Under the pieces are notes generated by a model, which worked only from the letters and a program-made list of their open reading frames with translations, made no database searches and was not told the origin of the DNA. From Cyclina sinensis (taxonomy: Eukaryota; Mollusca; Bivalvia; Venerida; Veneridae), in NCBI GenBank assembly GCA_012932295.1, contig JAAONU010000001.1:41092780-41156779 (forward strand): 64,000 nt of DNA, given 5' to 3'. The stretch's first letter is position 1. Each line of letters starts with the position of its first letter. Both the position numbers and the translations under genes were made by a program. Positions 1 through 64,000 of the stretch are shown here, one piece after another.

Positions 1-19
1 CATAGAGGCTAGTTACCAA

Positions 20-251
20 TTTTGGTAAAAATTAATCTTATAACTAAAGTATTTAACCCGTGACTAATGGGGTATATTTTTACCGATAGAAGTGTGTAAA
101 ACGTAATAATTTGATATTTTTTCTGTAACAAAAAATGAGTCAGTATTTTAGTTTAGATATGTGCAACACAATTACAGCAAGAATATCAAGTTCTATAAAC
201 AATTTCTCTTCTTTACATCGTCGGCCCACCTGTGAGTCAGTCGTTTTAAGG
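20..251. repeat. Dispersed repeat, copy 1 (partner at 1201-1432)
   Basis: About 230 bp recur 1.2 kb downstream with clear but diverged similarity. Shared stretches include 'cgtgactaa.gggg', 'tctgtaacaaaaaatgagtc' and 'catcgtcggccca'. No coding potential is seen. It is probably an old transposable-element fragment of unknown class; no ends or target duplications could be defined. Confidence 0.65.
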
Positions 252-513
252 TTTAAATTTCAAGTTGATAGCGCTTATATATAGTCTCGACAAAAATTAA
301 GTATGAACAATCAACACAAGGCAATAACTATAAAATGATGAAGGGCAGAGGAATGGTTCTTAAGCACTGCACCTCTATTCAGTGAGATTTATCCACCTAT
401 GAAATTTCATGTTGATACCTTTATAAGTTTTTTAGATATGGTCCGCACAAAGCGTGACGGATGTGCGGACGGACGGCAAGACGTACGGTCGTAGATGGAC
501 AAAGTATCAACTA

Positions 514-531
514 TATGCTCAGGGGAGCATA
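514..531. repeat. Short palindrome, possible end of a repeat element
   Basis: TATGCTC and GAGCATA flank a 4-base centre. Just upstream is a run rich in 'ggacgg' (460-480). I see this as the tail of a degenerate repeat. The rest of 252-1130 shows no gene. Confidence 0.3.
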
Positions 532-1130
532 AAAAATGGTAAAATCATGAAAGAGTGTCCAGAAAGGCACACCTGAATGGGAGCTCAACTCATAATTCAA
601 GTGGAATGAGGGTTTTCGAGGGGAGGGGGTAGGGGTTAAATGTTTCTCTCATAATAGTAAACATTCGGCTTAAAACACTGTAGTCATAGTAACGAACGGT
701 TTTCTTTTCCTTTAATTTCACTGTACGGAAGTATGTGTTCCGGTCGAATCCAGTTGGGTAAAAAGACGAAACTACAAACATGCGATGTATCACATATTTA
801 TTTACAATTACTTAAAGGAATTTGGTATAAACGGTAAACATGGTCGTAATGATTTACTTGTATTTTTCTTTATTATTTTTAACCGAGTTTTTTTGTTTAT
901 CTTTCTGAGATAAAGATGTAAGACTTAAGTGTGAACGTGCACTAAACAACACCCGCATTTATATGTTGTACTAAGTTTACTAACGACAAGAATATCGAAC
1001 ATAAGCAAGTAGTAATACTGGAATGTTCTTTCTTTAAGATTTAAGACAAGTTAATATACTATGAAAAAAACATAATAATATGTTTCTATACACCATGAAA
1101 AGTGAATTTTTTTTTTTTTGATTTTATCAA

Positions 1131-1196
1131 GATTCGAATCCATGCCCTTTCGGTCAGTAAAATATAGAGCGACGATCTACACCACTGAGCCAGTTA
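1131..1196 (-). repeat. tRNA-derived SINE head
   Basis: On the minus strand an A-box-like TGGCTCAGTGG (1182-1192) lies about 50 nt upstream of a perfect B-box, GGATTCGAATC (1131-1141). That is the spacing of an RNA polymerase III tRNA-type promoter. The sequence between does not fold into a good tRNA by eye and no anticodon arm is convincing, so this is a SINE head rather than a tRNA gene. It abuts the repeat at 1201-1432. Confidence 0.55.
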
Positions 1197-1200
1197 AGTT

Positions 1201-1432
1201 ATCAAAATTCGTCAAAATTAATAACTCTAGTATCAACCCCGTGACTAACGGGGTAAATTTTTTACCGATAAAGGTGTGTACAACTTTATACTGTGATCTT
1301 TTTCTGTAACAAAAAATGAGTCAGTAACTTAGTTTAGATATGTTCTTTACAATTACAACTAGAATTTCTAGATGTATAATTTTTTCTTTTTTTTTCATCG
1401 TCGGCCCATCTGTGAATCAGTCGCTTTAAGTC
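1201..1432. repeat. Dispersed repeat, copy 2 (partner at 20-251)
   Basis: Diverged second copy of the repeat at the start of the window, in the same orientation. It lies directly beside the tRNA-like head at 1131-1196, so the two may belong to one composite SINE-type element. Confidence 0.65.
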
Positions 1433-1475
1433 GGAGCTATAGATTTGTGACCCCATACGATTTGAAATATATTTT

Positions 1476-1640
1476 TTGCGGCCTAGTGGTTAAAGTGTCC
1501 GCTTATAGAGCGAAAGTTGAAAGGTTAGAGGCCGCTCAAGGGCTCTTGGTGACGAGGCCAGTTGGTGAGCCATCAGCTAGATAAAGAATGTCATCTGATT
1601 GTCCGCCTCGCGCCTTACATAGAATAAGGTATCTTTGGTT
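1476..1640 (+). repeat. tRNA-derived SINE, degenerate
   Basis: The A-box-like 'gcctagtggttaaagtgtcc' (1481-1500) is followed by a weakened B-box, GGTTAGAGGCC (1522-1532). The 3' body up to about 1640 contains 'gtcatctgattgtccgcctc'. Box order and spacing match tRNA-derived SINEs; the damaged B-box argues against a functional tRNA. Confidence 0.5.
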
Positions 1641-2002
1641 AATTCAGAGAGACTAACAAGTTCGTTGATTTTCCTTATTTAGCTACAGTTCGTAAAATGA
1701 TGCAACAATAATAGAAAACAGGAAGTTTTGGAATAAACAAATTGAACTCGCAGGAGGACACGTACAATAAATATGTAAACATAAACATAACATTTTTAAA
1801 CGAAACATGCAATATATCTTCATTTTAAAACAAGTGTTTTGCGTTGACAGAAGATTATAAATCTGTATCTTTTTATATATCTCAACAGTACATTACAAAA
1901 CGTTTATTATTTGTTCAACACTGCAAGATCTAGCCAAAGAGAGAGTTTAACAATTTGTTCCAGGACGGTTACGTTTTGTAGTGTAGCTTTTAATGCTTGA
2001 AG

Positions 2003-3047
2003 ATGAGTGTTGATGATTTCCCTTCAGTTGGAGTTATTTTGTGGAGTATATTTGCGGTGTGTTTCACACATTACTTCATCCCCGTCATTCATTATTTCTG
2101 CATCGGTGCTTGCAAAACCAAGAAGTATGGAACGGAAGGTGGAACTGGTGATGCCACTCTTGACGTTGAAAACCAGTATACTGTTTCAAAAGAAGAATCC
2201 AAAGAAATCCTAAAATCAGAGAAAAGTATGAGCAGGGTGTTGTCTATGCATTTCACATTTTGGGCGTATGTCTGGATTATTTACTTTGCAGTGACGTCAG
2301 ACATGGGTAACGAAGAAATTAAGAAAGGAACAAAACTTCTGTTCAATATTTTGGGTTATATTCACCTTCCGGTATTTATTTTGTTTTTATGGATAGAGAT
2401 TGTTTTCTCGTGGGAATATGACTATCTCGACACTCTTTTGGAAGAAAAATCATGTAAAACATATATTCAGGGGCTGCAGGAAATGAAGCCAGTTCTTGTT
2501 TTGGGAGTAGGTGCCTATCACTGAGACGCGGTACAGATCTTACACGTATACCGGAGCGAACGGACAGATCATGACCGGTTCAGAGGCCTATCAAGAGCGA
2601 GTTCAGGACTATACAGAATATATGCAGTTCCCGTTTACACACTGGGAGGACTGCTCCTCGAACCCCAACACACTCGATCTGGACCCTGGCAAAGTCACGA
2701 GAGTTAAAATGCTGAAACAAGTCATGCTAGGAGATGAAGAAACAACAGATGCTTTCAACCGTCTTCGAACTGAAATGGAAGAAAAGGTAAAGCAGTTATA
2801 TCCAGCTTCCCAAATTGAGTTTGCACAGGAAGACGGAATCCCACTTTTCTTGGACCGCTTTTGCGCATACTGGGAGACAGACAGTAGAAGATGGTGGACG
2901 AACAAATGGCTGTATGTTTTCCTGTCACTGTTGTTACTCACGTGGTTCTACAGGATTGCATTTAAGTTTGCTACTCAGTCAACGTGTTTCCGAATTGTTA
3001 AGAAAGTGTACATTTCGGAGCCGAAAGAACAGACTGCGGTCCAGTGA
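2003..3047 (+). pseudogene. TMEM151-like transmembrane protein gene, frameshifted copy
   Basis: Paralogue of the intact gene at 6768-7817, about 75-80% identical in protein by eye along its whole length, in the same orientation. The reading frame is open from ATG 2003 to a TGA at 2522, then continues in another frame to 3047. Compared with the intact copy, two bases are missing right after the GAYH codons (about 2520), which produces the stop. Everything downstream, including the tyrosine-rich motif after the break, the LFLDRFCAYW segment and the last membrane segment, is preserved, so the break is recent or could be a sequencing error. An AATAAA lies at 3271-3276. The 5' flank from about 1710 also resembles the intact copy's flank. 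If the deletion is real, the product ends after about 173 residues with three membrane segments and loses the conserved C-terminal domain. Confidence 0.75.
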
Positions 3048-4241
3048 AACGTGTTTGTTGTATATCAACTAAATATAATGTATTTAAGACTTGTGATAAG
3101 AAGTCAACAATTTATTTTGCCAAGTATCTTACCTTTGTTACATTACATTTACATAGCCTTTTCCTTATTTCCAAACTTAAAGATCTTTATGTTTGAATGT
3201 AACTGATAATTGAAAATATAAGTAAATGTGTTATAAGTATATAATTACATAATAGTTTCACCAGCGAACTAATAAAAAGATCAACTACACAAATTTCAAA
3301 TTTGCTTAAGATCACGCCAAATTATGCTTTAAATAGTCAGCACGTTGAAACAAAGTGACCATCACTTGAATATTTGCAGATCATCCTAATATTTCTAGAT
3401 TGGTCAGCAAATTCCATGAAATAAGCGATCGATTACATCAAACTTAAGAAAAGTAGTCACTTAAGGTATTAGATTCCTAATACCTTACCTCGACTTTGAA
3501 GCGTATTCAGCTCCATTAATTTGTGTAGGATTGAGACATTTTAACTGAAGGATATGGGTTCAAACCCCACTCAGGCCATTTTTTCTCTCTAGATTTTGGC
3601 AGTTTTACATTGTTTTGGTTTTACAATAGTAACTTATATAGAATTTAAATTCAATTTCTTTGGCTTTAAATATGTTTCAGTTGTAACACAGCTTTTCAAC
3701 ATGGTAAATTAATGCAACATGGGTATCTGTGATTTCAGTAATTAATTTCTCTGGACGGTAAAAGATTTGATATTTTGCCTATTTGTTTCAGAAAAGTACA
3801 AGAACTAAATAACTGTAACTAAACTGAAGGCCCGAGTATAATATTTATGTTGAAGTTTACGTTGATAACATCCACTTATACTGAAGTGGCTGGGGTAAAT
3901 TCGTGCCATGTTACATTTTATTTCCATTTTTCAATTTTTTTGACAAGTTAATATAACATTTCGGATTTATTTCTTGAAATGGATTTATTGTTTATTTTTA
4001 TTTTTATTATTTGTTTGGCTATACTTTTATGTAGTAGTTCTTCTTAAAATAGAGTTTTATCTGATAAATTTTGACATTTCATTGGAAATTTTCTTGACCC
4101 ATGCTTTGTAAAAGCTTTTTTTCAGGGTAGGTAAAATGAATATCGTTAGGATGAAGTCGATTTTACGGTAGTTGTGATAAAACAGTCTGACGCTTGGTCT
4201 GGACTTGCATCACTATATTCTCCGAAGTCGTTGAATAAAGC
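3048..4241. other. Intergenic, no gene seen
   Basis: AT-rich DNA between the broken TMEM151-like copy and the minisatellite. The only structured signal is a B-box-like GGTTCAAACCCC at about 3548-3559, followed by 'actcaggcca', which could be the 3' half of a degenerate tRNA-derived SINE. No A-box was found at the right distance. Confidence 0.4.
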
Positions 4242-5782
4242 TACGTGTGAACTATAAAATCCTGTCAGACCCTGCAATATAAAATCATGTCAGATCCTGA
4301 ACTATTAACTTATGTCAGATCCAGAACTAAAATCTCATGTCAGATCCTAAACTGTAAACTCGTGTCAGATCCTGCATTTCAAAATCACGTCAGACCCTCA
4401 ACTGTAAACATATGCCAGACACTGAACTGCAAACTCATCTCAGATCCTGAACTGTAAACTTATGTCAGATCCTGAACTGTATCTTATGTCACAACCTGAA
4501 ATGTAATCTCATTTAAGATGTTGAACTGCAAAAAAATGTCAGATCCATAACTGTGAACTTATGTCCTGAACTCTAAACTCGTGTATGATCATAAACTTCA
4601 AATTTATATCAGATCCTGAACTGTTAACTAATGTCAGATCCTGAAATGTATTCTGATGTTATACCCTGAACTGTAAACTTTTGTCAGCTCCTAAACAGTT
4701 AATTCATGTCGGATCCTAAATTGTAAGCTCATGTCAGATCCTCAACTGTAAAATTATGTCAGATCCTTAACTGTTGACTTATTTCAGATCCTAAACTGTA
4801 AACGCATGTCAGGTCCGGACCTGTAAATTTATGTCAGATACTGAACTATAAACTTATGATAGATCCTAAACTGTCAACTAATGTCAGATCCTAAACTTTA
4901 AAATAATGTCGGATTCTGAACTGTAAATTGATGTCAGATCCTAAACTTTGAACCTAAGGCAGATCCTAAACTGTAAACTCATGTCGGATCATAAATTGTA
5001 TCAAATGTCAGATCCTGAACTGTAAACTGATTTCAGACGTTGAAATGCAAATTAATCTCAGATCCATAACTGTGAACCTATGACAGATCATGAAGTTTAA
5101 ACTCGTGTTAGATCATGAAAGGCAAACGCATGTCAGATCCTAAACTGTTGTATTGTGTCATATCCTGAACTGTATTCTTATGCTTTATCCTTATTTGTAA
5201 ACTCATGTCAGATCCTAAACTGTAAACTCATGCAAGATCCTGAACTGTAAAATTATGTCAGACCCTGAACTGTAAACTTATTTCAGATTCTCAACTGCAA
5301 ACTAATGTCAGATACTGCACTATAAACTAAGGTTAGATCCTAAACTGTATGTCAGTTCATATCCTGAACTGTTAAATAAGTCAGATCATGAACTGCAAAA
5401 TCATGTCAGATCCATAACTGTAAACTAATGTCAGATCTTAAACTGTAAACTTATGTTAAATTTCTAAACAGTTAACTCATGTTAGATCCTAAACTGTATG
5501 TCATGTCAGATCCTGAACTGTATTTCCTGTCAGATCCTGAACTGTATGTCATGTCAGATCCTGAACTGTAAACTCATGTCAGATCACGAACTGCAAAATC
5601 ATGTCAGATCCATAACTGTAAACTTATTCAAATTCCTGAACTCTTTACTCATGTCAGATCCTGAACTGCAAACTCATGTCAGATCCTTAACTGTAAACGT
5701 TTGTCAGATTTTACACTGAAAACCGTTGTAGAATCCTGAACAATAAACTTATGTTAGATCCTTAACTGTAAACACGTGTCTT
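4242..5782. repeat. 25-bp minisatellite, about 60 degenerate copies
   Basis: Consensus built around 'gtcagatcctgaactgtaaa' with an overall period of 25 bp, repeated over about 1.54 kb with point changes and some 1-10 bp indels. Short open frames inside it (for example 5498-5719) are only the repeat read through and are not genes. It lies exactly between the two TMEM151-like copies. Confidence 0.9.
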
Positions 5783-6767
5783 ATACGATAAACAGGATAT
5801 ATAAGGGCTGATACACATCTAAGAAGCCTTGTCCGTCAGCACTGTTTGAATCTTTCAACTTCATGGGGAGCTCAGTAGTCCGTGTTTCGATGCTGTACAC
5901 TGAGCATCTGCAGAACTAGTGTCTGTGAACGAGATGTTTTCTGTATTTTGTTATATCCCTTACAATATAATAAAGCTACTTAACTCTTCAGGGGTATTAG
6001 TCATATGACAAGAAGTAAACTAAGATCGATAAGTAAACGTTAATATATGCTTTTTTTAAAACAAGCAAAATCAGTAAAGGCAGAGAAATGTTATATAAAC
6101 AGCCAGACAAAACTTGGAAAGATGTTTATCTAAAATAGAAGTAAAACTACAGACGTATGCTATTTGATACGCACAAACAAGATGTAATAACTAGATAATA
6201 AAATCTGAACAGTTAAGAAGGGGGCGGGGTGAGAAAGCGAGGTATAGCAACTTTACGGGCCGCATAAAACCATGGTAACTGCTTAGAACTAAAGTGTTAC
6301 AAAGATTTGATGATGCTCAGGTGAAGAGACCAAATACTAACATGAGCCCATATGTTTTAGCCTGCAGAAATTGAACTTGCAGTAGCTGAATTCGCCTAAT
6401 ACAATGGTACATTTAAACTAAAGTGAACTAGTGATCAAAACAGAATTTCGTTGCTATTTAGCAATAGTGAAGAATGATATGTGTGTTAATCTCCCTTTGT
6501 GAAAGGAGGATCAAACAGTAATTAGAAAACAGGATGTTCTAGAGTAAACAAACCGGACATTCGATAGGATATTTATTATTGTCAATTTGCGCAACTGTAT
6601 CGTTACACGAAATAAACAGGAAATCGAAGCATAAAGTACCCTATATATTCCTTTAACGATGCGTATTTTATTCGGTCTAGTAGATGCTCTTTATCAAGCC
6701 AATAGTTATAAATATTTTCTAATATTTGGATAAAAGGATAATTTGATGTAAAATTTGAGATCGAAAG
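5783..6767. other. Intergenic, 5' flank of the intact TMEM151-like gene
   Basis: No ORF of note. Around 6518-6560 the text 'agaaaacaggatgttctaga' matches the flank of the broken copy at about 1710-1735, so the duplication that made the two genes included at least 250 bp upstream. No clear TATA box was identified. Confidence 0.4.
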
Positions 6768-7817
6768 ATGAGTTCGGACGATTTGCCATCAGTTTGGCTT
6801 ATATTGGGAAGCATATTTGGGATGTGCCTCACTCATTATTTTATACCTGTTTTACATTACTACTTAATTGGAGTTTTCCAGAAGAAGAGACATAGAACAG
6901 AAGAACGTATTAATCTTGCCACTATTGACGTTGAAAACCAATATAAAGTTACTGAGGAAGAATCCAAAGAAATACTGAAATCGGAAAGAAGTGTGAGCAG
7001 GGTATTGTCGATGCATTTCACGTTTTGGACGTATGCCTGGATTACTTACTTTGCAGTTACTTCAGATATGACTAATGAACAGATCAAAGAAGGGACTAGA
7101 TTCATGTTCGATATTATGGGCTACATTCATCTCCCAGCGTTCATATTATTTTTATGGATAGAGATTGTTTTCTCATGGGAATTCGACTACCTCAGCACAG
7201 TTTTGGAAGAAAAGTCGTGTAAGACTTATATCCAGGAGTTAAAAGAACAGCAGCCGGTGGTTACCTTAGAGACTGGCGCCTATCACTATGAAACGAGATA
7301 CAGGTCCTACACGTACACGGGGGCAAATGGGCAGATCATGACTGGTTCAGAATCCTATCAAGAGCAAGTTCAGGATTACATAGAAACCGTACAATTTCCG
7401 TTTACCCACTGGGAAGATTGCTCACCGAATCCAAACACACTCGATCTGAATTCAGACAAAGTCACGAGGGTAAAACTGCTGAAGCTTGTCTTGTTTGGAG
7501 ACGTAGAAACAATGGATGCATTTAGCCGCCTTCGAAGTGAACAGGAAGACAAAGTAAAAAAGATATGCCCTGATTCGCATGTTTACTCCGAGCAAGGTGA
7601 CGATATTCCACTTTTCTTAGACCGCTTTTGCGCATACTGGGGGACGAACAGTAGAAAATTCTGGGTTAACAAGCGTTTCTATGTTATCTTGTCACTGTTG
7701 TTACTTACGTGGTTCTACAGGATCGCATTTAAGTTTGCTACTCAGACAACTTGCTTCCGGATAGTTAAGAAAGTGTATATTTCGGAGCAGAAAGAGCAGT
7801 CTGCGACCAAAGAATGA
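6768..7817 (+). CDS. TMEM151-like multipass membrane protein, intact
   Basis: A 349-residue, single-exon ORF. Hydrophobic segments lie at residues 8-37, 82-98, 114-136 and 303-319, consistent with a four-pass membrane protein. A large soluble region (about 140-300) begins with a Y/T-rich stretch (YETRYRSYTYTGANG at 174-188), continues through TRVKLLKL (233-240) and VETMDAFSRLRSEQED (246-261), and ends in LFLDRFCAYW (282-291) just before the last membrane segment. From memory of the family, vertebrate TMEM151A/B have the same order: an RYR..Y/T-rich stretch with a YxERV motif, an R-L-R-F segment, an A(x)nY/L helix, and a final tryptophan-containing membrane helix followed by YxVEK-like residues. 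I therefore place it in or near TMEM151, whose biochemical role is not established. The start has no competing upstream ATG in frame. AATAAA occurs at 8039-8044. The broken tandem copy is at 2003-3047. Confidence 0.75.
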   Translation: MSSDDLPSVWLILGSIFGMCLTHYFIPVLHYYLIGVFQKKRHRTEERINLATIDVENQYKVTEEESKEILKSERSVSRVLSMHFTFWTYAWITYFAVTSDMTNEQIKEGTRFMFDIMGYIHLPAFILFLWIEIVFSWEFDYLSTVLEEKSCKTYIQELKEQQPVVTLETGAYHYETRYRSYTYTGANGQIMTGSESYQEQVQDYIETVQFPFTHWEDCSPNPNTLDLNSDKVTRVKLLKLVLFGDVETMDAFSRLRSEQEDKVKKICPDSHVYSEQGDDIPLFLDRFCAYWGTNSRKFWVNKRFYVILSLLLLTWFYRIAFKFATQTTCFRIVKKVYISEQKEQSATKE

Positions 7818-8506
7818 AACTTCTTTATTGCATGTCAGCTTGAAAGTGTAGCGCATTTTTCTAAATTCTTTCTTTCTCCGATAATGATTATTTATCATTA
7901 GCTCTTCGTTTTCTTGTGAAAGTGTTTTATCCTGTGGACGTATGGATTATTCAGATATACACATTTTATGAAAAGAATATTCTTAAAAGATTTTAGAATG
8001 AATATTTCTATGTATGATTGTAATACTTTAATGTAAACAAATAAAGGTGTGTAGATGATATGATTTTAGGTTTATCTATTATTGGATACCGTTCTTTCTT
8101 AAATGATTTTTTTCTAATATGAACATAGTTGTAAATATATAAACCGTAAAAAAATCACATATATCCGCTAACTGATTGATGGAAAAACTGACTAGCGATC
8201 TGGAGTTAAATATGACACGTCCCAGAGTACGTCCGAAAGAAGATTGTCAAGTGACACGAATTTGGTATCTCAAAGCTATGTACGTTTTATATCATATACA
8301 CTGTCTTCAACTTGAATTTGCAAAGGACAGGTCTGTGCGTCAGTCAGTTTTCATTTTTTAGTCATAGCACCGCACAACAGTTCAACACAGGAAATAACAC
8401 TTTTGTTATCAATATTCATAAGTACAGTCCGGAAGTGTGGAAGTATAAGCAATCACAAGGGTGATAAGTCTGTACGTGATTATCAAGCTCAAACACAAGG
8501 AACACA
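7818..8506. other. 3' flank and intergenic, no gene seen
   Basis: Contains the AATAAA at 8039-8044 that probably ends the TMEM151-like transcript. The rest is AT-rich with no supported ORF; a 61-codon frame at 8176-8361 has no homologue or context. Confidence 0.4.
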
Positions 8507-8666
8507 TGAATGAATAAGTGTGTGTGAATGAATTAATGAGTGAATGAATGAATGAATAAAAAAAGAAAGGAAGTAAGAAATAAAGAATAAATGAATGAAT
8601 GAAAGTTTGAGTGAGTTAGTGAGTGAATCATTTAATGAATCAATAAATGAATCAATGAAAATATTA
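8507..8666. repeat. (AATG)n-type microsatellite, imperfect
   Basis: Runs of 'gaatgaatgaatgaat' interrupted by short AG-rich spacers and 'gtgagttagtgagtgaatca'. A simple tetranucleotide repeat with point decay. Confidence 0.9.
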
Positions 8667-9089
8667 GGAGATAAAAATCGTACACGATAACTGACGGTTT
8701 TATATAAAAGCTGAAATAATTCTGCCCGCGCTTACAAATTAGATGTACTACTGTGCATTTTTACAACTAAGAAACTCAAAAATCAAAAACGTTAAGTGTT
8801 TTTGCTTCGGAAACCAAAAATGCCTTTATTTAAATATGACTCTTCTAACATTTGAATTATCATAAATGGTTTATTGTTTGGTGTGTGACGCAAGTTCAAA
8901 AAGTTATTTTTAAACATCTACAGAAAGATAATGTTGAGGCATACCGAGATTATCCCTGACACTACACATAAATGTCTAATTCTGATAACATAGCGACTTA
9001 CACAAAATATCAATAATATAACTACAAAAAAAAATGAATATCTTACAGTGCTGGTAATGTCTTATTGTCAATTTTGATTGCTAAGTTAA

Positions 9090-9338
9090 ACTAGATGGGT
9101 GTTCAGTGGAACACTTGTGTGGCCCTTGGGTACTCTGTTAGAATAACTAAAAAGGTAAACAAGAGCCTGCTAGAAAAGACAGCATGCTACTCAAAGTACA
9201 ACAATACCTGTCCACCGACAGCATGCTCCACTTTTCTCAGTGCTGGATAATTAATTATAAGCCAAGTTAAACAAGAGGCCCAAGTGAAAAAAATTTGACT
9301 GGGGCAGAGCAAGACCCTTGTCATACAAGATGAAAAAA
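9090..9338. repeat. Degenerate dispersed repeat fragment
   Basis: Contains 'gttaaacaagaggcccaa' and 'gcagagcaagacccttgtc', with the phrase 'acagcatgct' twice (9181, 9219). It resembles common molluscan interspersed repeats by motif, but no ends are visible. The DNA from 8667 to 9090 shows no feature. Confidence 0.3.
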
Positions 9339-9391
9339 AAATTGGGTCAAGTAGTTATGTATTTAAAAAAAAAAATTGGGCCCCGATAGTG

Positions 9392-9433
<42 letters not shown>

Positions 9434-10005
9434 TGGGAAGTGAAGTACCTATGTATTAAAAGCGGGGGGGATTGAGGGCGAACTGGTTTGGGGATCGGAT
9501 GGGGAGTCAAGTACCTATGTATTAAAATTAAAAAGAAAAAAAAAAAGGCGCCTGGGGGGGGGGTAAAAAAATGGGGGGGGGGCTTTGAGGGTGAATGGGG
9601 AGTCAAGTACCTATGTATTAAAATTTAAAAAAAAAGGCCCGGGGTGGGGTAAAAAAATGGTGGGGGGTGACTGGTTTGGGGGGGGGGGGGGTATGAGGGT
9701 GGATGGGGTGTCACGTACCTATGTATTAAAAAAAAAGATTTGGGCCCGGTTGGGGGGGGGTACTGGTTGACTGGTTGGGGGGGGGTGAGGTAGGGGCGGG
9801 GGAGTAAAGTACCTATGTTTTAAAATTAAAAAAAAAAATTGGGCCCGGGGGGTGTTGAGGTAGGATGGGAAGTAAAGTACCTATTTTAAAATTTAAAAAA
9901 ACCCAAAAAAACATTGGGCCCCTGGGGTGGGGGGTGACTGGTTGGGGGGTGGGGGCGGATTCCCATGCCGAGGGGACGGTGGGGGGAGGGGGGGGAGTAC
10001 TTACC
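9339..10005 (+). repeat. G-run tandem repeat array with (TG)n tract
   Basis: Seven to eight degenerate units of about 60-110 bp. Each has 'gtacctatgtattaaaa', an A-run, 'gggccc', and then long G-runs such as those at 9556-9562 and 9678-9691. A (TG)n tract of about 43 bp sits at 9390-9432. G-runs are on the plus strand only, giving many possible G-quadruplex blocks. ORFs reported from either strand here are low-complexity artefacts. Confidence 0.85.
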
Positions 10006-10099
10006 CATCTCATGTCAGTTAATATTTTATTTCTAGGCTTAAGAATTTTTTTTCCTATATATAAGTATAAGCAAAATCAAGTGACCCCTGGTGGTGGGG

Positions 10100-10745
10100 C
10101 TAACTGTGACCCCAGGGACATGGGTACCAACTTTCTTTGCAGGGGTCTTGATGGTGATCAAGTATTCCAAGTTTGAATGGAATATCCTTGACACTTTTTG
10201 AGACATGGACATAAAGAAAAAGGTTAACCAAGAAATTTTAACTTGAAAAAGGGGCATAACATTGCTAAAATAAATTTGAGGGTTATCTGCCCTTGAGAAA
10301 TGGTGTTGTCTTAAGTGATACAATTGTAAGCATTACAACTGGAAAGTTTGATGAAGAAACATTGAGAAATGGCATAGTTATAGCCAATGTTAAGTTTTCA
10401 TGACAAAATCCAAGTACAAAAAGGGGCATAACTCTGTCAATTGTGACCTTGACCTACACATTTTGGCATCATCACGACCCTGTTGTCGTAAGCAATATAA
10501 TTTGGAAGTTTGATGTTGAAATGTTAAAAAATGGCATAGTTATAGCCAATGTTAAGTTTTCATGATAAAATCCATGTATAAAAAGGGGCATAACTCTGTC
10601 AAATGTGACCTTGACCTAGAAATTTTGGCATCAACCCGACCCTGTTGTCATAAGCAATACAATTTGAAAGTTTGATAAGATAATGTTTAGAAATGGCAAA
10701 GTTATAGCCAACGTTAAGTTTTCGTGACGGACCGAAGGACCGTCG
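10100..10745. repeat. Bivalve-type interspersed repeat with about 165-bp internal units
   Basis: Three diverged units share 'tagttatagccaatgttaag', 'aaaaggggcataactctgtc' and 'gtgaccttgacct'. The array ends in 'gacggaccgaaggaccgtcg'. I recognise these motifs from molluscan genomic repeats; no protein is encoded. Confidence 0.7.
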
Positions 10746-11264
10746 GACAAAGCGATCCCTATAAGAAAAGGCGATACAAAAACGAAGCAGACACTACTTA
10801 CAAATCTTGTGAGAGAAATAGATGTTAGTGGTTTTTCTTTTTTTTATATTTGTCCGAATTTACTGATGATGCAACCCAAAGTGATGCAAGGACATCTTGT
10901 CATTTAGATGTAGACCAGACGCAACATTTTTGACGTCAACAGGGAAATAATCCTTCTGGAAACAGGACATTTCATGAAATAGAGTATTTTCCCTTCCACT
11001 AACTAAGTTTTAAACAATACGATTATCTATAGTTTATTATTTATCATCGTCAGAAACCCACGTTCGATCCATTCCATTTCACTCTTTTCATCGACCGTGG
11101 GACATTTCGTACTCATGAATAATTCATTTCCTACTTTCATTGGTTTCCGAAAGATTTTCCATTGCGCAATCTCAGCCAATGAAATTACTCGTTACAATTT
11201 GCCTATCGCGGCTTTGTCTGGAGTTCCTTCCCCTGATACTACGGTAATGTCCGGGACATAGGTT

Positions 11265-11505
11265 AGTGTATGTGCGCATGCGCGTGTTTACCAGTAATGT
11301 TTAGCTTGGTGAGTCAGTGAGCTCTCGCGTTCGCGTGTCTGCTTGCACGTGAGTGTGATTATCTGCCTGCATGTGTGTGGTTGCCTGCGTATGCTTCCCT
11401 GCGTGTGCGCCCGCGTGCATGCTTTCGTACACGTTTGTGTGCTTTCGTACACGTTTGTGTATATGCGCTCGCGCGCGTGTGTGTGTGTGTGTGCTTGCCT
11501 GCGTA
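11265..11505. repeat. GTGC-rich low-complexity DNA
   Basis: Alternating pyrimidine-purine sequence with 'tgctttcgtacacgtttgtg' twice and ending in (GT)8. It is unusually CpG-rich for the neighbourhood and could adopt Z-DNA. Confidence 0.7.
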
Positions 11506-11509
11506 AAAA

Positions 11510-11560
11510 GGGGGTATAAATAGCGGGATACTGGGCAAGGAACGTTCCGGGTTCTTCTAT
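11510..11560 (+). promoter_or_regulatory. Candidate TATA promoter
   Basis: A strong TATA box (GGGTATAAATAGCGGG, about 11511-11526) is followed about 15-20 bp on by GAACGTTCC, which resembles a heat-shock-element half pair. No coding ORF follows within several hundred bases, so a gene, if present, would be non-coding or spliced. The TATA match is seen; promoter activity is inference. Confidence 0.3.
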
Positions 11561-13449
11561 CAATATGTTTTTTCTTTGGTCTTGGATACCAACTGTTGGA
11601 ACAACATAATTAACTTCGGCATCTTTTGGACGTACTGAATATGAGGAATATGTTCGGAGAACAGTGACTTCATATTTGTTTAAGTTTATAAATTTGAGAA
11701 CCTTTCACAGCAGAGCATGACAACTTTTCAAACCATATTTTCAGTTTACGATTTAATTATAGAGAATTGCACATCAGATCATTATCATATTTACAATGCC
11801 AATCTTTCTTTTGATTAACTGCCGACAACAACAACAACTACATGTAGATTAAGGCTTAATCTTTTTGCAACATTATTCCAAAACGTTGTACTTCTGATAT
11901 TTACTTCTCGTGTCATTTAGAGTTTTTCAGAATATAAAATTTTATTCTTATAATTCATCTTCCATTGCATGACAAATCATATAACATATACAATTTCTGT
12001 ACTCCCAGCATATAAACAAATATATACAGATATCAAGACTTGTGTACTACATTCTGACAAAACTTTCATGTTGATGTTTTAAAACCATTAGTCAGAAAGA
12101 CTGTTATCGTCATTTGGTATTTCCATTCACGTGATATCGAGGGAAATATTATTCTTTTTCAGCTATTCCCATATTTCAGGCATGATTGGATTCTGGTATT
12201 ATAACATTACGTACAGACGAGCATCTAATGCAGTTTCAACACAAAAAAAGCCATTGCAACATTTGAGAGGTTTTTGTTGATTGTGGTATTATAATCAAAT
12301 TGATAAAAGAATCGTAAAATGATTACTTTTCAGCACATCGCTTTTTCGGCTGAACTAACTGGTTTGTTCTCAGGATGAGTTATTTTAGAATACATTAATT
12401 GAAGATGTAAAAAGGAAAAACATACCCTGCTAAATTATTTAAATGAACCTGACCGTCATACAATGCGGACCATTTACAAGGGTATCACACTCACTTAACA
12501 TAATCTATAGGCTGATCATTGTCATGGTATTTTCTGACCAGAAAAGCAAAACAAAGCCTTGTAACAATACGGATTTGCTCGTGATAACATTAAACTTGTT
12601 AACTTATTTTCTGTTTTAGCAATCATCCTATTTCGTCGCAGTCTGTAAGGCACATGTCACAAGTGCTTATTGAAACCGTGGTCTGAATAAAAGGATTAAG
12701 ATGGATTAAAATTAATTACATGTGAAACTAACAAGATTCTTTGTGACACAAACACAGAGATAACTGTAACCACCAGCCGTCCCTAGCGGTGCACTGTTTC
12801 AGTTAACAGATCTGTCTAGAGACAGCTTAATGAAAGATACTGGATCCTCATTAAAGTGATAGATTCATGAATGATATATCGGGAGTAATTAGTTCAACTT
12901 GCGTGGTGAGCTACTTAGCTAAAGTATAATAAGTATAATCTAACAGGTTCTGGCGTCATGAACAACTTAAATCAATCATGCGTTGGAGGCGTTCTTTCTT
13001 CACAGAAATTAACGAAACATATCTGGTCAGTTTGTAACTGGTATCAGTGTTAAATTATCTCGAAAATGTTACGAAAATATACAATGTACTTCAATCATCA
13101 TAAATCATGTTAGCCTTACTTACCATCGCCGATTGTATGTTACCTTTGTAATGGATACTTCGTTTTTTTCAGTTCATTTTGCTTTCACAAATATGTTGTT
13201 CTTTATAAAGTACATTCATTGACTGTCTGAGTAAGCCATTCTCAAATGCGCTTTTAAATATACATTCATGGTCTTCTTACTAGATTCTTTAGGATAAACT
13301 TTATTTTTTTAACATTTTGTTCTTATTTTGCTATTTATTAATTACATTTGACTATTACAACTGTCGCCGCCAAATGTCTCATTCTATGTAAAAAGAATGT
13401 TTGCCATAAGAACCTTCATGTATATGAAACTTTTCAGTCATGAGGTTTT
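11561..13449. other. Intergenic, no gene seen
   Basis: AT-rich and without supported ORFs. The stretch 12143-12235 is diverged but recognisably similar to 17548-17640 (both contain 'aaatattattctt', 'atatttca.gc' and 'g.gtatctaatg' or a close variant), so a segment has been duplicated locally. Confidence 0.4.
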
Positions 13450-13876
13450 AACCAGGTTTTCAACGAAAACTGGTTATTGTAATGCTGAAGTCGGGCGGGC
13501 GGGCGTCAACTTTTGGTTTCCGCCCAATAACTTGAGTTTGCTTTGGCCTATTGACGCCAAACTTGGTGTGTGGGTAGCTTATATCAAGAGGCAGCTTGGG
13601 ATTGCTACCCAGGTGTCTGTGATCAAGGTCAAGGTCACTGTTGCTAAAAATAGAATTTCAGTTTCCGCTCAATAACTTCAGTTTGCTTTGGCCTATTGAC
13701 GCTAAACTTGGTGTGTGGGTAGCTTATATCAAGAGGCAGTTTGAGGCAGGATTTCTACTTACCCTACGTAGATCACTATCTGCATGTAACCAAAATAACA
13801 GCATCATTTTTTCTTCACTGCCATATTTCATACAAAATTCCTGTCACATCATTACTTGGTCGTTGAAAACCTGGTT
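13450..13876. mobile_element. Non-autonomous TIR element (MITE-like), 427 bp
   Basis: Perfect 16-bp terminal inverted repeats, AACCAGGTTTTCAACG at 13450-13465 and its exact complement at 13861-13876. Internally an 80-bp segment ('agtttgctttggcctattga') occurs twice (13533 and 13678). There is no transposase. Frames such as 13397-13675 simply read across it. Class cannot be assigned from TIRs alone. Confidence 0.75.
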
Positions 13877-13922
13877 TCGTCGCATTGCGGCGCTTCTTGT
13901 TTTATATCTGTGAAACTGATTT

Positions 13923-14048
13923 GAAATAAAAGTCCTTGTATTGATGTATTTGGAATTAAAGTCCTTATATTATTGTATTTAAAATAAAAGTCGTTGTATT
14001 GTTGTGTTTGAAATAAAAGTCGTTGTATTGTTGTATTTGAAATAAAAC
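13923..14048. repeat. 29-bp tandem repeat, about 4.3 copies
   Basis: Unit 'gaaataaaagtcgttgtatt' plus 9 bases, copied with 2-5 changes each. It directly follows the TIR element. Confidence 0.85.
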
Positions 14049-14438
14049 ACAATAGTTATATTTGAGGAAAAGTGATAACATATTGATAAAAAAAATCAAT
14101 GCCAATCGTTAATTTTGTTTGTTTATGAAAATGTACAATGTTTGGTTAAAATATACTATACAAACATGTTTGCTTTATGAACTCATGATACATAAGCTAT
14201 GAAAACAGGCATCAACAGTCAAGATCAAACAGAGGCACGATTCTCATGTTCATTAATACATTTAAATCAAAATCACATACCTACCGATTCACAACAATTT
14301 TAAAATAAAACTACTACTAATCCAATGGTTTGGCTCCTTCAAATATTTCTATAGATACAGTGAATATCTAGATCTGTTTCAAATACTCACTATTTTAGAA
14401 AAATATTCGAGAAATTATCGTAATTAAAATTCATCATG

Positions 14439-14917
14439 CAATTAGCAGATCTGTGCAGGAAAAAGTAAGACAAAGAGGTGAACGTCTATATTCAATTAGC
14501 AGATCTGTGCAGGGAAAAGTAAGACAAAAGGTGAACGTCTGTATGCAATTAGCAGATCTGTGCAGGGAAAAGTAAGACAAAGAGGTGAACGTCTGTATTC
14601 AGTTAGCAGATCTGTGCAGTGAAAAGTAAGACAAAGAGGTGAACGTCTGTATGCAATTAGCAGATCTGTGCAGGGAAAAGTAAGACAAAGAACTGAACGT
14701 CTGTATGCAATTAGCAGATCTGTGCAGGGAAAAGTAAGACAAATAGGTGAACGTCTGTATGTAATTAGCTGATCTGTGCAGGGAAAAGTAAGACAAAGAA
14801 GTGAACGTCTGTATGCAATTAGCAGATATGTAGGGAAAAGTAAGACAAAGAGGTGAACATCTGTATTCAGTTAGCAGATCTGTGCAGGGAAAAGTAAGAC
14901 AAAGAGGTGAACGTCTG
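14439..14917. repeat. 54-bp tandem repeat, about 9 copies
   Basis: The unit starts 'caattagcagatctgtgcag' and includes 'ggaaaagtaagacaaagagg'. Copies are nearly identical, with one 5-bp internal deletion near 14827. The period is a multiple of three, so open frames run through the array without being genes. Confidence 0.9.
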
Positions 14918-17669
14918 GTTTATAATAACTTTCATGGATAGCTGAAATGATACACTGATATTTCCTTACGAACCTTAATATTGGAAATTTTCATTGATTT
15001 ATCATGTCAATACCAGGAGTTGGCCTGACATTAATCAGAAATTAGTGTAAAAAAATATTGTTACATACTCTTAACTTTTTTTTCATTATAAATATCCGAA
15101 GTCATAATAATTTCAGTCGCAAGACAAAATGGAATTCTTATTTCCTCTGAAAGCTATAGTAAAACACCATGACAAGTAAATCTTATACAATGTCTTTTGC
15201 CTTTAATTATTTCATTACTGAAATCAACCGCTTTCTGAATTTCGAAGGAGGTCTTATGGTTTTAGAATAAAGGTTCATATATAACGTACTAAAATGGTAC
15301 AATCCTACAACATCAGTCAGAATGAATTCTTATTGTTGTTTGTTGTAATTAGTAATTAATTAAATATTTCCATTTTACTTCAAGCTTCGTTTTAGAAAAT
15401 TCTTATTGCATTTACGTATAATGAATTGCAATGTTATGTCATAATAATAAACTGATCTCTATAGAACAGATACTATAAAACAGTCAACATTCATTTACCA
15501 ACCTTAATAGACTCTGGTAAACGATTCAAACAGGCAGAGAAGAACATTTATTCAGTCAGGTCATTCGTGATATATAACTGTGAAGACAAGTATAAAAAAC
15601 GATGTTGTCAAAAACAATGTGTATCTTAATAGCAGTGAATAAGTTTTTGGTTTGGTATATTTTATCATAGTGGAAATGAGCACTATCGCAAATTTTTACA
15701 AATAATTAGGATGACCAAAATAAACTATTTTGAATGACGGTTCTTGTAATGTTTAACACTTAATTAGACAGCCTTATAAAGTTTGGTTATTACTAGTTAA
15801 CCCTGAACATGCTAAATATCTAAAATGAACTTGTCCATCTTTCAATTTGGACAGGTCCATTAACTGTTCATGGGGATGCTGATTGAAAATTTACTGAGAA
15901 GAGCTAGCATAAGTGTAACATACACTTTTTCTCTAATCCATTCACGATGTTTCCTATGTATTACTGTATTTGTATTGTATACGACTAATGTGAAAAAATA
16001 AAGGTTAAACCAAAATTTACTGACTGAATGGCGAATAGTGCAGACCATGATCAGACTGCACGGACGTGCAGGCTGATCTTGGTCTGCACTAGTCGCAAAG
16101 GCAGTGTCAACTGGTTTTAGCAGAGTAAGGGTTAAAGGAAAAATAACGTAACGAAAGATCCAACAGTTATGAGCTAGCTGTTACTCTCAGCTTGTCCGAG
16201 ATAGACACTTTAGATTGAAAAATCCCTTTTATGTCAAACACTCAGACAAATGTGAACAAGACGGTATTCAATCGTACAAAACTTGGTAATGATCAACTTT
16301 TCTTGTGCAAATACTCTGCCGTTTCATCTCCATGTCATCAGGCATTATAAGACCAGAAAAGTTTTCAAACTATATAAAACTTTTACTTCTTGCATATGAT
16401 AATGAGATTTATATGCTTACATCATAAGTATCGATTTGTTCTGTTCTGTTCCGTGTCAGTTACTGATAAATAAAAAGGATTTACAGCATTCACACTAATT
16501 TCTAGAACAGAAGCTTCAGTTACCAACAACAACAACAATCTTTTATTGAAACCAGGTTACAATGTTGGTCAGAACATGGTCAATTCAACAATTCAACAGA
16601 ATGCCTCTTAAATGTTATAGCAATAGGTTTTACCCATAAACATTACCATGTGCTCTTTTGTTATATACTTGCTTGTGGTGAAAATATATTTGTACTTCTT
16701 TGTTAAAACATGCAAATGTGACGAGTTAGGGTTTCATCAATAATTCTAAATTCTATTTTTTTAAACATCTCTAAGAAATAAGGCATATTCTGAAACTGCC
16801 TCAAAACCTTTCCTCGCATATATAATTCCTTGGATTAGTAGCATTATGTTTTAATAATGTTGTCATCTAAAGCAAGTATTAGACATTCCTCTATTTAAGT
16901 TTTGTATTAATCACTACTTCAACTTTTTCATATTTAGATTTTATTCAAGTTAATAAAAAACAAAATATATTTTCCTTTTTTTCTCAAAAGTTTCTATTAC
17001 CCCAAGACCAACTAAGAATTCTACTGAGAATTTCATCACGCATTTCAATACACCAAGGTACACCATACTATCATGGCCAGCAATAATACATATATTACTC
17101 GTTTTTTATTCGATATTTCCACCACTATCATTATCCAATTGTTGTGACTATTTTGCTAATTTCTACGAATTTCCAAACTGATTTACAAAAGTTTGAAAAT
17201 ATTTTTTTTGTGTACACTGTGAGAGCCCTTTACAAATATTTGTTGATCTAAAACTCTTCACCGATATTGAACTTCTAATACGTAAGCGTTTGACAACTTT
17301 AATAGAAGTACTGGTGCAAAACATGACTATTTCCTATACAAGCTGTAATTATTCGAGCTTTCATCAAATCCACAGAGCGTTTGTATAAAAAATTTCTTAG
17401 AAAATTGCTTTTCCAAACGCAATATTGATGTCTCAATATATTACAAATATCAAAGCCTGACAGGTAGTGCATTCTTATGTTTTTTATGCCAAATATTTAG
17501 AAACATTAATCAAAAGGATCCTTATTATCCCGTCAAAAATTGTATTGGGAAAATATTATTCTTCTCCGCCTATTTCGATATTTCAAGCCTGAACTGACTC
17601 TGGCTATACACTCAGATTGATAAACACGAGGGTATCTAATGAAGTTTCATTTCACGATTTCAAAGAACT
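14918..17669. other. Long gene-poor interval
   Basis: No convincing ORF. Contains a 66-bp palindrome (16031-16096), a (CAA)n tract near 16527-16540, a segment at 16280-16330 shared with 58209-58286 and 60765-60841, and the segment 17548-17640 shared with 12143-12235. These shared pieces may be 5' regions of a dispersed gene family, but no gene body was recognised. Confidence 0.4.
16031..16096. repeat. 66-bp near-perfect palindrome
   Basis: Arms 'gcgaatagtgcagaccatga' and its complement, one or two mismatches per arm, around a 'cggacg'-type centre. This is typical of a small foldback or MITE repeat in bivalves; it would extrude as a cruciform or hairpin. Confidence 0.75.
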
Positions 17670-17764
17670 ATGAGAGTTCTGTTCATTGTTTTGCAACCAA
17701 ACGATAAAAATGTGCATAGGGATACCTTTTCCCGTATCATGGCTAGGGCTGACCTTACTGAAAA
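17670..17764 (+). pseudogene. 5' part of a host ORF interrupted by the 14-kb unit
   Basis: From ATG 17670 the frame is open into the insertion boundary. If the tandem units and one copy of the TGAAAA flank are ignored, the frame continues open at 52630 and ends at a TAA at 52685-52687, for about 50 codons in all. The N-terminus (MRVLFIVLQ) is hydrophobic. No family is recognised; it may be one exon of a larger gene. The evidence for disruption is the shared flank plus frame continuity, which is suggestive only. Confidence 0.4.
17759..17764. repeat. Left 6-bp direct repeat flanking the tandem units (TGAAAA)
   Basis: The same six bases follow unit 2 at 52624-52629. They are absent from the unit-unit junction at 31750/31751, which is what a target-site duplication around a tandem insertion would look like. 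Confidence 0.55.
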
Positions 17765-17814
17765 TGTTTTGTGCGATTTGTTTTGCGTGTGTTGCGGATG
17801 GGTTGTGTGTGGGT

Positions 17815-17905
17815 TGGGTGATTGTTTGGAAAGGGGAAAATGTTTGGGGAGAAAAAGGGGGGGCTATGTGTGAAAAGACCCCCCCCCCTTTATGCGCGGG
17901 GTATT
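17815..17905. other. G-run/C-run near the left end of unit 1
   Basis: A (G)7 run near 17861-17867 is followed by a (C)10 run at about 17879-17888, able to form a hairpin. In unit 2 the C-run is longer (about 15 C, 31865-31880), a difference typical of homopolymer slippage. Confidence 0.6.
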
Positions 17906-18031
17906 TTTTGTGTTTTGTTTTGTTTGTTTTATGCTTAGTTTGCGTTGTTTATGTTAATGTGAGAAGGTGTTAGGTGATGCAACTTGTTGTAAGAAGGCGT
18001 AAGATAGTGTTAGGTATGAAAAGCCAGTGTA

Positions 18032-18045
18032 GTTGCTATGGCAAC
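18032..18045. promoter_or_regulatory. RFX-type X-box palindrome (unit 1, upstream of gene pair)
   Basis: GTTGCTATGGCAAC: two half-sites GTTGC and GGCAAC around a short centre, the classic RFX/EF-C site known from ciliary, MHC class II and viral enhancers. It lies 261 bp before the first gene of the pair and is conserved in unit 2 at 32022-32035. Confidence 0.6.
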
Positions 18046-18246
18046 GTGTAGACGTTTTTGCAGTTTGTGAATGATGGTGACAATACGACATGCGAAGGTA
18101 GGTCGTATACGCGTAGGATTTGAAGTGACATGGTGAGAAGGTTAAACAAAGATGAGTGAGTTTGGCATTTGCAGTAGTAAGAGGTAAAACGTTTTTTTTC
18201 TAATCTATGTGTTTGTGTTTGTATGGCAAGTTCCCCCTCCCCCCCC

Positions 18247-18284
18247 ACTAGAAATTTAAGTATTTAAAGAGGAAGCGCACTGCT
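18247..18284 (+). promoter_or_regulatory. Promoter of the 209-aa gene, unit 1
   Basis: 'actagaaatttaagtattta' and the following 'aagaggaagcg' are repeated almost exactly before the second gene (18999-19034) and in unit 2 (32237-32274, 32989-33024). TATTTAAAG serves as the TATA-like core about 37-45 bp upstream of the ATG. Confidence 0.6.
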
Positions 18285-18305
18285 TATGTGTGACATTCTG
18301 AGTGC

Positions 18306-18935
18306 ATGATGGAAACGCCCGTTGTTAAGAAACGTCGTATTGACGAGACCGATTGTGCTGCAACTTCTGAAGAAAGCTTGCTGTCCGAAACGAAAACAGA
18401 TGATTATACCATAAATGCGGACGAATTCGAGTCAATGGTAGACGATACGGGACTACCATGTACCTCGTCTGTTCGAGAAGGCTTCCTAGAGTATGCCGAA
18501 CGCATCTGCCACGACTATGTGTTAAACGTGGCGGTAGAGGAAAGAGACAGTGACCATTTCTCAGAGTGGTGGAACAACGAGGGAGAGAAACGATGTGAAA
18601 GCTTTCTGAAATGGGATTTGCAGAACAATTACGCTCGAAGTTATTTCGAAGATCAGTACAGTAAGAAGGATGGTGTCTTCTCCGGAAAAATGGTTGCCGA
18701 TATTCTAGTGAGAAACTACGGGAAAAGAATTCAATTTTGCGAAATCGAAGGGTGTTCCTATTCTGAATTAGGATGGGACGAGCCGTTTGAAACTAACAGA
18801 CTGTTGCGTCTGAACTCTGAGAAAGAAAAACTTCTTCTCATTTGCAATCACTGTTTGGACAATCAATTCAACACGATTCTTTTCATTCTTTGCGAAATGG
18901 CAGAAGATCTGCTGCAAAAACGAGAGCAAATTTGA
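18306..18935 (+). CDS. 209-aa protein of unknown function, first of a tandem pair (unit 1)
   Basis: Intronless ORF starting MMETPVVKKRRIDETD; KKRR at residues 8-11 resembles a nuclear localisation signal. The protein is acidic with a Ser/Glu-rich N-terminus, then a conserved core (FLEYAERIC..DY, DHFSEWWNNEG, W-D), two Cys pairs (FCEIEGC and CNHC) and a C-terminal helix. No family is recognised. The neighbour at 19073-19606 is a shorter paralogue with the same promoter and the same start, so the pair arose by duplication. AATAAA is at 18944-18949, only 8 bases after the stop, giving a very compact transcription unit. Against its unit 2 counterpart (32296-32925) I count 8 amino-acid-changing and 3 silent differences, no frameshift. 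Compact intronless genes with private promoters suggest an element or virus-derived gene rather than a typical host gene. Confidence 0.7.
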   Translation: MMETPVVKKRRIDETDCAATSEESLLSETKTDDYTINADEFESMVDDTGLPCTSSVREGFLEYAERICHDYVLNVAVEERDSDHFSEWWNNEGEKRCESFLKWDLQNNYARSYFEDQYSKKDGVFSGKMVADILVRNYGKRIQFCEIEGCSYSELGWDEPFETNRLLRLNSEKEKLLLICNHCLDNQFNTILFILCEMAEDLLQKREQI

Positions 18936-18998
18936 CGTACTTCAATAAAACAACGAAACTCATACTTTTATTTTATTGGGAAGCCCTTCCCCCGACAC

Positions 18999-19034
18999 AC
19001 TAGAAATTTAAGTATTTAAAGAGAAAGCGTACTG
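18999..19034 (+). promoter_or_regulatory. Promoter of the 177-aa gene, unit 1
   Basis: Same TAGAAATTTAAGTATTTAAAG core as before the first gene, 39 bp after which comes 'gagtgcATGATGG', also shared. The downstream gene therefore has its own promoter rather than being read from the first. Confidence 0.6.
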
Positions 19035-19072
19035 CTAAATGGTCACATTCTTTCATCAGTATATCTGAGTGC

Positions 19073-19606
19073 ATGATGGAAACGTCTGTTGTTAAGAAAC
19101 ATCGTATTGACGAGACCGATCGTTCAACTTCTGAAGAAAGCTTGCTGTCTGAAACGAAAACAAATGATTATACCATAGATACGGACGAATTCGAGTCAAT
19201 AGTAGGCGATACGGGACTACCATGTACCTCGTCTGTTCGAAAAGGTTTCCTAGAGTATGCCGAACGCATCTGCGACGATTATGTGTTAAACGTGGCGGAA
19301 GAGGAAAGAAACATTGACCATTTCTCAGAGTGGTGGAACAACGAGGGAAAGGAAAGATGTAAAAGCGTGCTAAACTGGCATATGCGGCACGTCTACCGTA
19401 ACCAAGGATGTAAAAGCTTGGTGAACTGGGATAGGCGGCAAGGATGGGACGAGCCACTTGAAGCGAACAGGCTGTTATGCCTCAACTCAAAGGAAGAAAT
19501 CCTTCTCCTTTGCAGTCACTGTTTGGACAATAAACTTGACGGGATTCTTTGTACTCTTTGCGATATGGCAAAACGGTTGTTGTTAAACCTATACTTAATG
19601 CAATAA
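19073..19606 (+). CDS. 177-aa paralogue of the 209-aa protein (unit 1)
   Basis: Starts MMETSVVKKHRIDETD and follows the 209-aa protein through the FLEYAERIC and DHFSEWWNNEG blocks. It then lacks the middle region and instead has a short internal duplication (RCKSVLNW and GCKSLVNW, residues about 100-128) before rejoining at GWDEPLEANRL and the C-terminal CSHCLDNKLD block. The AATAAA signal (19602-19607) overlaps the TAA stop codon. Against unit 2 (33063-33596) I count 8 differences, all of them amino-acid-changing. No function is recognised. The minus-strand frame 19092-19457 is a shadow of this gene. Confidence 0.68.
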   Translation: MMETSVVKKHRIDETDRSTSEESLLSETKTNDYTIDTDEFESIVGDTGLPCTSSVRKGFLEYAERICDDYVLNVAEEERNIDHFSEWWNNEGKERCKSVLNWHMRHVYRNQGCKSLVNWDRRQGWDEPLEANRLLCLNSKEEILLLCSHCLDNKLDGILCTLCDMAKRLLLNLYLMQ

Positions 19607-19744
19607 AAAAACAATGAAACGCATACTTTGTTTTTTTATCGTCTTTGATTCCGAAGTTGTCAGCAGCACATCTTTAAGATGTAATTTCACATTGTATTAG
19701 CAAGGCACAAAGTCCTTAGCAAAGTTTCATGTTCTTGATTCATG

Positions 19745-19758
19745 GTTGCCATGGTAAC
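19745..19758. promoter_or_regulatory. RFX-type X-box palindrome (unit 1, downstream of gene pair)
   Basis: GTTGCCATGGTAAC fits the X-box consensus GTNRCC(N)RGYAAC. It lies 139 bp after the second gene; the conserved copy in unit 2 is 33734-33747. With 18032-18045 it brackets the gene pair. Confidence 0.6.
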
Positions 19759-20554
19759 GTTAAGAGACTTGATCGAACATTGCCTTAACAAACTATAGTT
19801 GCTTTGTTTAACACTCTTTGGTCAAATACTTTAACAAAGAACTGATTTGATTTTTGCTCAGTTTGATACACCAGCAGTCTCAAAGTTTGAACAGATATCA
19901 AGCTGCTAACAAGTATTACAAAATGTATGGCCGGTCTTATTAACTGTGTTTCCGAACAGTAAAAAAGTCATAACATGATGATGGATGATAACATTATCCA
20001 TTGTCAATATTCTACAACATTAACCTATCGCGACAGTTTACCAATGACAAAACAGTTTACAGTCTCACAAAGAGTCAAGTGTTCAGTTTCTGTTAAGTGC
20101 GCACGAATACCAGCAGTCTCAACAGTCTCTAAATTTGAATTACATTGATAGTCAAAGACGCTTACACTTCTTTGCTGAATTTCTGAACAGACAGTCATAA
20201 CATGTCCATGCAGTCTCGGATTTTTGCAAACTGGTCATTGTCAAGTTTCGAAAATGTGTACTTCTACATACAGGTAAGGTACAGTCTCGATACACTGAAT
20301 TTACAGAGACACAGAGACGATGCAATGTAAATTTTATCGCACTAGCAGTCTTGCCCAGTCTCTGTCTCAATGTTTGACCAGAGTGAACATGTTGCTTACA
20401 GAAACAGATTGTCATAACATTACAGCGCATTTGACGAAGCTTATTCTCAGATGTGCAAAACGTCAGTAGTGAAAATCCTGTCTTTTAAGTTAGCTGACAC
20501 CATGCATTGTACGCTTTACTCTCGTGTTGTCGTTCACTGTAACAGTCATCTTAT
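19759..20554. other. Non-coding, rich in 'cagtctc' words (unit 1)
   Basis: No supported ORF. 'cagtctc' or 'acagtct' occurs many times (for example near 20060, 20110, 20211, 20281). The unit 2 equivalent 33748-34630 has an extra ~100 bp at about 33790-33893. Confidence 0.45.
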
Positions 20555-20925
20555 CATAACCAACCGTCTTGGTATGTTACATAAACAATTTCGGCAGCAT
20601 AGTGACAAGTCTGCCAGACTGAACTAGTGAAGTTATCATTCGTACAAATCGCCGCAAGTCAAAAACCAAGCATTTTTACTTTAACATTAGAGACGGTTAA
20701 GTACGTCTCCCAAAGAGTCATTACAAACCTTCTCATTGCTCTGCAGAAACAATGACGTTAGCACGATGACAAGTTTGCCATACTAGACTTGTGAAAATGT
20801 ATGTACCCCATTTCGTTGTTATCTGCACAAATCGCCGCAAGTCAAAAACCAAGCATTTTTACTTTAACATAAGAAACGGTTAAGTTAGACCGTCTCGATA
20901 AGTAACAAATCATGCAAAACACTGA
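20555..20925. repeat. Diverged ~190-bp tandem repeats with GAGACGG hairpins (unit 1)
   Basis: Units share 'atgacaagtttgccagactg', 'aaatcgccgcaagtcaaaaa' and 'ccaagcatttttactttaac'. Each ends in an inverted repeat, GAGACG/CGTCTC, around 'ttaagt'. Further, more diverged units occur at about 21000-21095 and 22905-23100, and in unit 2 at 34630-35000 and 35285-35480. There is no coding potential; they could be regulatory or replication-associated iterated sequences. Confidence 0.65.
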
Positions 20926-21943
20926 ATTGCTGAATAGTTAAACCTTATACAGCGTAAACCGTACGTTGTCGTTTACTTGTTTTTTTTTTTCTCAACGACT
21001 GTTTCGCACAGTCTCGGTATAGCAAACCTTCTTGGTATGTTACATAAACAAATTCGGCAGCACAGTGACAAGTGTGCCAAACTGAATTGCTTCACTCTTG
21101 TAAATATGAGAAACCGATTTTCTGCTCCCACTTTGGACAGACTTGCAACTGTTTGCGATTGTTTTCAATCACAAGTGTGGTTATAAAATCGGTTTTCAAA
21201 ACAGGTTGCCTTTCCCAAAAGAAAAAACAAACAACAAGAGGCTGTCTCTATACAGCAAAAGCTTAAGTTTTTGTGCTGAACCGGTGTTTAACGAGAAGCG
21301 TATCGCCTCACGCAACTCGAAGAACATGCTCCGGATCATCTGGCAGTGCCTTACAGCACGTACCATCACCATTCCTTGAATGGGCAAGGAAAACCATGCG
21401 TTGGATGCAACATTCTTCGCTCTGGTCAGGGGGACAGGAAGAGTTTAGGCGACAGGAGTTGCATTCCTGCCATACTAATCCTCGCCCTACAGAGTTACTC
21501 GCTGCATGGTGGAGCGAACTACACACACAACTCAGCACAAAGGCAACCTGGCAGACACAGTTTTTGTTTGATTTTGATTTGAGAATTAAAGAGAAGCAAA
21601 CTGAATTGTTCATGTTTCGTCTTTGTTAGCCCGTCTCAGAAAAACAAGAACCGATGTTCACAATTTCACCTACCTTTCAGGAAACAATCTGGAACAAGTG
21701 AAACATCAGTTCTCGCTTTTTACACTGTCATTGAATACAGTCTTACACCAAGTGAATCGGTGTGTGAGAGAGACAAGCTACTCTGTTAAACATGAACCAG
21801 TTTGCTACTGAGAAGTGATTTTTGTCATGCATTGACTTTCCACATCAGCAATAACAAAGAAACAAAATGCATGCATGCAAACGAAGCAACAAGAGTGGAA
21901 ATTCAATGCATTGACAAACAAAAACCATTTCCCAGTTTTGTTT

Positions 21944-22026
21944 TCGTTAATAAAAGAAAGAGCATGATGTGTTTGACATGATGGTAAATTTCAACCATCA
22001 TGTTTTTCAACCATCATGTTTTTTTG
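21944..22026. promoter_or_regulatory. CATCATG/CATGATG inverted repeats, module 1
   Basis: Alternating CATGATG and CATCATG heptamers (21963-22022) can form hairpins; an AATAAA precedes them. Equivalent blocks lie at about 23726-23766 and 36088-36126. Role unknown; they could be a transcript-end structure or a protein-binding array. Confidence 0.45.
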
Positions 22027-22194
22027 CATAGTGAAATTTAGTATTCGTATATCTCTCCTTTTGCACAGGCAGACATCGGAAGCCAAACAGACTCAAAAGC
22101 TCTAACATCAGTATTGCCAAACCAGCTCCAGCCCACTGCCCAATCGCAATCTGTTTACCCAGCAGATTGGTCAATCTGACACTCTTATGGCACA

Positions 22195-22392
22195 CTATAC
22201 AACGATAGAGGTAACGCGCGTGGTCCCAGACGGAGCATTGTGGATTGGAACTGTTTTAGACAAATCACAGCAGTTGACAGACAAACTAATTACACCATGT
22301 TCGCCCAAGTGCCAACGAGACATGGTGACGAGCCGTACGGCCACATTAACGGTTTGCCTGCGCTGATGCCAGAGTCGAATGGAGAGAGACAT
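22195..22392 (-). CDS. Possible 65-aa ORF downstream of a TATA promoter
   Basis: The first ATG downstream (minus strand) of the TATA box at 22505-22515 opens a 65-codon frame. In the two related modules (24.1 kb and 36.5 kb) codon 8 is TAG instead of TGG, so only this copy is open. No family is recognised. Because plus-strand frames over the same DNA are also open, coding is uncertain. Confidence 0.22.
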   Translation of the reverse strand: MSLSIRLWHQRRQTVNVAVRLVTMSRWHLGEHGVISLSVNCCDLSKTVPIHNAPSGTTRVTSIVV

Positions 22393-22504
22393 ACGTCCCA
22401 AAGCCAAAATTACGAAAGTACCCCACCCAAATTTGAGAGAATTTTCGACAGCGAGTCTCGTCTGAAAGTTCAGAAGAGACTGAGGAGTGCGGGCTTGAGC
22501 AGCT

Positions 22505-22574
22505 GCTTTTATAAGCGTTCAACACGTTACTGCTCGCTGATTGGTCCATTTTAATAAGAATTGTCTCAGCCAAT
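22505..22574 (-). promoter_or_regulatory. CCAAT/TATA promoter reading leftward, module 1
   Basis: On the minus strand: an inverted CCAAT (ATTGG as read; CCAAT on plus, 22570-22574), a direct CCAAT (22540-22544), then CTTATAAAAGC (22505-22515). The order and spacing are those of a TATA-containing polymerase II promoter. The same arrangement occurs in the two related modules. Confidence 0.55.
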
Positions 22575-23309
22575 CAGATTCATTCTAATTTGGCCTTCGA
22601 GGAGACCAGACGCGATTTCGCATCGCTCTGACCAACTCAAAACTGTTTCGATGTGAGAACGAACTTGAGTAGTCGATGCATTGTTAAGTTTGTCATAACA
22701 GACGTCTTGATAGTCTCTTAGTTTTCAAGAAAGCAAAAAATGCCTATACACTTGTTAACTGTGCTTCTGAACGAACAATGTTTCATTACATAAGGATGTG
22801 TTAACCAAGCTTATACTAAGTTGTGCAAATCGCCCATAGTCGAAATCCTAAAATGCATACCTTAAGAGACAGTTATGACGGTTAACAGAGAATGTAAAAA
22901 CCTGTACCTCGTTCACTGATACTCTGTGCATGCGACGATTGCGTCTCACTAAGAGTCACAACAGCCTTCTTATTGGAATGCGTAAACAATGTCTTTAGCA
23001 TGATGGCAAGTTTGCCAGACCGAACTAGTGCATCTGTATGCACAACTTGTGACGAGTCAAAATCCAAGAATATATACTTATCGTGACAGTTTAGAGTTTT
23101 GAAAAAACCGTCTCGATAGGTTTCAGTGTGCAGTCATGTCTCGATAAAAATGTACTTCGAGGCTGTTACATGATGCTCCAAGTTTGAACAGAGACATCAT
23201 GTTGCCATTAAGGAATACTAATCTTTGGTACAGTTATACCATCAGTACCTTTCACAGACAAGTTTGCCCAAATCTTGTGAGTGACAACCGAATTTCCGCT
23301 CGTATTGTT

Positions 23310-23375
23310 AACAGGCTTGCGACTGTTTGCGACTAGTTTCGGTCGCAAGCATACTTAAAAATTCGGTCGTCTGTC
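23310..23375 (+). promoter_or_regulatory. Upstream element of the 82-aa ORF
   Basis: 'ggcttgcgactgtttgcgac' followed by GCGAC/GTCGC hairpin arms and 'catacttaaaaattcgg', a weak TATA-like core. The diverged counterpart in module 1 (21138-21195) has a better TATAAAA at about 21182. Unit 2 repeats it at 35680-35740. Confidence 0.35.
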
Positions 23376-23467
23376 ACAGAGATTCGAGACAGTCGAGAAA
23401 GATCGTTTGCTCTCAATGTTATACAATGACAATTTTGGTTTAAATTTACTATGAGTAACGTGTTTCC

Positions 23468-23716
23468 ATGGCCCAGACCAGCTCGGGAATGACGGCGAAA
23501 CTGTCTAGCGCACACCTAATTACGCGAGTACCAAGGCCAAACCCCTCTACAGTGTACGTTAGTGGCATAGATGGAAACACGTATCATCGTGGTGAACGGG
23601 TAGCGGTTCCCTTGGCATTCTATTCACCACCGATTTCGAATACCAAGAGCTCGTCCGTACGAACTGGCTCCATACCACCCGTCGCTCAGAATTTATTAAC
23701 AGCCAAAAGGAAATGA
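23468..23716 (+). CDS. 82-aa Ser/Pro-rich protein, unknown (unit 1)
   Basis: ATG in a good context (tttccATGg) opens an 82-codon frame, MAQTSSGMTAKLSSAHLI and onward, with a VPRPNPSTVYVSGIDGNTYH centre and a KRK end. It has no membrane segment and no known motif. The copy in unit 2 (35828-36076) is full length and differs by one amino acid change (Ile to Thr) and two silent changes in what I compared. That conservation supports coding modestly. A possible splice acceptor (ttttgcacag, about 23812-23821) follows, so a second exon cannot be excluded. Confidence 0.45.
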   Translation: MAQTSSGMTAKLSSAHLITRVPRPNPSTVYVSGIDGNTYHRGERVAVPLAFYSPPISNTKSSSVRTGSIPPVAQNLLTAKRK

Positions 23717-24256
23717 GAGCAGAGCATCATGTTTTGGACATGATGGCAAAATTTCAACCATCATGTCGCAAGAGAGATTCCAGTACAAGTTTTAGTATTC
23801 ATACGTCTCTCCTTTTGCACAGGCAGACATCGGAAGCGAAACAGACTCAAAAGCTCTAGCATCAGTATTGCCAAACCAGTTCCAGCCCACTGCCCAATCG
23901 CAATCTGTTTACCCAGCAGATTGGTCAATCTGAGACTCTAATTGCACACTATACAACGATAGAGGTAAAGCGCGTGGCCCCAGACGGAGCATTGTGGATT
24001 GAAACTGTTTTAAACAAATCACAGCAGTTGACAGGCAAACCAATTGCACCATGTTCGCCCAAATGCCAACGAGACATGGTGGCGAGCCGTACGGCCACAT
24101 TAACAATTTGCCTGCGCTGATGCTAGAGTCGAACGGAGAGAGACATACGTCCCAAAGCCAAAATTACGAAAGTACCCACCTAATTTTGAGAGAATTTGGA
24201 CAGCGAGTCTCCTCTGAAAGTTCAGACGAGACTGAGGAGTGCGGGCTTGTGCGGCT

Positions 24257-24327
24257 GCTTTTATAAGGTTTCTTGGTCTTGCAGATCGCTGATTGGTCCA
24301 TTTTAATAAACAATGTTTTCAACCAAT
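24257..24327 (-). promoter_or_regulatory. CCAAT/TATA promoter reading leftward, module 2
   Basis: CTTATAAAAGC at 24257-24267 with CCAAT boxes at 24292-24296 (minus strand) and 24323-24327 (plus strand). Same layout as 22505-22574. Confidence 0.55.
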
Positions 24328-24506
24328 CAGATTCAGTCTAGCCAGACCATCGAGGAGAGCAGATGTGATTTCACATCGCTCTGTCATGTTGTCACTGGTA
24401 GACAACTGTAAATATAGAACGGTTTCGACGCTGTGCAATGAAGACAACCACGATTGTAATAGAGTGGTACAAACTAAGTACCACAGCACCACACTTTATA
24501 TTATAA

Positions 24507-24548
24507 GTATAGCCGTCGTTTTTAAGACTCCTTAGACAACGATTGTAC
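24507..24548. repeat. Conserved hairpin just before the Rep-like gene
   Basis: Arms 'gtatagccgtcgtt' and 'acaacgattgtac' around a ~16-nt loop, ending 18 nt before the ATG at 24566. Better paired copies are at 25192-25233, 25403-25443 and 37034-37075. This copy has partner changes in both arms. Confidence 0.6.
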
Positions 24549-24565
24549 CACACTTTGCTGTAACT

Positions 24566-25156
24566 ATGGGAAGAAACAAGACTTGGTATTGCTATGTCTG
24601 TCAACACGAGATGAGAAACGACACCAAAATGAGGCACCTCAACAGTAAGAAACACCATGCGAAGACTGAACTAAAGGAGACCTGGCGCTGTATACTTGAT
24701 GAGAATAACCCTCTTAAGATGAAACTGATACGAACATCTACAGAACAGAAGCCAAACAAACCTAAACGGAATGAAGTGTACCAAAGTAGGAGAGGTTCAA
24801 CACAGTTTGCATGTACATTTAACTCAACAAGGAAATACCAGTTTGCGAAGCACGCTAGGAAACAAGACTGGATACAGTCGTATGTCTTTGCAAATGAATA
24901 CGGAGAAGATAAGAACTACAAACATCCACAAAGCCGTGCTTATATACAAACCAAAAACAGAATGAAGTTTGACATGTTTCAACAGCACTTTGAAAGGACA
25001 TTTCATTTTAGAGTAGATGATCTGAAACAGTGTAAGAACAAATCCTGGTTGCGATACATTACAAAGAAAGACTACAGACCAGTGTACTCTGGTATAGATT
25101 GTCAGCAACTACATCCAAATGTCAGGAGCTACATTCTAGACCATTATTTAACATGA
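24566..25156 (+). CDS. Zinc finger plus Rep-like (HUH endonuclease) protein, 196 aa
   Basis: Residues 9-30 form a C2H2 finger of the U1/matrin spacing (C9, C12, H24, H30; HLNSKKH at the end). Residues about 80-175 carry three motifs in the order and spacing of rolling-circle Rep proteins: CTFNST (83-88) in place of motif I FTLNN; EYGEDKNYKHPQSRAYIQ (111-128) with an HxQ motif II at H120-Q122 preceded by the usual E-x-G; and YITK (164-167), an exact YxxK motif III with the presumed nucleophile Tyr164. A short tail follows (HPNVRSY at 183-189). If correct, it would nick and rejoin single-stranded DNA at a hairpin origin. It lacks the helicase domain of CRESS-virus and Helitron proteins and is shorter than either. 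The start is set by a downstream-of-hairpin ATG conserved in unit 2 (37240). Assignment rests on motif reading alone; the zinc finger is clearer than the Rep domain. Confidence 0.58.
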   Translation: MGRNKTWYCYVCQHEMRNDTKMRHLNSKKHHAKTELKETWRCILDENNPLKMKLIRTSTEQKPNKPKRNEVYQSRRGSTQFACTFNSTRKYQFAKHARKQDWIQSYVFANEYGEDKNYKHPQSRAYIQTKNRMKFDMFQQHFERTFHFRVDDLKQCKNKSWLRYITKKDYRPVYSGIDCQQLHPNVRSYILDHYLT

Positions 25157-25191
25157 AGTACACGAAAACACAGTACCACAATAAAGTAAAT

Positions 25192-25233
25192 GTATAGCCG
25201 TCGTCTTAAAGACTTTTTTAACAACGGCTGTAC
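25192..25233. repeat. Conserved 14-bp-stem hairpin
   Basis: GTATAGCCGTCGTC-type left arm and AACAACGGCTGTAC-type right arm, one or two mismatches. It stands 36 nt after the Rep-like stop codon and precedes a decayed zinc-finger copy. Confidence 0.65.
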
Positions 25234-25239
25234 CACACT

Positions 25240-25400
25240 CTGCTATACATCGTGGATAATGGCTGTACCACACTCTGCTATACAACAGAAGGAAAGACAT
25301 AATATTGTTCTGTCTGTTAAAATGAGATGAGGCTAGACAATTAAATGAAACACCTCGTCAGTAAGAATCAACCGATACTGCAGTACCACAGATATACAAC
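25240..25400 (+). pseudogene. Decayed copy of the zinc-finger start of the Rep-like gene
   Basis: 'gaaggaaagacataatattg' then 'ttctgtctgtt' and 'aaatgaaacacctcgtcagt' align with the first 90 bases of 24566-25156 (GRNKTWYC to HLNSKK), but with frameshifts and stops. A weaker trace of the same start occurs at 25570-25600. Confidence 0.5.
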
Positions 25401-25402
25401 AT

Positions 25403-25443
25403 GTATAGCCGTCGTCTCAAAGACTTCTTGACAACGGCTGTAC
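25403..25443. repeat. Conserved 14-bp-stem hairpin
   Basis: GTATAGCCGTCGTC and GACAACGGCTGTAC, paired with a single mismatch and one wobble. It is followed by three diverged 'gctgtaccacattctgcttt' repeats up to about 25560. Confidence 0.65.
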
Positions 25444-25672
25444 CACACTCTGCTTTACATCGTGGACAATGGCTGTACCACATTCTGCTTTACAGCAAAG
25501 ACAACGGTGGTACCACATTCTGCTGTACAATATGGACAACGACTGTACTACGCTCTGCTTTACAACATGTGAAGGAACAAGACAAGATATAGCTCTCTCT
25601 CTTTCAACTGTCATGAATATTGTTCAGTGTTAAAGTAGTTGGACAGACAGTTATGCGACCGACCAGTCAATC

Positions 25673-25760
25673 TGATTTTTTAGTATTTGTATAAAATCGA
25701 GGAATGCTCAACACGTTTGCCAGCTTCGATGCTGGCGAGAACATGTCATGACTAATCTTA
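25673..25760 (+). repeat. TAGTATTTG + hairpin module, unit 1 copy a
   Basis: 'gattttttagtatttgtata' is followed by a perfect 6-bp stem hairpin GCCAGC-ttcgat-GCTGGC (25719-25736) and then 'gcgagaacatgtcatgacta'. Related modules: 25999-26064, 38155-38235, 38624-38700, 38973-39050 and 39306-39363. Confidence 0.65.
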
Positions 25761-25998
25761 ATTGTTCACTGTTACTACCTGGGACACGACGAGCACTGTA
25801 CTTCAATCATGACCACATACAGATTGCGACCAGAGCGAGTCATCATCTGGAAGCAACATCGTGTGGTGGTGACCGAAGTGCAGAGCTCTTATCAGTATCT
25901 CGTGACAGTGTATCATGTTTGATCGACCAAGTGTTTTGAACATCTTGCTTTTCTGCTAACAGGACTAATGAATCAACTTGGGTGGGTGGTAAACTGAT

Positions 25999-26064
25999 TT
26001 CAGTTTTTAGTATATGTATAACGTCATGGTCTTTCGAGGTACATTTGCCAGTGTTCAACACTGG
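25999..26064 (+). repeat. TAGTATATG + hairpin module, unit 1 copy b
   Basis: 'cagtttttagtatatgtata' followed by the near-perfect palindrome CCAGTGTTCAACACTGG (26048-26064). The stem differs from copy a by a compensated pair (C-G to T-A). Confidence 0.6.
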
Positions 26065-26070
26065 ACGTTG

Positions 26071-29000
26071 TTAAATACAACTCTGGTCAGAAGAGTCAGG
26101 ACAGACAGATTGAACGAGTGACTTCGAGACACGATGAACAATACATTTCTGATTCTGCCACAGCAGAGTTGTATTCATCTTGCCTCTCTCATTGAAAGGC
26201 AATGTGAAAACAACTTGCCAGTCTTGGACATCTCGACTAGCTAAATTACTCTCATGACAGTGACAGAAACGTAATGCTGTAACTTGCACCAGACTTTGTC
26301 TCAAAGCACTCGCTACAATGTTTTGGGACAGGACAGGGCAGGTCGTGGTTGTTTCTCTACTGATCATGTTTTTCCTATTTAAGGCGACTGGTCGTGTTAG
26401 TTAAAACAGCATTGTTGACTTTTCATTTTAGACGCTGACAAATGTTCAAGACAGGTTGGGACACATCTTTTCAATGCTTTGGCATGGTTATGAACTACTG
26501 AAGACAATTAATGAACACTTGAAAGCAAAACAACTCTGCCACTTGTACGGGCTAGACAACAGTGCAAAAACGAATCAATGTATTACATGAAAATCGAGCA
26601 TTTCTGTTCTGTAAGAGACATCCAGCTTCTGTTGGTGGTCAACCTGTGACGAGAGAAAAAAGTACATTCATGAATTGTGTTTTCTGTTTCGTCGCGATAA
26701 AACACTAGAATATAACCTTTTTGCTTCTTGATTCGTGCAACTGATTGAATGTAATGCTTTTGTCTCATTGTAATTATTACAGTATATATGACTTGAAACA
26801 CTAGTAGTTGTTTTCATTTTTCTCAGTTTCTGAACGTCTATTTGAGTGACAACAGAATTGACCTTGTTCAATACTCTGTCAGAGTATGCCATCCTATCTG
26901 AAAAGTGTGCATAGAAAAACTTTCCATCTACAACTGATAAAAGTAAAGAGTGTATTTCAGTGACTGTTTGCTGTTCATGTCTGAACAGAAGTTGTCAGAA
27001 AGCTACTTCAATTGTTCAGACTGCACAGACAACCTTGTTCAATGAACAAAATGCAGTCACTGTTTAGTCTGATACAGTATAATGTGACTTGTTTGTGCAC
27101 AGCTATAGTATAGTATTATAGAAATTGCCTCGGGCTTGGTTTGAATCAAGATAACAAAACATGTCATTTTTTGCATTATCTGTATTTGTGGCTACCTGTT
27201 TGAAAAACTTCTGTCTCTGTTCTCTGTATCATATTCACTTCAGCCAAGCGTCTTTCCTCTAGCCGTGTAATCTGAAGTCAAAACAGTAAGGTCATGATAA
27301 GAGATACATGAACTTGTTTCCAACCTGGCTCAAAATGTTGTCATGCAATTTCCTAGAGTATACGACTTTAACAATTCAGTTGAGAACATGCACTAATCAA
27401 AACAACAAATGCTGTAATAAACATCAAGAATTGTTCTTCACTTATGTCCACACATGAAAAGGCACTGTTTATCTTACTGTTGAGGCAATAACTATGATAT
27501 TACAAGTCTTGCTGGATGCAATGAGTCATTTTGATACTTTACATCATGGCTTGGTTGTGATAAAATCTGACGAAAGTTTGTAGAATAGAACAGTAATGTA
27601 TGCTGTTTGTTAAGTAAGAAAACATTGTCTCTTTGTCACTAGAGTTAAATATTCTATTCAATGAAAAGGTATATTGTAGCTGGTAACTATGTACCTGATT
27701 TAACTTAAGCTAACAACCATGCACAGTGCTTTGTTTCAGGTTTACAGCCAGGCAGTTTTCTAACATCTCTGTGTCTAAGAAATCTGAAATGAAATAACAT
27801 GTGAACAATATGGTGAAATACTACATACAAGTTGTTTTGGTTTCAGAAGATTCATTATTTGAACAAACTGACAAATTATCCTACTAGTGTGACCAGTGTC
27901 TCCTCATTTGATAGCAATTGTTGATTGAAAATGACCTGAATTGAACTAAAAACACTTGTTTCTATGTGTTTGCATAAACTTAAACAGTACTTGAGTTTGC
28001 AGACCTGTATTTTTTGCATTGTAAAAAACAGTTTAGTTCAGGTTAACATATACAGTATAACATCTCATACTTTTCTCAGCAGACGTAAAGTATTGATACT
28101 TGAATATGAGATCAGTCAATGCAGAGGCTTGTTCTCTAAACTTTATACTGTGTGTGTGCACAATTTTTGTCAGGCAGTGCTCTTGCACAAAGTGAAACAT
28201 TTCTCTTGTGATTTAACACAAGAATGAGAAAAAGTGCAATGCCCAGAGACAATAATTTTTAACTATAGTTTTACAGCAACATCAGTCAGCATTTGGCAAA
28301 ATTCTGTGTCTAAGAATCTACTATCTTTGGCTGGACAGACTTGTAATTACCTCAATATTTCTTTCATGCATCTCTGTTCAAGACCATTGCAATCTCAAGC
28401 AACACCATACCTGAAACAAACATGAAAGACCATTGGGAGGTAAAGCATTAGATATACAGTCTCAACTGTTGAAACTCAATGCTGCTGATAAAAAATTGAA
28501 AATGATACTAGGTCATACTTGTACTTTTGCAAAACAGCTGACAGCAGAATATCATGTTTTCCACAAGTGCTAAAGTAAGATAGGTTTAGATGCAAGGTAG
28601 CTTGTCTGTCTGAATATGTATTGCTTTCTTTGTGACTGATTGTATACATTAAATACAGCATTAAAGTATTCAGTACATTCCAGTTCTTACCCTTGTTTAT
28701 TTCTTGCTGTAATGTTGTTGGTCTTGTTAGTTACAAAAGGATGTACACAGACCTCAGTCAAATTTTAAACATGGTTTGAGCTATTCTAGATACTTTATGC
28801 AACCATTCTTTCCAATGACTGTAAAAATGTATTTGTATAAGCTATATGCTGTATTTCAAGCAAACTCTGAAGATACCTTGTTCTGTTTCTGATACACTGT
28901 TTCTCATTCTACTTGCACAGTTTTCATTTTGCACTGTATCTGTAAAGAAATTCAATTGGTATAGCCAAATGATGAAACACTTTTGATTAAGAGAACAGTA

Positions 29001-30153
29001 CAGTTTTCTGCTAAATGCTTGCCAGTGAAATAACACTTACACAGTAGGGCATTTGTTTTGACTGCTAAATTTTGTCAGGCAGTGCATTTCTCTTGCTTCT
29101 TTAACTAAAACATCAGAATGCTGCTTTGGGCTTTGTATTTTACAGTTTTATCAAGACAAAGAGTAGCAGAATATTGCAAAAGAACATCACTAATTTTGGT
29201 TCAAATCACACTGGGGCAAAAATATCTCCCTGTGGCACTCCAGATGATATATTAAAGGCAAAAAGGTGTCATGTAGAGCTCTATTGAAAGTTCATTGCTT
29301 TCTAACCAATGCAACTGGGAAACAAAGCACACAGATATACATATTTCTGATAAACAATTGTACCTTTTTTTCCTACATCCATGTATACAGTCATGGTAAA
29401 TGTTTAACTTTTTCACCACTCTTGTCAAACTGAAAAAAATGCAAAACAAAACATGCATGCAAGTGAACAGAAGAAAAGAAGAAATACAGTTGTGATAATA
29501 TTGTGCATTTCTGCATGTTTTCAACTTATCATTGCTGAAATCAAAATGTTTAAAACAGCTGTCAGCTTACTGAACTACACTTTGGTAGTTGAAAATTGAA
29601 ACAGTGCACAATTGTCTCAGACTAGTGTCTAAGTAATTTAAAAACAAACATATTGATGTATTAACTTTATCCAAACAATGGCACTGTTTTACACTGTTAC
29701 CACTGTTCAGAATGGAAGAGAAGTGTACTGTTGTATAAACTGAAATCTTGCTGACTTTTCTCAGACACTGCTGGTTGACTTTTTGTACCTATAGTGCCTA
29801 TAGCTTTTTCAATATTTCTTACCCAAGTTTTTCTCTCAAACTGCAACTACCATTGAGGACCTCTTTCTTTTTACTTTGTCTGCATGTACACACACTGCAA
29901 AATAGAAAAACAAGCATGCATGTGGAACAGTACTATGAAAAACTGATACTTTCTGCTGACATGTGATATTGCTATCTATTTCTATCAGCAGTAACAAAGT
30001 GAAATGTCAACACAGTTAAAATTACATGTTTGTAAAGTAGACAGAGAGATCTGCTTTAAATTTTCAACTGCACTGAAATTATCTGCCACTCTAATGTGCC
30101 AACTAGTTTAAGTCACAGATTACAAGAACTGAAACTGTTGAAAATTCATTCAC
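26071..30153. other. Nearly non-coding right half of unit 1
   Basis: Four kilobases without an ORF above 98 codons. It is AT-rich and made of diverged repeats of words such as 'ttttgtcaggcagtgc' (28160, 29073) and 'actgtttctcat.ctact' (28895, 30287). On the minus strand, exon-like cassettes end in GTAAGT/GTAATT-type donors (28690, 28350). All small frames here are identical in unit 2 (39370-43452), which reflects near-identity of the DNA and not coding. Confidence 0.5.
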
Positions 30154-31216
30154 CTTTCTTTCATACATCAAGTTCCATAGCCATTCACTTGTGCTTAGAC
30201 ACCAGTCTCACATGTTTCCGTCTCACAACTTCAGCCTGAAAGAAGTTCAAGCAACAATTCTTGGTTAATAAAATTACCTTTCTGAATACTGTTTCTCATC
30301 CTACTAGATCAATTTACATCTTGCGCTGTATCTGAAAAAAGAACACAAAGAACTAGGAATAGAGAATGAAATGATCTGTCATGAACAGGCATCACTGACA
30401 CTGACACACACAGAACAGTAAACTGCTGCTTGATAGATCTACTGAAAATGAAAACTTTGAAAATGGTACTTACCTTCCTTTGATACACCAAAATTTCCAC
30501 AGCCATTCACATGTCAGTACATCTCACGGCTCCACAACAGAGACAGTCAGCAGTTTCACATGTTTTCCACTCATTATTACACCCTGAAGAAAGTTAGAAC
30601 AACAGCTTTTAAAAGTCAAAACACCTTTTCCTGGATTAACGAAATTAAATCTGTACAACCATTATAACGAGATTTCACTAAAACCCGCTGCAAAACACAT
30701 CCATTTCAACAAAACAACATGCCCATGCCCTGACTCGTTTCGTTAAAAAATAGGCATGTTGTCACTAACATCACTAATGTCAGTTTTCCCAAAACGCTTC
30801 GATGCTAGCGATTTCAAAGTTCTCAAATAACGCCCAAAGAAAACAATCTACGCTGATAATCATGCTCTTATTCATTCAAATTCAACATATTTCAATGATT
30901 TCCACTCATCTCAATACTTCAAATCAAGTCAAAACGTATCAAACATTGTCAAAATCGTTATCGCTATGAAATTCCTCAGAAAAATCGCGAAATCACAACA
31001 CAACAAAATTTCTCTTACCTTACTCGCCGAAATCATCCATTCCATCCTAAAATATCACTTCGCTATCCGTAATCAAACACTTCCACACTTTTTAAACACA
31101 ACTATCACTCCTAGTTCCTTCGTTTTCCATCATATTCCAGCCCAAATCTAACCCAACGCCCTTCGTTCGATCGTTCGGCCGTTTTCATTTTCAAATTCAA
31201 ACGACTCGCGTGACTC
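30154..31216 (-). ncRNA. Predicted spliced minus-strand transcript (unit 1)
   Basis: Consensus splice sites line up on the minus strand: a possible first exon below the CRE at 31217 ending at donor AAG/GTAAGAG (31019), exon 30474-30583 with acceptor ctttcttcag and donor GGAAG/GTAAGT, exon 30154-30235 with acceptor cttctttcag and donor AAAG/GTGAAT, and a related exon at about 28350-28410. The exons resemble each other (each contains 'aaacatgtgaaact' or a near match), so they arose by tandem duplication. Joined frames stop within about 26 codons, so I call it non-coding. No transcript data support it. Confidence 0.28.
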
Positions 31217-31224
31217 TGACGTCA
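31217..31224. promoter_or_regulatory. CRE/ATF site TGACGTCA (unit 1)
   Basis: Perfect palindromic CRE in a locally CpG-containing stretch (31140-31260), followed by 'ttgacctttcgggtcagcaa'. Unit 2 copy at 52090-52097. Plausible promoter for the minus-strand transcript. Confidence 0.45.
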
Positions 31225-32021
31225 CTTGACCTTTCGGGTCAGCAACGTTCGATTTGTAATTTCTCGGAAGAGAAGACAAAAAATGACACTTTTTAATCAA
31301 TCGTATAACGCACTTCTATCATATCTACCCCTATCTGTCATACATCATTTTAAAGCGTATTTTGTCTACTTTCTTTCTCGAAAACAAGTTCTCACATTAA
31401 TTCGCTCTTGTAAGAAATATCGCTGATTTCTACACACTCGTTTTCAATGTTTAAAAATTAACATTTTCACTCGATTTCACTAATTTCTCTGCAACAAACA
31501 AAGCATATCGTTCATACTTGATCTCATATTCAAGCCATATCTATATCCTAATGAAATATGCCAAACAGTTCATTAAATCTAGCATCATCACTCAAAAACG
31601 ACCGAAAAACGCACCCCACTCACACATTTTCCTATCATTTCTTTCCATTCTCTCCGCTCTCTTCTCTTTTTTTTTTAACCCTTTTTTCACCCTTCTACCT
31701 TCACAAAACTCTTCCAGGACTAAACACGCATACAACCAATTTAAAACTCGTGTTTTGTGCGATTTGTTTTGCGTGTGTTGCGGATGGGTTGTGTGTGGGT
31801 TGGGTGATTGTTTGGAAAGGGGAAAATGTTTGGGGAGAAAAAGGGGGGGCTATGTGTGAAAAGACCCCCCCCCCCCCCTTTATGCGCGGGGTATTTTTTG
31901 TGTTTTGTTTTGTTTGTTTTATGCTTAGTTTGCGTTGTTTACGTTAATGTGAGAAGGTGTTAGGTGATGCAACTTGTTGTAAGAAGGCGTAAGATAGTGT
32001 TAGGTATGAAAAGCCAGTGTA

Positions 32022-32035
32022 GTTGCTATGGCAAC
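32022..32035. promoter_or_regulatory. RFX-type X-box palindrome (unit 2, upstream)
   Basis: GTTGCTATGGCAAC, identical to 18032-18045. Confidence 0.6.
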
Positions 32036-32236
32036 GTGTAGACGTTTTTGCAGTTTGTGAATGATGGTGACAATACGACATGCGAAGCTAGGTCGTGTAC
32101 GGGTAGGATTTGAAGTGACATGGTGAGAAGGTTAAACAAAGATGAGTGAGTTTGGCATTTACAGTAGTAAGAGGTAAAACGTTTTTTTTCTAATCTATGT
32201 GTTTGTGTTTGTATGGCAAGTTCCCCCTCCCCCCCC

Positions 32237-32274
32237 ACTAGAAATTTAAGTATTTAAAGAGGAAGCGCACTGCT
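32237..32274 (+). promoter_or_regulatory. Promoter of the 209-aa gene, unit 2
   Basis: Same TAGAAATTTAAGTATTTAAAG core as in unit 1, unchanged. Confidence 0.6.
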
Positions 32275-32295
32275 TATGTGTGACATTCTGAGTGC

Positions 32296-32925
32296 ATGAT
32301 GGAAACGCGCGTTGTTAAGAAACGTCGTATTGACGAGACCGATTGTGCTGCAACTTCTGAAGAAAGCTTGCTGTCCGAAACGAAAACAGATGATTATACC
32401 ATAAATGCGGACGAATTCGAGTCAATGGTAGACGATACGGGACTACCATGTACCTCGTCTGTTCGAGAAGGCTTCCTAGAGTATGCCGAACGCATCTGCG
32501 ACGATTATCTGTTAAACGTGACGGCAGAGGAAAGAAACAGTGACCATTTCTCAGAGTGGTGGAACAACGAGGGAGAGAAACGATGTGAAAGCTTTCTGAA
32601 ATGGGATTTGCAGAACAATTACGCTCGAAGTTATTTCGAAGATCAGTACAGTAAGAAGGATGGTGTTTTCTCCGGACAAATGGTTGCCGATATTCTAGTA
32701 AGAAACTACGGGAAAAGAATTCAATTTTGCGAAATCGAAGGGTGTTCCTATTCTGAATTAGGATGGGACGAGCCGTTTGAAACTAACAGACTGTTGCGTC
32801 TGAACTCTGAGGAAGAAAAACTTCTTCTCATTTGCAATCACTGTTTGGACAATCAATTCAACACGATTCTTTTCATTCTTTGCGAAATGGCAGAAGATCT
32901 GCTGCAAAAACGAGAGCAAATTTGA
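32296..32925 (+). CDS. 209-aa protein of unknown function (unit 2)
   Basis: Full-length counterpart of 18306-18935. Changes include Pro5 to Arg, His to Asp and Val to Leu in the ICxDYxLNV block, Ala-Val to Thr-Ala, Asp to Asn, Lys to Gln and Lys to Glu. Within that block the bases 'gcgacgattat' and 'gaaagaaac' match the 177-aa paralogue better than the unit 1 counterpart, suggesting a gene-conversion patch or the ancestral state. AATAAA follows the stop as in unit 1. Confidence 0.7.
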   Translation: MMETRVVKKRRIDETDCAATSEESLLSETKTDDYTINADEFESMVDDTGLPCTSSVREGFLEYAERICDDYLLNVTAEERNSDHFSEWWNNEGEKRCESFLKWDLQNNYARSYFEDQYSKKDGVFSGQMVADILVRNYGKRIQFCEIEGCSYSELGWDEPFETNRLLRLNSEEEKLLLICNHCLDNQFNTILFILCEMAEDLLQKREQI

Positions 32926-32988
32926 CGTACTTCAATAAAACAACGAAACTCATACTTTTATTTTATTGGGAAGCCCTTCCCCCGACAC

Positions 32989-33024
32989 ACTAGAAATTTA
33001 AGTATTTAAAGAGAAAGCGTACTG
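32989..33024 (+). promoter_or_regulatory. Promoter of the 177-aa gene, unit 2
   Basis: Same core as 18999-19034. Confidence 0.6.
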
Positions 33025-33062
33025 CTAAATGGTCACATTCTTTCATCAGTATATCTCAGTGC

Positions 33063-33596
33063 ATGATGGAAACGTCTGTTGTTAAGAAACATTGTATTGA
33101 CGAGACCGATCGTTCAACTTCTGAAGAAAGCTTGCTGTCTGAAACGAAAACAAATGATTATACCATAGATACGGACGAATTCGAGTCAATAGTAGGCGAT
33201 ACGGGACTACCATGTACCTCGTCTGTTCGAAGAGGTTTCCTAGAGTATGCCGAACGCATCTGCGACGATTATGTGTTAAACGTGGCGGAAGAGGAAAGAA
33301 ACATTGACCATTTCTCAGAGTGGTGGAACAACGAGGGAAAGGAAAGATGTAAAAGCGTGCTAAACTGGCATATGCGGCACGTCTACCGTAACCAAGGATG
33401 TAAAAGCTTGGTGAACTGGGATAGGCGGCAAGGATGGGACGAGCCACTTGAAGCGAACAGGCTGTTACGCTTCAACTCAAAGGAAGAAATCCTTTTCCTT
33501 TGCAGTCACTGTTTGGACAATAAACTTGACGGGATTCTTTGTACTCTTTGCGATATGGCAAAACGGTTGTTGTTAAACCGAGACTTTATGCAATAA
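33063..33596 (+). CDS. 177-aa paralogue (unit 2)
   Basis: Full-length counterpart of 19073-19606. All eight base differences that I count change the protein: Arg to Cys in the KKHR segment, Lys to Arg, Cys-Leu to Arg-Phe in RLLCLNS, Leu to Phe, and three changes in the last six residues. None is silent and no frame is broken. AATAAA again overlaps the stop. Confidence 0.68.
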   Translation: MMETSVVKKHCIDETDRSTSEESLLSETKTNDYTIDTDEFESIVGDTGLPCTSSVRRGFLEYAERICDDYVLNVAEEERNIDHFSEWWNNEGKERCKSVLNWHMRHVYRNQGCKSLVNWDRRQGWDEPLEANRLLRFNSKEEILFLCSHCLDNKLDGILCTLCDMAKRLLLNRDFMQ

Positions 33597-33733
33597 ACAA
33601 AACAATGAAACGCATACTTTGTTTTTATCGTCTTTGATTCCGAAGTTGTCAGCAGCACATCTTTAAGATGTAATTTCACATTGTATTAGCAAGGCACAAA
33701 GTCCTTAGCGAAGTTTCATGTTCTTGATTCATG

Positions 33734-33747
33734 GTTGCCATGGTAAC
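33734..33747. promoter_or_regulatory. RFX-type X-box palindrome (unit 2, downstream)
   Basis: GTTGCCATGGTAAC, identical to 19745-19758. Confidence 0.6.
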
Positions 33748-34629
33748 CATAAGAGACTCGATCGGACATTGCCTTAACAAACTATGTTTGCTTTGTTTTA
33801 CTCTGAACTTCGAGCATAATACATTTCATTGATGCATTGCAACTCAGACAGGTTTCACTTACAACCATGCCATTGTAGCACTCGCGTTACCAACACTCTT
33901 TGGTCAAATACTTTAACAAAGAACTGATTTGATTTTTGCTCAGTTTGATACACCAATAGTCTCAAAGTTTGAACAGATATCAAGCTGCTAACAAGTAATA
34001 CAAAATGTATGGTCGGTCTTGTTAACTGTGTTTCCGAACAGTAAAAAAGTCATAACATGATGATGGATGATAACATCATCCATTGTCAATATTCTACAAC
34101 ATTAACCTATCGCGACAGTTTACCAGTGACAAAACAGTTTACAGTCTCACAACGAGTCAAGTGTTCAGTTTCTGTTCAGTGCGCACGAATACCAGAAGTC
34201 TCAACAGTCTCTAAATTTGAATTACATTGATTGTCAAAGACGCTTACTCTTCTTTGCTGAATTTCTGAACAGACAGTCATAACATGTCCATGCAGTCTCG
34301 GTGCTTTGCAAACTGGTCATTGTCAAGTTTTGAAAATGTGTACTTGTACATACAGGTAAGGTACAGTCTCGATACACTGAATTTACAGAGACACAGAGAC
34401 GATGCAATGTAAATTTTATCGCACTAACAGTCTTGCTAGTCTCTGTCTCAACGTTTGACCAGAGTGAACACGTTGCTTACAGAAACAGATTGTCATAACA
34501 TTACAGCGCATTTGACGAAGCTTATTCTCAGATGTGCAAAACGTCAGTAGTGAAAATCCTGTCTTTTAAGTTAGCTGACACCATGCATTGTACGCTTTAC
34601 TCTCGTGTTGTCGTTCACTGTAACAGTCA

Positions 34630-35000
34630 TCTTATCATAACCAACCGTCTTGGTATGTTACATAAACAATTTCGGCAGCATAGTGACAAGTCTGCCAGAC
34701 TGAACTAGTGAAAATGTATGTACCCCATTTCGTTGTTATCTGCACAAATCGCCGCAAGTCAAAAACCAAGCATTTTTACTTTAACATTAGAGACGGTTAA
34801 GTACGTCTCACAAAGAGTCATTACAAACCTTCTCATTGCTCTGCAGAAACAATGTCGTTAGCACGATGACAAGTTTGCCATGCTAGACTAGTGAAAATGT
34901 ATGTACCCCATTACGCCGCAAGTCAAAAACCAAGCATTTTTACTTTAACATAAGAGACGGTTAAGTTAGACCGTCTCGATAAGTAACAAATCATGCAAAA
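34630..35000. repeat. Diverged ~190-bp tandem repeats with GAGACGG hairpins (unit 2)
   Basis: Counterpart of 20555-20925, with a ~35-bp deletion in one unit near 34900-34920. Hairpins GAGACG/CGTCTC are kept at 34793-34812 and 34965-34988. Confidence 0.6.
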
Positions 35001-35827
35001 CACCTGTTTCGATGTGAGAACGAACTTGAGTAGTCGATGCATTGTTAAGTTTGTCATAACAGACGTCTTGATAGTCTCTTAGTTTTTCGAGCTCAGACAA
35101 CTGAGCTCATAACAAGAAAGCAAAAAATGCCTATACACTTGTTAACTGTGCTTCTGAACGAACAATGTTTCATTACATAAGGATGTGTTAACCAAGCTTA
35201 TACTAAGTTGTGCAAATCGCCCATAGTCGAAATCCTAAAATGTATACCTTAAGAGACAGTTATGACGGTTAACAGAGAATGTTCACTGATATTCTGTGCA
35301 TGCGACGATTGCGTCTCACTAAGAGTCACAACAGCCTTCTTATTGTAATGCGTAAACAATGTCTTTAGCATGATGGCAAGTTTGCCAGACCGAACTAGTG
35401 CATCTGTATGCACAACTTGTGACGAGTCAAAATCCAAGAATATATACTTATCGAGACAGTTTAGAGTTTAAAAAAACCGTCTCGATAGGTTTCTGTGTGC
35501 AGTCATGTCTCGATAAAAATGTACTTCGAGGCTGTTACATGATGCTCCAAGTTTGAACAGAGACATCATGTTGCATTTCAGGAATACTAATCTTTGGTAC
35601 AGTTATACCATCAGTACCTTTCACAGACAAGTTTGCCCAAATCTTGTGAGTGACAACCGAATTTCCGCTCGTATTGTTAACAGGCTTGCGACTGTTTGCG
35701 ACTAGTTTCGGTCGCAAGCATACTTAAAAATTCGGTCGTCTGTCACAGAGATTCGAGGCAGATCGTTTGCTCTCAATGGTATACAATGACAATTTTGGTT
35801 TCAATTTACTATGAGTAACGTGTTTCC

Positions 35828-36076
35828 ATGGCCCAGACCAGCTCGGGAATGACGGCGAAACTGTCTAGCGCACACCTAATTACGCGAGTACCAAGGCCAA
35901 ACCCCTCTACAGTGTACGTTAGTGGCATAGATGGAAACACGTATCATCGTGGTGAACGGGTGGCGGTTCCCTTGGCATTCTATTCACCACCGACTTCGAA
36001 TACCAAGAGCTCGTCCGTACGAACTGGCTCCATACCACCCGTCGCTCAGAATTTGTTAACAGCCAAAAGGAAATGA
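35828..36076 (+). CDS. 82-aa Ser/Pro-rich protein, unknown (unit 2)
   Basis: Full-length copy of 23468-23716 with a single amino-acid change (Ile to Thr in the YSPP region). Same ATG context. Confidence 0.45.
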   Translation: MAQTSSGMTAKLSSAHLITRVPRPNPSTVYVSGIDGNTYHRGERVAVPLAFYSPPTSNTKSSSVRTGSIPPVAQNLLTAKRK

Positions 36077-36618
36077 GAGCAGAGCATCATGTTTTGGACA
36101 TGATGGCAAAATTTCAACCGTCATGTCGCAAGAGAGATTCCAGTACAAGTTTTAGTATTCATACGTCTCTCCTTTTGCACAGGCAGACATCGGAAGCCAA
36201 ACAGACTCAAAAGCTCTAACATCAGTATTGCCAAACCAGTTTCAGCCCACTGCCCAATCGCAATCTGTTTACCCAGCAGATTGGTCAATCTGAGACTCTT
36301 GTCGCACACTATGCAACGATAGAGGTAAAGCGCGTGGCCCCAGACGGAGCATTGTGGATTGAAACTGTTTTAGACAAATCACAGCAGTTGACAGGCAAAC
36401 CAATTGCACCATGTTCGCCCAAGTGCCAACGAGACATGGTGGCGAGCCGTACGGCCACATTAACAATTTGCCTGCGCTGATGCTAGAGTCGAACGGAGAG
36501 AGACATACGTCCCAAAGCCAAAATTATGAAAGAACCCCACCCAATTTTGAGAGAATTTTCGACAGCGAGTCTCCTCTGAAAGTTCAGACGAGACTGAGGA
36601 GTGCGGGCTTGTGCGGCT

Positions 36619-36688
36619 GCTTTTATAAGGTTTTTGGCCTTGCAGATCGCTGATTGGTCCATTTTAATAAATAATATCTTCAACCAAT
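36619..36688 (-). promoter_or_regulatory. CCAAT/TATA promoter reading leftward (unit 2)
   Basis: CTTATAAAAGC at 36619-36629; CCAAT boxes at 36653-36657 (minus) and 36684-36688 (plus). Layout identical to the two unit 1 promoters. Confidence 0.55.
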
Positions 36689-37033
36689 CAGATTCAGTCT
36701 AGCCAGACCATCGAGGAGAGCAGATGTGATTTCACATTGCTCTGACAAGTGTTGTACCTTTGGACCGAGTTGTCACTGGAAGGCAGTGAGAATACAAAGT
36801 TAAAGTTAAGACCTGGGCGACCAACGTTTTAAATTTCGTTAATTTGTCTGGATGGAAATTGAAAAGCTCACTTGAAAGAAAGGCACATTGCAACATGATC
36901 ATGTTGTACCTCACACATGATGTTAACACTTGGTCGAAAACATGAATGACTTATGCATTTTGTTTGGCCAGACAGTTTTGTGACCGACCAACCTAACGAT
37001 AACTGTTTCCTAACTTTCCCAAAAATACTATAT

Positions 37034-37075
37034 GTACAGCCGTCGTCTTAAAGAATTCTCAGAAAACGGCTGTAC
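37034..37075. repeat. Conserved hairpin upstream of the short Rep-like gene
   Basis: Left arm GTACAGCCGTCGTC, right arm GAAAACGGCTGTAC, paired with one or two mismatches. Followed at 37090-37145 by a decayed motif-I fragment and then by the gene at 37240. Confidence 0.6.
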
Positions 37076-37239
37076 CTCATTAACAATAGAGGTTCAACAT
37101 AGTTTTTAACATAGTTTGCGTGTACATTCGATACTGACTCGAACGACAGCCAATTTGAAAACGTTAACTGTACCTCGTGTACCTCAGAAAATACTATATG
37201 AACCCTAGCAAAACGGCTGTACCTCATTCGGCTGTAACT

Positions 37240-37560
37240 ATGGGAAGAAACAAGACGTGGTATTGCTCTGTCTGTAATCACGAGATGCGAAACGATAACA
37301 AAATTAGGCACCTCAACAGTAAGAAACACCAGTTAAAGACGGAACCAAATAAGACGTGGCGTTGTATCTTGGATAAGAATAACCCACTTAAGATGAAAAT
37401 AGTAAGAATTGATGTACCACAGAAAGCCAGTGTTGACGAGAAGCCAATGAAAACTAAATCGAAACAGAACGAGGTGGAACAGTGTAAGAGATGTTCAACA
37501 GACCTTACGTGTACAGTCAATACCGACTTCCTACTTGAAACACAGCCAACTGAAACTTGA
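37240..37560 (+). pseudogene. Truncated zinc finger/Rep-like gene (unit 2)
   Basis: The N-terminal half matches 24566-25156: the C2H2 finger is intact (CSVCNHEMRN, HLNSKKH) and TWRCILDKNNPLKMK is kept. After the motif I region (CTVNTD replacing CTFNST) the frame ends at a TGA, so motifs II and III are missing. It could still make a 106-aa finger protein without nickase activity, or be a decayed gene. Confidence 0.5.
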
Positions 37561-38410
37561 ACGAGTGCAACTTGGAAAAATCTAAATGTACCTCACAAAA
37601 TACTATATGCTGAGCTGTACCTCATTCTTTGAAGAGGTTCAACATAGTTTGCGTATACATTCAATATTGACTCTCTACATGAAACACAATCAACGGAAAC
37701 CCGAACGAGTGCCACCTGGAAAATCTAACTGTACCTCGGAAAATACTGTAATGCATACCAGTGTGTCTTAGAGAATCCTAGTACAACAGCTGTACCTCAT
37801 TCTGCTATAACCATGGAATGGACAAGAACTACAAACACTCAGACGCCTAATCGAAAACTGTACCTCGTTTTTAGAATAGGTTCAAAATAGTTTGCGTGTA
37901 CATTCAATACTGTCTCGAACGACTGCCAATTGAAAAAGCTAACTGTACCTCGGAAAATACACTATGTATAATGTATAGCCTTTGTCATAATGAACCCTAG
38001 CGCAACGACTGTACCTCGTTTACTGTACCCCATTCTTAGGAGAAGATCAACATGGCCTGCGTGTACATTCAATACTGACTCGAACGACTGCCAACGATCG
38101 AAAATGTAACTGTACCTCCTGTACCTCTCAAAATACTATGTATCCAGTTAATCTGATTTTTTAGTATATGTAGAAATGAATCGTGCTAGACTCGTTTGCC
38201 AGCTTCGATGCTGGCGAGAAATTGTCTTGAGCAATCTTACTTGTTCTCTACCACAAAACCTTTCTGTACATCGCGTACCTCGATAAATACTGCATGTATA
38301 AAGACTCCTAGGACAACGGCTGTACCTCGTTCTTTAGAGATTCAGCATAACATCACAACTTACAGTTAATACTGACTCGAACGAGTGCCAATCGAAAAAA
38401 CCTAAATGTA
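37561..38410 (+). pseudogene. Cluster of decayed Rep-gene fragments and hairpin repeats
   Basis: 'gttcaacatagtttgcgt' followed by 'tacattcaatactgactc' recurs at about 37637, 37878, 38045 and, more decayed, 38340. It matches the motif I region of the Rep-like gene (RGSTQFACTFNST), with TAG replacing the CAG (Gln) codon. Between these lie 'ctgtacctca' and 'aaaatactatatg' repeats and remnants of the start codon region (37811). No intact frame. Confidence 0.5.
38155..38235 (+). repeat. TAGTATATG + hairpin module, unit 2 copy a
   Basis: Hairpin GCCAGC-ttcgat-GCTGGC at 38198-38215, preceded by 'attttttagtatatgtag' and followed by 'gagaaattgtcttgagcaat'. Confidence 0.6.
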
Positions 38411-38623
38411 CCATGGCTGTTGTCATTAAGACTCTTAGCACAACGACTGTACCTTATTCTGCTATCCAAACGAGGTACAATACTAAAGCTATTGAACGGA
38501 AACTGGGGTACAAACTAAATTACTGTTGTCTAGAGTCAAAGAACAAGTTTCGTTCAATGACGACTTGGCTTTCAGACACATGGACTAAACAAACACGTTT
38601 TGCGACCTGTGAGTCAGTATGAG

Positions 38624-38700
38624 GTTTTAGTATTTGTAATAATTGAACAGTGCTCGACTCGTTTGTCAGCTTCGATGCTGGCGAGAACATATCAAGACTA
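38624..38700 (+). repeat. TAGTATTTG + hairpin module, unit 2 copy b
   Basis: Hairpin GTCAGC-ttcgat-GCTGGC at 38665-38682; the changed base gives a G-T wobble, keeping the stem. Confidence 0.6.
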
Positions 38701-38972
38701 ATCTGACTTGTTCACTGTTACAACTGAAACTCGAACGAGTGCCAAGTGCAAAAACCTTACTGTACCTCGATGAATACTGTATGTATAAAGACAACGACTG
38801 TACCTCATTCTGCTATCCGAACGAGATACAATACTACATCCGACTATAGAACTGAGGTACATACTAACTACCACGATACGTCTAGAGTCAAAGAACAAGT
38901 TTCGTTCAATGACGACTTGGCTTTCAGACACATGGACTAAACAAACAAATTTTGCGACCTGTCAGTCAGTAT

Positions 38973-39050
38973 GATTTTTTAGTATTTGTACAAAATCGAA
39001 ACGTGCTCGCATCGTTTGCCAGCTTCGATACTGGCGAGAACATGTCATGA
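38973..39050 (+). repeat. TAGTATTTG + hairpin module, unit 2 copy c
   Basis: Hairpin GCCAGC-ttcgat-ACTGGC at 39018-39035, with one mismatch at the base of the loop. Downstream sequence matches 25740 onwards of unit 1. Confidence 0.6.
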
Positions 39051-39305
39051 CTAATCTTAATTGTTCACTGTTACTACCTGGGACACGACGAGCACTGTAC
39101 TTCAATCATGACCACATACAGATTGCGACCAGAGTGAGTCATCATCTGGAAACTACATCGTGTGGTGGTGACCGAAGTGCAGAGCTCTTATCAGTATCTC
39201 CTGACAGTGTATCATGTTTGATCGACCAAGTGTTTTCAACATCTTGCTTTTCTGCTAACAGGACTAATGAATCAACTTGGGTGGGTGGTAAACTGATTTC
39301 AGTTT

Positions 39306-39363
39306 TTAGTATATGTATAACGTCATGGTCTTTCGAGGTACATTTGCCAGTGTTCAACACTGG
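39306..39363 (+). repeat. TAGTATATG + hairpin module, unit 2 copy d
   Basis: Counterpart of 25999-26064; palindrome CCAGTGTTCAACACTGG at 39347-39363. Confidence 0.6.
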
Positions 39364-39369
39364 ACGTTG

Positions 39370-42300
39370 TTAAATACAACTCTGGTCAGAAGAGTCAGGA
39401 CAGACAGATTGAACGAGTGACTTCGAGACACGATGAACAATACATTTCTGATTCTGCCACAGCAGAGTTGTATTCATCTTGCCTCTCTCATTGAAAGACA
39501 ATGTGAAAACAACTTGCCAGTCTTGGACATCTCGACTAGATAAATTACTCTCATGACAGTGACAGAAACGTAATGCTGTAACTTGCACCAGACTTTGTCT
39601 CAAAGCACTCGCTACAATGTTTTGGGACAGGACAGGGCAGGTCGTGGTTGTTTCTCTACTGATCATGTTTTTCCTATTTAAGGCGACTGGTCGTGTTAGT
39701 TAAAACAGCATTGTTGACTTTTCATTTTAGACGCTGACAAATGTTCAAGACAGGTTGGGACACATCTTTTCAATGCTTTGGCATGGTTATGAACTACTGA
39801 AGACAATTAATGAACACTTGAAAGCAAAACAACTCTGCCACTTGTACGGGCTAGACAACAGTGCAAAAACGAATCAATGTATTACATGAAAATCGAGCAT
39901 TTCTGTTCTGTAAGAGACATCCAGCTTCTGTTGGTGGTCAACCTGTGACGAGAGAAAAAAGTACATTCATGAATTGTGTTTTCTGTTTCGTCGCGATAAA
40001 ACACTAGAATATAACCTTTTTGCTTCTTGATTCGTGCAACTGATTGAATGTAATGCTTTTGTCTCATTGTAATTATTACAGTATATATGACTTGAAACAC
40101 TAGTAGTTGTTTTCATTTTTCTCAGTTTCTGAACGTCTATTTGAGTGACAACAGAATTGACCTTGTTCAATACTCTGTCAGAGTATGCCATCCTATCTGA
40201 AAAGTGTGCATAGAAAAACTTTCCATCTACAACTGATAAAAGTAAAGAGTGTATTTCAGTGACTGTTTGCTGTTCATGTCTGAACAGAAGTTGTCAGAAA
40301 GCTACTTCAATTGTTCAGACTGCACAGACAACCTTGTTCAATGAACAAAATGCAGTCACTGTTTAGTCTGATACAGTATAATGTGACTTGTTTGTGCACA
40401 GCTATAGTATAGTATTATAGAAATTGCCTCGGGCTTGGTTTGAATCAAGATAACAAAACATGTCATTTTTTGCATTATCTGTATTTGTGGCTACCTGTTT
40501 GAAAAACTTCTGTCTCTGTTCTCTGTATCATATTCACTTCAGCCAAGCGTCTTTCCTCTAGCCGTGTAATCTGAAGTCAAAACAGTAAGGTCATGATAAG
40601 AGATACATGAACTTGTTTCCAACCTGGCTCAAAATGTTGTCATGCAATTTCCTAGAGTATACGACTTTAACAATTCAGTTGAGAACATGCACTAATCAAA
40701 ACAACAAATGCTGTAATAAACATCAAGAATTGTTCTTCACTTATGTCCACACATGAAAAGGCACTGTTTATCTTACTGTTGAGGCAATAACTATGATATT
40801 ACAAGTCTTGCTGGATGCAATGAGTCATTTTGATACTTTACATCATGGCTTGGTTGTGATAAAATCTGACGAAAGTTTGTAGAATAGAACAGTAATGTAT
40901 GCTGTTTGTTAAGTAAGAAAACATTGTCTCTTTGTCACTAGAGTTAAATATTCTATTCAATGAAAAGGTATATTGTAGCTGGTAACTATGTACCTGATTT
41001 AACTTAAGCTAACAACCATGCACAGTGCTTTGTTTCAGGTTTACAGCCAGGCAGTTTTCTAACATCTCTGTGTCTAAGAAATCTGAAATGAAATAACATG
41101 TGAACAATATGGTGAAATACTACATACAAGTTGTTTTGGTTTCAGAAGATTCATTATTTGAACAAACTGACAAATTATCCTACTAGTGTGACCAGTGTCT
41201 CCTCATTTGATAGCAATTGTTGATTGAAAATGACCTGAATTGAACTAAAAACACTTGTTTCTATGTGTTTGCATAAACTTAAACAGTACTTGAGTTTGCA
41301 GACCTGTATTTTTTGCATTGTAAAAAACAGTTTAGTTCAGGTTAACATATACAGTATAACATCTCATACTTTTCTCAGCAGACGTAAAGTATTGATACTT
41401 GAATATGAGATCAGTCAATGCAGAGGCTTGTTCTCTAAACTTTATACTGTGTGTGTGCACAATTTTTGTCAGGCAGTGCTCTTGCACAAAGTGAAACATT
41501 TCTCTTGTGATTTAACACAAGAATGAGAAAAAGTGCAATGCCCAGAGACAATAATTTTTAACTATAGTTTTACAGCAACATCAGTCAGCATTTGGCAAAA
41601 TTCTGTGTCTAAGAATCTACTATCTTTGGCTGGACAGACTTGTAATTACCTCAATATTTCTTTCATGCATCTCTGTTCAAGACCATTGCAATCTCAAGCA
41701 ACACCATACCTGAAACAAACATGAAAGACCATTGGGAGGTAAAGCATTAGATATACAGTCTCAACTGTTGAAACTCAATGCTGCTGATAAAAAATTGAAA
41801 ATGATACTAGGTCATACTTGTACTTTTGCAAAACAGCTGACAGCAGAATATCATGTTTTCCACAAGTGCTAAAGTAAGATAGGTTTAGATGCAAGGTAGC
41901 TTGTCTGTCTGAATATGTATTGCTTTCTTTGTGACTGATTGTATACATTAAATACAGCATTAAAGTATTCAGTACATTCCAGTTCTTACCCTTGTTTATT
42001 TCTTGCTGTAATGTTGTTGGTCTTGTTAGTTACAAAAGGATGTACACAGACCTCAGTCAAATTTTAAACATGGTTTGAGCTATTCTAGATACTTTATGCA
42101 ACCATTCTTTCCAATGACTGTAAAAATGTATTTGTATAAGCTATATGCTGTATTTCAAGCAAACTCTGAAGATACCTTGTTCTGTTTCTGATACACTGTT
42201 TCTCATTCTACTTGCACAGTTTTCATTTTGCACTGTATCTGTAAAGAAATTCAATTGGTATAGCCAAATGATGAAACACTTTTGATTAAGAGAACAGTAC

Positions 42301-43899
42301 AGTTTTCTGCTAAATGCTTGCCAGTGAAATAACACTTACACAGTAGGGCATTTGTTTTGACTGCTAAATTTTGTCAGGCAGTGCATTTCTCTTGCTTCTT
42401 TAACTAAAACATCAGAATGCTGCTTTGGGCTTTGTATTTTACAGTTTTATCAAGACAAAGAGTAGCAGAATATTGCAAAAGAACATCACTAATTTTGGTT
42501 CAAATCACACTGGGGCAAAAATATCTCCCTGTGGCACTCCAGATGATATATTAAAGGCAAAAAGGTGTCATGTAGAGCTCTATTGAAAGTTCATTGCTTT
42601 CTAACCAATGCAACTGGGAAACAAAGCACACAGATATACATATTTCTGATAAACAATTGTACCTTTTTTTCCTACATCCATGTATACAGTCATGGTAAAT
42701 GTTTAACTTTTTCACCACTCTTGTCAAACTGAAAAAAATGCAAAACAAAACATGCATGCAAGTGAACAGAAGAAAAGAAGAAATACAGTTGTGATAATAT
42801 TGTGCATTTCTGCATGTTTTCAACTTATCATTGCTGAAATCAAAATGTTTAAAACAGCTGTCAGCTTACTGAACTACACTTTGGTAGTTGAAAATTGAAA
42901 CAGTGCACAATTGTCTCAGACTAGTGTCTAAGTAATTTAAAAACAAACATATTGATGTATTAACTTTATCCAAACAATGGCACTGTTTTACACTGTTACC
43001 ACTGTTCAGAATGGAAGAGAAGTGTACTGTTGTATAAACTGAAATCTTGCTGACTTTTCTCAGACACTGCTGGTTGACTTTTTGTACCTATAGTGCCTAT
43101 AGCTTTTTCAATATTTCTTACCCAAGTTTTTCTCTCAAACTGCAACTACCATTGAGGACCTCTTTCTTTTTACTTTGTCTGCATGTACACACACTGCAAA
43201 ATAGAAAAACAAGCATGCATGTGGAACAGTACTATGAAAAACTGATACTTTCTGCTGACATGTGATATTGCTATCTATTTCTATCAGCAGTAACAAAGTG
43301 AAATGTCAACACAGTTAAAATTACATGTTTGTAAAGTAGACAGAGAGATCTGCTTTAAATTTTCAACTGCACTGAAATTATCTGCCACTCTAATGTGCCA
43401 ACTAGTTTAAGTCACAGATTACAAGAACTGAAACTGTTGAAAATTCATTCACCTTTCTTTCATACATCAAGTTCCATAGCCATTCACTTGTGCTTAGACA
43501 CCAGTCTCACATGTTTCCGTCTCACAACTTCAGCCTGAAAGAAGTTCAAGCAACAATTCTTGGTTAATAAAATTACCTTTCTGAATACTGTTTCTCATCC
43601 TACTAGATCAATTTACATCTTGCGCTGTATCTGAAAAAAGAACACAAAGAACTAGGAATAGAGAATGAAATGATCTGTCATGAACAGGCATCACTGACAC
43701 TGACACACACAGAACAGTAAACTGCTGCTTGATAGATCTACTGAAAATGAAAACTTTGAAAATGGTACTTACCTTCCTTTGATACACCAAAATTTCCACA
43801 GCCATTCACATGTCAGTACATCTCACGGCTCCACAACAGAGACAGTCAGCAGTTTCACATGTTTTCCACTCATTATTACACCCTGAAGAAAGTTAGAAC
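39370..43899. other. Nearly non-coding right half of unit 2, left of the retrotransposon
   Basis: Same as 26071-30600 of unit 1 at an offset of 13,299 bp; by eye nearly every line is identical. No supported gene. Confidence 0.5.
43896..43899. repeat. Left 4-bp TSD (GAAC) of the LTR retrotransposon
   Basis: GAAC occurs at both edges (43896-43899, 51470-51473). Unit 1 has a single copy at the empty site 30597-30600. Confidence 0.85.
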
Positions 43900-44820
43900 T
43901 GTACCAAACCGGGTTTTTTTTGTATGACCTCCACAATGACGACAAAACTCAGTCTGGTCAATTCTCTTCATTTATTTACCAATAGATTTATACACGACAT
44001 TTAACTGTAGTACATGACAGACATCCATGTGACTGTAAAGGTATGTCACATGTGGAAAAAACCGGGAAACGGTCTGAAAATATAAAACGACAAAAATGCC
44101 TCTTACAAATAAAATAATAACTTACACAGTATGTAATCTGCAAAACATACCAAAAAACCTTGTTACACTTATTACGCTCGTTATATTCACTAACGGGGCG
44201 ACAAACTATATAAACTCCTACAAAAGTCTGTTTAACAAAACGCATGTACAAAATACAACCTGAATTATGTTATTCCCCATGAATTGCTTCAAACAATTAT
44301 GAATATATATAAAATTATGTACAAAACTGTCCAGGATTCAACATATCAGTATAAGTAAACAATACTCACAGAACATAAGGTGTTCAAACCAGTCCACACA
44401 ATTCTCACACTGTCGTGCCAAAGCTGCCAGAGCTGTGCTGTTAACTAGCTGTTGAATAAAGGTTAAAACAGTGCAACAAATAAGTCATGCAATATGAAAC
44501 CGACCCAAAATGTTGGCATATAATCCAATTCGAAAACCGACAGAAATACGATAAACGCGAAGATGACAACCCGAAATAATCACAACGAGCTAAACTAGAA
44601 ACATCTCTTATTCTATTCCACTAATCTTTTAAATCTTAACTTACTTACATTAGAAAGATTACTCAGATAAAGATTCCCAACCTTCCTCTCCAAAATCTAA
44701 CTGAAGAAAGCGGAATTCAAAGGGAATTAACTCTGCACAACACCTTCCGTCATAAAAAACCACTACCTTACCGTATCGGCAAAATACCAACCATACTATT
44801 ACAAACTACGACCTGCTACA
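43900..44820 (-). repeat. 3' LTR, 921 bp
   Basis: In element orientation it starts TGTAGCAGG and ends GGTACA. A TATATAG box lies near 44203 and an AATAAA near 43975 (both minus strand), giving plausible U3, R and U5. Small ORFs inside (43988-44251) are duplicated in the other LTR and are not genes. Confidence 0.92.
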
Positions 44821-44836
44821 TTCTCCCCCCTTTTCT
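44821..44836 (-). promoter_or_regulatory. Polypurine tract
   Basis: On the minus strand AGAAAAGGGGGGAGAA directly abuts the 3' LTR, as needed to prime plus-strand DNA synthesis. Confidence 0.85.
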
Positions 44837-45235
44837 AAAAGTCGTCTCGACTGCTACTGAATCACAGTGTCTATATAACATGGACATAAATATTCAATGA
44901 TATAAAAACATAATAAAAAAAATTTTCCAACATATTTCCAACCTGCAAAACAAAAGTTATTGAGCTTCTGAAAAAAAAATTCAAAAAAAAATTTATCTAA
45001 CACATGCAATAGTGAATAATGCACATAACTAAACAATTATCAACCTTCCTCCCCCTTCTGAAAGAAGAATATTTGTGACTATTGAAGTAATTTGAATATG
45101 CTAAACAAATGATAAAAACAAGTCATTATAAAACCAATATAGCATGAAATAAACATCGTTATTAATGCATTTACGTAAAAGCTTTGAACAATTCTGTCAT
45201 AATGCGATTATTCTCAAGCTGCATTAGCATTAATG
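44837..45235. other. Non-coding remnant between pol stop and PPT
   Basis: Very AT-rich with several A- and T-runs. No integrase-like frame can be read, which locates the loss of the integrase core to this interval. Confidence 0.6.
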
Positions 45236-48181
45236 TTAAAGTATTACTGTTAGGAAATCTGTACTGACAATTTCGAGAGGATATGATGATTTTATATTTA
45301 TCAAAGGACTAGTGTTATTCCTTGTCTGTTTACCTCTCAAACACCTAGGACAGTTCTCAACCCAACTATTTACCTCTGCTAGATAACCTGGCCAGTAAAA
45401 TCTTTCTCGAATCAAAGACGCTGTTCTTTCCTTTCCTGGGTGTCCTATATCTCCGTGTAGTCCATGTAACACCTGCTTTCTGTAAAGTTCTGGTAAAACT
45501 AATTGACTTACCTCTTCTTCATTGTCTTTTAATACTCTGTACAGCAATCCTCTTTTGACTGTAAACTGATCAAAATGTCTTGACATAGTTAAGTGATTTC
45601 TGTTACTTACAAACTGAGATTTACTTGGAAAAGTCTTATCAATCACTGCTCTGAGCCATAGCCCAATTATTGGATCATTTCTTTGGTTTCTCCTCAATTC
45701 ACGCAACTCTATTTGTGGCAAAGTTTGACCTGGTGTGTCTATAAAATCTAGGACATTCACCGACCGACATGGCAGCATATCAATACAAGGCGCTGCATAA
45801 ATTGTATTACAAATGGCATGGACAATTTCACTGTCTATTTTACTTGAAGCTGTTTTGCTCTTAGACATCAGTTGTTCTTGTACTCTATTAAATGGATACC
45901 TTGATAAAGAGTCTGCATCTACATTTGTTTTACCTGGTCTATATATTATATCGAAATCATAATCACTAAGGGACGCTACCCAACGTTGACCTGTTGCATC
46001 TAATTTTGCTGTACTTAAAACATGTGTCAAGGGATTGTTGTCTGTAAATACAATGAACTTACCTGATATCAGATAGTCACTGAACTTTTCAGTTATGGCC
46101 CATTTTAGAGCTAAGAACTCCAATTTAAAGGTAGAATAATTCTTTTCAGCCTTTGTCAAACCACGACTTGCATAAGCGATTACTATGAGAGTACCATCAT
46201 CTTGTTTTTGATTCAGTACCGCACCTAAACCTTGTGTACTGGCATCAGTGTGCAACTCAAAAGGCTTATCAAATTGTGGATATGCTAGTACTGGTGAGGA
46301 TGTTAACAAAGATTTAATTTTCTGGAAAGTATCTTGCTGTTCTTTTTCCCATTTCCACTCTTTACTTTGATGTTTCTTTCCCTTCTTTAAACTAGTTGGT
46401 GGTAGCAAATCAGACAAGGGTTTAGTAATCTTACTGAAATCCTTAATGAATTTTCTGTAGTAACCTGCAAGGGCTAAAAATGATCTTAATTCCTCTGCAT
46501 TTGTAGGGATTGGGTAGTTATTAATTTTTTCACATTTTTCAGGGTCTGTTTCTAAACCATCTTCTCCTACAATATGTCCCAAAAATTTTACCTTTTTTTG
46601 AACGAAAGTACACTTTTCCGGTGACAGTTTCAATCCGCATTCTTTCAGTCTTGTCAACACCTTGTCAAGTCTTTCCAAGTGCTCCTGAAATGAAGAACTG
46701 AAAATTATGAGATCATCAAGAAAAATGAAACATATGCTCATGTGGTAGTCTCCCAAACATTCCTGCATGATTCTTTGATATTCTGATGGTGAATTTGTGA
46801 GACCAAATGGGAGCTTATTATGCTCATAAAAACCCAAGGGACCTAAAGTAAATGCAGTATACTTTTTGTGACTTTCCTCAAGTTCTACTTGGTGGTAGCC
46901 CGATTTCATATCAAGTGTAGTGAACCACCTAGCTCCATGTAACCTATCAAAAATGTCCTCTGGCCTGGGTAATGCGTGTGAGTCTCTAACTGTTCGAAGG
47001 TTCAACCTCCTATAATCTATGCACATTCTCAACTTCCCATTTTTTCGACGACATAAAACCACTGCCGACGCCCAGGGAGATTTTGATTTCCTAATTACAC
47101 CACTTACCAATAAGTCTTCAACATGTTTTCTTACCTCCTCAATCATGCCTGGTGGGATCCGTCTGTATTTTTCCTTAAATGGCACTGTATTGGTCAACTC
47201 TATCCTGTGCTTAGAAACAGTACACTTACCTATATCTGTATCGTTCTTGGAAAAAATGTTCTCATGTGTATGTAACAGATCCATCAACTCACCATACTGC
47301 TCTTGTGAAAGATTACTTTCAATTTTCACTTTACTCAATACATCATTTGTCTTCAACTCAGGTTCCATTTCTTCTGACAAAAAACTTTCAACTTCTACTG
47401 GCTGCAACTCAGCAATAATTGCTTTTGGTGAAATATTTACAGAGTTTGTACTCAAATTGGACAGCGTCACTTCTACAAGTTGCTTACCTTGGCTATTGTA
47501 TTGTATTACCCCTGGTCCTATGTCTATGAATCCTGGCAGTAAAGAGCTGTCTGTTTCACATATTAATGCTGAAGTTGGTATGTGACCAATCTCATTGTCT
47601 GTGAAACATTTTACTTTTACAGATTGGTTTGGAGTGACAGTTATTCTTCTACTTTCTGCGTTCCTTAGAATGGCCAACCTGTAATTATTTTTCTTTAATT
47701 CTTTTTCTCTAACTGACATGCATCTAAATGCCAAATACCATGGAGAGTGCAATTTAGCTTTCTGTAAAAATTGTTTGCCATGAATTTCACTACAAGCATC
47801 CATGAAATGTTGTAAAACATTAGTTCCCAACAAAACTGGTGTGTTACTATTGAAATTTGTGTTTGGAACTACCAATAGTAAACATGTTTGTTCATGAGCA
47901 TCTACAATTCCTATAGGTAAAATATTGACCTCAATAAAACCTAAGTAGGGCAATTCACTGCCATCGGCACACTCAACTTTGAGTAGATTCTTAAGAGGTT
48001 TCAATTCTATATCAGAAAAGTAATCATGGTAGAACTGTTCAGAGCAGGTTGAAACACACGATCCAGTATCTAACAGAGATTTTACTTCTTTGCCATTAAT
48101 ATTGATCATAGTTTCATTGACTTCACCTACTAATAATGGATCAGATTTATTCTGTGTGGCTGTACCTACATCCTGACCCAT
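45236..48181 (-). CDS. pol: Pol polyprotein (protease, RT, RNase H, truncated integrase)
   Basis: 981 residues from the first in-frame Met; frameshift products would start 6-8 codons earlier. Seen in order: retropepsin LLDTGS (active D38-T-G-S41); reverse transcriptase about 330-560, with LDMKSGYHQV (423-432), PFGLTNSP (459-466) and FLDD (487-490, Phe-Leu instead of the usual Tyr-x before the two Asp); RNase H about 640-760 with HTDAS (644-648), ALKWA (691-695) and FTDNNPL (712-718); integrase zinc-binding domain with H909, H914, C944 and C947. Right after it PLEIVSTDFL (968-977) holds the first Asp of the D,D-35-E core, then the frame ends in TVIL-stop. The catalytic core, normally several hundred residues, is missing. 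The plus-strand frame 47019-47585 is a shadow. Confidence 0.92.
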   Translation of the reverse strand: MGQDVGTATQNKSDPLLVGEVNETMININGKEVKSLLDTGSCVSTCSEQFYHDYFSDIELKPLKNLLKVECADGSELPYLGFIEVNILPIGIVDAHEQTCLLLVVPNTNFNSNTPVLLGTNVLQHFMDACSEIHGKQFLQKAKLHSPWYLAFRCMSVREKELKKNNYRLAILRNAESRRITVTPNQSVKVKCFTDNEIGHIPTSALICETDSSLLPGFIDIGPGVIQYNSQGKQLVEVTLSNLSTNSVNISPKAIIAELQPVEVESFLSEEMEPELKTNDVLSKVKIESNLSQEQYGELMDLLHTHENIFSKNDTDIGKCTVSKHRIELTNTVPFKEKYRRIPPGMIEEVRKHVEDLLVSGVIRKSKSPWASAVVLCRRKNGKLRMCIDYRRLNLRTVRDSHALPRPEDIFDRLHGARWFTTLDMKSGYHQVELEESHKKYTAFTLGPLGFYEHNKLPFGLTNSPSEYQRIMQECLGDYHMSICFIFLDDLIIFSSSFQEHLERLDKVLTRLKECGLKLSPEKCTFVQKKVKFLGHIVGEDGLETDPEKCEKINNYPIPTNAEELRSFLALAGYYRKFIKDFSKITKPLSDLLPPTSLKKGKKHQSKEWKWEKEQQDTFQKIKSLLTSSPVLAYPQFDKPFELHTDASTQGLGAVLNQKQDDGTLIVIAYASRGLTKAEKNYSTFKLEFLALKWAITEKFSDYLISGKFIVFTDNNPLTHVLSTAKLDATGQRWVASLSDYDFDIIYRPGKTNVDADSLSRYPFNRVQEQLMSKSKTASSKIDSEIVHAICNTIYAAPCIDMLPCRSVNVLDFIDTPGQTLPQIELRELRRNQRNDPIIGLWLRAVIDKTFPSKSQFVSNRNHLTMSRHFDQFTVKRGLLYRVLKDNEEEVSQLVLPELYRKQVLHGLHGDIGHPGKERTASLIRERFYWPGYLAEVNSWVENCPRCLRGKQTRNNTSPLINIKSSYPLEIVSTDFLTVIL

Positions 48182-48192
48182 AACATAGGCAC

Positions 48193-49260
48193 CTACTTGT
48201 TTAAAGGGCAGTCCCTAGCAAAATGGCCTAACTCATCACATTGGTAACAACGTAAATTTGCCGGTCTAAATGTTTTAGACGCAGTTGGACGTCTTTGTGA
48301 AAATGGTGCATCACCTTTACCAAAACCTCTGTATGGTCTATTATTAAACTCACCTCTGCCACGTCCCCTGAAGTGTCGTGGTCCTCTATCCCGTCTCCAA
48401 ACTTGACCTGTTGCTCCTGAACTTACTTGTTGTTGATTTTGTGTCGTATTTGTCTTGTCTTGTTCCAACTTTTCAATGACTTGGTTCATTTTTTCTAGCA
48501 AAGCATCTATCTTGGATGGTTTCACTGTTTCCTCTTTTTCTGATGTTGCGTTACAAGATGTCTTACCTTTTGGTTCCTGCTTGCCTCTGGCTTGTTGCAT
48601 CTCACTCTCTAATTTTCTAACAATAGATTTGAATTCATTGTAATCTGAAATAGTTTCATACTTAAAGCTTGTTCCTGTTTTTAGATCAAAATTTAACCCT
48701 TCGTAGAAAATGCTTTTGAGTAATGCCTGTTGTGATCTATTTACAGCTCCTAAATCAACAGCCTGTGAAAACATTTCCTCCACCCTAGCTGCAAATTTGA
48801 TGACTGACTCATCTGGTTGTTGTTCACATGCATGTAGCTTTTTTAATATAGTATGGACAGTTTCAGTGTTACCAAAGGCACTTTGAAATGTTTCTAATAT
48901 GTCACCTATTTTTGCTGTTTCACCTAGGCGCATCACCATATCTGCTGCTTCTCCACGCAATGAGCGTCTAATACCTAATAACATACTTTCATTGCTATAT
49001 GCTCGTTCACGCAATAAACAATTAACTTCATAACGCCAGGTACGATAGGAGACTTCTCCTTTACCTGTTTCACCAAAGAAAAGTGAAATTCTAGGATATT
49101 TTGTTGCTTCTTTAGTTTCTTTAACATTACTGGTAGAAGCAGATTTTTCTTTTTCTTTTTGTAAGAAATGTTCAAAGTCACTGACCGTTTCAATTTTCAT
49201 CTTTTTCAGGGCTTCCAAGAGAGTCTTAGACTCTTGACTGATATTCTCATCATCTGACAT
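48193..49260 (-). CDS. gag: Gag polyprotein
   Basis: 355 residues from the ATG whose complement is at 49258-49260 (a longer frame to 49287 would need GTG). The N-terminal half is a Gypsy-type capsid region (WRYEVNCLL and further on LLKSIFYEGL), followed by a Lys/Glu/Gln-rich linker and an Arg/Gly-rich nucleic-acid-binding stretch (FRGRGRGEF). One CCHC zinc knuckle ends the protein (C338, C341, H346, C351; CYQCDELGHFARDC). Pol follows in the -1 frame. Confidence 0.9.
   Translation of the reverse strand: MSDDENISQESKTLLEALKKMKIETVSDFEHFLQKEKEKSASTSNVKETKEATKYPRISLFFGETGKGEVSYRTWRYEVNCLLRERAYSNESMLLGIRRSLRGEAADMVMRLGETAKIGDILETFQSAFGNTETVHTILKKLHACEQQPDESVIKFAARVEEMFSQAVDLGAVNRSQQALLKSIFYEGLNFDLKTGTSFKYETISDYNEFKSIVRKLESEMQQARGKQEPKGKTSCNATSEKEETVKPSKIDALLEKMNQVIEKLEQDKTNTTQNQQQVSSGATGQVWRRDRGPRHFRGRGRGEFNNRPYRGFGKGDAPFSQRRPTASKTFRPANLRCYQCDELGHFARDCPLNK
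48199..48205 (-). promoter_or_regulatory. -1 ribosomal frameshift slippery site U-UUA-AAC
   Basis: In the gag frame the codons are ccU UUA AAC aag UAG. A -1 slip on UUUAAAC continues as caa gta ggt gcc tat gtt atg ggt, exactly the pol frame, without a stop. This is an X-XXY-YYZ heptamer placed one codon before the gag stop. A downstream stimulatory structure was not checked. Confidence 0.8.
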
Positions 49261-50526
49261 TTTTCTTTTTAAATAATTATATGTCACAAAAGTTATCTTA
49301 CCGTTGAATGGATTTCATGCAGAAAAAATAAAACATTGAAGCTAATCTCCACTGTTCCATGTGCCTCAATGAACATCACACAATCACTACTCTTTTCACA
49401 ACACTGTTTCTAATGCAAAAGAAAATTCTACAGAAAAAAAAAAAAAGTAAAATGTTAATTATGAATCGATTTAAAGAATTTATAATTCTAAAAATAATAG
49501 ATACTCTAAATCTTGCTTCCTGTGAAATCTGCAAAAGAGTTAAATAGAATTATTGGTGTAATTTATTAACAGTTTTCAATACTAAACAAAACTGTAGATC
49601 ACTGTGATTCAGTATCAGGACCTAAAACCCCCTTTTTTCTAACCTAAGGTTCTACACTATAGTACTAACTAAAGTGATGCCCTAGCCAAAGCTCAAATCA
49701 ATGTACTAATAACACTCAAATACACTGAAACGACAAGGCTAGCTGTGTCTGCACAAACCTTACTGCTGATACAATTGCCAGGAACGAAATACAAACCTGC
49801 CAACAATTTAGATCATAAGATATATGGTATGAAAGTGAAAGTTACTATTAATTCAATGTTACTTATGAAGATGACTTGTTAAACTGATTTGTTACTTATT
49901 AAGTTTAAGCAAATTGCTGTTAAAGGTTGTTAAGAGTACCCGTCACCAAGAACTTATTGATGTGTTTGTGCTTAAATTGTAAAAAGACTTCCTCACTTAC
50001 AACAAATGAATTCTCTCTCTCTTTTTTTTTTAACAATTTAAAATGTATTTATAATATAGAGAACTCTAATTAGATATTTCCCAATTTTGAAAAAAAAATT
50101 GAAGAATTTGTCTACAATAAAAATAATGAGCACACCCAAACTTAGAGGAAATTACATAAAATACACTCTAATGAGAGCTCTATTAAGTATAAAAAAAAAA
50201 AAAAAATCACCTAAACACTTATTCACTTAAAAAAAAAATGTTGTGTCCGAGGTTAAATCACCATTTCACTTTTCACAGTCATAAGTTACCATGTACTTCA
50301 CCAAGGTCATTTTACATGTGCTGCTCCAAGGATTGTTTACCATGTGCTGCTCCAAGGTCGTTTACCATGTGCTCCTCCAAGGTCGTTTACCATTTGCTTT
50401 CCAAAGGTCAAATTCCATGTGTTCTTGAGGTTAATAGATATTTTTGCTCTAATTGATGTAGAAAAAGTCTGTCCATATAAATTTTCTACTCACAGTTGTA
50501 TAAATTTTTCTCACTGAAGTTGTCTT
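49261..50526 (-). other. Long 5' leader of the retrotransposon
   Basis: About 1.27 kb between the PBS and the gag ATG, AT-rich and without a coding frame. It includes a ~25-bp tandem repeat at 50285-50430 ('accatgtgctgctccaaggt', about six diverged copies). Confidence 0.7.
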
Positions 50527-50547
50527 GATTCCTCACTGGGGGCTCCA
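50527..50547 (-). promoter_or_regulatory. tRNA primer-binding site
   Basis: One base inside the 5' LTR, the minus strand reads TGGAGCCCCCAGTGAGGA, beginning with the TGG that pairs with a tRNA CCA end. The tRNA species could not be assigned by eye. Confidence 0.75.
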
Positions 50548-50548
50548 A

Positions 50549-51469
50549 TGTACCAAACCGGGTTTTTTTTGTATGACCTCCACAATGACGACAAAACTCA
50601 GTCTGGTCAATTCTCTTCATTTATTTACCAATAGATTTATACACGACATTTAACTGTAGTACATGACAGACATCCATGTGACTGTAAAGGTATGTCACAT
50701 GTGGAAAAAACCGGGAAACGGTCTGAAAATATAAAACGACAAAAATGCCTCTTACAAATAAAATAATAACTTACACAGTATGTAATCTGCAAAACATACC
50801 AAAAAACCTTGTTACACTTATTACGCTCGTTATATTCACTAACGGGGCGACAAACTATATAAACTCCTACAAAAGTCTGTTTAACAAAACGCATGTACAA
50901 AATACAACCTGAATTATGTTATTCCCCATGAATTGCTTCAAACAATTATGAATATATATAAAATTATGTACAAAACTGTCCAGGATTCAACATATCAGTA
51001 TAAGTAAACAATACTCACAGAACATAAGGTGTTCAAACCAGTCCACACAATTCTCACACTGTCGTGCCAAAGCTGCCAGAGCTGTGCTGTTAACTAGCTG
51101 TTGAATAAAGGTTAAAACAGTGCAACAAATAAGTCATGCAATATGAAACCGACCCAAAATGTTGGCATATAATCCAATTCGAAAACCGACAGAAATACGA
51201 TAAACGCGAAGATGACAACCCGAAATAATCACAACGAGCTAAACTAGAAACATCTCTTATTCTATTCCACTAATCTTTTAAATCTTAACTTACTTACATT
51301 AGAAAGATTACTCAGATAAAGATTCCCAACCTTCCTCTCCAAAATCTAACTGAAGAAAGCGGAATTCAAAGGGAATTAACTCTGCACAACACCTTCCGTC
51401 ATAAAAAACCACTACCTTACCGTATCGGCAAAATACCAACCATACTATTACAAACTACGACCTGCTACA
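50549..51469 (-). repeat. 5' LTR, 921 bp
   Basis: Same length as, and seemingly identical to, the 3' LTR at 43900-44820. Confidence 0.92.
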
Positions 51470-52623
51470 GAACAACAGCTTTTAAAAGTCAAAACACCTT
51501 TTCCTGGATTAACGAAATTAAATCTGTACAACCATTATAACGAGATTTCACTAAAACCCGCTGCAAAACACATCCATTTCAACAAAACAACATGCCCATG
51601 CCCTGACTCGTTTCGTTAAAAAATAGGCATGTTGTCACTAACATCACTAATGTCAGTTTTCCCAAAACGCTTCGATGCTAGCGATTTCAAAGTTCTCAAA
51701 TAACGCCCAAAGAAAACAATCTACGCTGATAATCATGCTCTTATTCATTCAAATTCAACATATTTCAATGATTTCCACTCATCTCAATACTTCAAATCAA
51801 GTCAAAACGTATCAAACATTGTCAAAATCGTTATCGCTATGAAATTCCTCAGAAAAATCGCGAAATCACAACACAACAAAATTTCTCTTACCTTACTCGC
51901 CGAAATCATCCATTCCATCCTAAAATATCACTTCGCTATCCGTAATCAAACACTTCCACACTTTTTAAACACAACTATCACTCCTAGTTCCTTCGTTTTC
52001 CATCATATTCCAGCCCAAATCTAACCCAACGCCCTTCGTTCGATCGTTCGGCCGTTTTCATTTTCAAATTCAAACGACTCGCGTGACTCTGACGTCACTT
52101 GACCTTTCGGGTCAGCAACGTTCGATTTGTAATTTCTCGGAAGAGAAGACAAAAAATGACACTTTTTAATCAATCGTATAACGCACTTCTATCATATCTA
52201 CCCCTATCTGTCATACATCATTTTAAAGCGTATTTTGTCTACTTTCTTTCTCGAAAACAAGTTCTCACATTAATTCGCTCTTGTAAGAAATATCGCTGAT
52301 TTCTACACACTCGTTTTCAATGTTTAAAAATTAACATTTTCACTCGATTTCACTAATTTCTCTGCAACAAACAAAGCATATCGTTCATACTTGATCTCAT
52401 ATTCAAGCCATATCTATATCCTAATGAAATATGCCAAACAGTTCATTAAATCTAGCATCATCACTCAAAAACGACCGAAAAACGCACCCCACTCACACAT
52501 TTTCCTATCATTTCTTTCCATTCTCTCCGCTCTCTTCTCTTTTTTTTTTAACCCTTTTTTCACCCTTCTACCTTCACAAAACTCGTCCAGGACCAAACAC
52601 GCACACACCCAATTTAAAACTCG
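51470..52623. other. Right end of unit 2 after the retrotransposon
   Basis: Continues unit 2 from the base after the TSD; matches 30597-31750 of unit 1 almost perfectly, including the CRE (52090-52097). The final ~60 bp carry four or so substitutions relative to unit 1. Plus strand very poor in G. Confidence 0.6.
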
Positions 52624-52687
52624 TGAAAATACAGGAATATTTTGTCTAAGCGATAATATGTTTCCAGGAAAGCTTAAGTTATTTTAA
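52624..52687 (+). pseudogene. Right flank: TGAAAA repeat and 3' part of the interrupted host ORF
   Basis: TGAAAA (52624-52629) repeats the left flank 17759-17764. The frame then reads TGIFCLSDNMFPGKLKLF and stops at 52685-52687, in phase with the frame that enters the insertion at 17764. Confidence 0.4.
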
Positions 52688-54092
52688 GCAGTGCCTCTAT
52701 ATACTATTAAACAACACACACAATCTTGTACAACGAACATGTCCATATTGAAACATTGGCCTCAGTGTTTGTCACTAAGTGTTTATTTATTATTTTTATC
52801 TCGCTGTCTACTTATATATTACCAGTTTTGATTAAAATATGTATGTGAAAATACATAATAAAAAGACGGTAGCATTTTCATTTTTTTTCTTAAAGTTGTT
52901 TTTTCACGGTTTTTATTTGTGTATGTATGTATCCAAATGTAGAACTTATAATTTTAGCTTTACAAGAGACGTGAAAGATCTGGAGCGCGTTTTATTTTCT
53001 GTTTCGTTGTAGATATCTCCAGGAGCGTTAGTTTCGTAAACAGTAGCATCAAGTTAGGATAAACAAATCCAATGAACAATTGCTCTTTTCCAAACCCGAA
53101 TCTCGATGCGCGTTTTCTGTAAAAAATACTGTCTATACTCTCATTTTTACTTTTTCTCGTACCCTTCACTTCGTCAGGAACAGTGTTACAACCAGAACAA
53201 AGTTGAATGTTGACAAAACAAGTTGTTAGTTATTGTCTTCTTTTTTAAAAACAGGCATTTGTCTTCCAAGTAAAAGTACTTTCGAAATAAGTTAAAAATC
53301 CACCTTATTGGTACAAAGTTATAAGACGATACATAATAAAGTCACACAGCAACTCTGTAGACAAACAAAATGACATGAACCTGTGAACAAGTAGTCTAAG
53401 ATGTCCCGACGACCTTGCCAGTGAATTAAGAAGTATTGTTATCACAGCAAGAGCAACGCCTTGTTATATAACTGTTTTTGAACATCTTTATTATCTATAT
53501 AACAGATACGTGGAGATACAAGGTTTATTAAAAATTATCAGAGGCGGTTCTGTTTGGGTACGTATTGCTTTTTCTGTAATTTAACATTCCAGACATTCAT
53601 TGTCAGTTTTGATTTAAAGAATTCCAGATAATACTCTTTCGAAGTGTGATTTAATAATCAGCTTACAAAAATTTCATAAGACGATTACTTTTCCAACAAA
53701 ATATCGTGGTTACGGTTTACTTAGATGGTAATTCATTAAAAAATTGGTATAATTATAGATTCATTTTTGTTTTATGATACAGGGCGTAAAAAGGTGCTAC
53801 TTCAAAGTTGATATTCGAAATATTCAAATTATCAGCGAACTACATCTGCTTTAGCAATAACTGTTTCGTCTGCTAGGCATGTTTTTAGTGATCACTACAT
53901 TCTCGCCATTGGGTATTGGTTAAAGTGAATAAAATACAACAGCTGCTTTGATGTTGTACTGGTTCTTGTCATGAGTGGAAGGTTTAGGGCAAAGTTAAAT
54001 TAATGGTCAAAGCAACACTGTATCGTCGAATGTATACTTGTAAAAAAGCAAACATAACCAGTCATTAACTTTAATATATCTACTGTGGAAAA
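52688..54092. other. Intergenic, no gene seen
   Basis: AT-rich, no ORF beyond 69 codons and no recognised repeat. Confidence 0.4.
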
Positions 54093-54432
54093 TTACGGAA
54101 TCCTGTTTCCGCCATCAAGTTGTCGACTAAACGGATACGCGACGACTTGACAATTGCGCGATAATTATCGAGTAAAAACTTCAACTTTTCAAGTTGTCGT
54201 GGGACGTTCTTAGCGCGAGAAGTTGAAATAAGGCAGTTGAAATTTCAAGATTTCGTGGTAAATAATTGATCGACAAGTTTACAATTGCACGATAATTATC
54301 TAATCAAAAACTTCAGCATTTCTACTTTTCGCGGGTTTATTTCAACACGAAAAGTAGAAATTAGACATTAAATTTCAATTTGTCGCGTATCCGTTTAGTC
54401 GAAAACTTGATGGCGGAAACAGGATTCCGTAA
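54093..54432. mobile_element. TIR element (MITE-like), ~340 bp
   Basis: Inverted repeats of 51 bp at 54093-54143 and 54382-54432 (one clear mismatch), beginning TTACGGAATCCTGTTTCCGC. The interior repeats 'acaattgcgcgataattatc' and 'cgcgaaaagtagaa' words. No transposase. Confidence 0.75.
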
Positions 54433-54690
54433 TAGTTGAAATTTCAACATGTTGTGGTAAATAATGGGTCGACAAGTTGACAATTAAACGATAATTAATT
54501 GAAATAAGGCAGTTGAAATTTCAAGATTTCGTGGTAAATAATTGATCGACAAGTTTACAATTGCATGATAATTATCGAGTCAAAAACTTCAGCATTTCTC
54601 CTTTTCGTGGAATTTTTTCAACGCGAAAAATTATATCTTAAATTTCAAGTTGTCGCGTATCCGTTTAGTCGACAACTTGATGGATGCATT
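54433..54690. repeat. Second, partial copy of the 54,093 element
   Basis: Repeats the interior ('tcgtggtaaataattgatcg', 'ttgcatgataattatcgagt') and ends at 'cgcgtatccgtttagtcgac' plus 'aacttgatgg' (54653-54683), lacking the outermost TIR bases. It arose by tandem duplication or nested insertion. Confidence 0.6.
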
Positions 54691-55496
54691 TTTCGTAAAC
54701 GTCACCTTGGGGAATTTCGTACCTTGTGTTGGTTATATAGTGGTTCGGGACATTTATCCGTGAAAAGAATGCCTGTGGTTTTCGGTCCAAAATAAGGTGA
54801 GCGCATGCACAAAGAGTGAATGTGATCAGTCATTTATTGGCACACGAAAATAGAAATTCTAAATATAGGTTTTATACCGTTCCTAAGATGGAGAAACTGT
54901 CCATTTTTTGAAATCACAAAATAAATGTTGCATTGGGTGACAATTCGTCTGTAGATGGGTATTGGTAGAAGTAATGTACACATATAGTAATAATCAAATT
55001 CCTAGTCAATGACCATCTATGAACGAGCTGCTTTAAGAATGTTTGTAATGAGTTAAGGAAACATATTTGATATACCGTAAGACGAAACTGACACATAGAC
55101 ATATTTGTGTTGTCTTTTTTGTGTTACAAATTGTAAATAATATATATCTATATCTACGTATGTTTAGCATACTGATACTTCCAAAAGTATCTGTAATTAG
55201 CCAGATATTGGACGAATGATTGATTTGTAAGGCAATAGCACAAGTCGGTTTGTCATGTTTACCATTATATCGTAGATAAACTGTCTGAAATAACAAAGAA
55301 GGACATTAAATATAAAATAAAAGATGACAGTATCCAAAGTGAGCATTTCTTTTGGCATTTATCATTGAATTACACTGAAGTTTGCAATTTAAGCATTTGC
55401 TTTATTGGGTTTACTTCTCAAGGCAAGTGATTCCTCTATTTCTAATAAATTCTTTCCTTTAACTCTTTGTTTAATTCAGTTGTACGCGGTAGCGAA
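54691..55496. other. Intergenic, no gene seen
   Basis: No supported ORF or repeat. Confidence 0.35.
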
Positions 55497-55572
55497 AGAC
55501 AAACCCATGACCATCGATCAGTGAAAGGTCAAGTGATTTGAAGAGAGTGACACTATCCACTCGACCACGGAG
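55497..55572 (-). repeat. tRNA-derived SINE head
   Basis: On the minus strand 'ccgtggtcgagtggatagtg' (A-box) is followed by a weak B-box, GGTCATGGGTTTG. tRNA(Leu/Ser)-like SINE heads of this type are frequent in bivalves; the B-box is degenerate. Confidence 0.45.
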
Positions 55573-55609
55573 AAAGGTCAAAGTCATTTCTATAAAAGAA
55601 TTCTAATCT

Positions 55610-57112
55610 TTGGTGTATATTCAATGTTATCAGAGGGCTTTTGATACCGTTAACAGAGATGGTCTCTTTATAAAGCTATGCAAAGTGGGCTTTGTAACGC
55701 CGTATACCGCTCCCGCCGGATACAGCTCCTCGTGGTGCGTTATACTTCGCGCGTTAACGATTAAAACTCCACGGGGAGCTGTATTCTTTAGGTATAAACG
55801 AATAAAGACCCCGGGTGCTACATTCGGTTTGTGTCAACGAATAAAATTCCCGGGAGCTATATACGGCAACGACACGCATCGGTTTTAAAAGTGATGTGTC
55901 GCACCGACGAATAGAGCTCCTCATCATAAAGTGACTGAATAACCTGGTATACAACGTCAGCTACCAAAAAATAGTCTGTATGACCTTAGCAGATTAGCAG
56001 AACATCAGAATAGCAGAACAACTTTCAAAAAGATAAAAGGTCTTATTAAGTTTTATAGTTTTCTACCGAAGTTTGCCCTCCGTCTGTCTGTCCAACTTTC
56101 CGTCTGTCCGGAAATCTTGATCCCGCGATAACATAAAGAAAAACGTACAAGTTAAGTTGATGAAAACTGATATAATATATTATGAATATTTTGAAAAACC
56201 CTCGTTTAAGACAAGAAGGGTGAATTAAATGGAGATGATGATGATGAGTTGCAGTAGAATTGTAATGATGATGGTGGTTAAAGAAGAAGAAGATGATGAT
56301 AGTGGGGGTGATGATGATTTTCAGTGCTGTAGATAGAATAAGCATACTTTAAACAATGTGTTAGTCTTAAATAACAGTACATGGTTAAAATTAATTGACG
56401 TGTGTGATAACATTAACGTGTGTGATATGCATGAAAATACATGACATATACTAGTAAATATTCATCTTACGCCTCTTGTTTCTTCAACGGCTATGGGGAG
56501 CTCTATCCGTCAAAAAGGTGCATCTTGACCTATACAGCTCTCCTTTGTTGGGAGCTATATTTGTTGCAATTATCATTAGATGTCAACGGAGAGGGATCCC
56601 CTAGGAGCTTTTTCCGGCGGGAGCTGAATACGGCGTTATATGGCTTAGCTGTAAAAATGATTTACATGAGAAAAAGCATTTATAGTAGTGTTCAGTCCTG
56701 TGTGAAATTATCTAATTCCATGAAATTATCAGACTTCTTTGATGTTTCTGTTGGTTTGAAACAATGTGAGCCGTTATCTCCCTTGGTATTTATTCTATTT
56801 ATAAATAACAGTGGAAATGTTTATTCTGGGTCGAAAAGGATTTAGAATTATTATCCAAAGTATAAGGTACATGGATAATAATTCTATGTCACATTGCCTC
56901 GTTAACTACTGGGCCTAATAGTCTACAGTCTTAGAAAGACAATATATATATTCTGTAAAATGGGGTCTTAGAATAGACGTTAGTTAAACCAAGCTATGTG
57001 TTTTTGAAAAGCGTAAGAGTAGCATTAATTAATACAGATTTTTGTTTCAATTAGCAAATTGATGAGATAACATGCTTAGGAGTAAAATTTAAATATAATG
57101 GCACCTAATATA
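55610..57112 (+). mobile_element. Decayed LINE reverse-transcriptase fragment
   Basis: Recognisable RT pieces in order: YQRAFDTVNRDGLFIKL (55622-55675), YSSVQSCVKLSNSMKLSDFF after the insertion (56683 on), GLKQCEPLSPLVFILFINN (56755-56811; family form GxxQGxxLSPxLFxxFIN, here Cys for Gly), then WGLRIDVS-stop-TKLCVF (56961-57006) and ITCLGVKFKYNG (57066-57101, the LGVxF thumb motif). The YADD catalytic box is not recognisable and several stops occur. A 940-bp TIR element interrupts it at 55697-56636. Clade (RTE, CR1, Jockey) not assigned. Confidence 0.75.
55697..56636. mobile_element. 940-bp TIR element inserted in the LINE, TA target duplication
   Basis: Termini ACGCCGTATACCGCTCCCGC and its near complement (about 23 bp, two mismatches) are flanked by TA at 55695-55696 and 56637-56638. 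Removing element plus one TA restores the LINE frame (..KVGFV then YGLAVKMIYMRK). The interior has many 'gggagct' and 'cccggg' words and a GAT/GAA-rich microsatellite (56231-56305); no transposase. TA duplication suggests a Tc1/mariner-type non-autonomous element. Confidence 0.7.
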
Positions 57113-57304
57113 ACAATCGTAAGGTTTATCTGGTGCAGGTTTTTTCTTCAAATACGTGCATTATAAAATACACAGGATGATGTAGATCTGCAAGATATCA
57201 GTTTATAGAGATAAGGTCAGAACGCAATAATCAAGAAGATGATATTTCAATATAATAAAGGAAAAGACATAGTGACAGATTTATTACTGTTTGAAAAGAC
57301 AGTA

Positions 57305-57392
57305 AGTGTGACTAACGGAGACACATACAACTAACGGGGACACATACAACTGACGGAGACACATGAGACACATACAACTAACGGAGAGACAT
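57305..57392. repeat. ~20-bp tandem repeat, four to five copies
   Basis: Unit 'ggagacacatacaactaac' with small changes. Confidence 0.8.
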
Positions 57393-58208
57393 ACAAATAA
57401 TTTTTCAAGGTCCAAATCGTATATGAAACTTCTGCTTATTGATTTACTGTTCACTGTTTCCTGTGACGGCACAAATCAAGTATGGAATTGTATATGCTAC
57501 CACACGCATCGTCTTTGACACTGTGTACATGTTAAAAAGCCTGTCGTATCAGTGCTTGTGAAAAATAAGGGTCTTTCTAGGAAAACAAGTAAACCGTTTA
57601 GAACTATTAGTGTTTTTATGACATATAAATAAAAGATGGTACTCAGATATAAGAAGAGAACCCCCTCGCCCTAAGACAACTGTACGGTTAACTAATTAGA
57701 TGACGGTCATTTCAACTATTATCAACCATTTGTTTTCATTTCTATGACCTGGTTGGACACTGACCTTCAGATATGTTTCCAAGTTTCTTTGCCAAAACCA
57801 TTTTTTTTAAAAAAAAACTTAAAAGGCTGAATGAAAGACTTGAAATATTTGCTCTAAGACATGAACACATTTATTTATAGTTAATTTTAGTGAAGGTTAT
57901 GTGACGTTATCTGATGGAATTTTAATATCACAGGACATACGCCATTCGTTAATAATGATATGCTTACTTATTTGTCCTCAACCACGTCCTTTTCAATTTA
58001 AAAATAATCATTTTCTTTTAAACTTAAAGAAAGAATATCAGCGCTATACTGTTACAACATATGAAACACACATATCAAATTATCTGAAATACTTGATATA
58101 AATATAGACCTAGCACTTCCAAACGTAATTTTCTTGTGAGAAAACTGACTATACCAGTTACATATATTGTATCATTTACCTCCTCTGAGACTGTAAACAA
58201 GACGCCAT
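57393..58208. other. Intergenic, no gene seen
   Basis: AT-rich, no supported ORF. Confidence 0.35.
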
Positions 58209-58286
58209 TCTAAGAAGTAATATATCACCGATAGAAGACTTGGCAATGATCAAATTGTCTTGAACAAATATCACGTCGTTTTCTCG
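58209..58286. repeat. Shared segment A (partners 60765-60841 and 16280-16330)
   Basis: 'agacttggcaatgatcaaat', 'tcttgaacaaatatc' and 'cgtcgtttt' match 60765-60841 closely and 16280-16330 more loosely. The 60.8-kb copy lies about 0.45 kb upstream of the predicted secreted-peptide gene, so these may be duplicated 5' regions. Confidence 0.55.
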
Positions 58287-58824
58287 CGTGTCACATGATG
58301 TTATTAGATGAGAGTTGATACAATTTGAATTAATTCTCCGCTTACACTAAGAAGAAAGGATTTGTTGTCACTGTAACCTGAACATATTTATTTGAAAACT
58401 ATTTTAAAATGCAGTTTGTTGCTGAAATTTAAAAGGCAGTATTCAAATAAATCATTTTAGGTTTCGTCATGCCTAATTCGACCTATGATTTAAAACCACG
58501 TTCACTCCTAGCAAAACAGTAAATGTCATTTGTGGACATTCACAGCGTCCAGAAACATCACTTTACATGTGGTTTGATTGACTACACATGTGAAAATCTT
58601 CTTAAACGGTTACTCCCGGTACGTAACTTTTATACCCGTCTCATTTCAAAGTTTAATTTCGTGAAAGGTAATCCTCAAAGCGACATTTTAGGTATTAAAC
58701 AGTGCAAATGATTTTATCTTTGGCAATCTTTTTTTTTCAATAGCATACATCTTAGTTTTAATCCGTTTTAACCGAGTTAATCCGAACAATGCATAGGAAA
58801 AGAGCATATCCTCTCATTTTCTAT

Positions 58825-59215
58825 GCCCCCACCATTGGGTGGGATGCATATAGATTTGCCCTGGTCCGTCTGTCCCGCTATCCCGCTGTCACACTGTCCT
58901 GCTGTCACGCTTGTTTGTGTCGCGGGTAACTCTAGTAAACGTATAAATGCTAGAGCCATGAAACTTTCTAAAAATAGTTGTCAGCATTTGAACATGTGCA
59001 CCTGGGTATTTGGATGCTAATTCATTAGAGATCGACAGTGTTATGTCCCCTGATTATGCAAAAAATAGCATTTCTAGACTGTGTCGCATGTTTCTCGAAA
59101 CGTATAACTGCTAAAGCCATGAAACTTTCTGAGAATAGCTCTCAGCATGCTAACTTAACGCATCTGGGTATTTTGAGATTGACAGAGTTATGCCCCCTGA
59201 TGAAGCAAAACTAGC
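58825..59215. repeat. Bivalve-type interspersed repeat with two ~165-bp internal units
   Basis: Starts with 'ttgccctggtccgtctgtcc' and repeated 'cgctgtcac'. 'gctagagccatgaaactttc' occurs at 58949 and, with changes, at 59111. Non-coding; the frame 58823-59020 only reads through it. Confidence 0.6.
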
Positions 59216-60764
59216 ATTTAAGATTCCTTAATGTTAAGGACAATGTTTATTTGGATCTGTAACTGTACAGGATTTTTTTTGTGATAATACAGCGGAATGT
59301 TGGGGCATCTGTGCATCCTATGGACACATCTCAAGATTCCTCTCCTCTGTTTTGCCTTTTTTTGAGTCAGTAAACACTCATAACGTTACAAGTTAAGATC
59401 AACTTATAGTCTACTGAAGACTAATGTGGCCCTATGTAATTTGCATTTAGTGGTTGTAACATCCATTTCGTGAAACCATTGATTATTTGTAGAAACGTTT
59501 TTTTTTTTAATTTATCTGTTTATTTTTTTTGGAAAACTTGAGTGAAGCCAATTGTTTTAAAGTTACTTTATATTTTAAGAAATATAATGATTTTGAAATA
59601 CCGGTAATAACTCTGAACTAAATTCTAAAAAAATAGCCAAGTCTAGTCAAGGTTCCCAATAAGTTTTTGTCACACATTATCTTTCTAAGACACGAAGAGA
59701 AAACCTCTTCTGAAAGTTGTGGATATCCATTTGATACTCTGAAACATCCAATTTTGGCAGACTCATACGTTAAAAGGAAATACAAATAGTAGTTATGGTG
59801 GAAAAAACAAACAAACGTATCGGAAGCTTTGCCAAAAGCCGATCATTATAAGAAAACATAGCTGAACTGAAACCGAATTTAAAGATACTATTTGTTGACA
59901 TAATCCCAGAATGTGAGAGAATTTTCCTGTTAAAGATGATAATGATGACTATTATTATAGCTTTATTTACGTACTTTGTCTTAAGTGATAGTTGTTTTGT
60001 TTTTGCTCTTACACGCATTAAGAAATAACAGCCAACAACAACACTCCACTTATGTGCAACTTTGGAACACTTCCTCTGACAACCTAGAATAAAGAAGATG
60101 GAAGGTTCTGTCTTTCTTTTCTAACATTAAACTAATGTCAGGTTTTTTAAGAGGCTTTTTCTTTAAATTAATTAAATGTAACTTTACTTATTATTGTTTA
60201 AAACAGCTTTATGAAGAGTGTAAATGGCGTAATATTGTGCTTCTTTCACAGAAATAGAACTATATTATGTTCTAAAGATTTAATAATAAATGACAAATTA
60301 TACACACGTGAACTGATAGAAATTTCTTCATTTGTTCCCAAACTGCGTTATCGTGTAAGAAATTAACATTTAGAAAAGAACATTCGTTAAGACAGATATG
60401 TATTTTAACACAAATCAGACGGAGTGGAGTGGTTAGTGATTTAAATTGAATTTGTTAAGATTTGTATTTCAGCGAATAACTTAATCAGAAAACGCAGAGA
60501 ATGCAAGTAACTTGACGTATATAAGGTGAATCAAAAGACAAACACATCCAAGTAACTGTCCTTAAATCCTTTTAAACCCATTCATAAAGCACACAATTTT
60601 AAACTTGAAAACAAGACAAAGACTTCTTTTTCTAGAATGTTTTACAAACATCTGAATGCCTGTCGATTAATCGCGTTAAAGTTATAAATATTTGACTATT
60701 GCAATAACAAAAATTCTTGTGATTTTTTTTTAGAAATTCTCTGTAAAGTGAATGAGACATTATT
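59216..60764. other. Intergenic, no gene seen
   Basis: AT-rich DNA without supported ORFs. Confidence 0.35.
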
Positions 60765-60841
60765 CTGGAAAGTAATAAATCACCGACACAAGACTTGGCA
60801 ATGATCTAATTTTCTTGTACAAATATCCCGTTGTTTCATTA
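60765..60841. repeat. Shared segment B (partner of 58209-58286)
   Basis: 'aatcaccgacacaagacttg' then 'gcaatgatctaattttcttg' and 'caaatatcccgttgtttc'. About 436 bp upstream of ATG 61277. Confidence 0.55.
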
Positions 60842-61276
60842 GACGTCACCCGATATTATCAAAACAGAATACTTTGGAAACTGAATACATTGTTCACTTA
60901 AATAGAACGGACTATATCTTTTAATTTTAAAACAATTTTCGTGCGAAACATTTCGAACTGAGAGTTAGTATTTCAGTGTTAAAAATTCGAACACGGTAGA
61001 AGAACTTAAAACGTCAATAAAAGTTTGAATTGATGACAAAGTAAAACAAAAAAAAGCTGTAGATTACTTCTGCTTGGAGTGAAACATCCATATTGAATGT
61101 TTGACTGGAAAATAAGTTAAAATCAGACAAATGCTTCCTGAAAAGACAATTTGAACAAATTTAAGATATTTTTCGGACGGTTGTCCGCTACGGAATAGTA
61201 AAATATATAGTAGGCAGAATCTGATCTGGAAATTATACCCAATTTCCCTGATAAACAGGTTTAATTTTGCGTGAAA

Positions 61277-62804
61277 ATGGTGACAGTGATAAAATTAGTT
61301 ATTTATGTCCTGGTATATTTTTCTCCAGTGAGTGATATAAAGGGAAGTACAGATGACGTCAAACGCAGATCACTGCTAACAAAAGACGGTAAGTGACATT
61401 TATATAGTTTACTTTTATTATGTAGCGACGAAGTCATTTATAATCGACAGCGTGATCTTGGATGCTATACTTTACCAAGAATGATCATATTGTTTATGAA
61501 AATCGGTTCATAACAACTTCAATCGCACATCAATATAAACATGCTACTCTTTAAGAGAATGATCGAAAAGCCACACATCAGATTGGTTTTCAGGAATTAA
61601 CATTTTAAGATAAGATTTACTGCAAAATTGAAATTCACAGAGTTATTTATTATAATATATGTTTTACTCACTATAAGAACTATGCAAATATCAGTACTCT
61701 TTTTTCCATGTCAGATGCAAAACATTTTATTAGTTATATATACTAGTATGCAGAACCGCCGGATTAAAAATGTTTTTCATTTTCTTTATTGTCATAAGGG
61801 AAACTGATCATTTTTTATTTGTTGACACGTTTCCATATCGCCCCGTTTCAATTTTTACCTTACGTGAAGATGATTGTTAATTTTTGGTAACAGAATTCCA
61901 GAGCGAAAATTATTTTCAGGAAAACTATGATGATGACGATTATTATGGTAAATAAACACGCCTTACAAAACTAAAGCTAAAACAACACAATATTTATGTG
62001 CCATACAAAAAAACTGTTTCCAGAAGAAACAAGCTTCAAGAAACTCTACAAGAAGCTGATAGCAGGAACGAAGTGGTTTTGTCCTCTCTTTGTTCTTATG
62101 ATAACCTGTCCAGGCAAGTGTGAGGTTGGTGTACCCTAGAACCTGGTTTAAACCCCCAGTGGCAAATATTTTGTATAGTTCTAAGGCGGTAACCACTCGG
62201 GTTCTCATTTTCGTTAATGATTTGTAGTGTCCTTTCTTTAACTGATCTATAATTAGATTTATGCTATCCTTTCCTCTACTTTTTGACTGTGAAAGGAGGC
62301 TGTTTTTTACTGTGTTTTTTTTTCCATGTAAGCTTTTTCCACGTTTTTGTTTTGTTTTACATACAGATATATAAATGGATATTATTTTATCTTTCATTAC
62401 TGTTACGTTAAGCCGCTAGCAATCTAAGATTGTCTCTTCATCATTTCCAAATGTTGTTTGTGGGTTCACCCAGTGTCTGCTTTAAAATAAAAAGACATCG
62501 CAGAATCTGTGACAAAGCTGTAAAAATGTCCTTTTGAAATTGTAGACATATCTCAGGCTACCATTTTGACGTATGAGGCTTTGATGTTGCGTACTCACAC
62601 TTACATGTTTTTATGAAAATGTAATGAAACATTTTTACCTGAATTTATATTGTACATGTAATATTGTATGTCCATTGTTTGTTGTAGACATTTGTAAGAA
62701 CAGTAAGCTTCTTGAACAGTTGCATTGTCAATATAAATGACATATTAAACGTTCTATTTATCATCTTTTTTTCAGAAAGTGTAAATAATATCGTAGGAAT
62801 TTAA
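61277..62804 (+). CDS. Predicted three-exon gene for a small secreted acidic peptide
   Basis: Exon 1 (61277-61388) encodes MVTVIKLVIYVLVYFSPVSD, a signal-peptide-like start, then a Lys/Arg step (KRRS at about 29-32, a possible processing site), and ends at donor GACG/GTAAGT in phase 1. Exon 2 (61894-61947; acceptor ttttggtaacag, donor TATG/GTAAAT) adds 18 residues, FQSENYFQENYDDDDYY, and keeps phase 1. Exon 3 (62776-62804; acceptor tttttttcag) adds ESVNNIVGI and a stop. Total about 65 residues. An alternative last exon (63210-63301; acceptor ttttttccag) would instead give a 30-residue tail with three Cys, running into the satellite. Phase agreement across all junctions is the main support. 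No family is recognised. The tyrosines in an acidic run would suit tyrosine sulfation. Confidence 0.38.
61963..62397 (-). CDS. 144-codon ORF, unrecognised
   Basis: ATG-initiated, Lys-rich N-terminal half and a hydrophobic C-terminus. It lies on the opposite strand within the second intron of the predicted peptide gene. I recognise no family, and 'gaaccc.agtgg'-like inverted words near 62150 and 62195 hint at repeat DNA. It could be a chance frame. Confidence 0.18.
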   Translation of the reverse strand: MKDKIISIYISVCKTKQKRGKSLHGKKNTVKNSLLSQSKSRGKDSINLIIDQLKKGHYKSLTKMRTRVVTALELYKIFATGGLNQVLGYTNLTLAWTGYHKNKERTKPLRSCYQLLVEFLEACFFWKQFFCMAHKYCVVLALVL

Positions 62805-63271
62805 AGTTTGCCAATCGTCAATTGACCTCATCGGCTGATTTGTAACCTAGCATTACATTCAAAATATTTAGTTGCAACATAATATTGTTTGGCACATAAC
62901 GATATAATAAACAAAACTGCAACCGCAGGCAAAAGCAACGACTTAATAAAAAAAAAAAAGAAACATGTGCATGCTCATAGCAAGAAGACTAAGAAAATGG
63001 AAGTCAATAAGCACGTTTCCTTTCCTATGATTTAACAGTTGTAATTCTTTTAAACTCTAAACAAAATTCTAAAATGCCAAGTGTGTGTATAGTATAAACA
63101 AAAATATACAAACTGTAGAGAAGAAACTTTAAAGTCAGGTTATTGCATCTGAAATAATTGCATTAAGTAATTTTCTATTTTAAACTGATAGGCCTTCATT
63201 TTTTTCCAGAAGTATGTATTAAAACCACATGTGCGTTTCAACCACCAAAAAACGAAATTTTACTATGCGAA

Positions 63272-64000
63272 CACATTTTGTCCATATACCAATTGTATTA
63301 GTGTAGTTCTCTGTACATGCGTGGACATTTTGTCCATATACCAATTGTATAAGTGTAGTTCTCTTTACATGCGAACACATTTTGTCCATATACCAATTGT
63401 ATTAGTTAAGTTCTCTGTACATGCGAGCACAATTTTGTCCACATACCAATTGTATTAGTGTAGTTTTCTGTACATGCGAACACATTTTGTCCAGAAACCA
63501 ATTTTATTACTGTAGTTCTCTGTACATGGGAGCACATTTTGACCATATACCAATGATATTAGTTTAGTTCTCTGTAAATGCGAGAGCAATTTTGTCTATA
63601 TATTTTTTGTATTAGTTAAGTTCTCTGTACATGCGACCACATTTTGTCAACATACCAATTGTATTAGTGTAGTTCTCTGTACATGCGAGAACATTTTGTC
63701 CACAGACCAATTGTATTAGTGTAGTTCTCTGTACATGCGACCACATTTTGTCCACATACCAATTGCATTAGCGTAGTTCTCTGTACATGCGAGCACATTT
63801 TGTCCACATACCAATTTTATTACTGTAGTTCTCTGTACATGGCAGCACATTTTGTCCACAAATCAATTGTATTAGTGTAGTCCTCCGAATATGCGGGCAC
63901 ATTTTGTCCACATACCAATTTAATTAGTGTAGTTTTCTGTACATGCAAGCACATTTATCCACATACCAATTGTATTAGTGTAGTTCTCTGATCATGCGGG
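63272..64000. repeat. 52-bp satellite, about 14 copies, running off the window
   Basis: Unit built on 'cacattttgtccatatacca', 'attgtattagtgtagttctc' and 'tgtacatgcgaa'. Copies differ by a few substitutions and 1-bp indels. The array continues past the right edge. The first unit overlaps the alternative last exon of the preceding gene prediction. Confidence 0.92.

Follow-up and report, generated by a model that had tools for sequence, protein, structure and literature searches.

Two head-to-tail units in a 64,000-nt window of the Cyclina sinensis genome (one locus; assembly GCA_012932295.1, contig JAAONU010000001.1) are best explained, if tentatively, as an exact dimer of an old inserted element, 14 kb long and of unclassified type, that would have entered the genome as a discrete block with duplication of a 6-bp target. 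Unit 1 (17765..31750, plus strand, 13986 bp) and unit 2 (31751..52623, plus strand, 20873 bp with an LTR element counted in), both delimited by self-BLAST and alignment, adjoin with zero spare bases at 31750/31751. By direct reading TGAAAA, a candidate target-site duplication, stands immediately outside both outer ends, at 17759..17764 and 52624..52629, and is missing from the internal junction. Both points had been made in a sequence-only reading of this DNA and they hold to the base. That reading proposed an integrated tandem dimer of a new kind of element; insertion with intrinsic ends and a dimer are the best-supported geometry, but the link that it drew to Rep, HUH and Replitron systems is not supported. 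Its figure of about 14 kb per unit fits the 13986 and 13303 bp that are counted minus the LTR element but not unit 2 as delimited, which is longer because the 7570-bp LTR element sits inside it.

The slack in placing the units is only 2 bp, and arises because the TG at 52624-52625 matches the unit start too. With random cut points in the two flanks, an abutting direct repeat of at least 6 bp is expected by chance at 6.8e-4, or at 2.0e-3 when the slack is allowed for. A composition change-point fit, in windows centred beforehand on the known unit ends, located the borders at 17765 and 52623; with wider windows the first moved to 17741 and the second stayed. When the whole window was scanned for GC-skew steps without such centring, the junction ranked first and the outer ends fourth and fifth. 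It is because of the low chance of the repeat (0.07-0.2%), together with the composition shifts at both outer ends, that an element with its own ends is favoured over an arbitrary duplication of host DNA. Nevertheless a possible if somewhat unlikely alternative is that a host locus long in place, comprising a non-coding gene and small genes, underwent plain tandem segmental duplication. The TGAAAA pair, at p about 0.002, can be coincidental, and the junction is also compatible with template switching at the 2-bp microhomology TG. Insertion lacks the testimony of terminal repeats or of a recognised transposase, the CpG depletion and CpG-rich promoter-like end considered below resemble those of a gene body and its start, and conversion between tandem copies would explain an identical stretch of 5.47 kb. 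What duplication has to accommodate is that both breakpoints hit abrupt composition borders beside a matching 6-bp repeat.

The left end of unit 1 (17765..18214, plus strand) is C-depleted and rich in G and T, with a GC skew of +0.61 over its first 250 bp. APOBEC-like deamination was considered as the origin of the C-depleted ends, but TC is low at the left (3 seen, ratio 0.2) and not at the right (0.96), and so it is not supported. Direct similarity between the unit termini is at chance level, and inverted similarity equals that of shuffles. The reiterated hairpins that had been remarked on are real: GTATAGCCGTCGT...ACGGCTGTAC was folded in four instances, with z from -3.2 to -5.9 in three and of -1.9 in the other.

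From the left half, small intronless mRNAs would be produced. ORF A1 (18306..18935, plus strand, 209 aa) is intronless, with the TATA-like GTATTTAAAG upstream and AATAAA downstream, and its paralogue, the likewise intronless ORF B1, is at 19073..19606 (plus strand, 177 aa). Unit 2 has ORF A2 (32296..32925, plus strand, 209 aa, 96% identical to A1) and ORF B2 (33063..33596, plus strand, 177 aa). ‘Compact intronless genes’, the earlier description of both units, is apt for the left half but not for the right third with its minus-strand splice donors. A search of the protein collection for relatives of A1 produced 62 candidates with none at E 0.1, and a search of viral contigs with the A/B alignment gave 44 stretches, none of them confirmed. 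Ten more unit ORFs compared with Pfam had as their best match a Tc3-type HTH (E 0.017), which at 15.6 bits falls short of the 27.2-bit cut-off and was taken as chance. The AlphaFold model of the 209-aa protein (pLDDT 46.3) is too poor for a fold search.

Since no transposase was recognised among the unit ORFs scanned against Pfam, movement would most likely have been in trans, by an enzyme leaving 6-bp duplications. Apart from the LTR insert, the unit yielded no reverse transcriptase. The most likely source of the dimer itself is a circle or concatemer joined at the unit ends, which would have either inserted intact or recombined with a copy already in place. Polintons (Mavericks) leave 6-bp target duplications and are of the 14-kb size class; the unit matches them in size and, through the candidate TGAAAA, in the length of the duplication. 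The absence of their proteins and terminal inverted repeats, as asserted earlier, was borne out by the lack of any Pfam match to integrase, polymerase (protein-primed in Polintons) or capsid in the ORFs scanned and by inverted similarity no better than in shuffles.

Tandem integration of the genome of an unknown DNA virus, or of an episome of viral descent, with rolling-circle or concatemeric replication behind the head-to-tail arrangement, would likewise account for intronless genes that are compact and bear TATA-like and AATAAA signals, for duplicated small genes and an exact dimer, and for a skew reversal at the joined ends reminiscent of a replication origin. We consider it improbable, given that the longest unit ORF outside the LTR element has 209 aa, that among the larger unspliced ORFs, which were those scanned, no viral protein family, whether of capsid or of replication, passed the cut-off, that no relative was confirmed among the viral contigs searched, and that a third of the unit is CpG-depleted with splice donors. 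A search of viral and prokaryote contigs with the junction and end sequences gave no relatives.

To judge from its sequence that right third resembles a non-coding gene that is transcribed leftward, spliced and has long been methylated. Its predicted 5' part (30153..31750, minus strand) is strongly skewed and ends at the unit boundary, with a CpG ratio of 1.3-2.0 over 30750-31749, while the body (26417..30500, minus strand) is depleted to 18 CpG versus 121.5 expected; at 28501-30000 there are none versus 42.8 expected, which is repeated at 41800-43299. Predicted donors are at 31018, 30473, 30277 and 30153, all minus. On the minus strand of 25600-31760 these four score at least 8 of 9 as splice donors and on the plus strand none do; acceptor-like sites are without strand bias (13 minus, 11 plus), and promoter and splice calls here and below are consensus matches. 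A coding role for the spliced gene was rejected, there being many stops in all three frames of the exon chains tried. Host loci typically combine a CpG-rich promoter with a CpG-depleted gene, which counts against the inserted element. The CpG-depleted third with its splice donors points to long residence in the germline and speaks against a recent virus. For the favoured inserted element this would mean transcription from the right end inward, as a spliced and methylated non-coding RNA.

The 196-aa ORF of unit 1 (24566..25156, plus strand) has an N-terminus that is zinc-finger-like (CxxC...HxxxxxH) and a C-terminus with a weak likeness to Rep. A zinc finger/Rep-like gene had been assigned to each unit; the zinc-finger part does occur in both, but the Rep-like part is confined to unit 1, and the unit 2 ORF (37240..37560, plus strand, 106 aa from the ATG there) is without it. 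Between the units the zinc-finger part has a dN/dS of about 0.21 over 56 codons. The single relative in the protein collection, P0001, is a 111-aa zinc-finger variant on a 1346-bp contig that matches the unit 2 version, and comparison of the unit 2 zinc finger with viral contigs gave 3 stretches, none confirmed.

The Rep reading of the 196-aa protein is weak. CTFN, HPQ and YITK follow one another in the order of Rep motifs I-III, and in 50000 whole-protein shuffles the three-motif pattern, which was drawn after looking at the protein and fits loosely and post hoc, recurs 40 times in strict and 221 times in loose form. The comparison assumes the spacing usual for Rep motifs and allows HxQ as a motif II variant. 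No relevant match was found in Pfam, NCBIfam, PHROGs, the PDB, phage records or the protein collection, and the Rep/HUH/Replitron link is not supported. The ORF or its C-terminal half drew only OrsD and Rad50 hook from Pfam (E 0.07-0.09, below cut-off), nothing from NCBIfam, one unknown family from PHROGs (E 0.056) and unrelated chains from the PDB (E 0.34 and 0.41); the Rep-like half had no match in the protein collection and there was no Rep in the phage records either. For the CRESS Rep collection, pattern 1 led to 7 loci in viral contigs, with the motif in an ORF of at least 50 aa in 5 and none Rep-like by eye, and pattern 2 to 14 loci, with the motif in an ORF in 2, neither of them Rep by eye; phmmer found no match for the 196-aa protein in the 333 ORFs of the pattern-1 loci. 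An HUH/Rep rolling-circle element driven by this protein, be it Replitron-, Helitron- or CRESS-like, has the order of the three motifs to commend it, but is decidedly improbable when HPQ falls outside the definition of HUH in PMC6668415, when the single-sequence AlphaFold model is uninformative (pLDDT 41.6) and no homologue was found, and when unit 2 dispenses with the Rep-like part. The unit resembles Replitrons in its small protein with Rep-like motifs and in the candidate TGAAAA, whose 6 bp would fall within the 2-8 bp of their short target duplication. They are 0.9-4 kb long versus 14 kb here, where the Rep domain is a candidate one, and their terminal direct repeats of 5-11 bp are absent, comparison of the ends being at chance level. 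Helitrons leave no target duplication, inserting between an A and a T (PMC10741241), whereas a 6-bp direct repeat flanks the units. No match to the helicase of a Helitron Rep-helicase was seen in the unit ORFs scanned, though a gene acting in trans from outside the unit is possible.

Three type-P1 twister motifs, all on the minus strand, are likely to be self-cutting RNA. Two are in unit 1, at 21119..21187 (41.5 bits, E 9.9e-7, predicted cut 21183/21182) and at 23293..23361 (51.2 bits, E 1.6e-9, predicted cut 23357/23356), and one, identical to the latter, is in unit 2 at 35662..35730 (51.2 bits, predicted cut 35726/35725). These scores are below the Rfam gathering score of 67.2, and a scan of the window at gathering level returned none. 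Alignment to RF03160 nevertheless covers the whole model end to end, with P1, P2, P3, P4 and both pseudoknots in both sequence versions; all 31 named pairs form in one version and 30 of the 31 in the other, the broken one being a P1 pair of the copy at 21119..21187. There are 8 two-sided compensatory changes, one per pseudoknot among them, a number reached by 4 of 500 column shuffles and not approached by slid versions (at most 1), the covariation being that between just two distinct ribozyme sequences. According to PMC5408937, type-P1 twisters have P1, P2 and P4 as essential stems, P3 as an optional one, a U-A cleavage site and pseudoknots L4-L1 and L4-L2; here P1, P2 and P4, the U-A site and both pseudoknots are present. 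In comparison with RF03160 the set of stems and pseudoknots is shared in full, and what differs is the sub-gathering score, the position downstream of a promoter-like array and the setting in a 14-kb unit.

The arrays, ATTGG-CCAAT-TTATAAAAGC, one to each twister in the order above, are on the minus strand at 22505..22574, 24257..24327 and, in unit 2, 36619..36688. The 64 kb hold no more than these three, each on the same strand as the ribozyme and upstream of it, with the twister 0.9-1.3 kb downstream of its array; in one of the three modules an unrelated stretch separates the conserved head from the ribozyme. Short minus-strand transcripts would start at these CCAAT/TATA arrays and have their 3' ends made by twister self-cleavage rather than by polyadenylation. 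Self-cleaving ribozymes are scattered across animal genomes, and to our knowledge the role of most of them is unclear. Because a promoter-like array precedes a covarying twister three times over, twister-made 3' ends of some animal transcripts become a testable idea. Animal self-cleaving ribozymes have been linked to mobile elements (PMC7761336); should the unit be mobile also, it would count as a large element belonging to none of the superfamilies compared here. In the titles and abstract openings among the matches listed, no such unit or twister-ended animal gene appears. A bolder proposal, which we rate as rather unlikely, is of a new animal mobile element: 14 kb of DNA that travelled as a circle closed at the unit ends, the point of closure coinciding exactly with a bidirectional promoter or replication origin. 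It would carry a zinc-finger cassette of hypervariable sequence and a number of short genes with transcripts ended by twister instead of poly(A).

Tandem ribozyme-bearing repeats of proposed mobility bring metazoan retrozymes to mind, since their repeats give circular RNAs for which a return as multimeric cDNA has been proposed (PMC7761336 and PMC7229834). One may picture a giant counterpart with minus-strand RNA of unit or module length being cut by tandem twisters, closed into a circle, reverse-transcribed and inserted again in multimeric form, and the two predicted cuts in unit 1, on the same strand and 2174 nt apart, provide same-strand motifs flanking a repeat. This arrangement is found in unit 1 only, unit 2 having one ribozyme; the animal retrozymes described are hammerheads of about 150-450 bp, some 30-90 times shorter than the twister-bearing unit with its protein genes, exact dimer and defined ends; introns were apparently kept, and the exact phase of the two units is unrelated to the ribozymes. 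Such a route is extremely improbable. PMC7761336 mentions, as work in preparation, RTE retrotransposons with truncated 5' twisters, which place a twister in a retrotransposon; here the motif is full-length and lies where a short predicted transcript would end.

The relationship of the two units is a mosaic one. On the left they are ~98% alike (about 1.5-2% differences), around the zinc-finger gene they are largely unrelated, and on the right identity spans 5470 bp, the 5.47-kb stretch at 26242..31711 being the same in both apart from the LTR insertion of unit 2. That identity might be expected of an assembly artefact in which allelic copies were placed side by side, but such an origin is very improbable with a junction precise at intrinsic ends, an outer repeat, left parts that are 98% alike and an LTR element that is complete in one copy and missing from the other. 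On the favoured reading of an inserted dimer, later recombination with other variants and recent conversion of the right half would have produced the mosaic, and the LTR element would have arrived last. It is a young Gypsy-type element foreign to the unit (43900..51469, minus strand, 7570 bp), with 921-bp LTRs that are 100% identical and a GAAC duplication.

The two units, 17765-31750 and 31751-52623, lie head to tail without a spare base, unit 2 starting directly after unit 1's last base, and TGAAAA stands just outside both outer ends (17759-17764 and 52624-52629) and is absent at the junction (31750/31751), all as the sequence-only reading had it. Self-comparison finds five stretches of unit 1 matched by unit 2 (17765-19815, 19810-20922, 22643-24392, 25651-30600 and 30596-31752). 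The claim of a pair of ~14-kb units is borne out at 13986 and 13303 bp when the LTR element at 43900-51469 is left out, and fails for unit 2 as it was spanned, which is longer because of that element. The LTR element is young, its 921-bp LTRs being 100% identical and flanked by a GAAC duplication, and its gag and pol matches (PNMA-like gag, RVT_1, RNase H, H2C2) are a set that we take to be of Gypsy type. Since its pol ORF has an H2C2 domain without an integrase core and ends 415 bp short of the LTR, the element seems to lack the greater part of its integrase in that frame.

The locus looks like an inserted element with ends of its own, dimerised via an end-joined form, and our tentative assignment is to an unclassified type of insertion, with plain duplication of host sequence as a somewhat less likely reading. 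In two million trials with random cut points in the two flanks, the cuts were abutted by a direct repeat of 6 bp or more at a frequency of 6.8e-4, or 2.0e-3 once the 2-bp boundary slack is counted. Against an insertion, the junction has 2 bp of microhomology (TG), as expected from a template-switch duplication, and neither inverted nor direct terminal similarity of the unit ends is better than chance. Against duplication stand the composition borders, with which chance-placed duplication ends would not be expected to coincide. Change-point fits to base composition place these borders at 17765 on the left (95% set 17703-17787) and at 52623 on the right (52601-52826), or at 17741 and 52623 when broader windows are used; as these windows had the unit ends at their centre, the fits are not blind. 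When the entire window is scanned for GC-skew steps without such centring, the junction ranks first and the outer unit ends fourth and fifth. The strand read 5' to 3' inward from each unit end is C-poor, with skew on the plus strand of +0.61 at the left end and -0.67 at the right. The steps ranked second and third, 9353 and 9998, bound a block outside the units with a strong step at either side.

Replitron, Helitron and Polinton each have at least one tested feature that the unit fails, and no viral gene was recognised among the unit ORFs scanned.

Divergence between the units is a mosaic. It amounts to ~1.5-2% over the left 2 kb; an additional 1.7-kb module (20922-22643) is present in unit 1; 24370-25660 and its counterpart 36731-38960 are mostly unrelated outside short repeats and the stretch that codes for the zinc finger; 26242-31711 has no substitution over 5470 bp; and the final 40 bp again show four differences. 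No single simple history is therefore common to both units, and the pattern suggests that one or more other variants existed and that the right half was homogenised recently. Protein P0001, a relative of the zinc-finger gene in the protein collection, is a third version of that gene. In unit 2, 36731-38960 holds numerous short decayed pieces of the zinc-finger gene and of the hairpin upstream of it; the cassette looks to have been duplicated and broken repeatedly. Five copies of a cassette with TTTTTAGTATTTGTA followed by a GCCAGC-TTCGAT-GCTGGC-type hairpin lie within 38143-39095 and 25663-26110 and are perhaps a family of small RNA genes of unknown kind.

Three minus-strand candidates for type-P1 twister ribozymes are present. 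Two of them, u1b (23293-23361, unit 1) and u2b (35662-35730, unit 2), are identical in sequence and each scored 51.2 bits (E 9e-9) in an Rfam scan of 36.5 kb; the third, the distinct u1a (21119-21187, unit 1), was missed by that scan and recovered at 41.5 bits in one of 6 kb, so that large scans may miss a weak twister. Scanning found no further twister in 33800-39100 of unit 2, and none was listed in either flank in scans of a size able to miss a weak one. The whole-window scan at gathering score gave no match, that score (67.2) exceeding every score seen. Of the 31 pairs named from the family structure, with P1 and P3 lengthened by eye, u1b forms every one and u1a forms 30, pair 14-76 being broken. 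Pairing is kept through two-sided changes at eight pairs, including one in each pseudoknot and three of the four in P2, and through one-sided changes at two. When the 3' letters were shuffled between rows, 4 of 500 trials reached eight two-sided changes; when the structure was slid, no version exceeded one, and 32-37% of cells paired versus 98.4%. The case for these putative ribozymes, strong but thin, is one of covariation between two distinct sequences.

Each candidate twister terminates a module that starts with a promoter-like array. TTATAAAAGC occurs three times on the minus strand in the 64 kb, each time 24-25 bp past a CCAAT preceded by ATTGG, and a search of both strands over a set of spacings found the ATTGG-CCAAT-TATA array at no other place. 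Aligned from the TATA box onward, the three modules are 91-97% identical for 500 columns; over the next 400 the u1a module is unrelated to the others (~50%), which are 98% alike. Head and ribozyme were therefore kept and the middle exchanged in one module. Short transcripts of ~0.9-1.3 kb, with 3' ends made by self-cleavage, would be predicted. The ribozyme modules are akin to retrozymes in principle but differ in size, ribozyme class and phase. A 42-codon ORF (MSRWHLGEHG...) follows CACCATG in all three modules (22323, 24077 and 36437, minus strand), for which we make no coding claim.

The unit's right third is depleted of CpG: 18 versus 121.5 expected in 26417-30500, and none versus 42.8 in 28501-30000, likewise in unit 2, with TpG and CpA in excess. 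The minimum count per 1500 bp in the flanks is 14, and the adjoining 30750-31749 has a CpG ratio of 1.3-2.0. Splice donors scoring at least 8/9 in 25600-31760 number four on the minus strand and none on the plus; acceptor-like sites, 13 on the minus strand and 11 on the plus, favour neither, and joined candidate exons hold many stops in all frames. To judge from its sequence, this third has the pattern of a long-methylated body transcribed leftward from a putative unmethylated promoter located where the unit ends on the right, methylation and splicing alike being predicted; the pattern argues for long germline residence, and the earlier description of the genes as intronless does not extend to it.

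At the left, ORF A (209 aa; 18306-18935 and 32296-32925) and ORF B (177 aa; 19073-19606 and 33063-33596) are paralogues in which the N-terminal half is conserved. Neither reaches the cut-off of any Pfam family, and a search of the protein collection found no relative of A. With dN/dS between the paralogues ~0.6 (NG86) or 0.8-0.9 (YN00), and dN 0.016 and 0.019 against dS 0.024 and 0 for A and B between units, constraint is weak or recent. In the 196-aa ORF (24566-25156, plus strand) the zinc-finger part is constrained, with dN 0.12 and dS 0.56 over 56 codons. Unit 2's zinc-finger ORF has a sub-threshold KIN17 zinc-finger match (E 0.002) and weak PHROGs matches (best E 0.01). Of the zinc finger/Rep-like gene ascribed to each unit, the zinc-finger part is indeed in both; the Rep-like half, with CTFN, HPQ and YITK at 83, 120 and 164, belongs to unit 1, its counterpart in unit 2 being a 13-residue scrap, and no database search supports the Rep reading. 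The pattern, drawn post hoc, recurred in 40 (strict) or 221 (loose) of 50000 shuffles.

Outside the units, a tandem pair of TMEM151-family genes (1997-3047 and 6768-7817) is 76% identical in DNA, the second with a Pfam match (E 6.4e-12) and the first split across two frames. Arrays that resemble satellites, with repeat units of 25 and 52 bp, occupy 4248-5780 and 63265-63998, and the ORF at 56441-56845 is, by motif, presumably a decayed LINE reverse transcriptase fragment.
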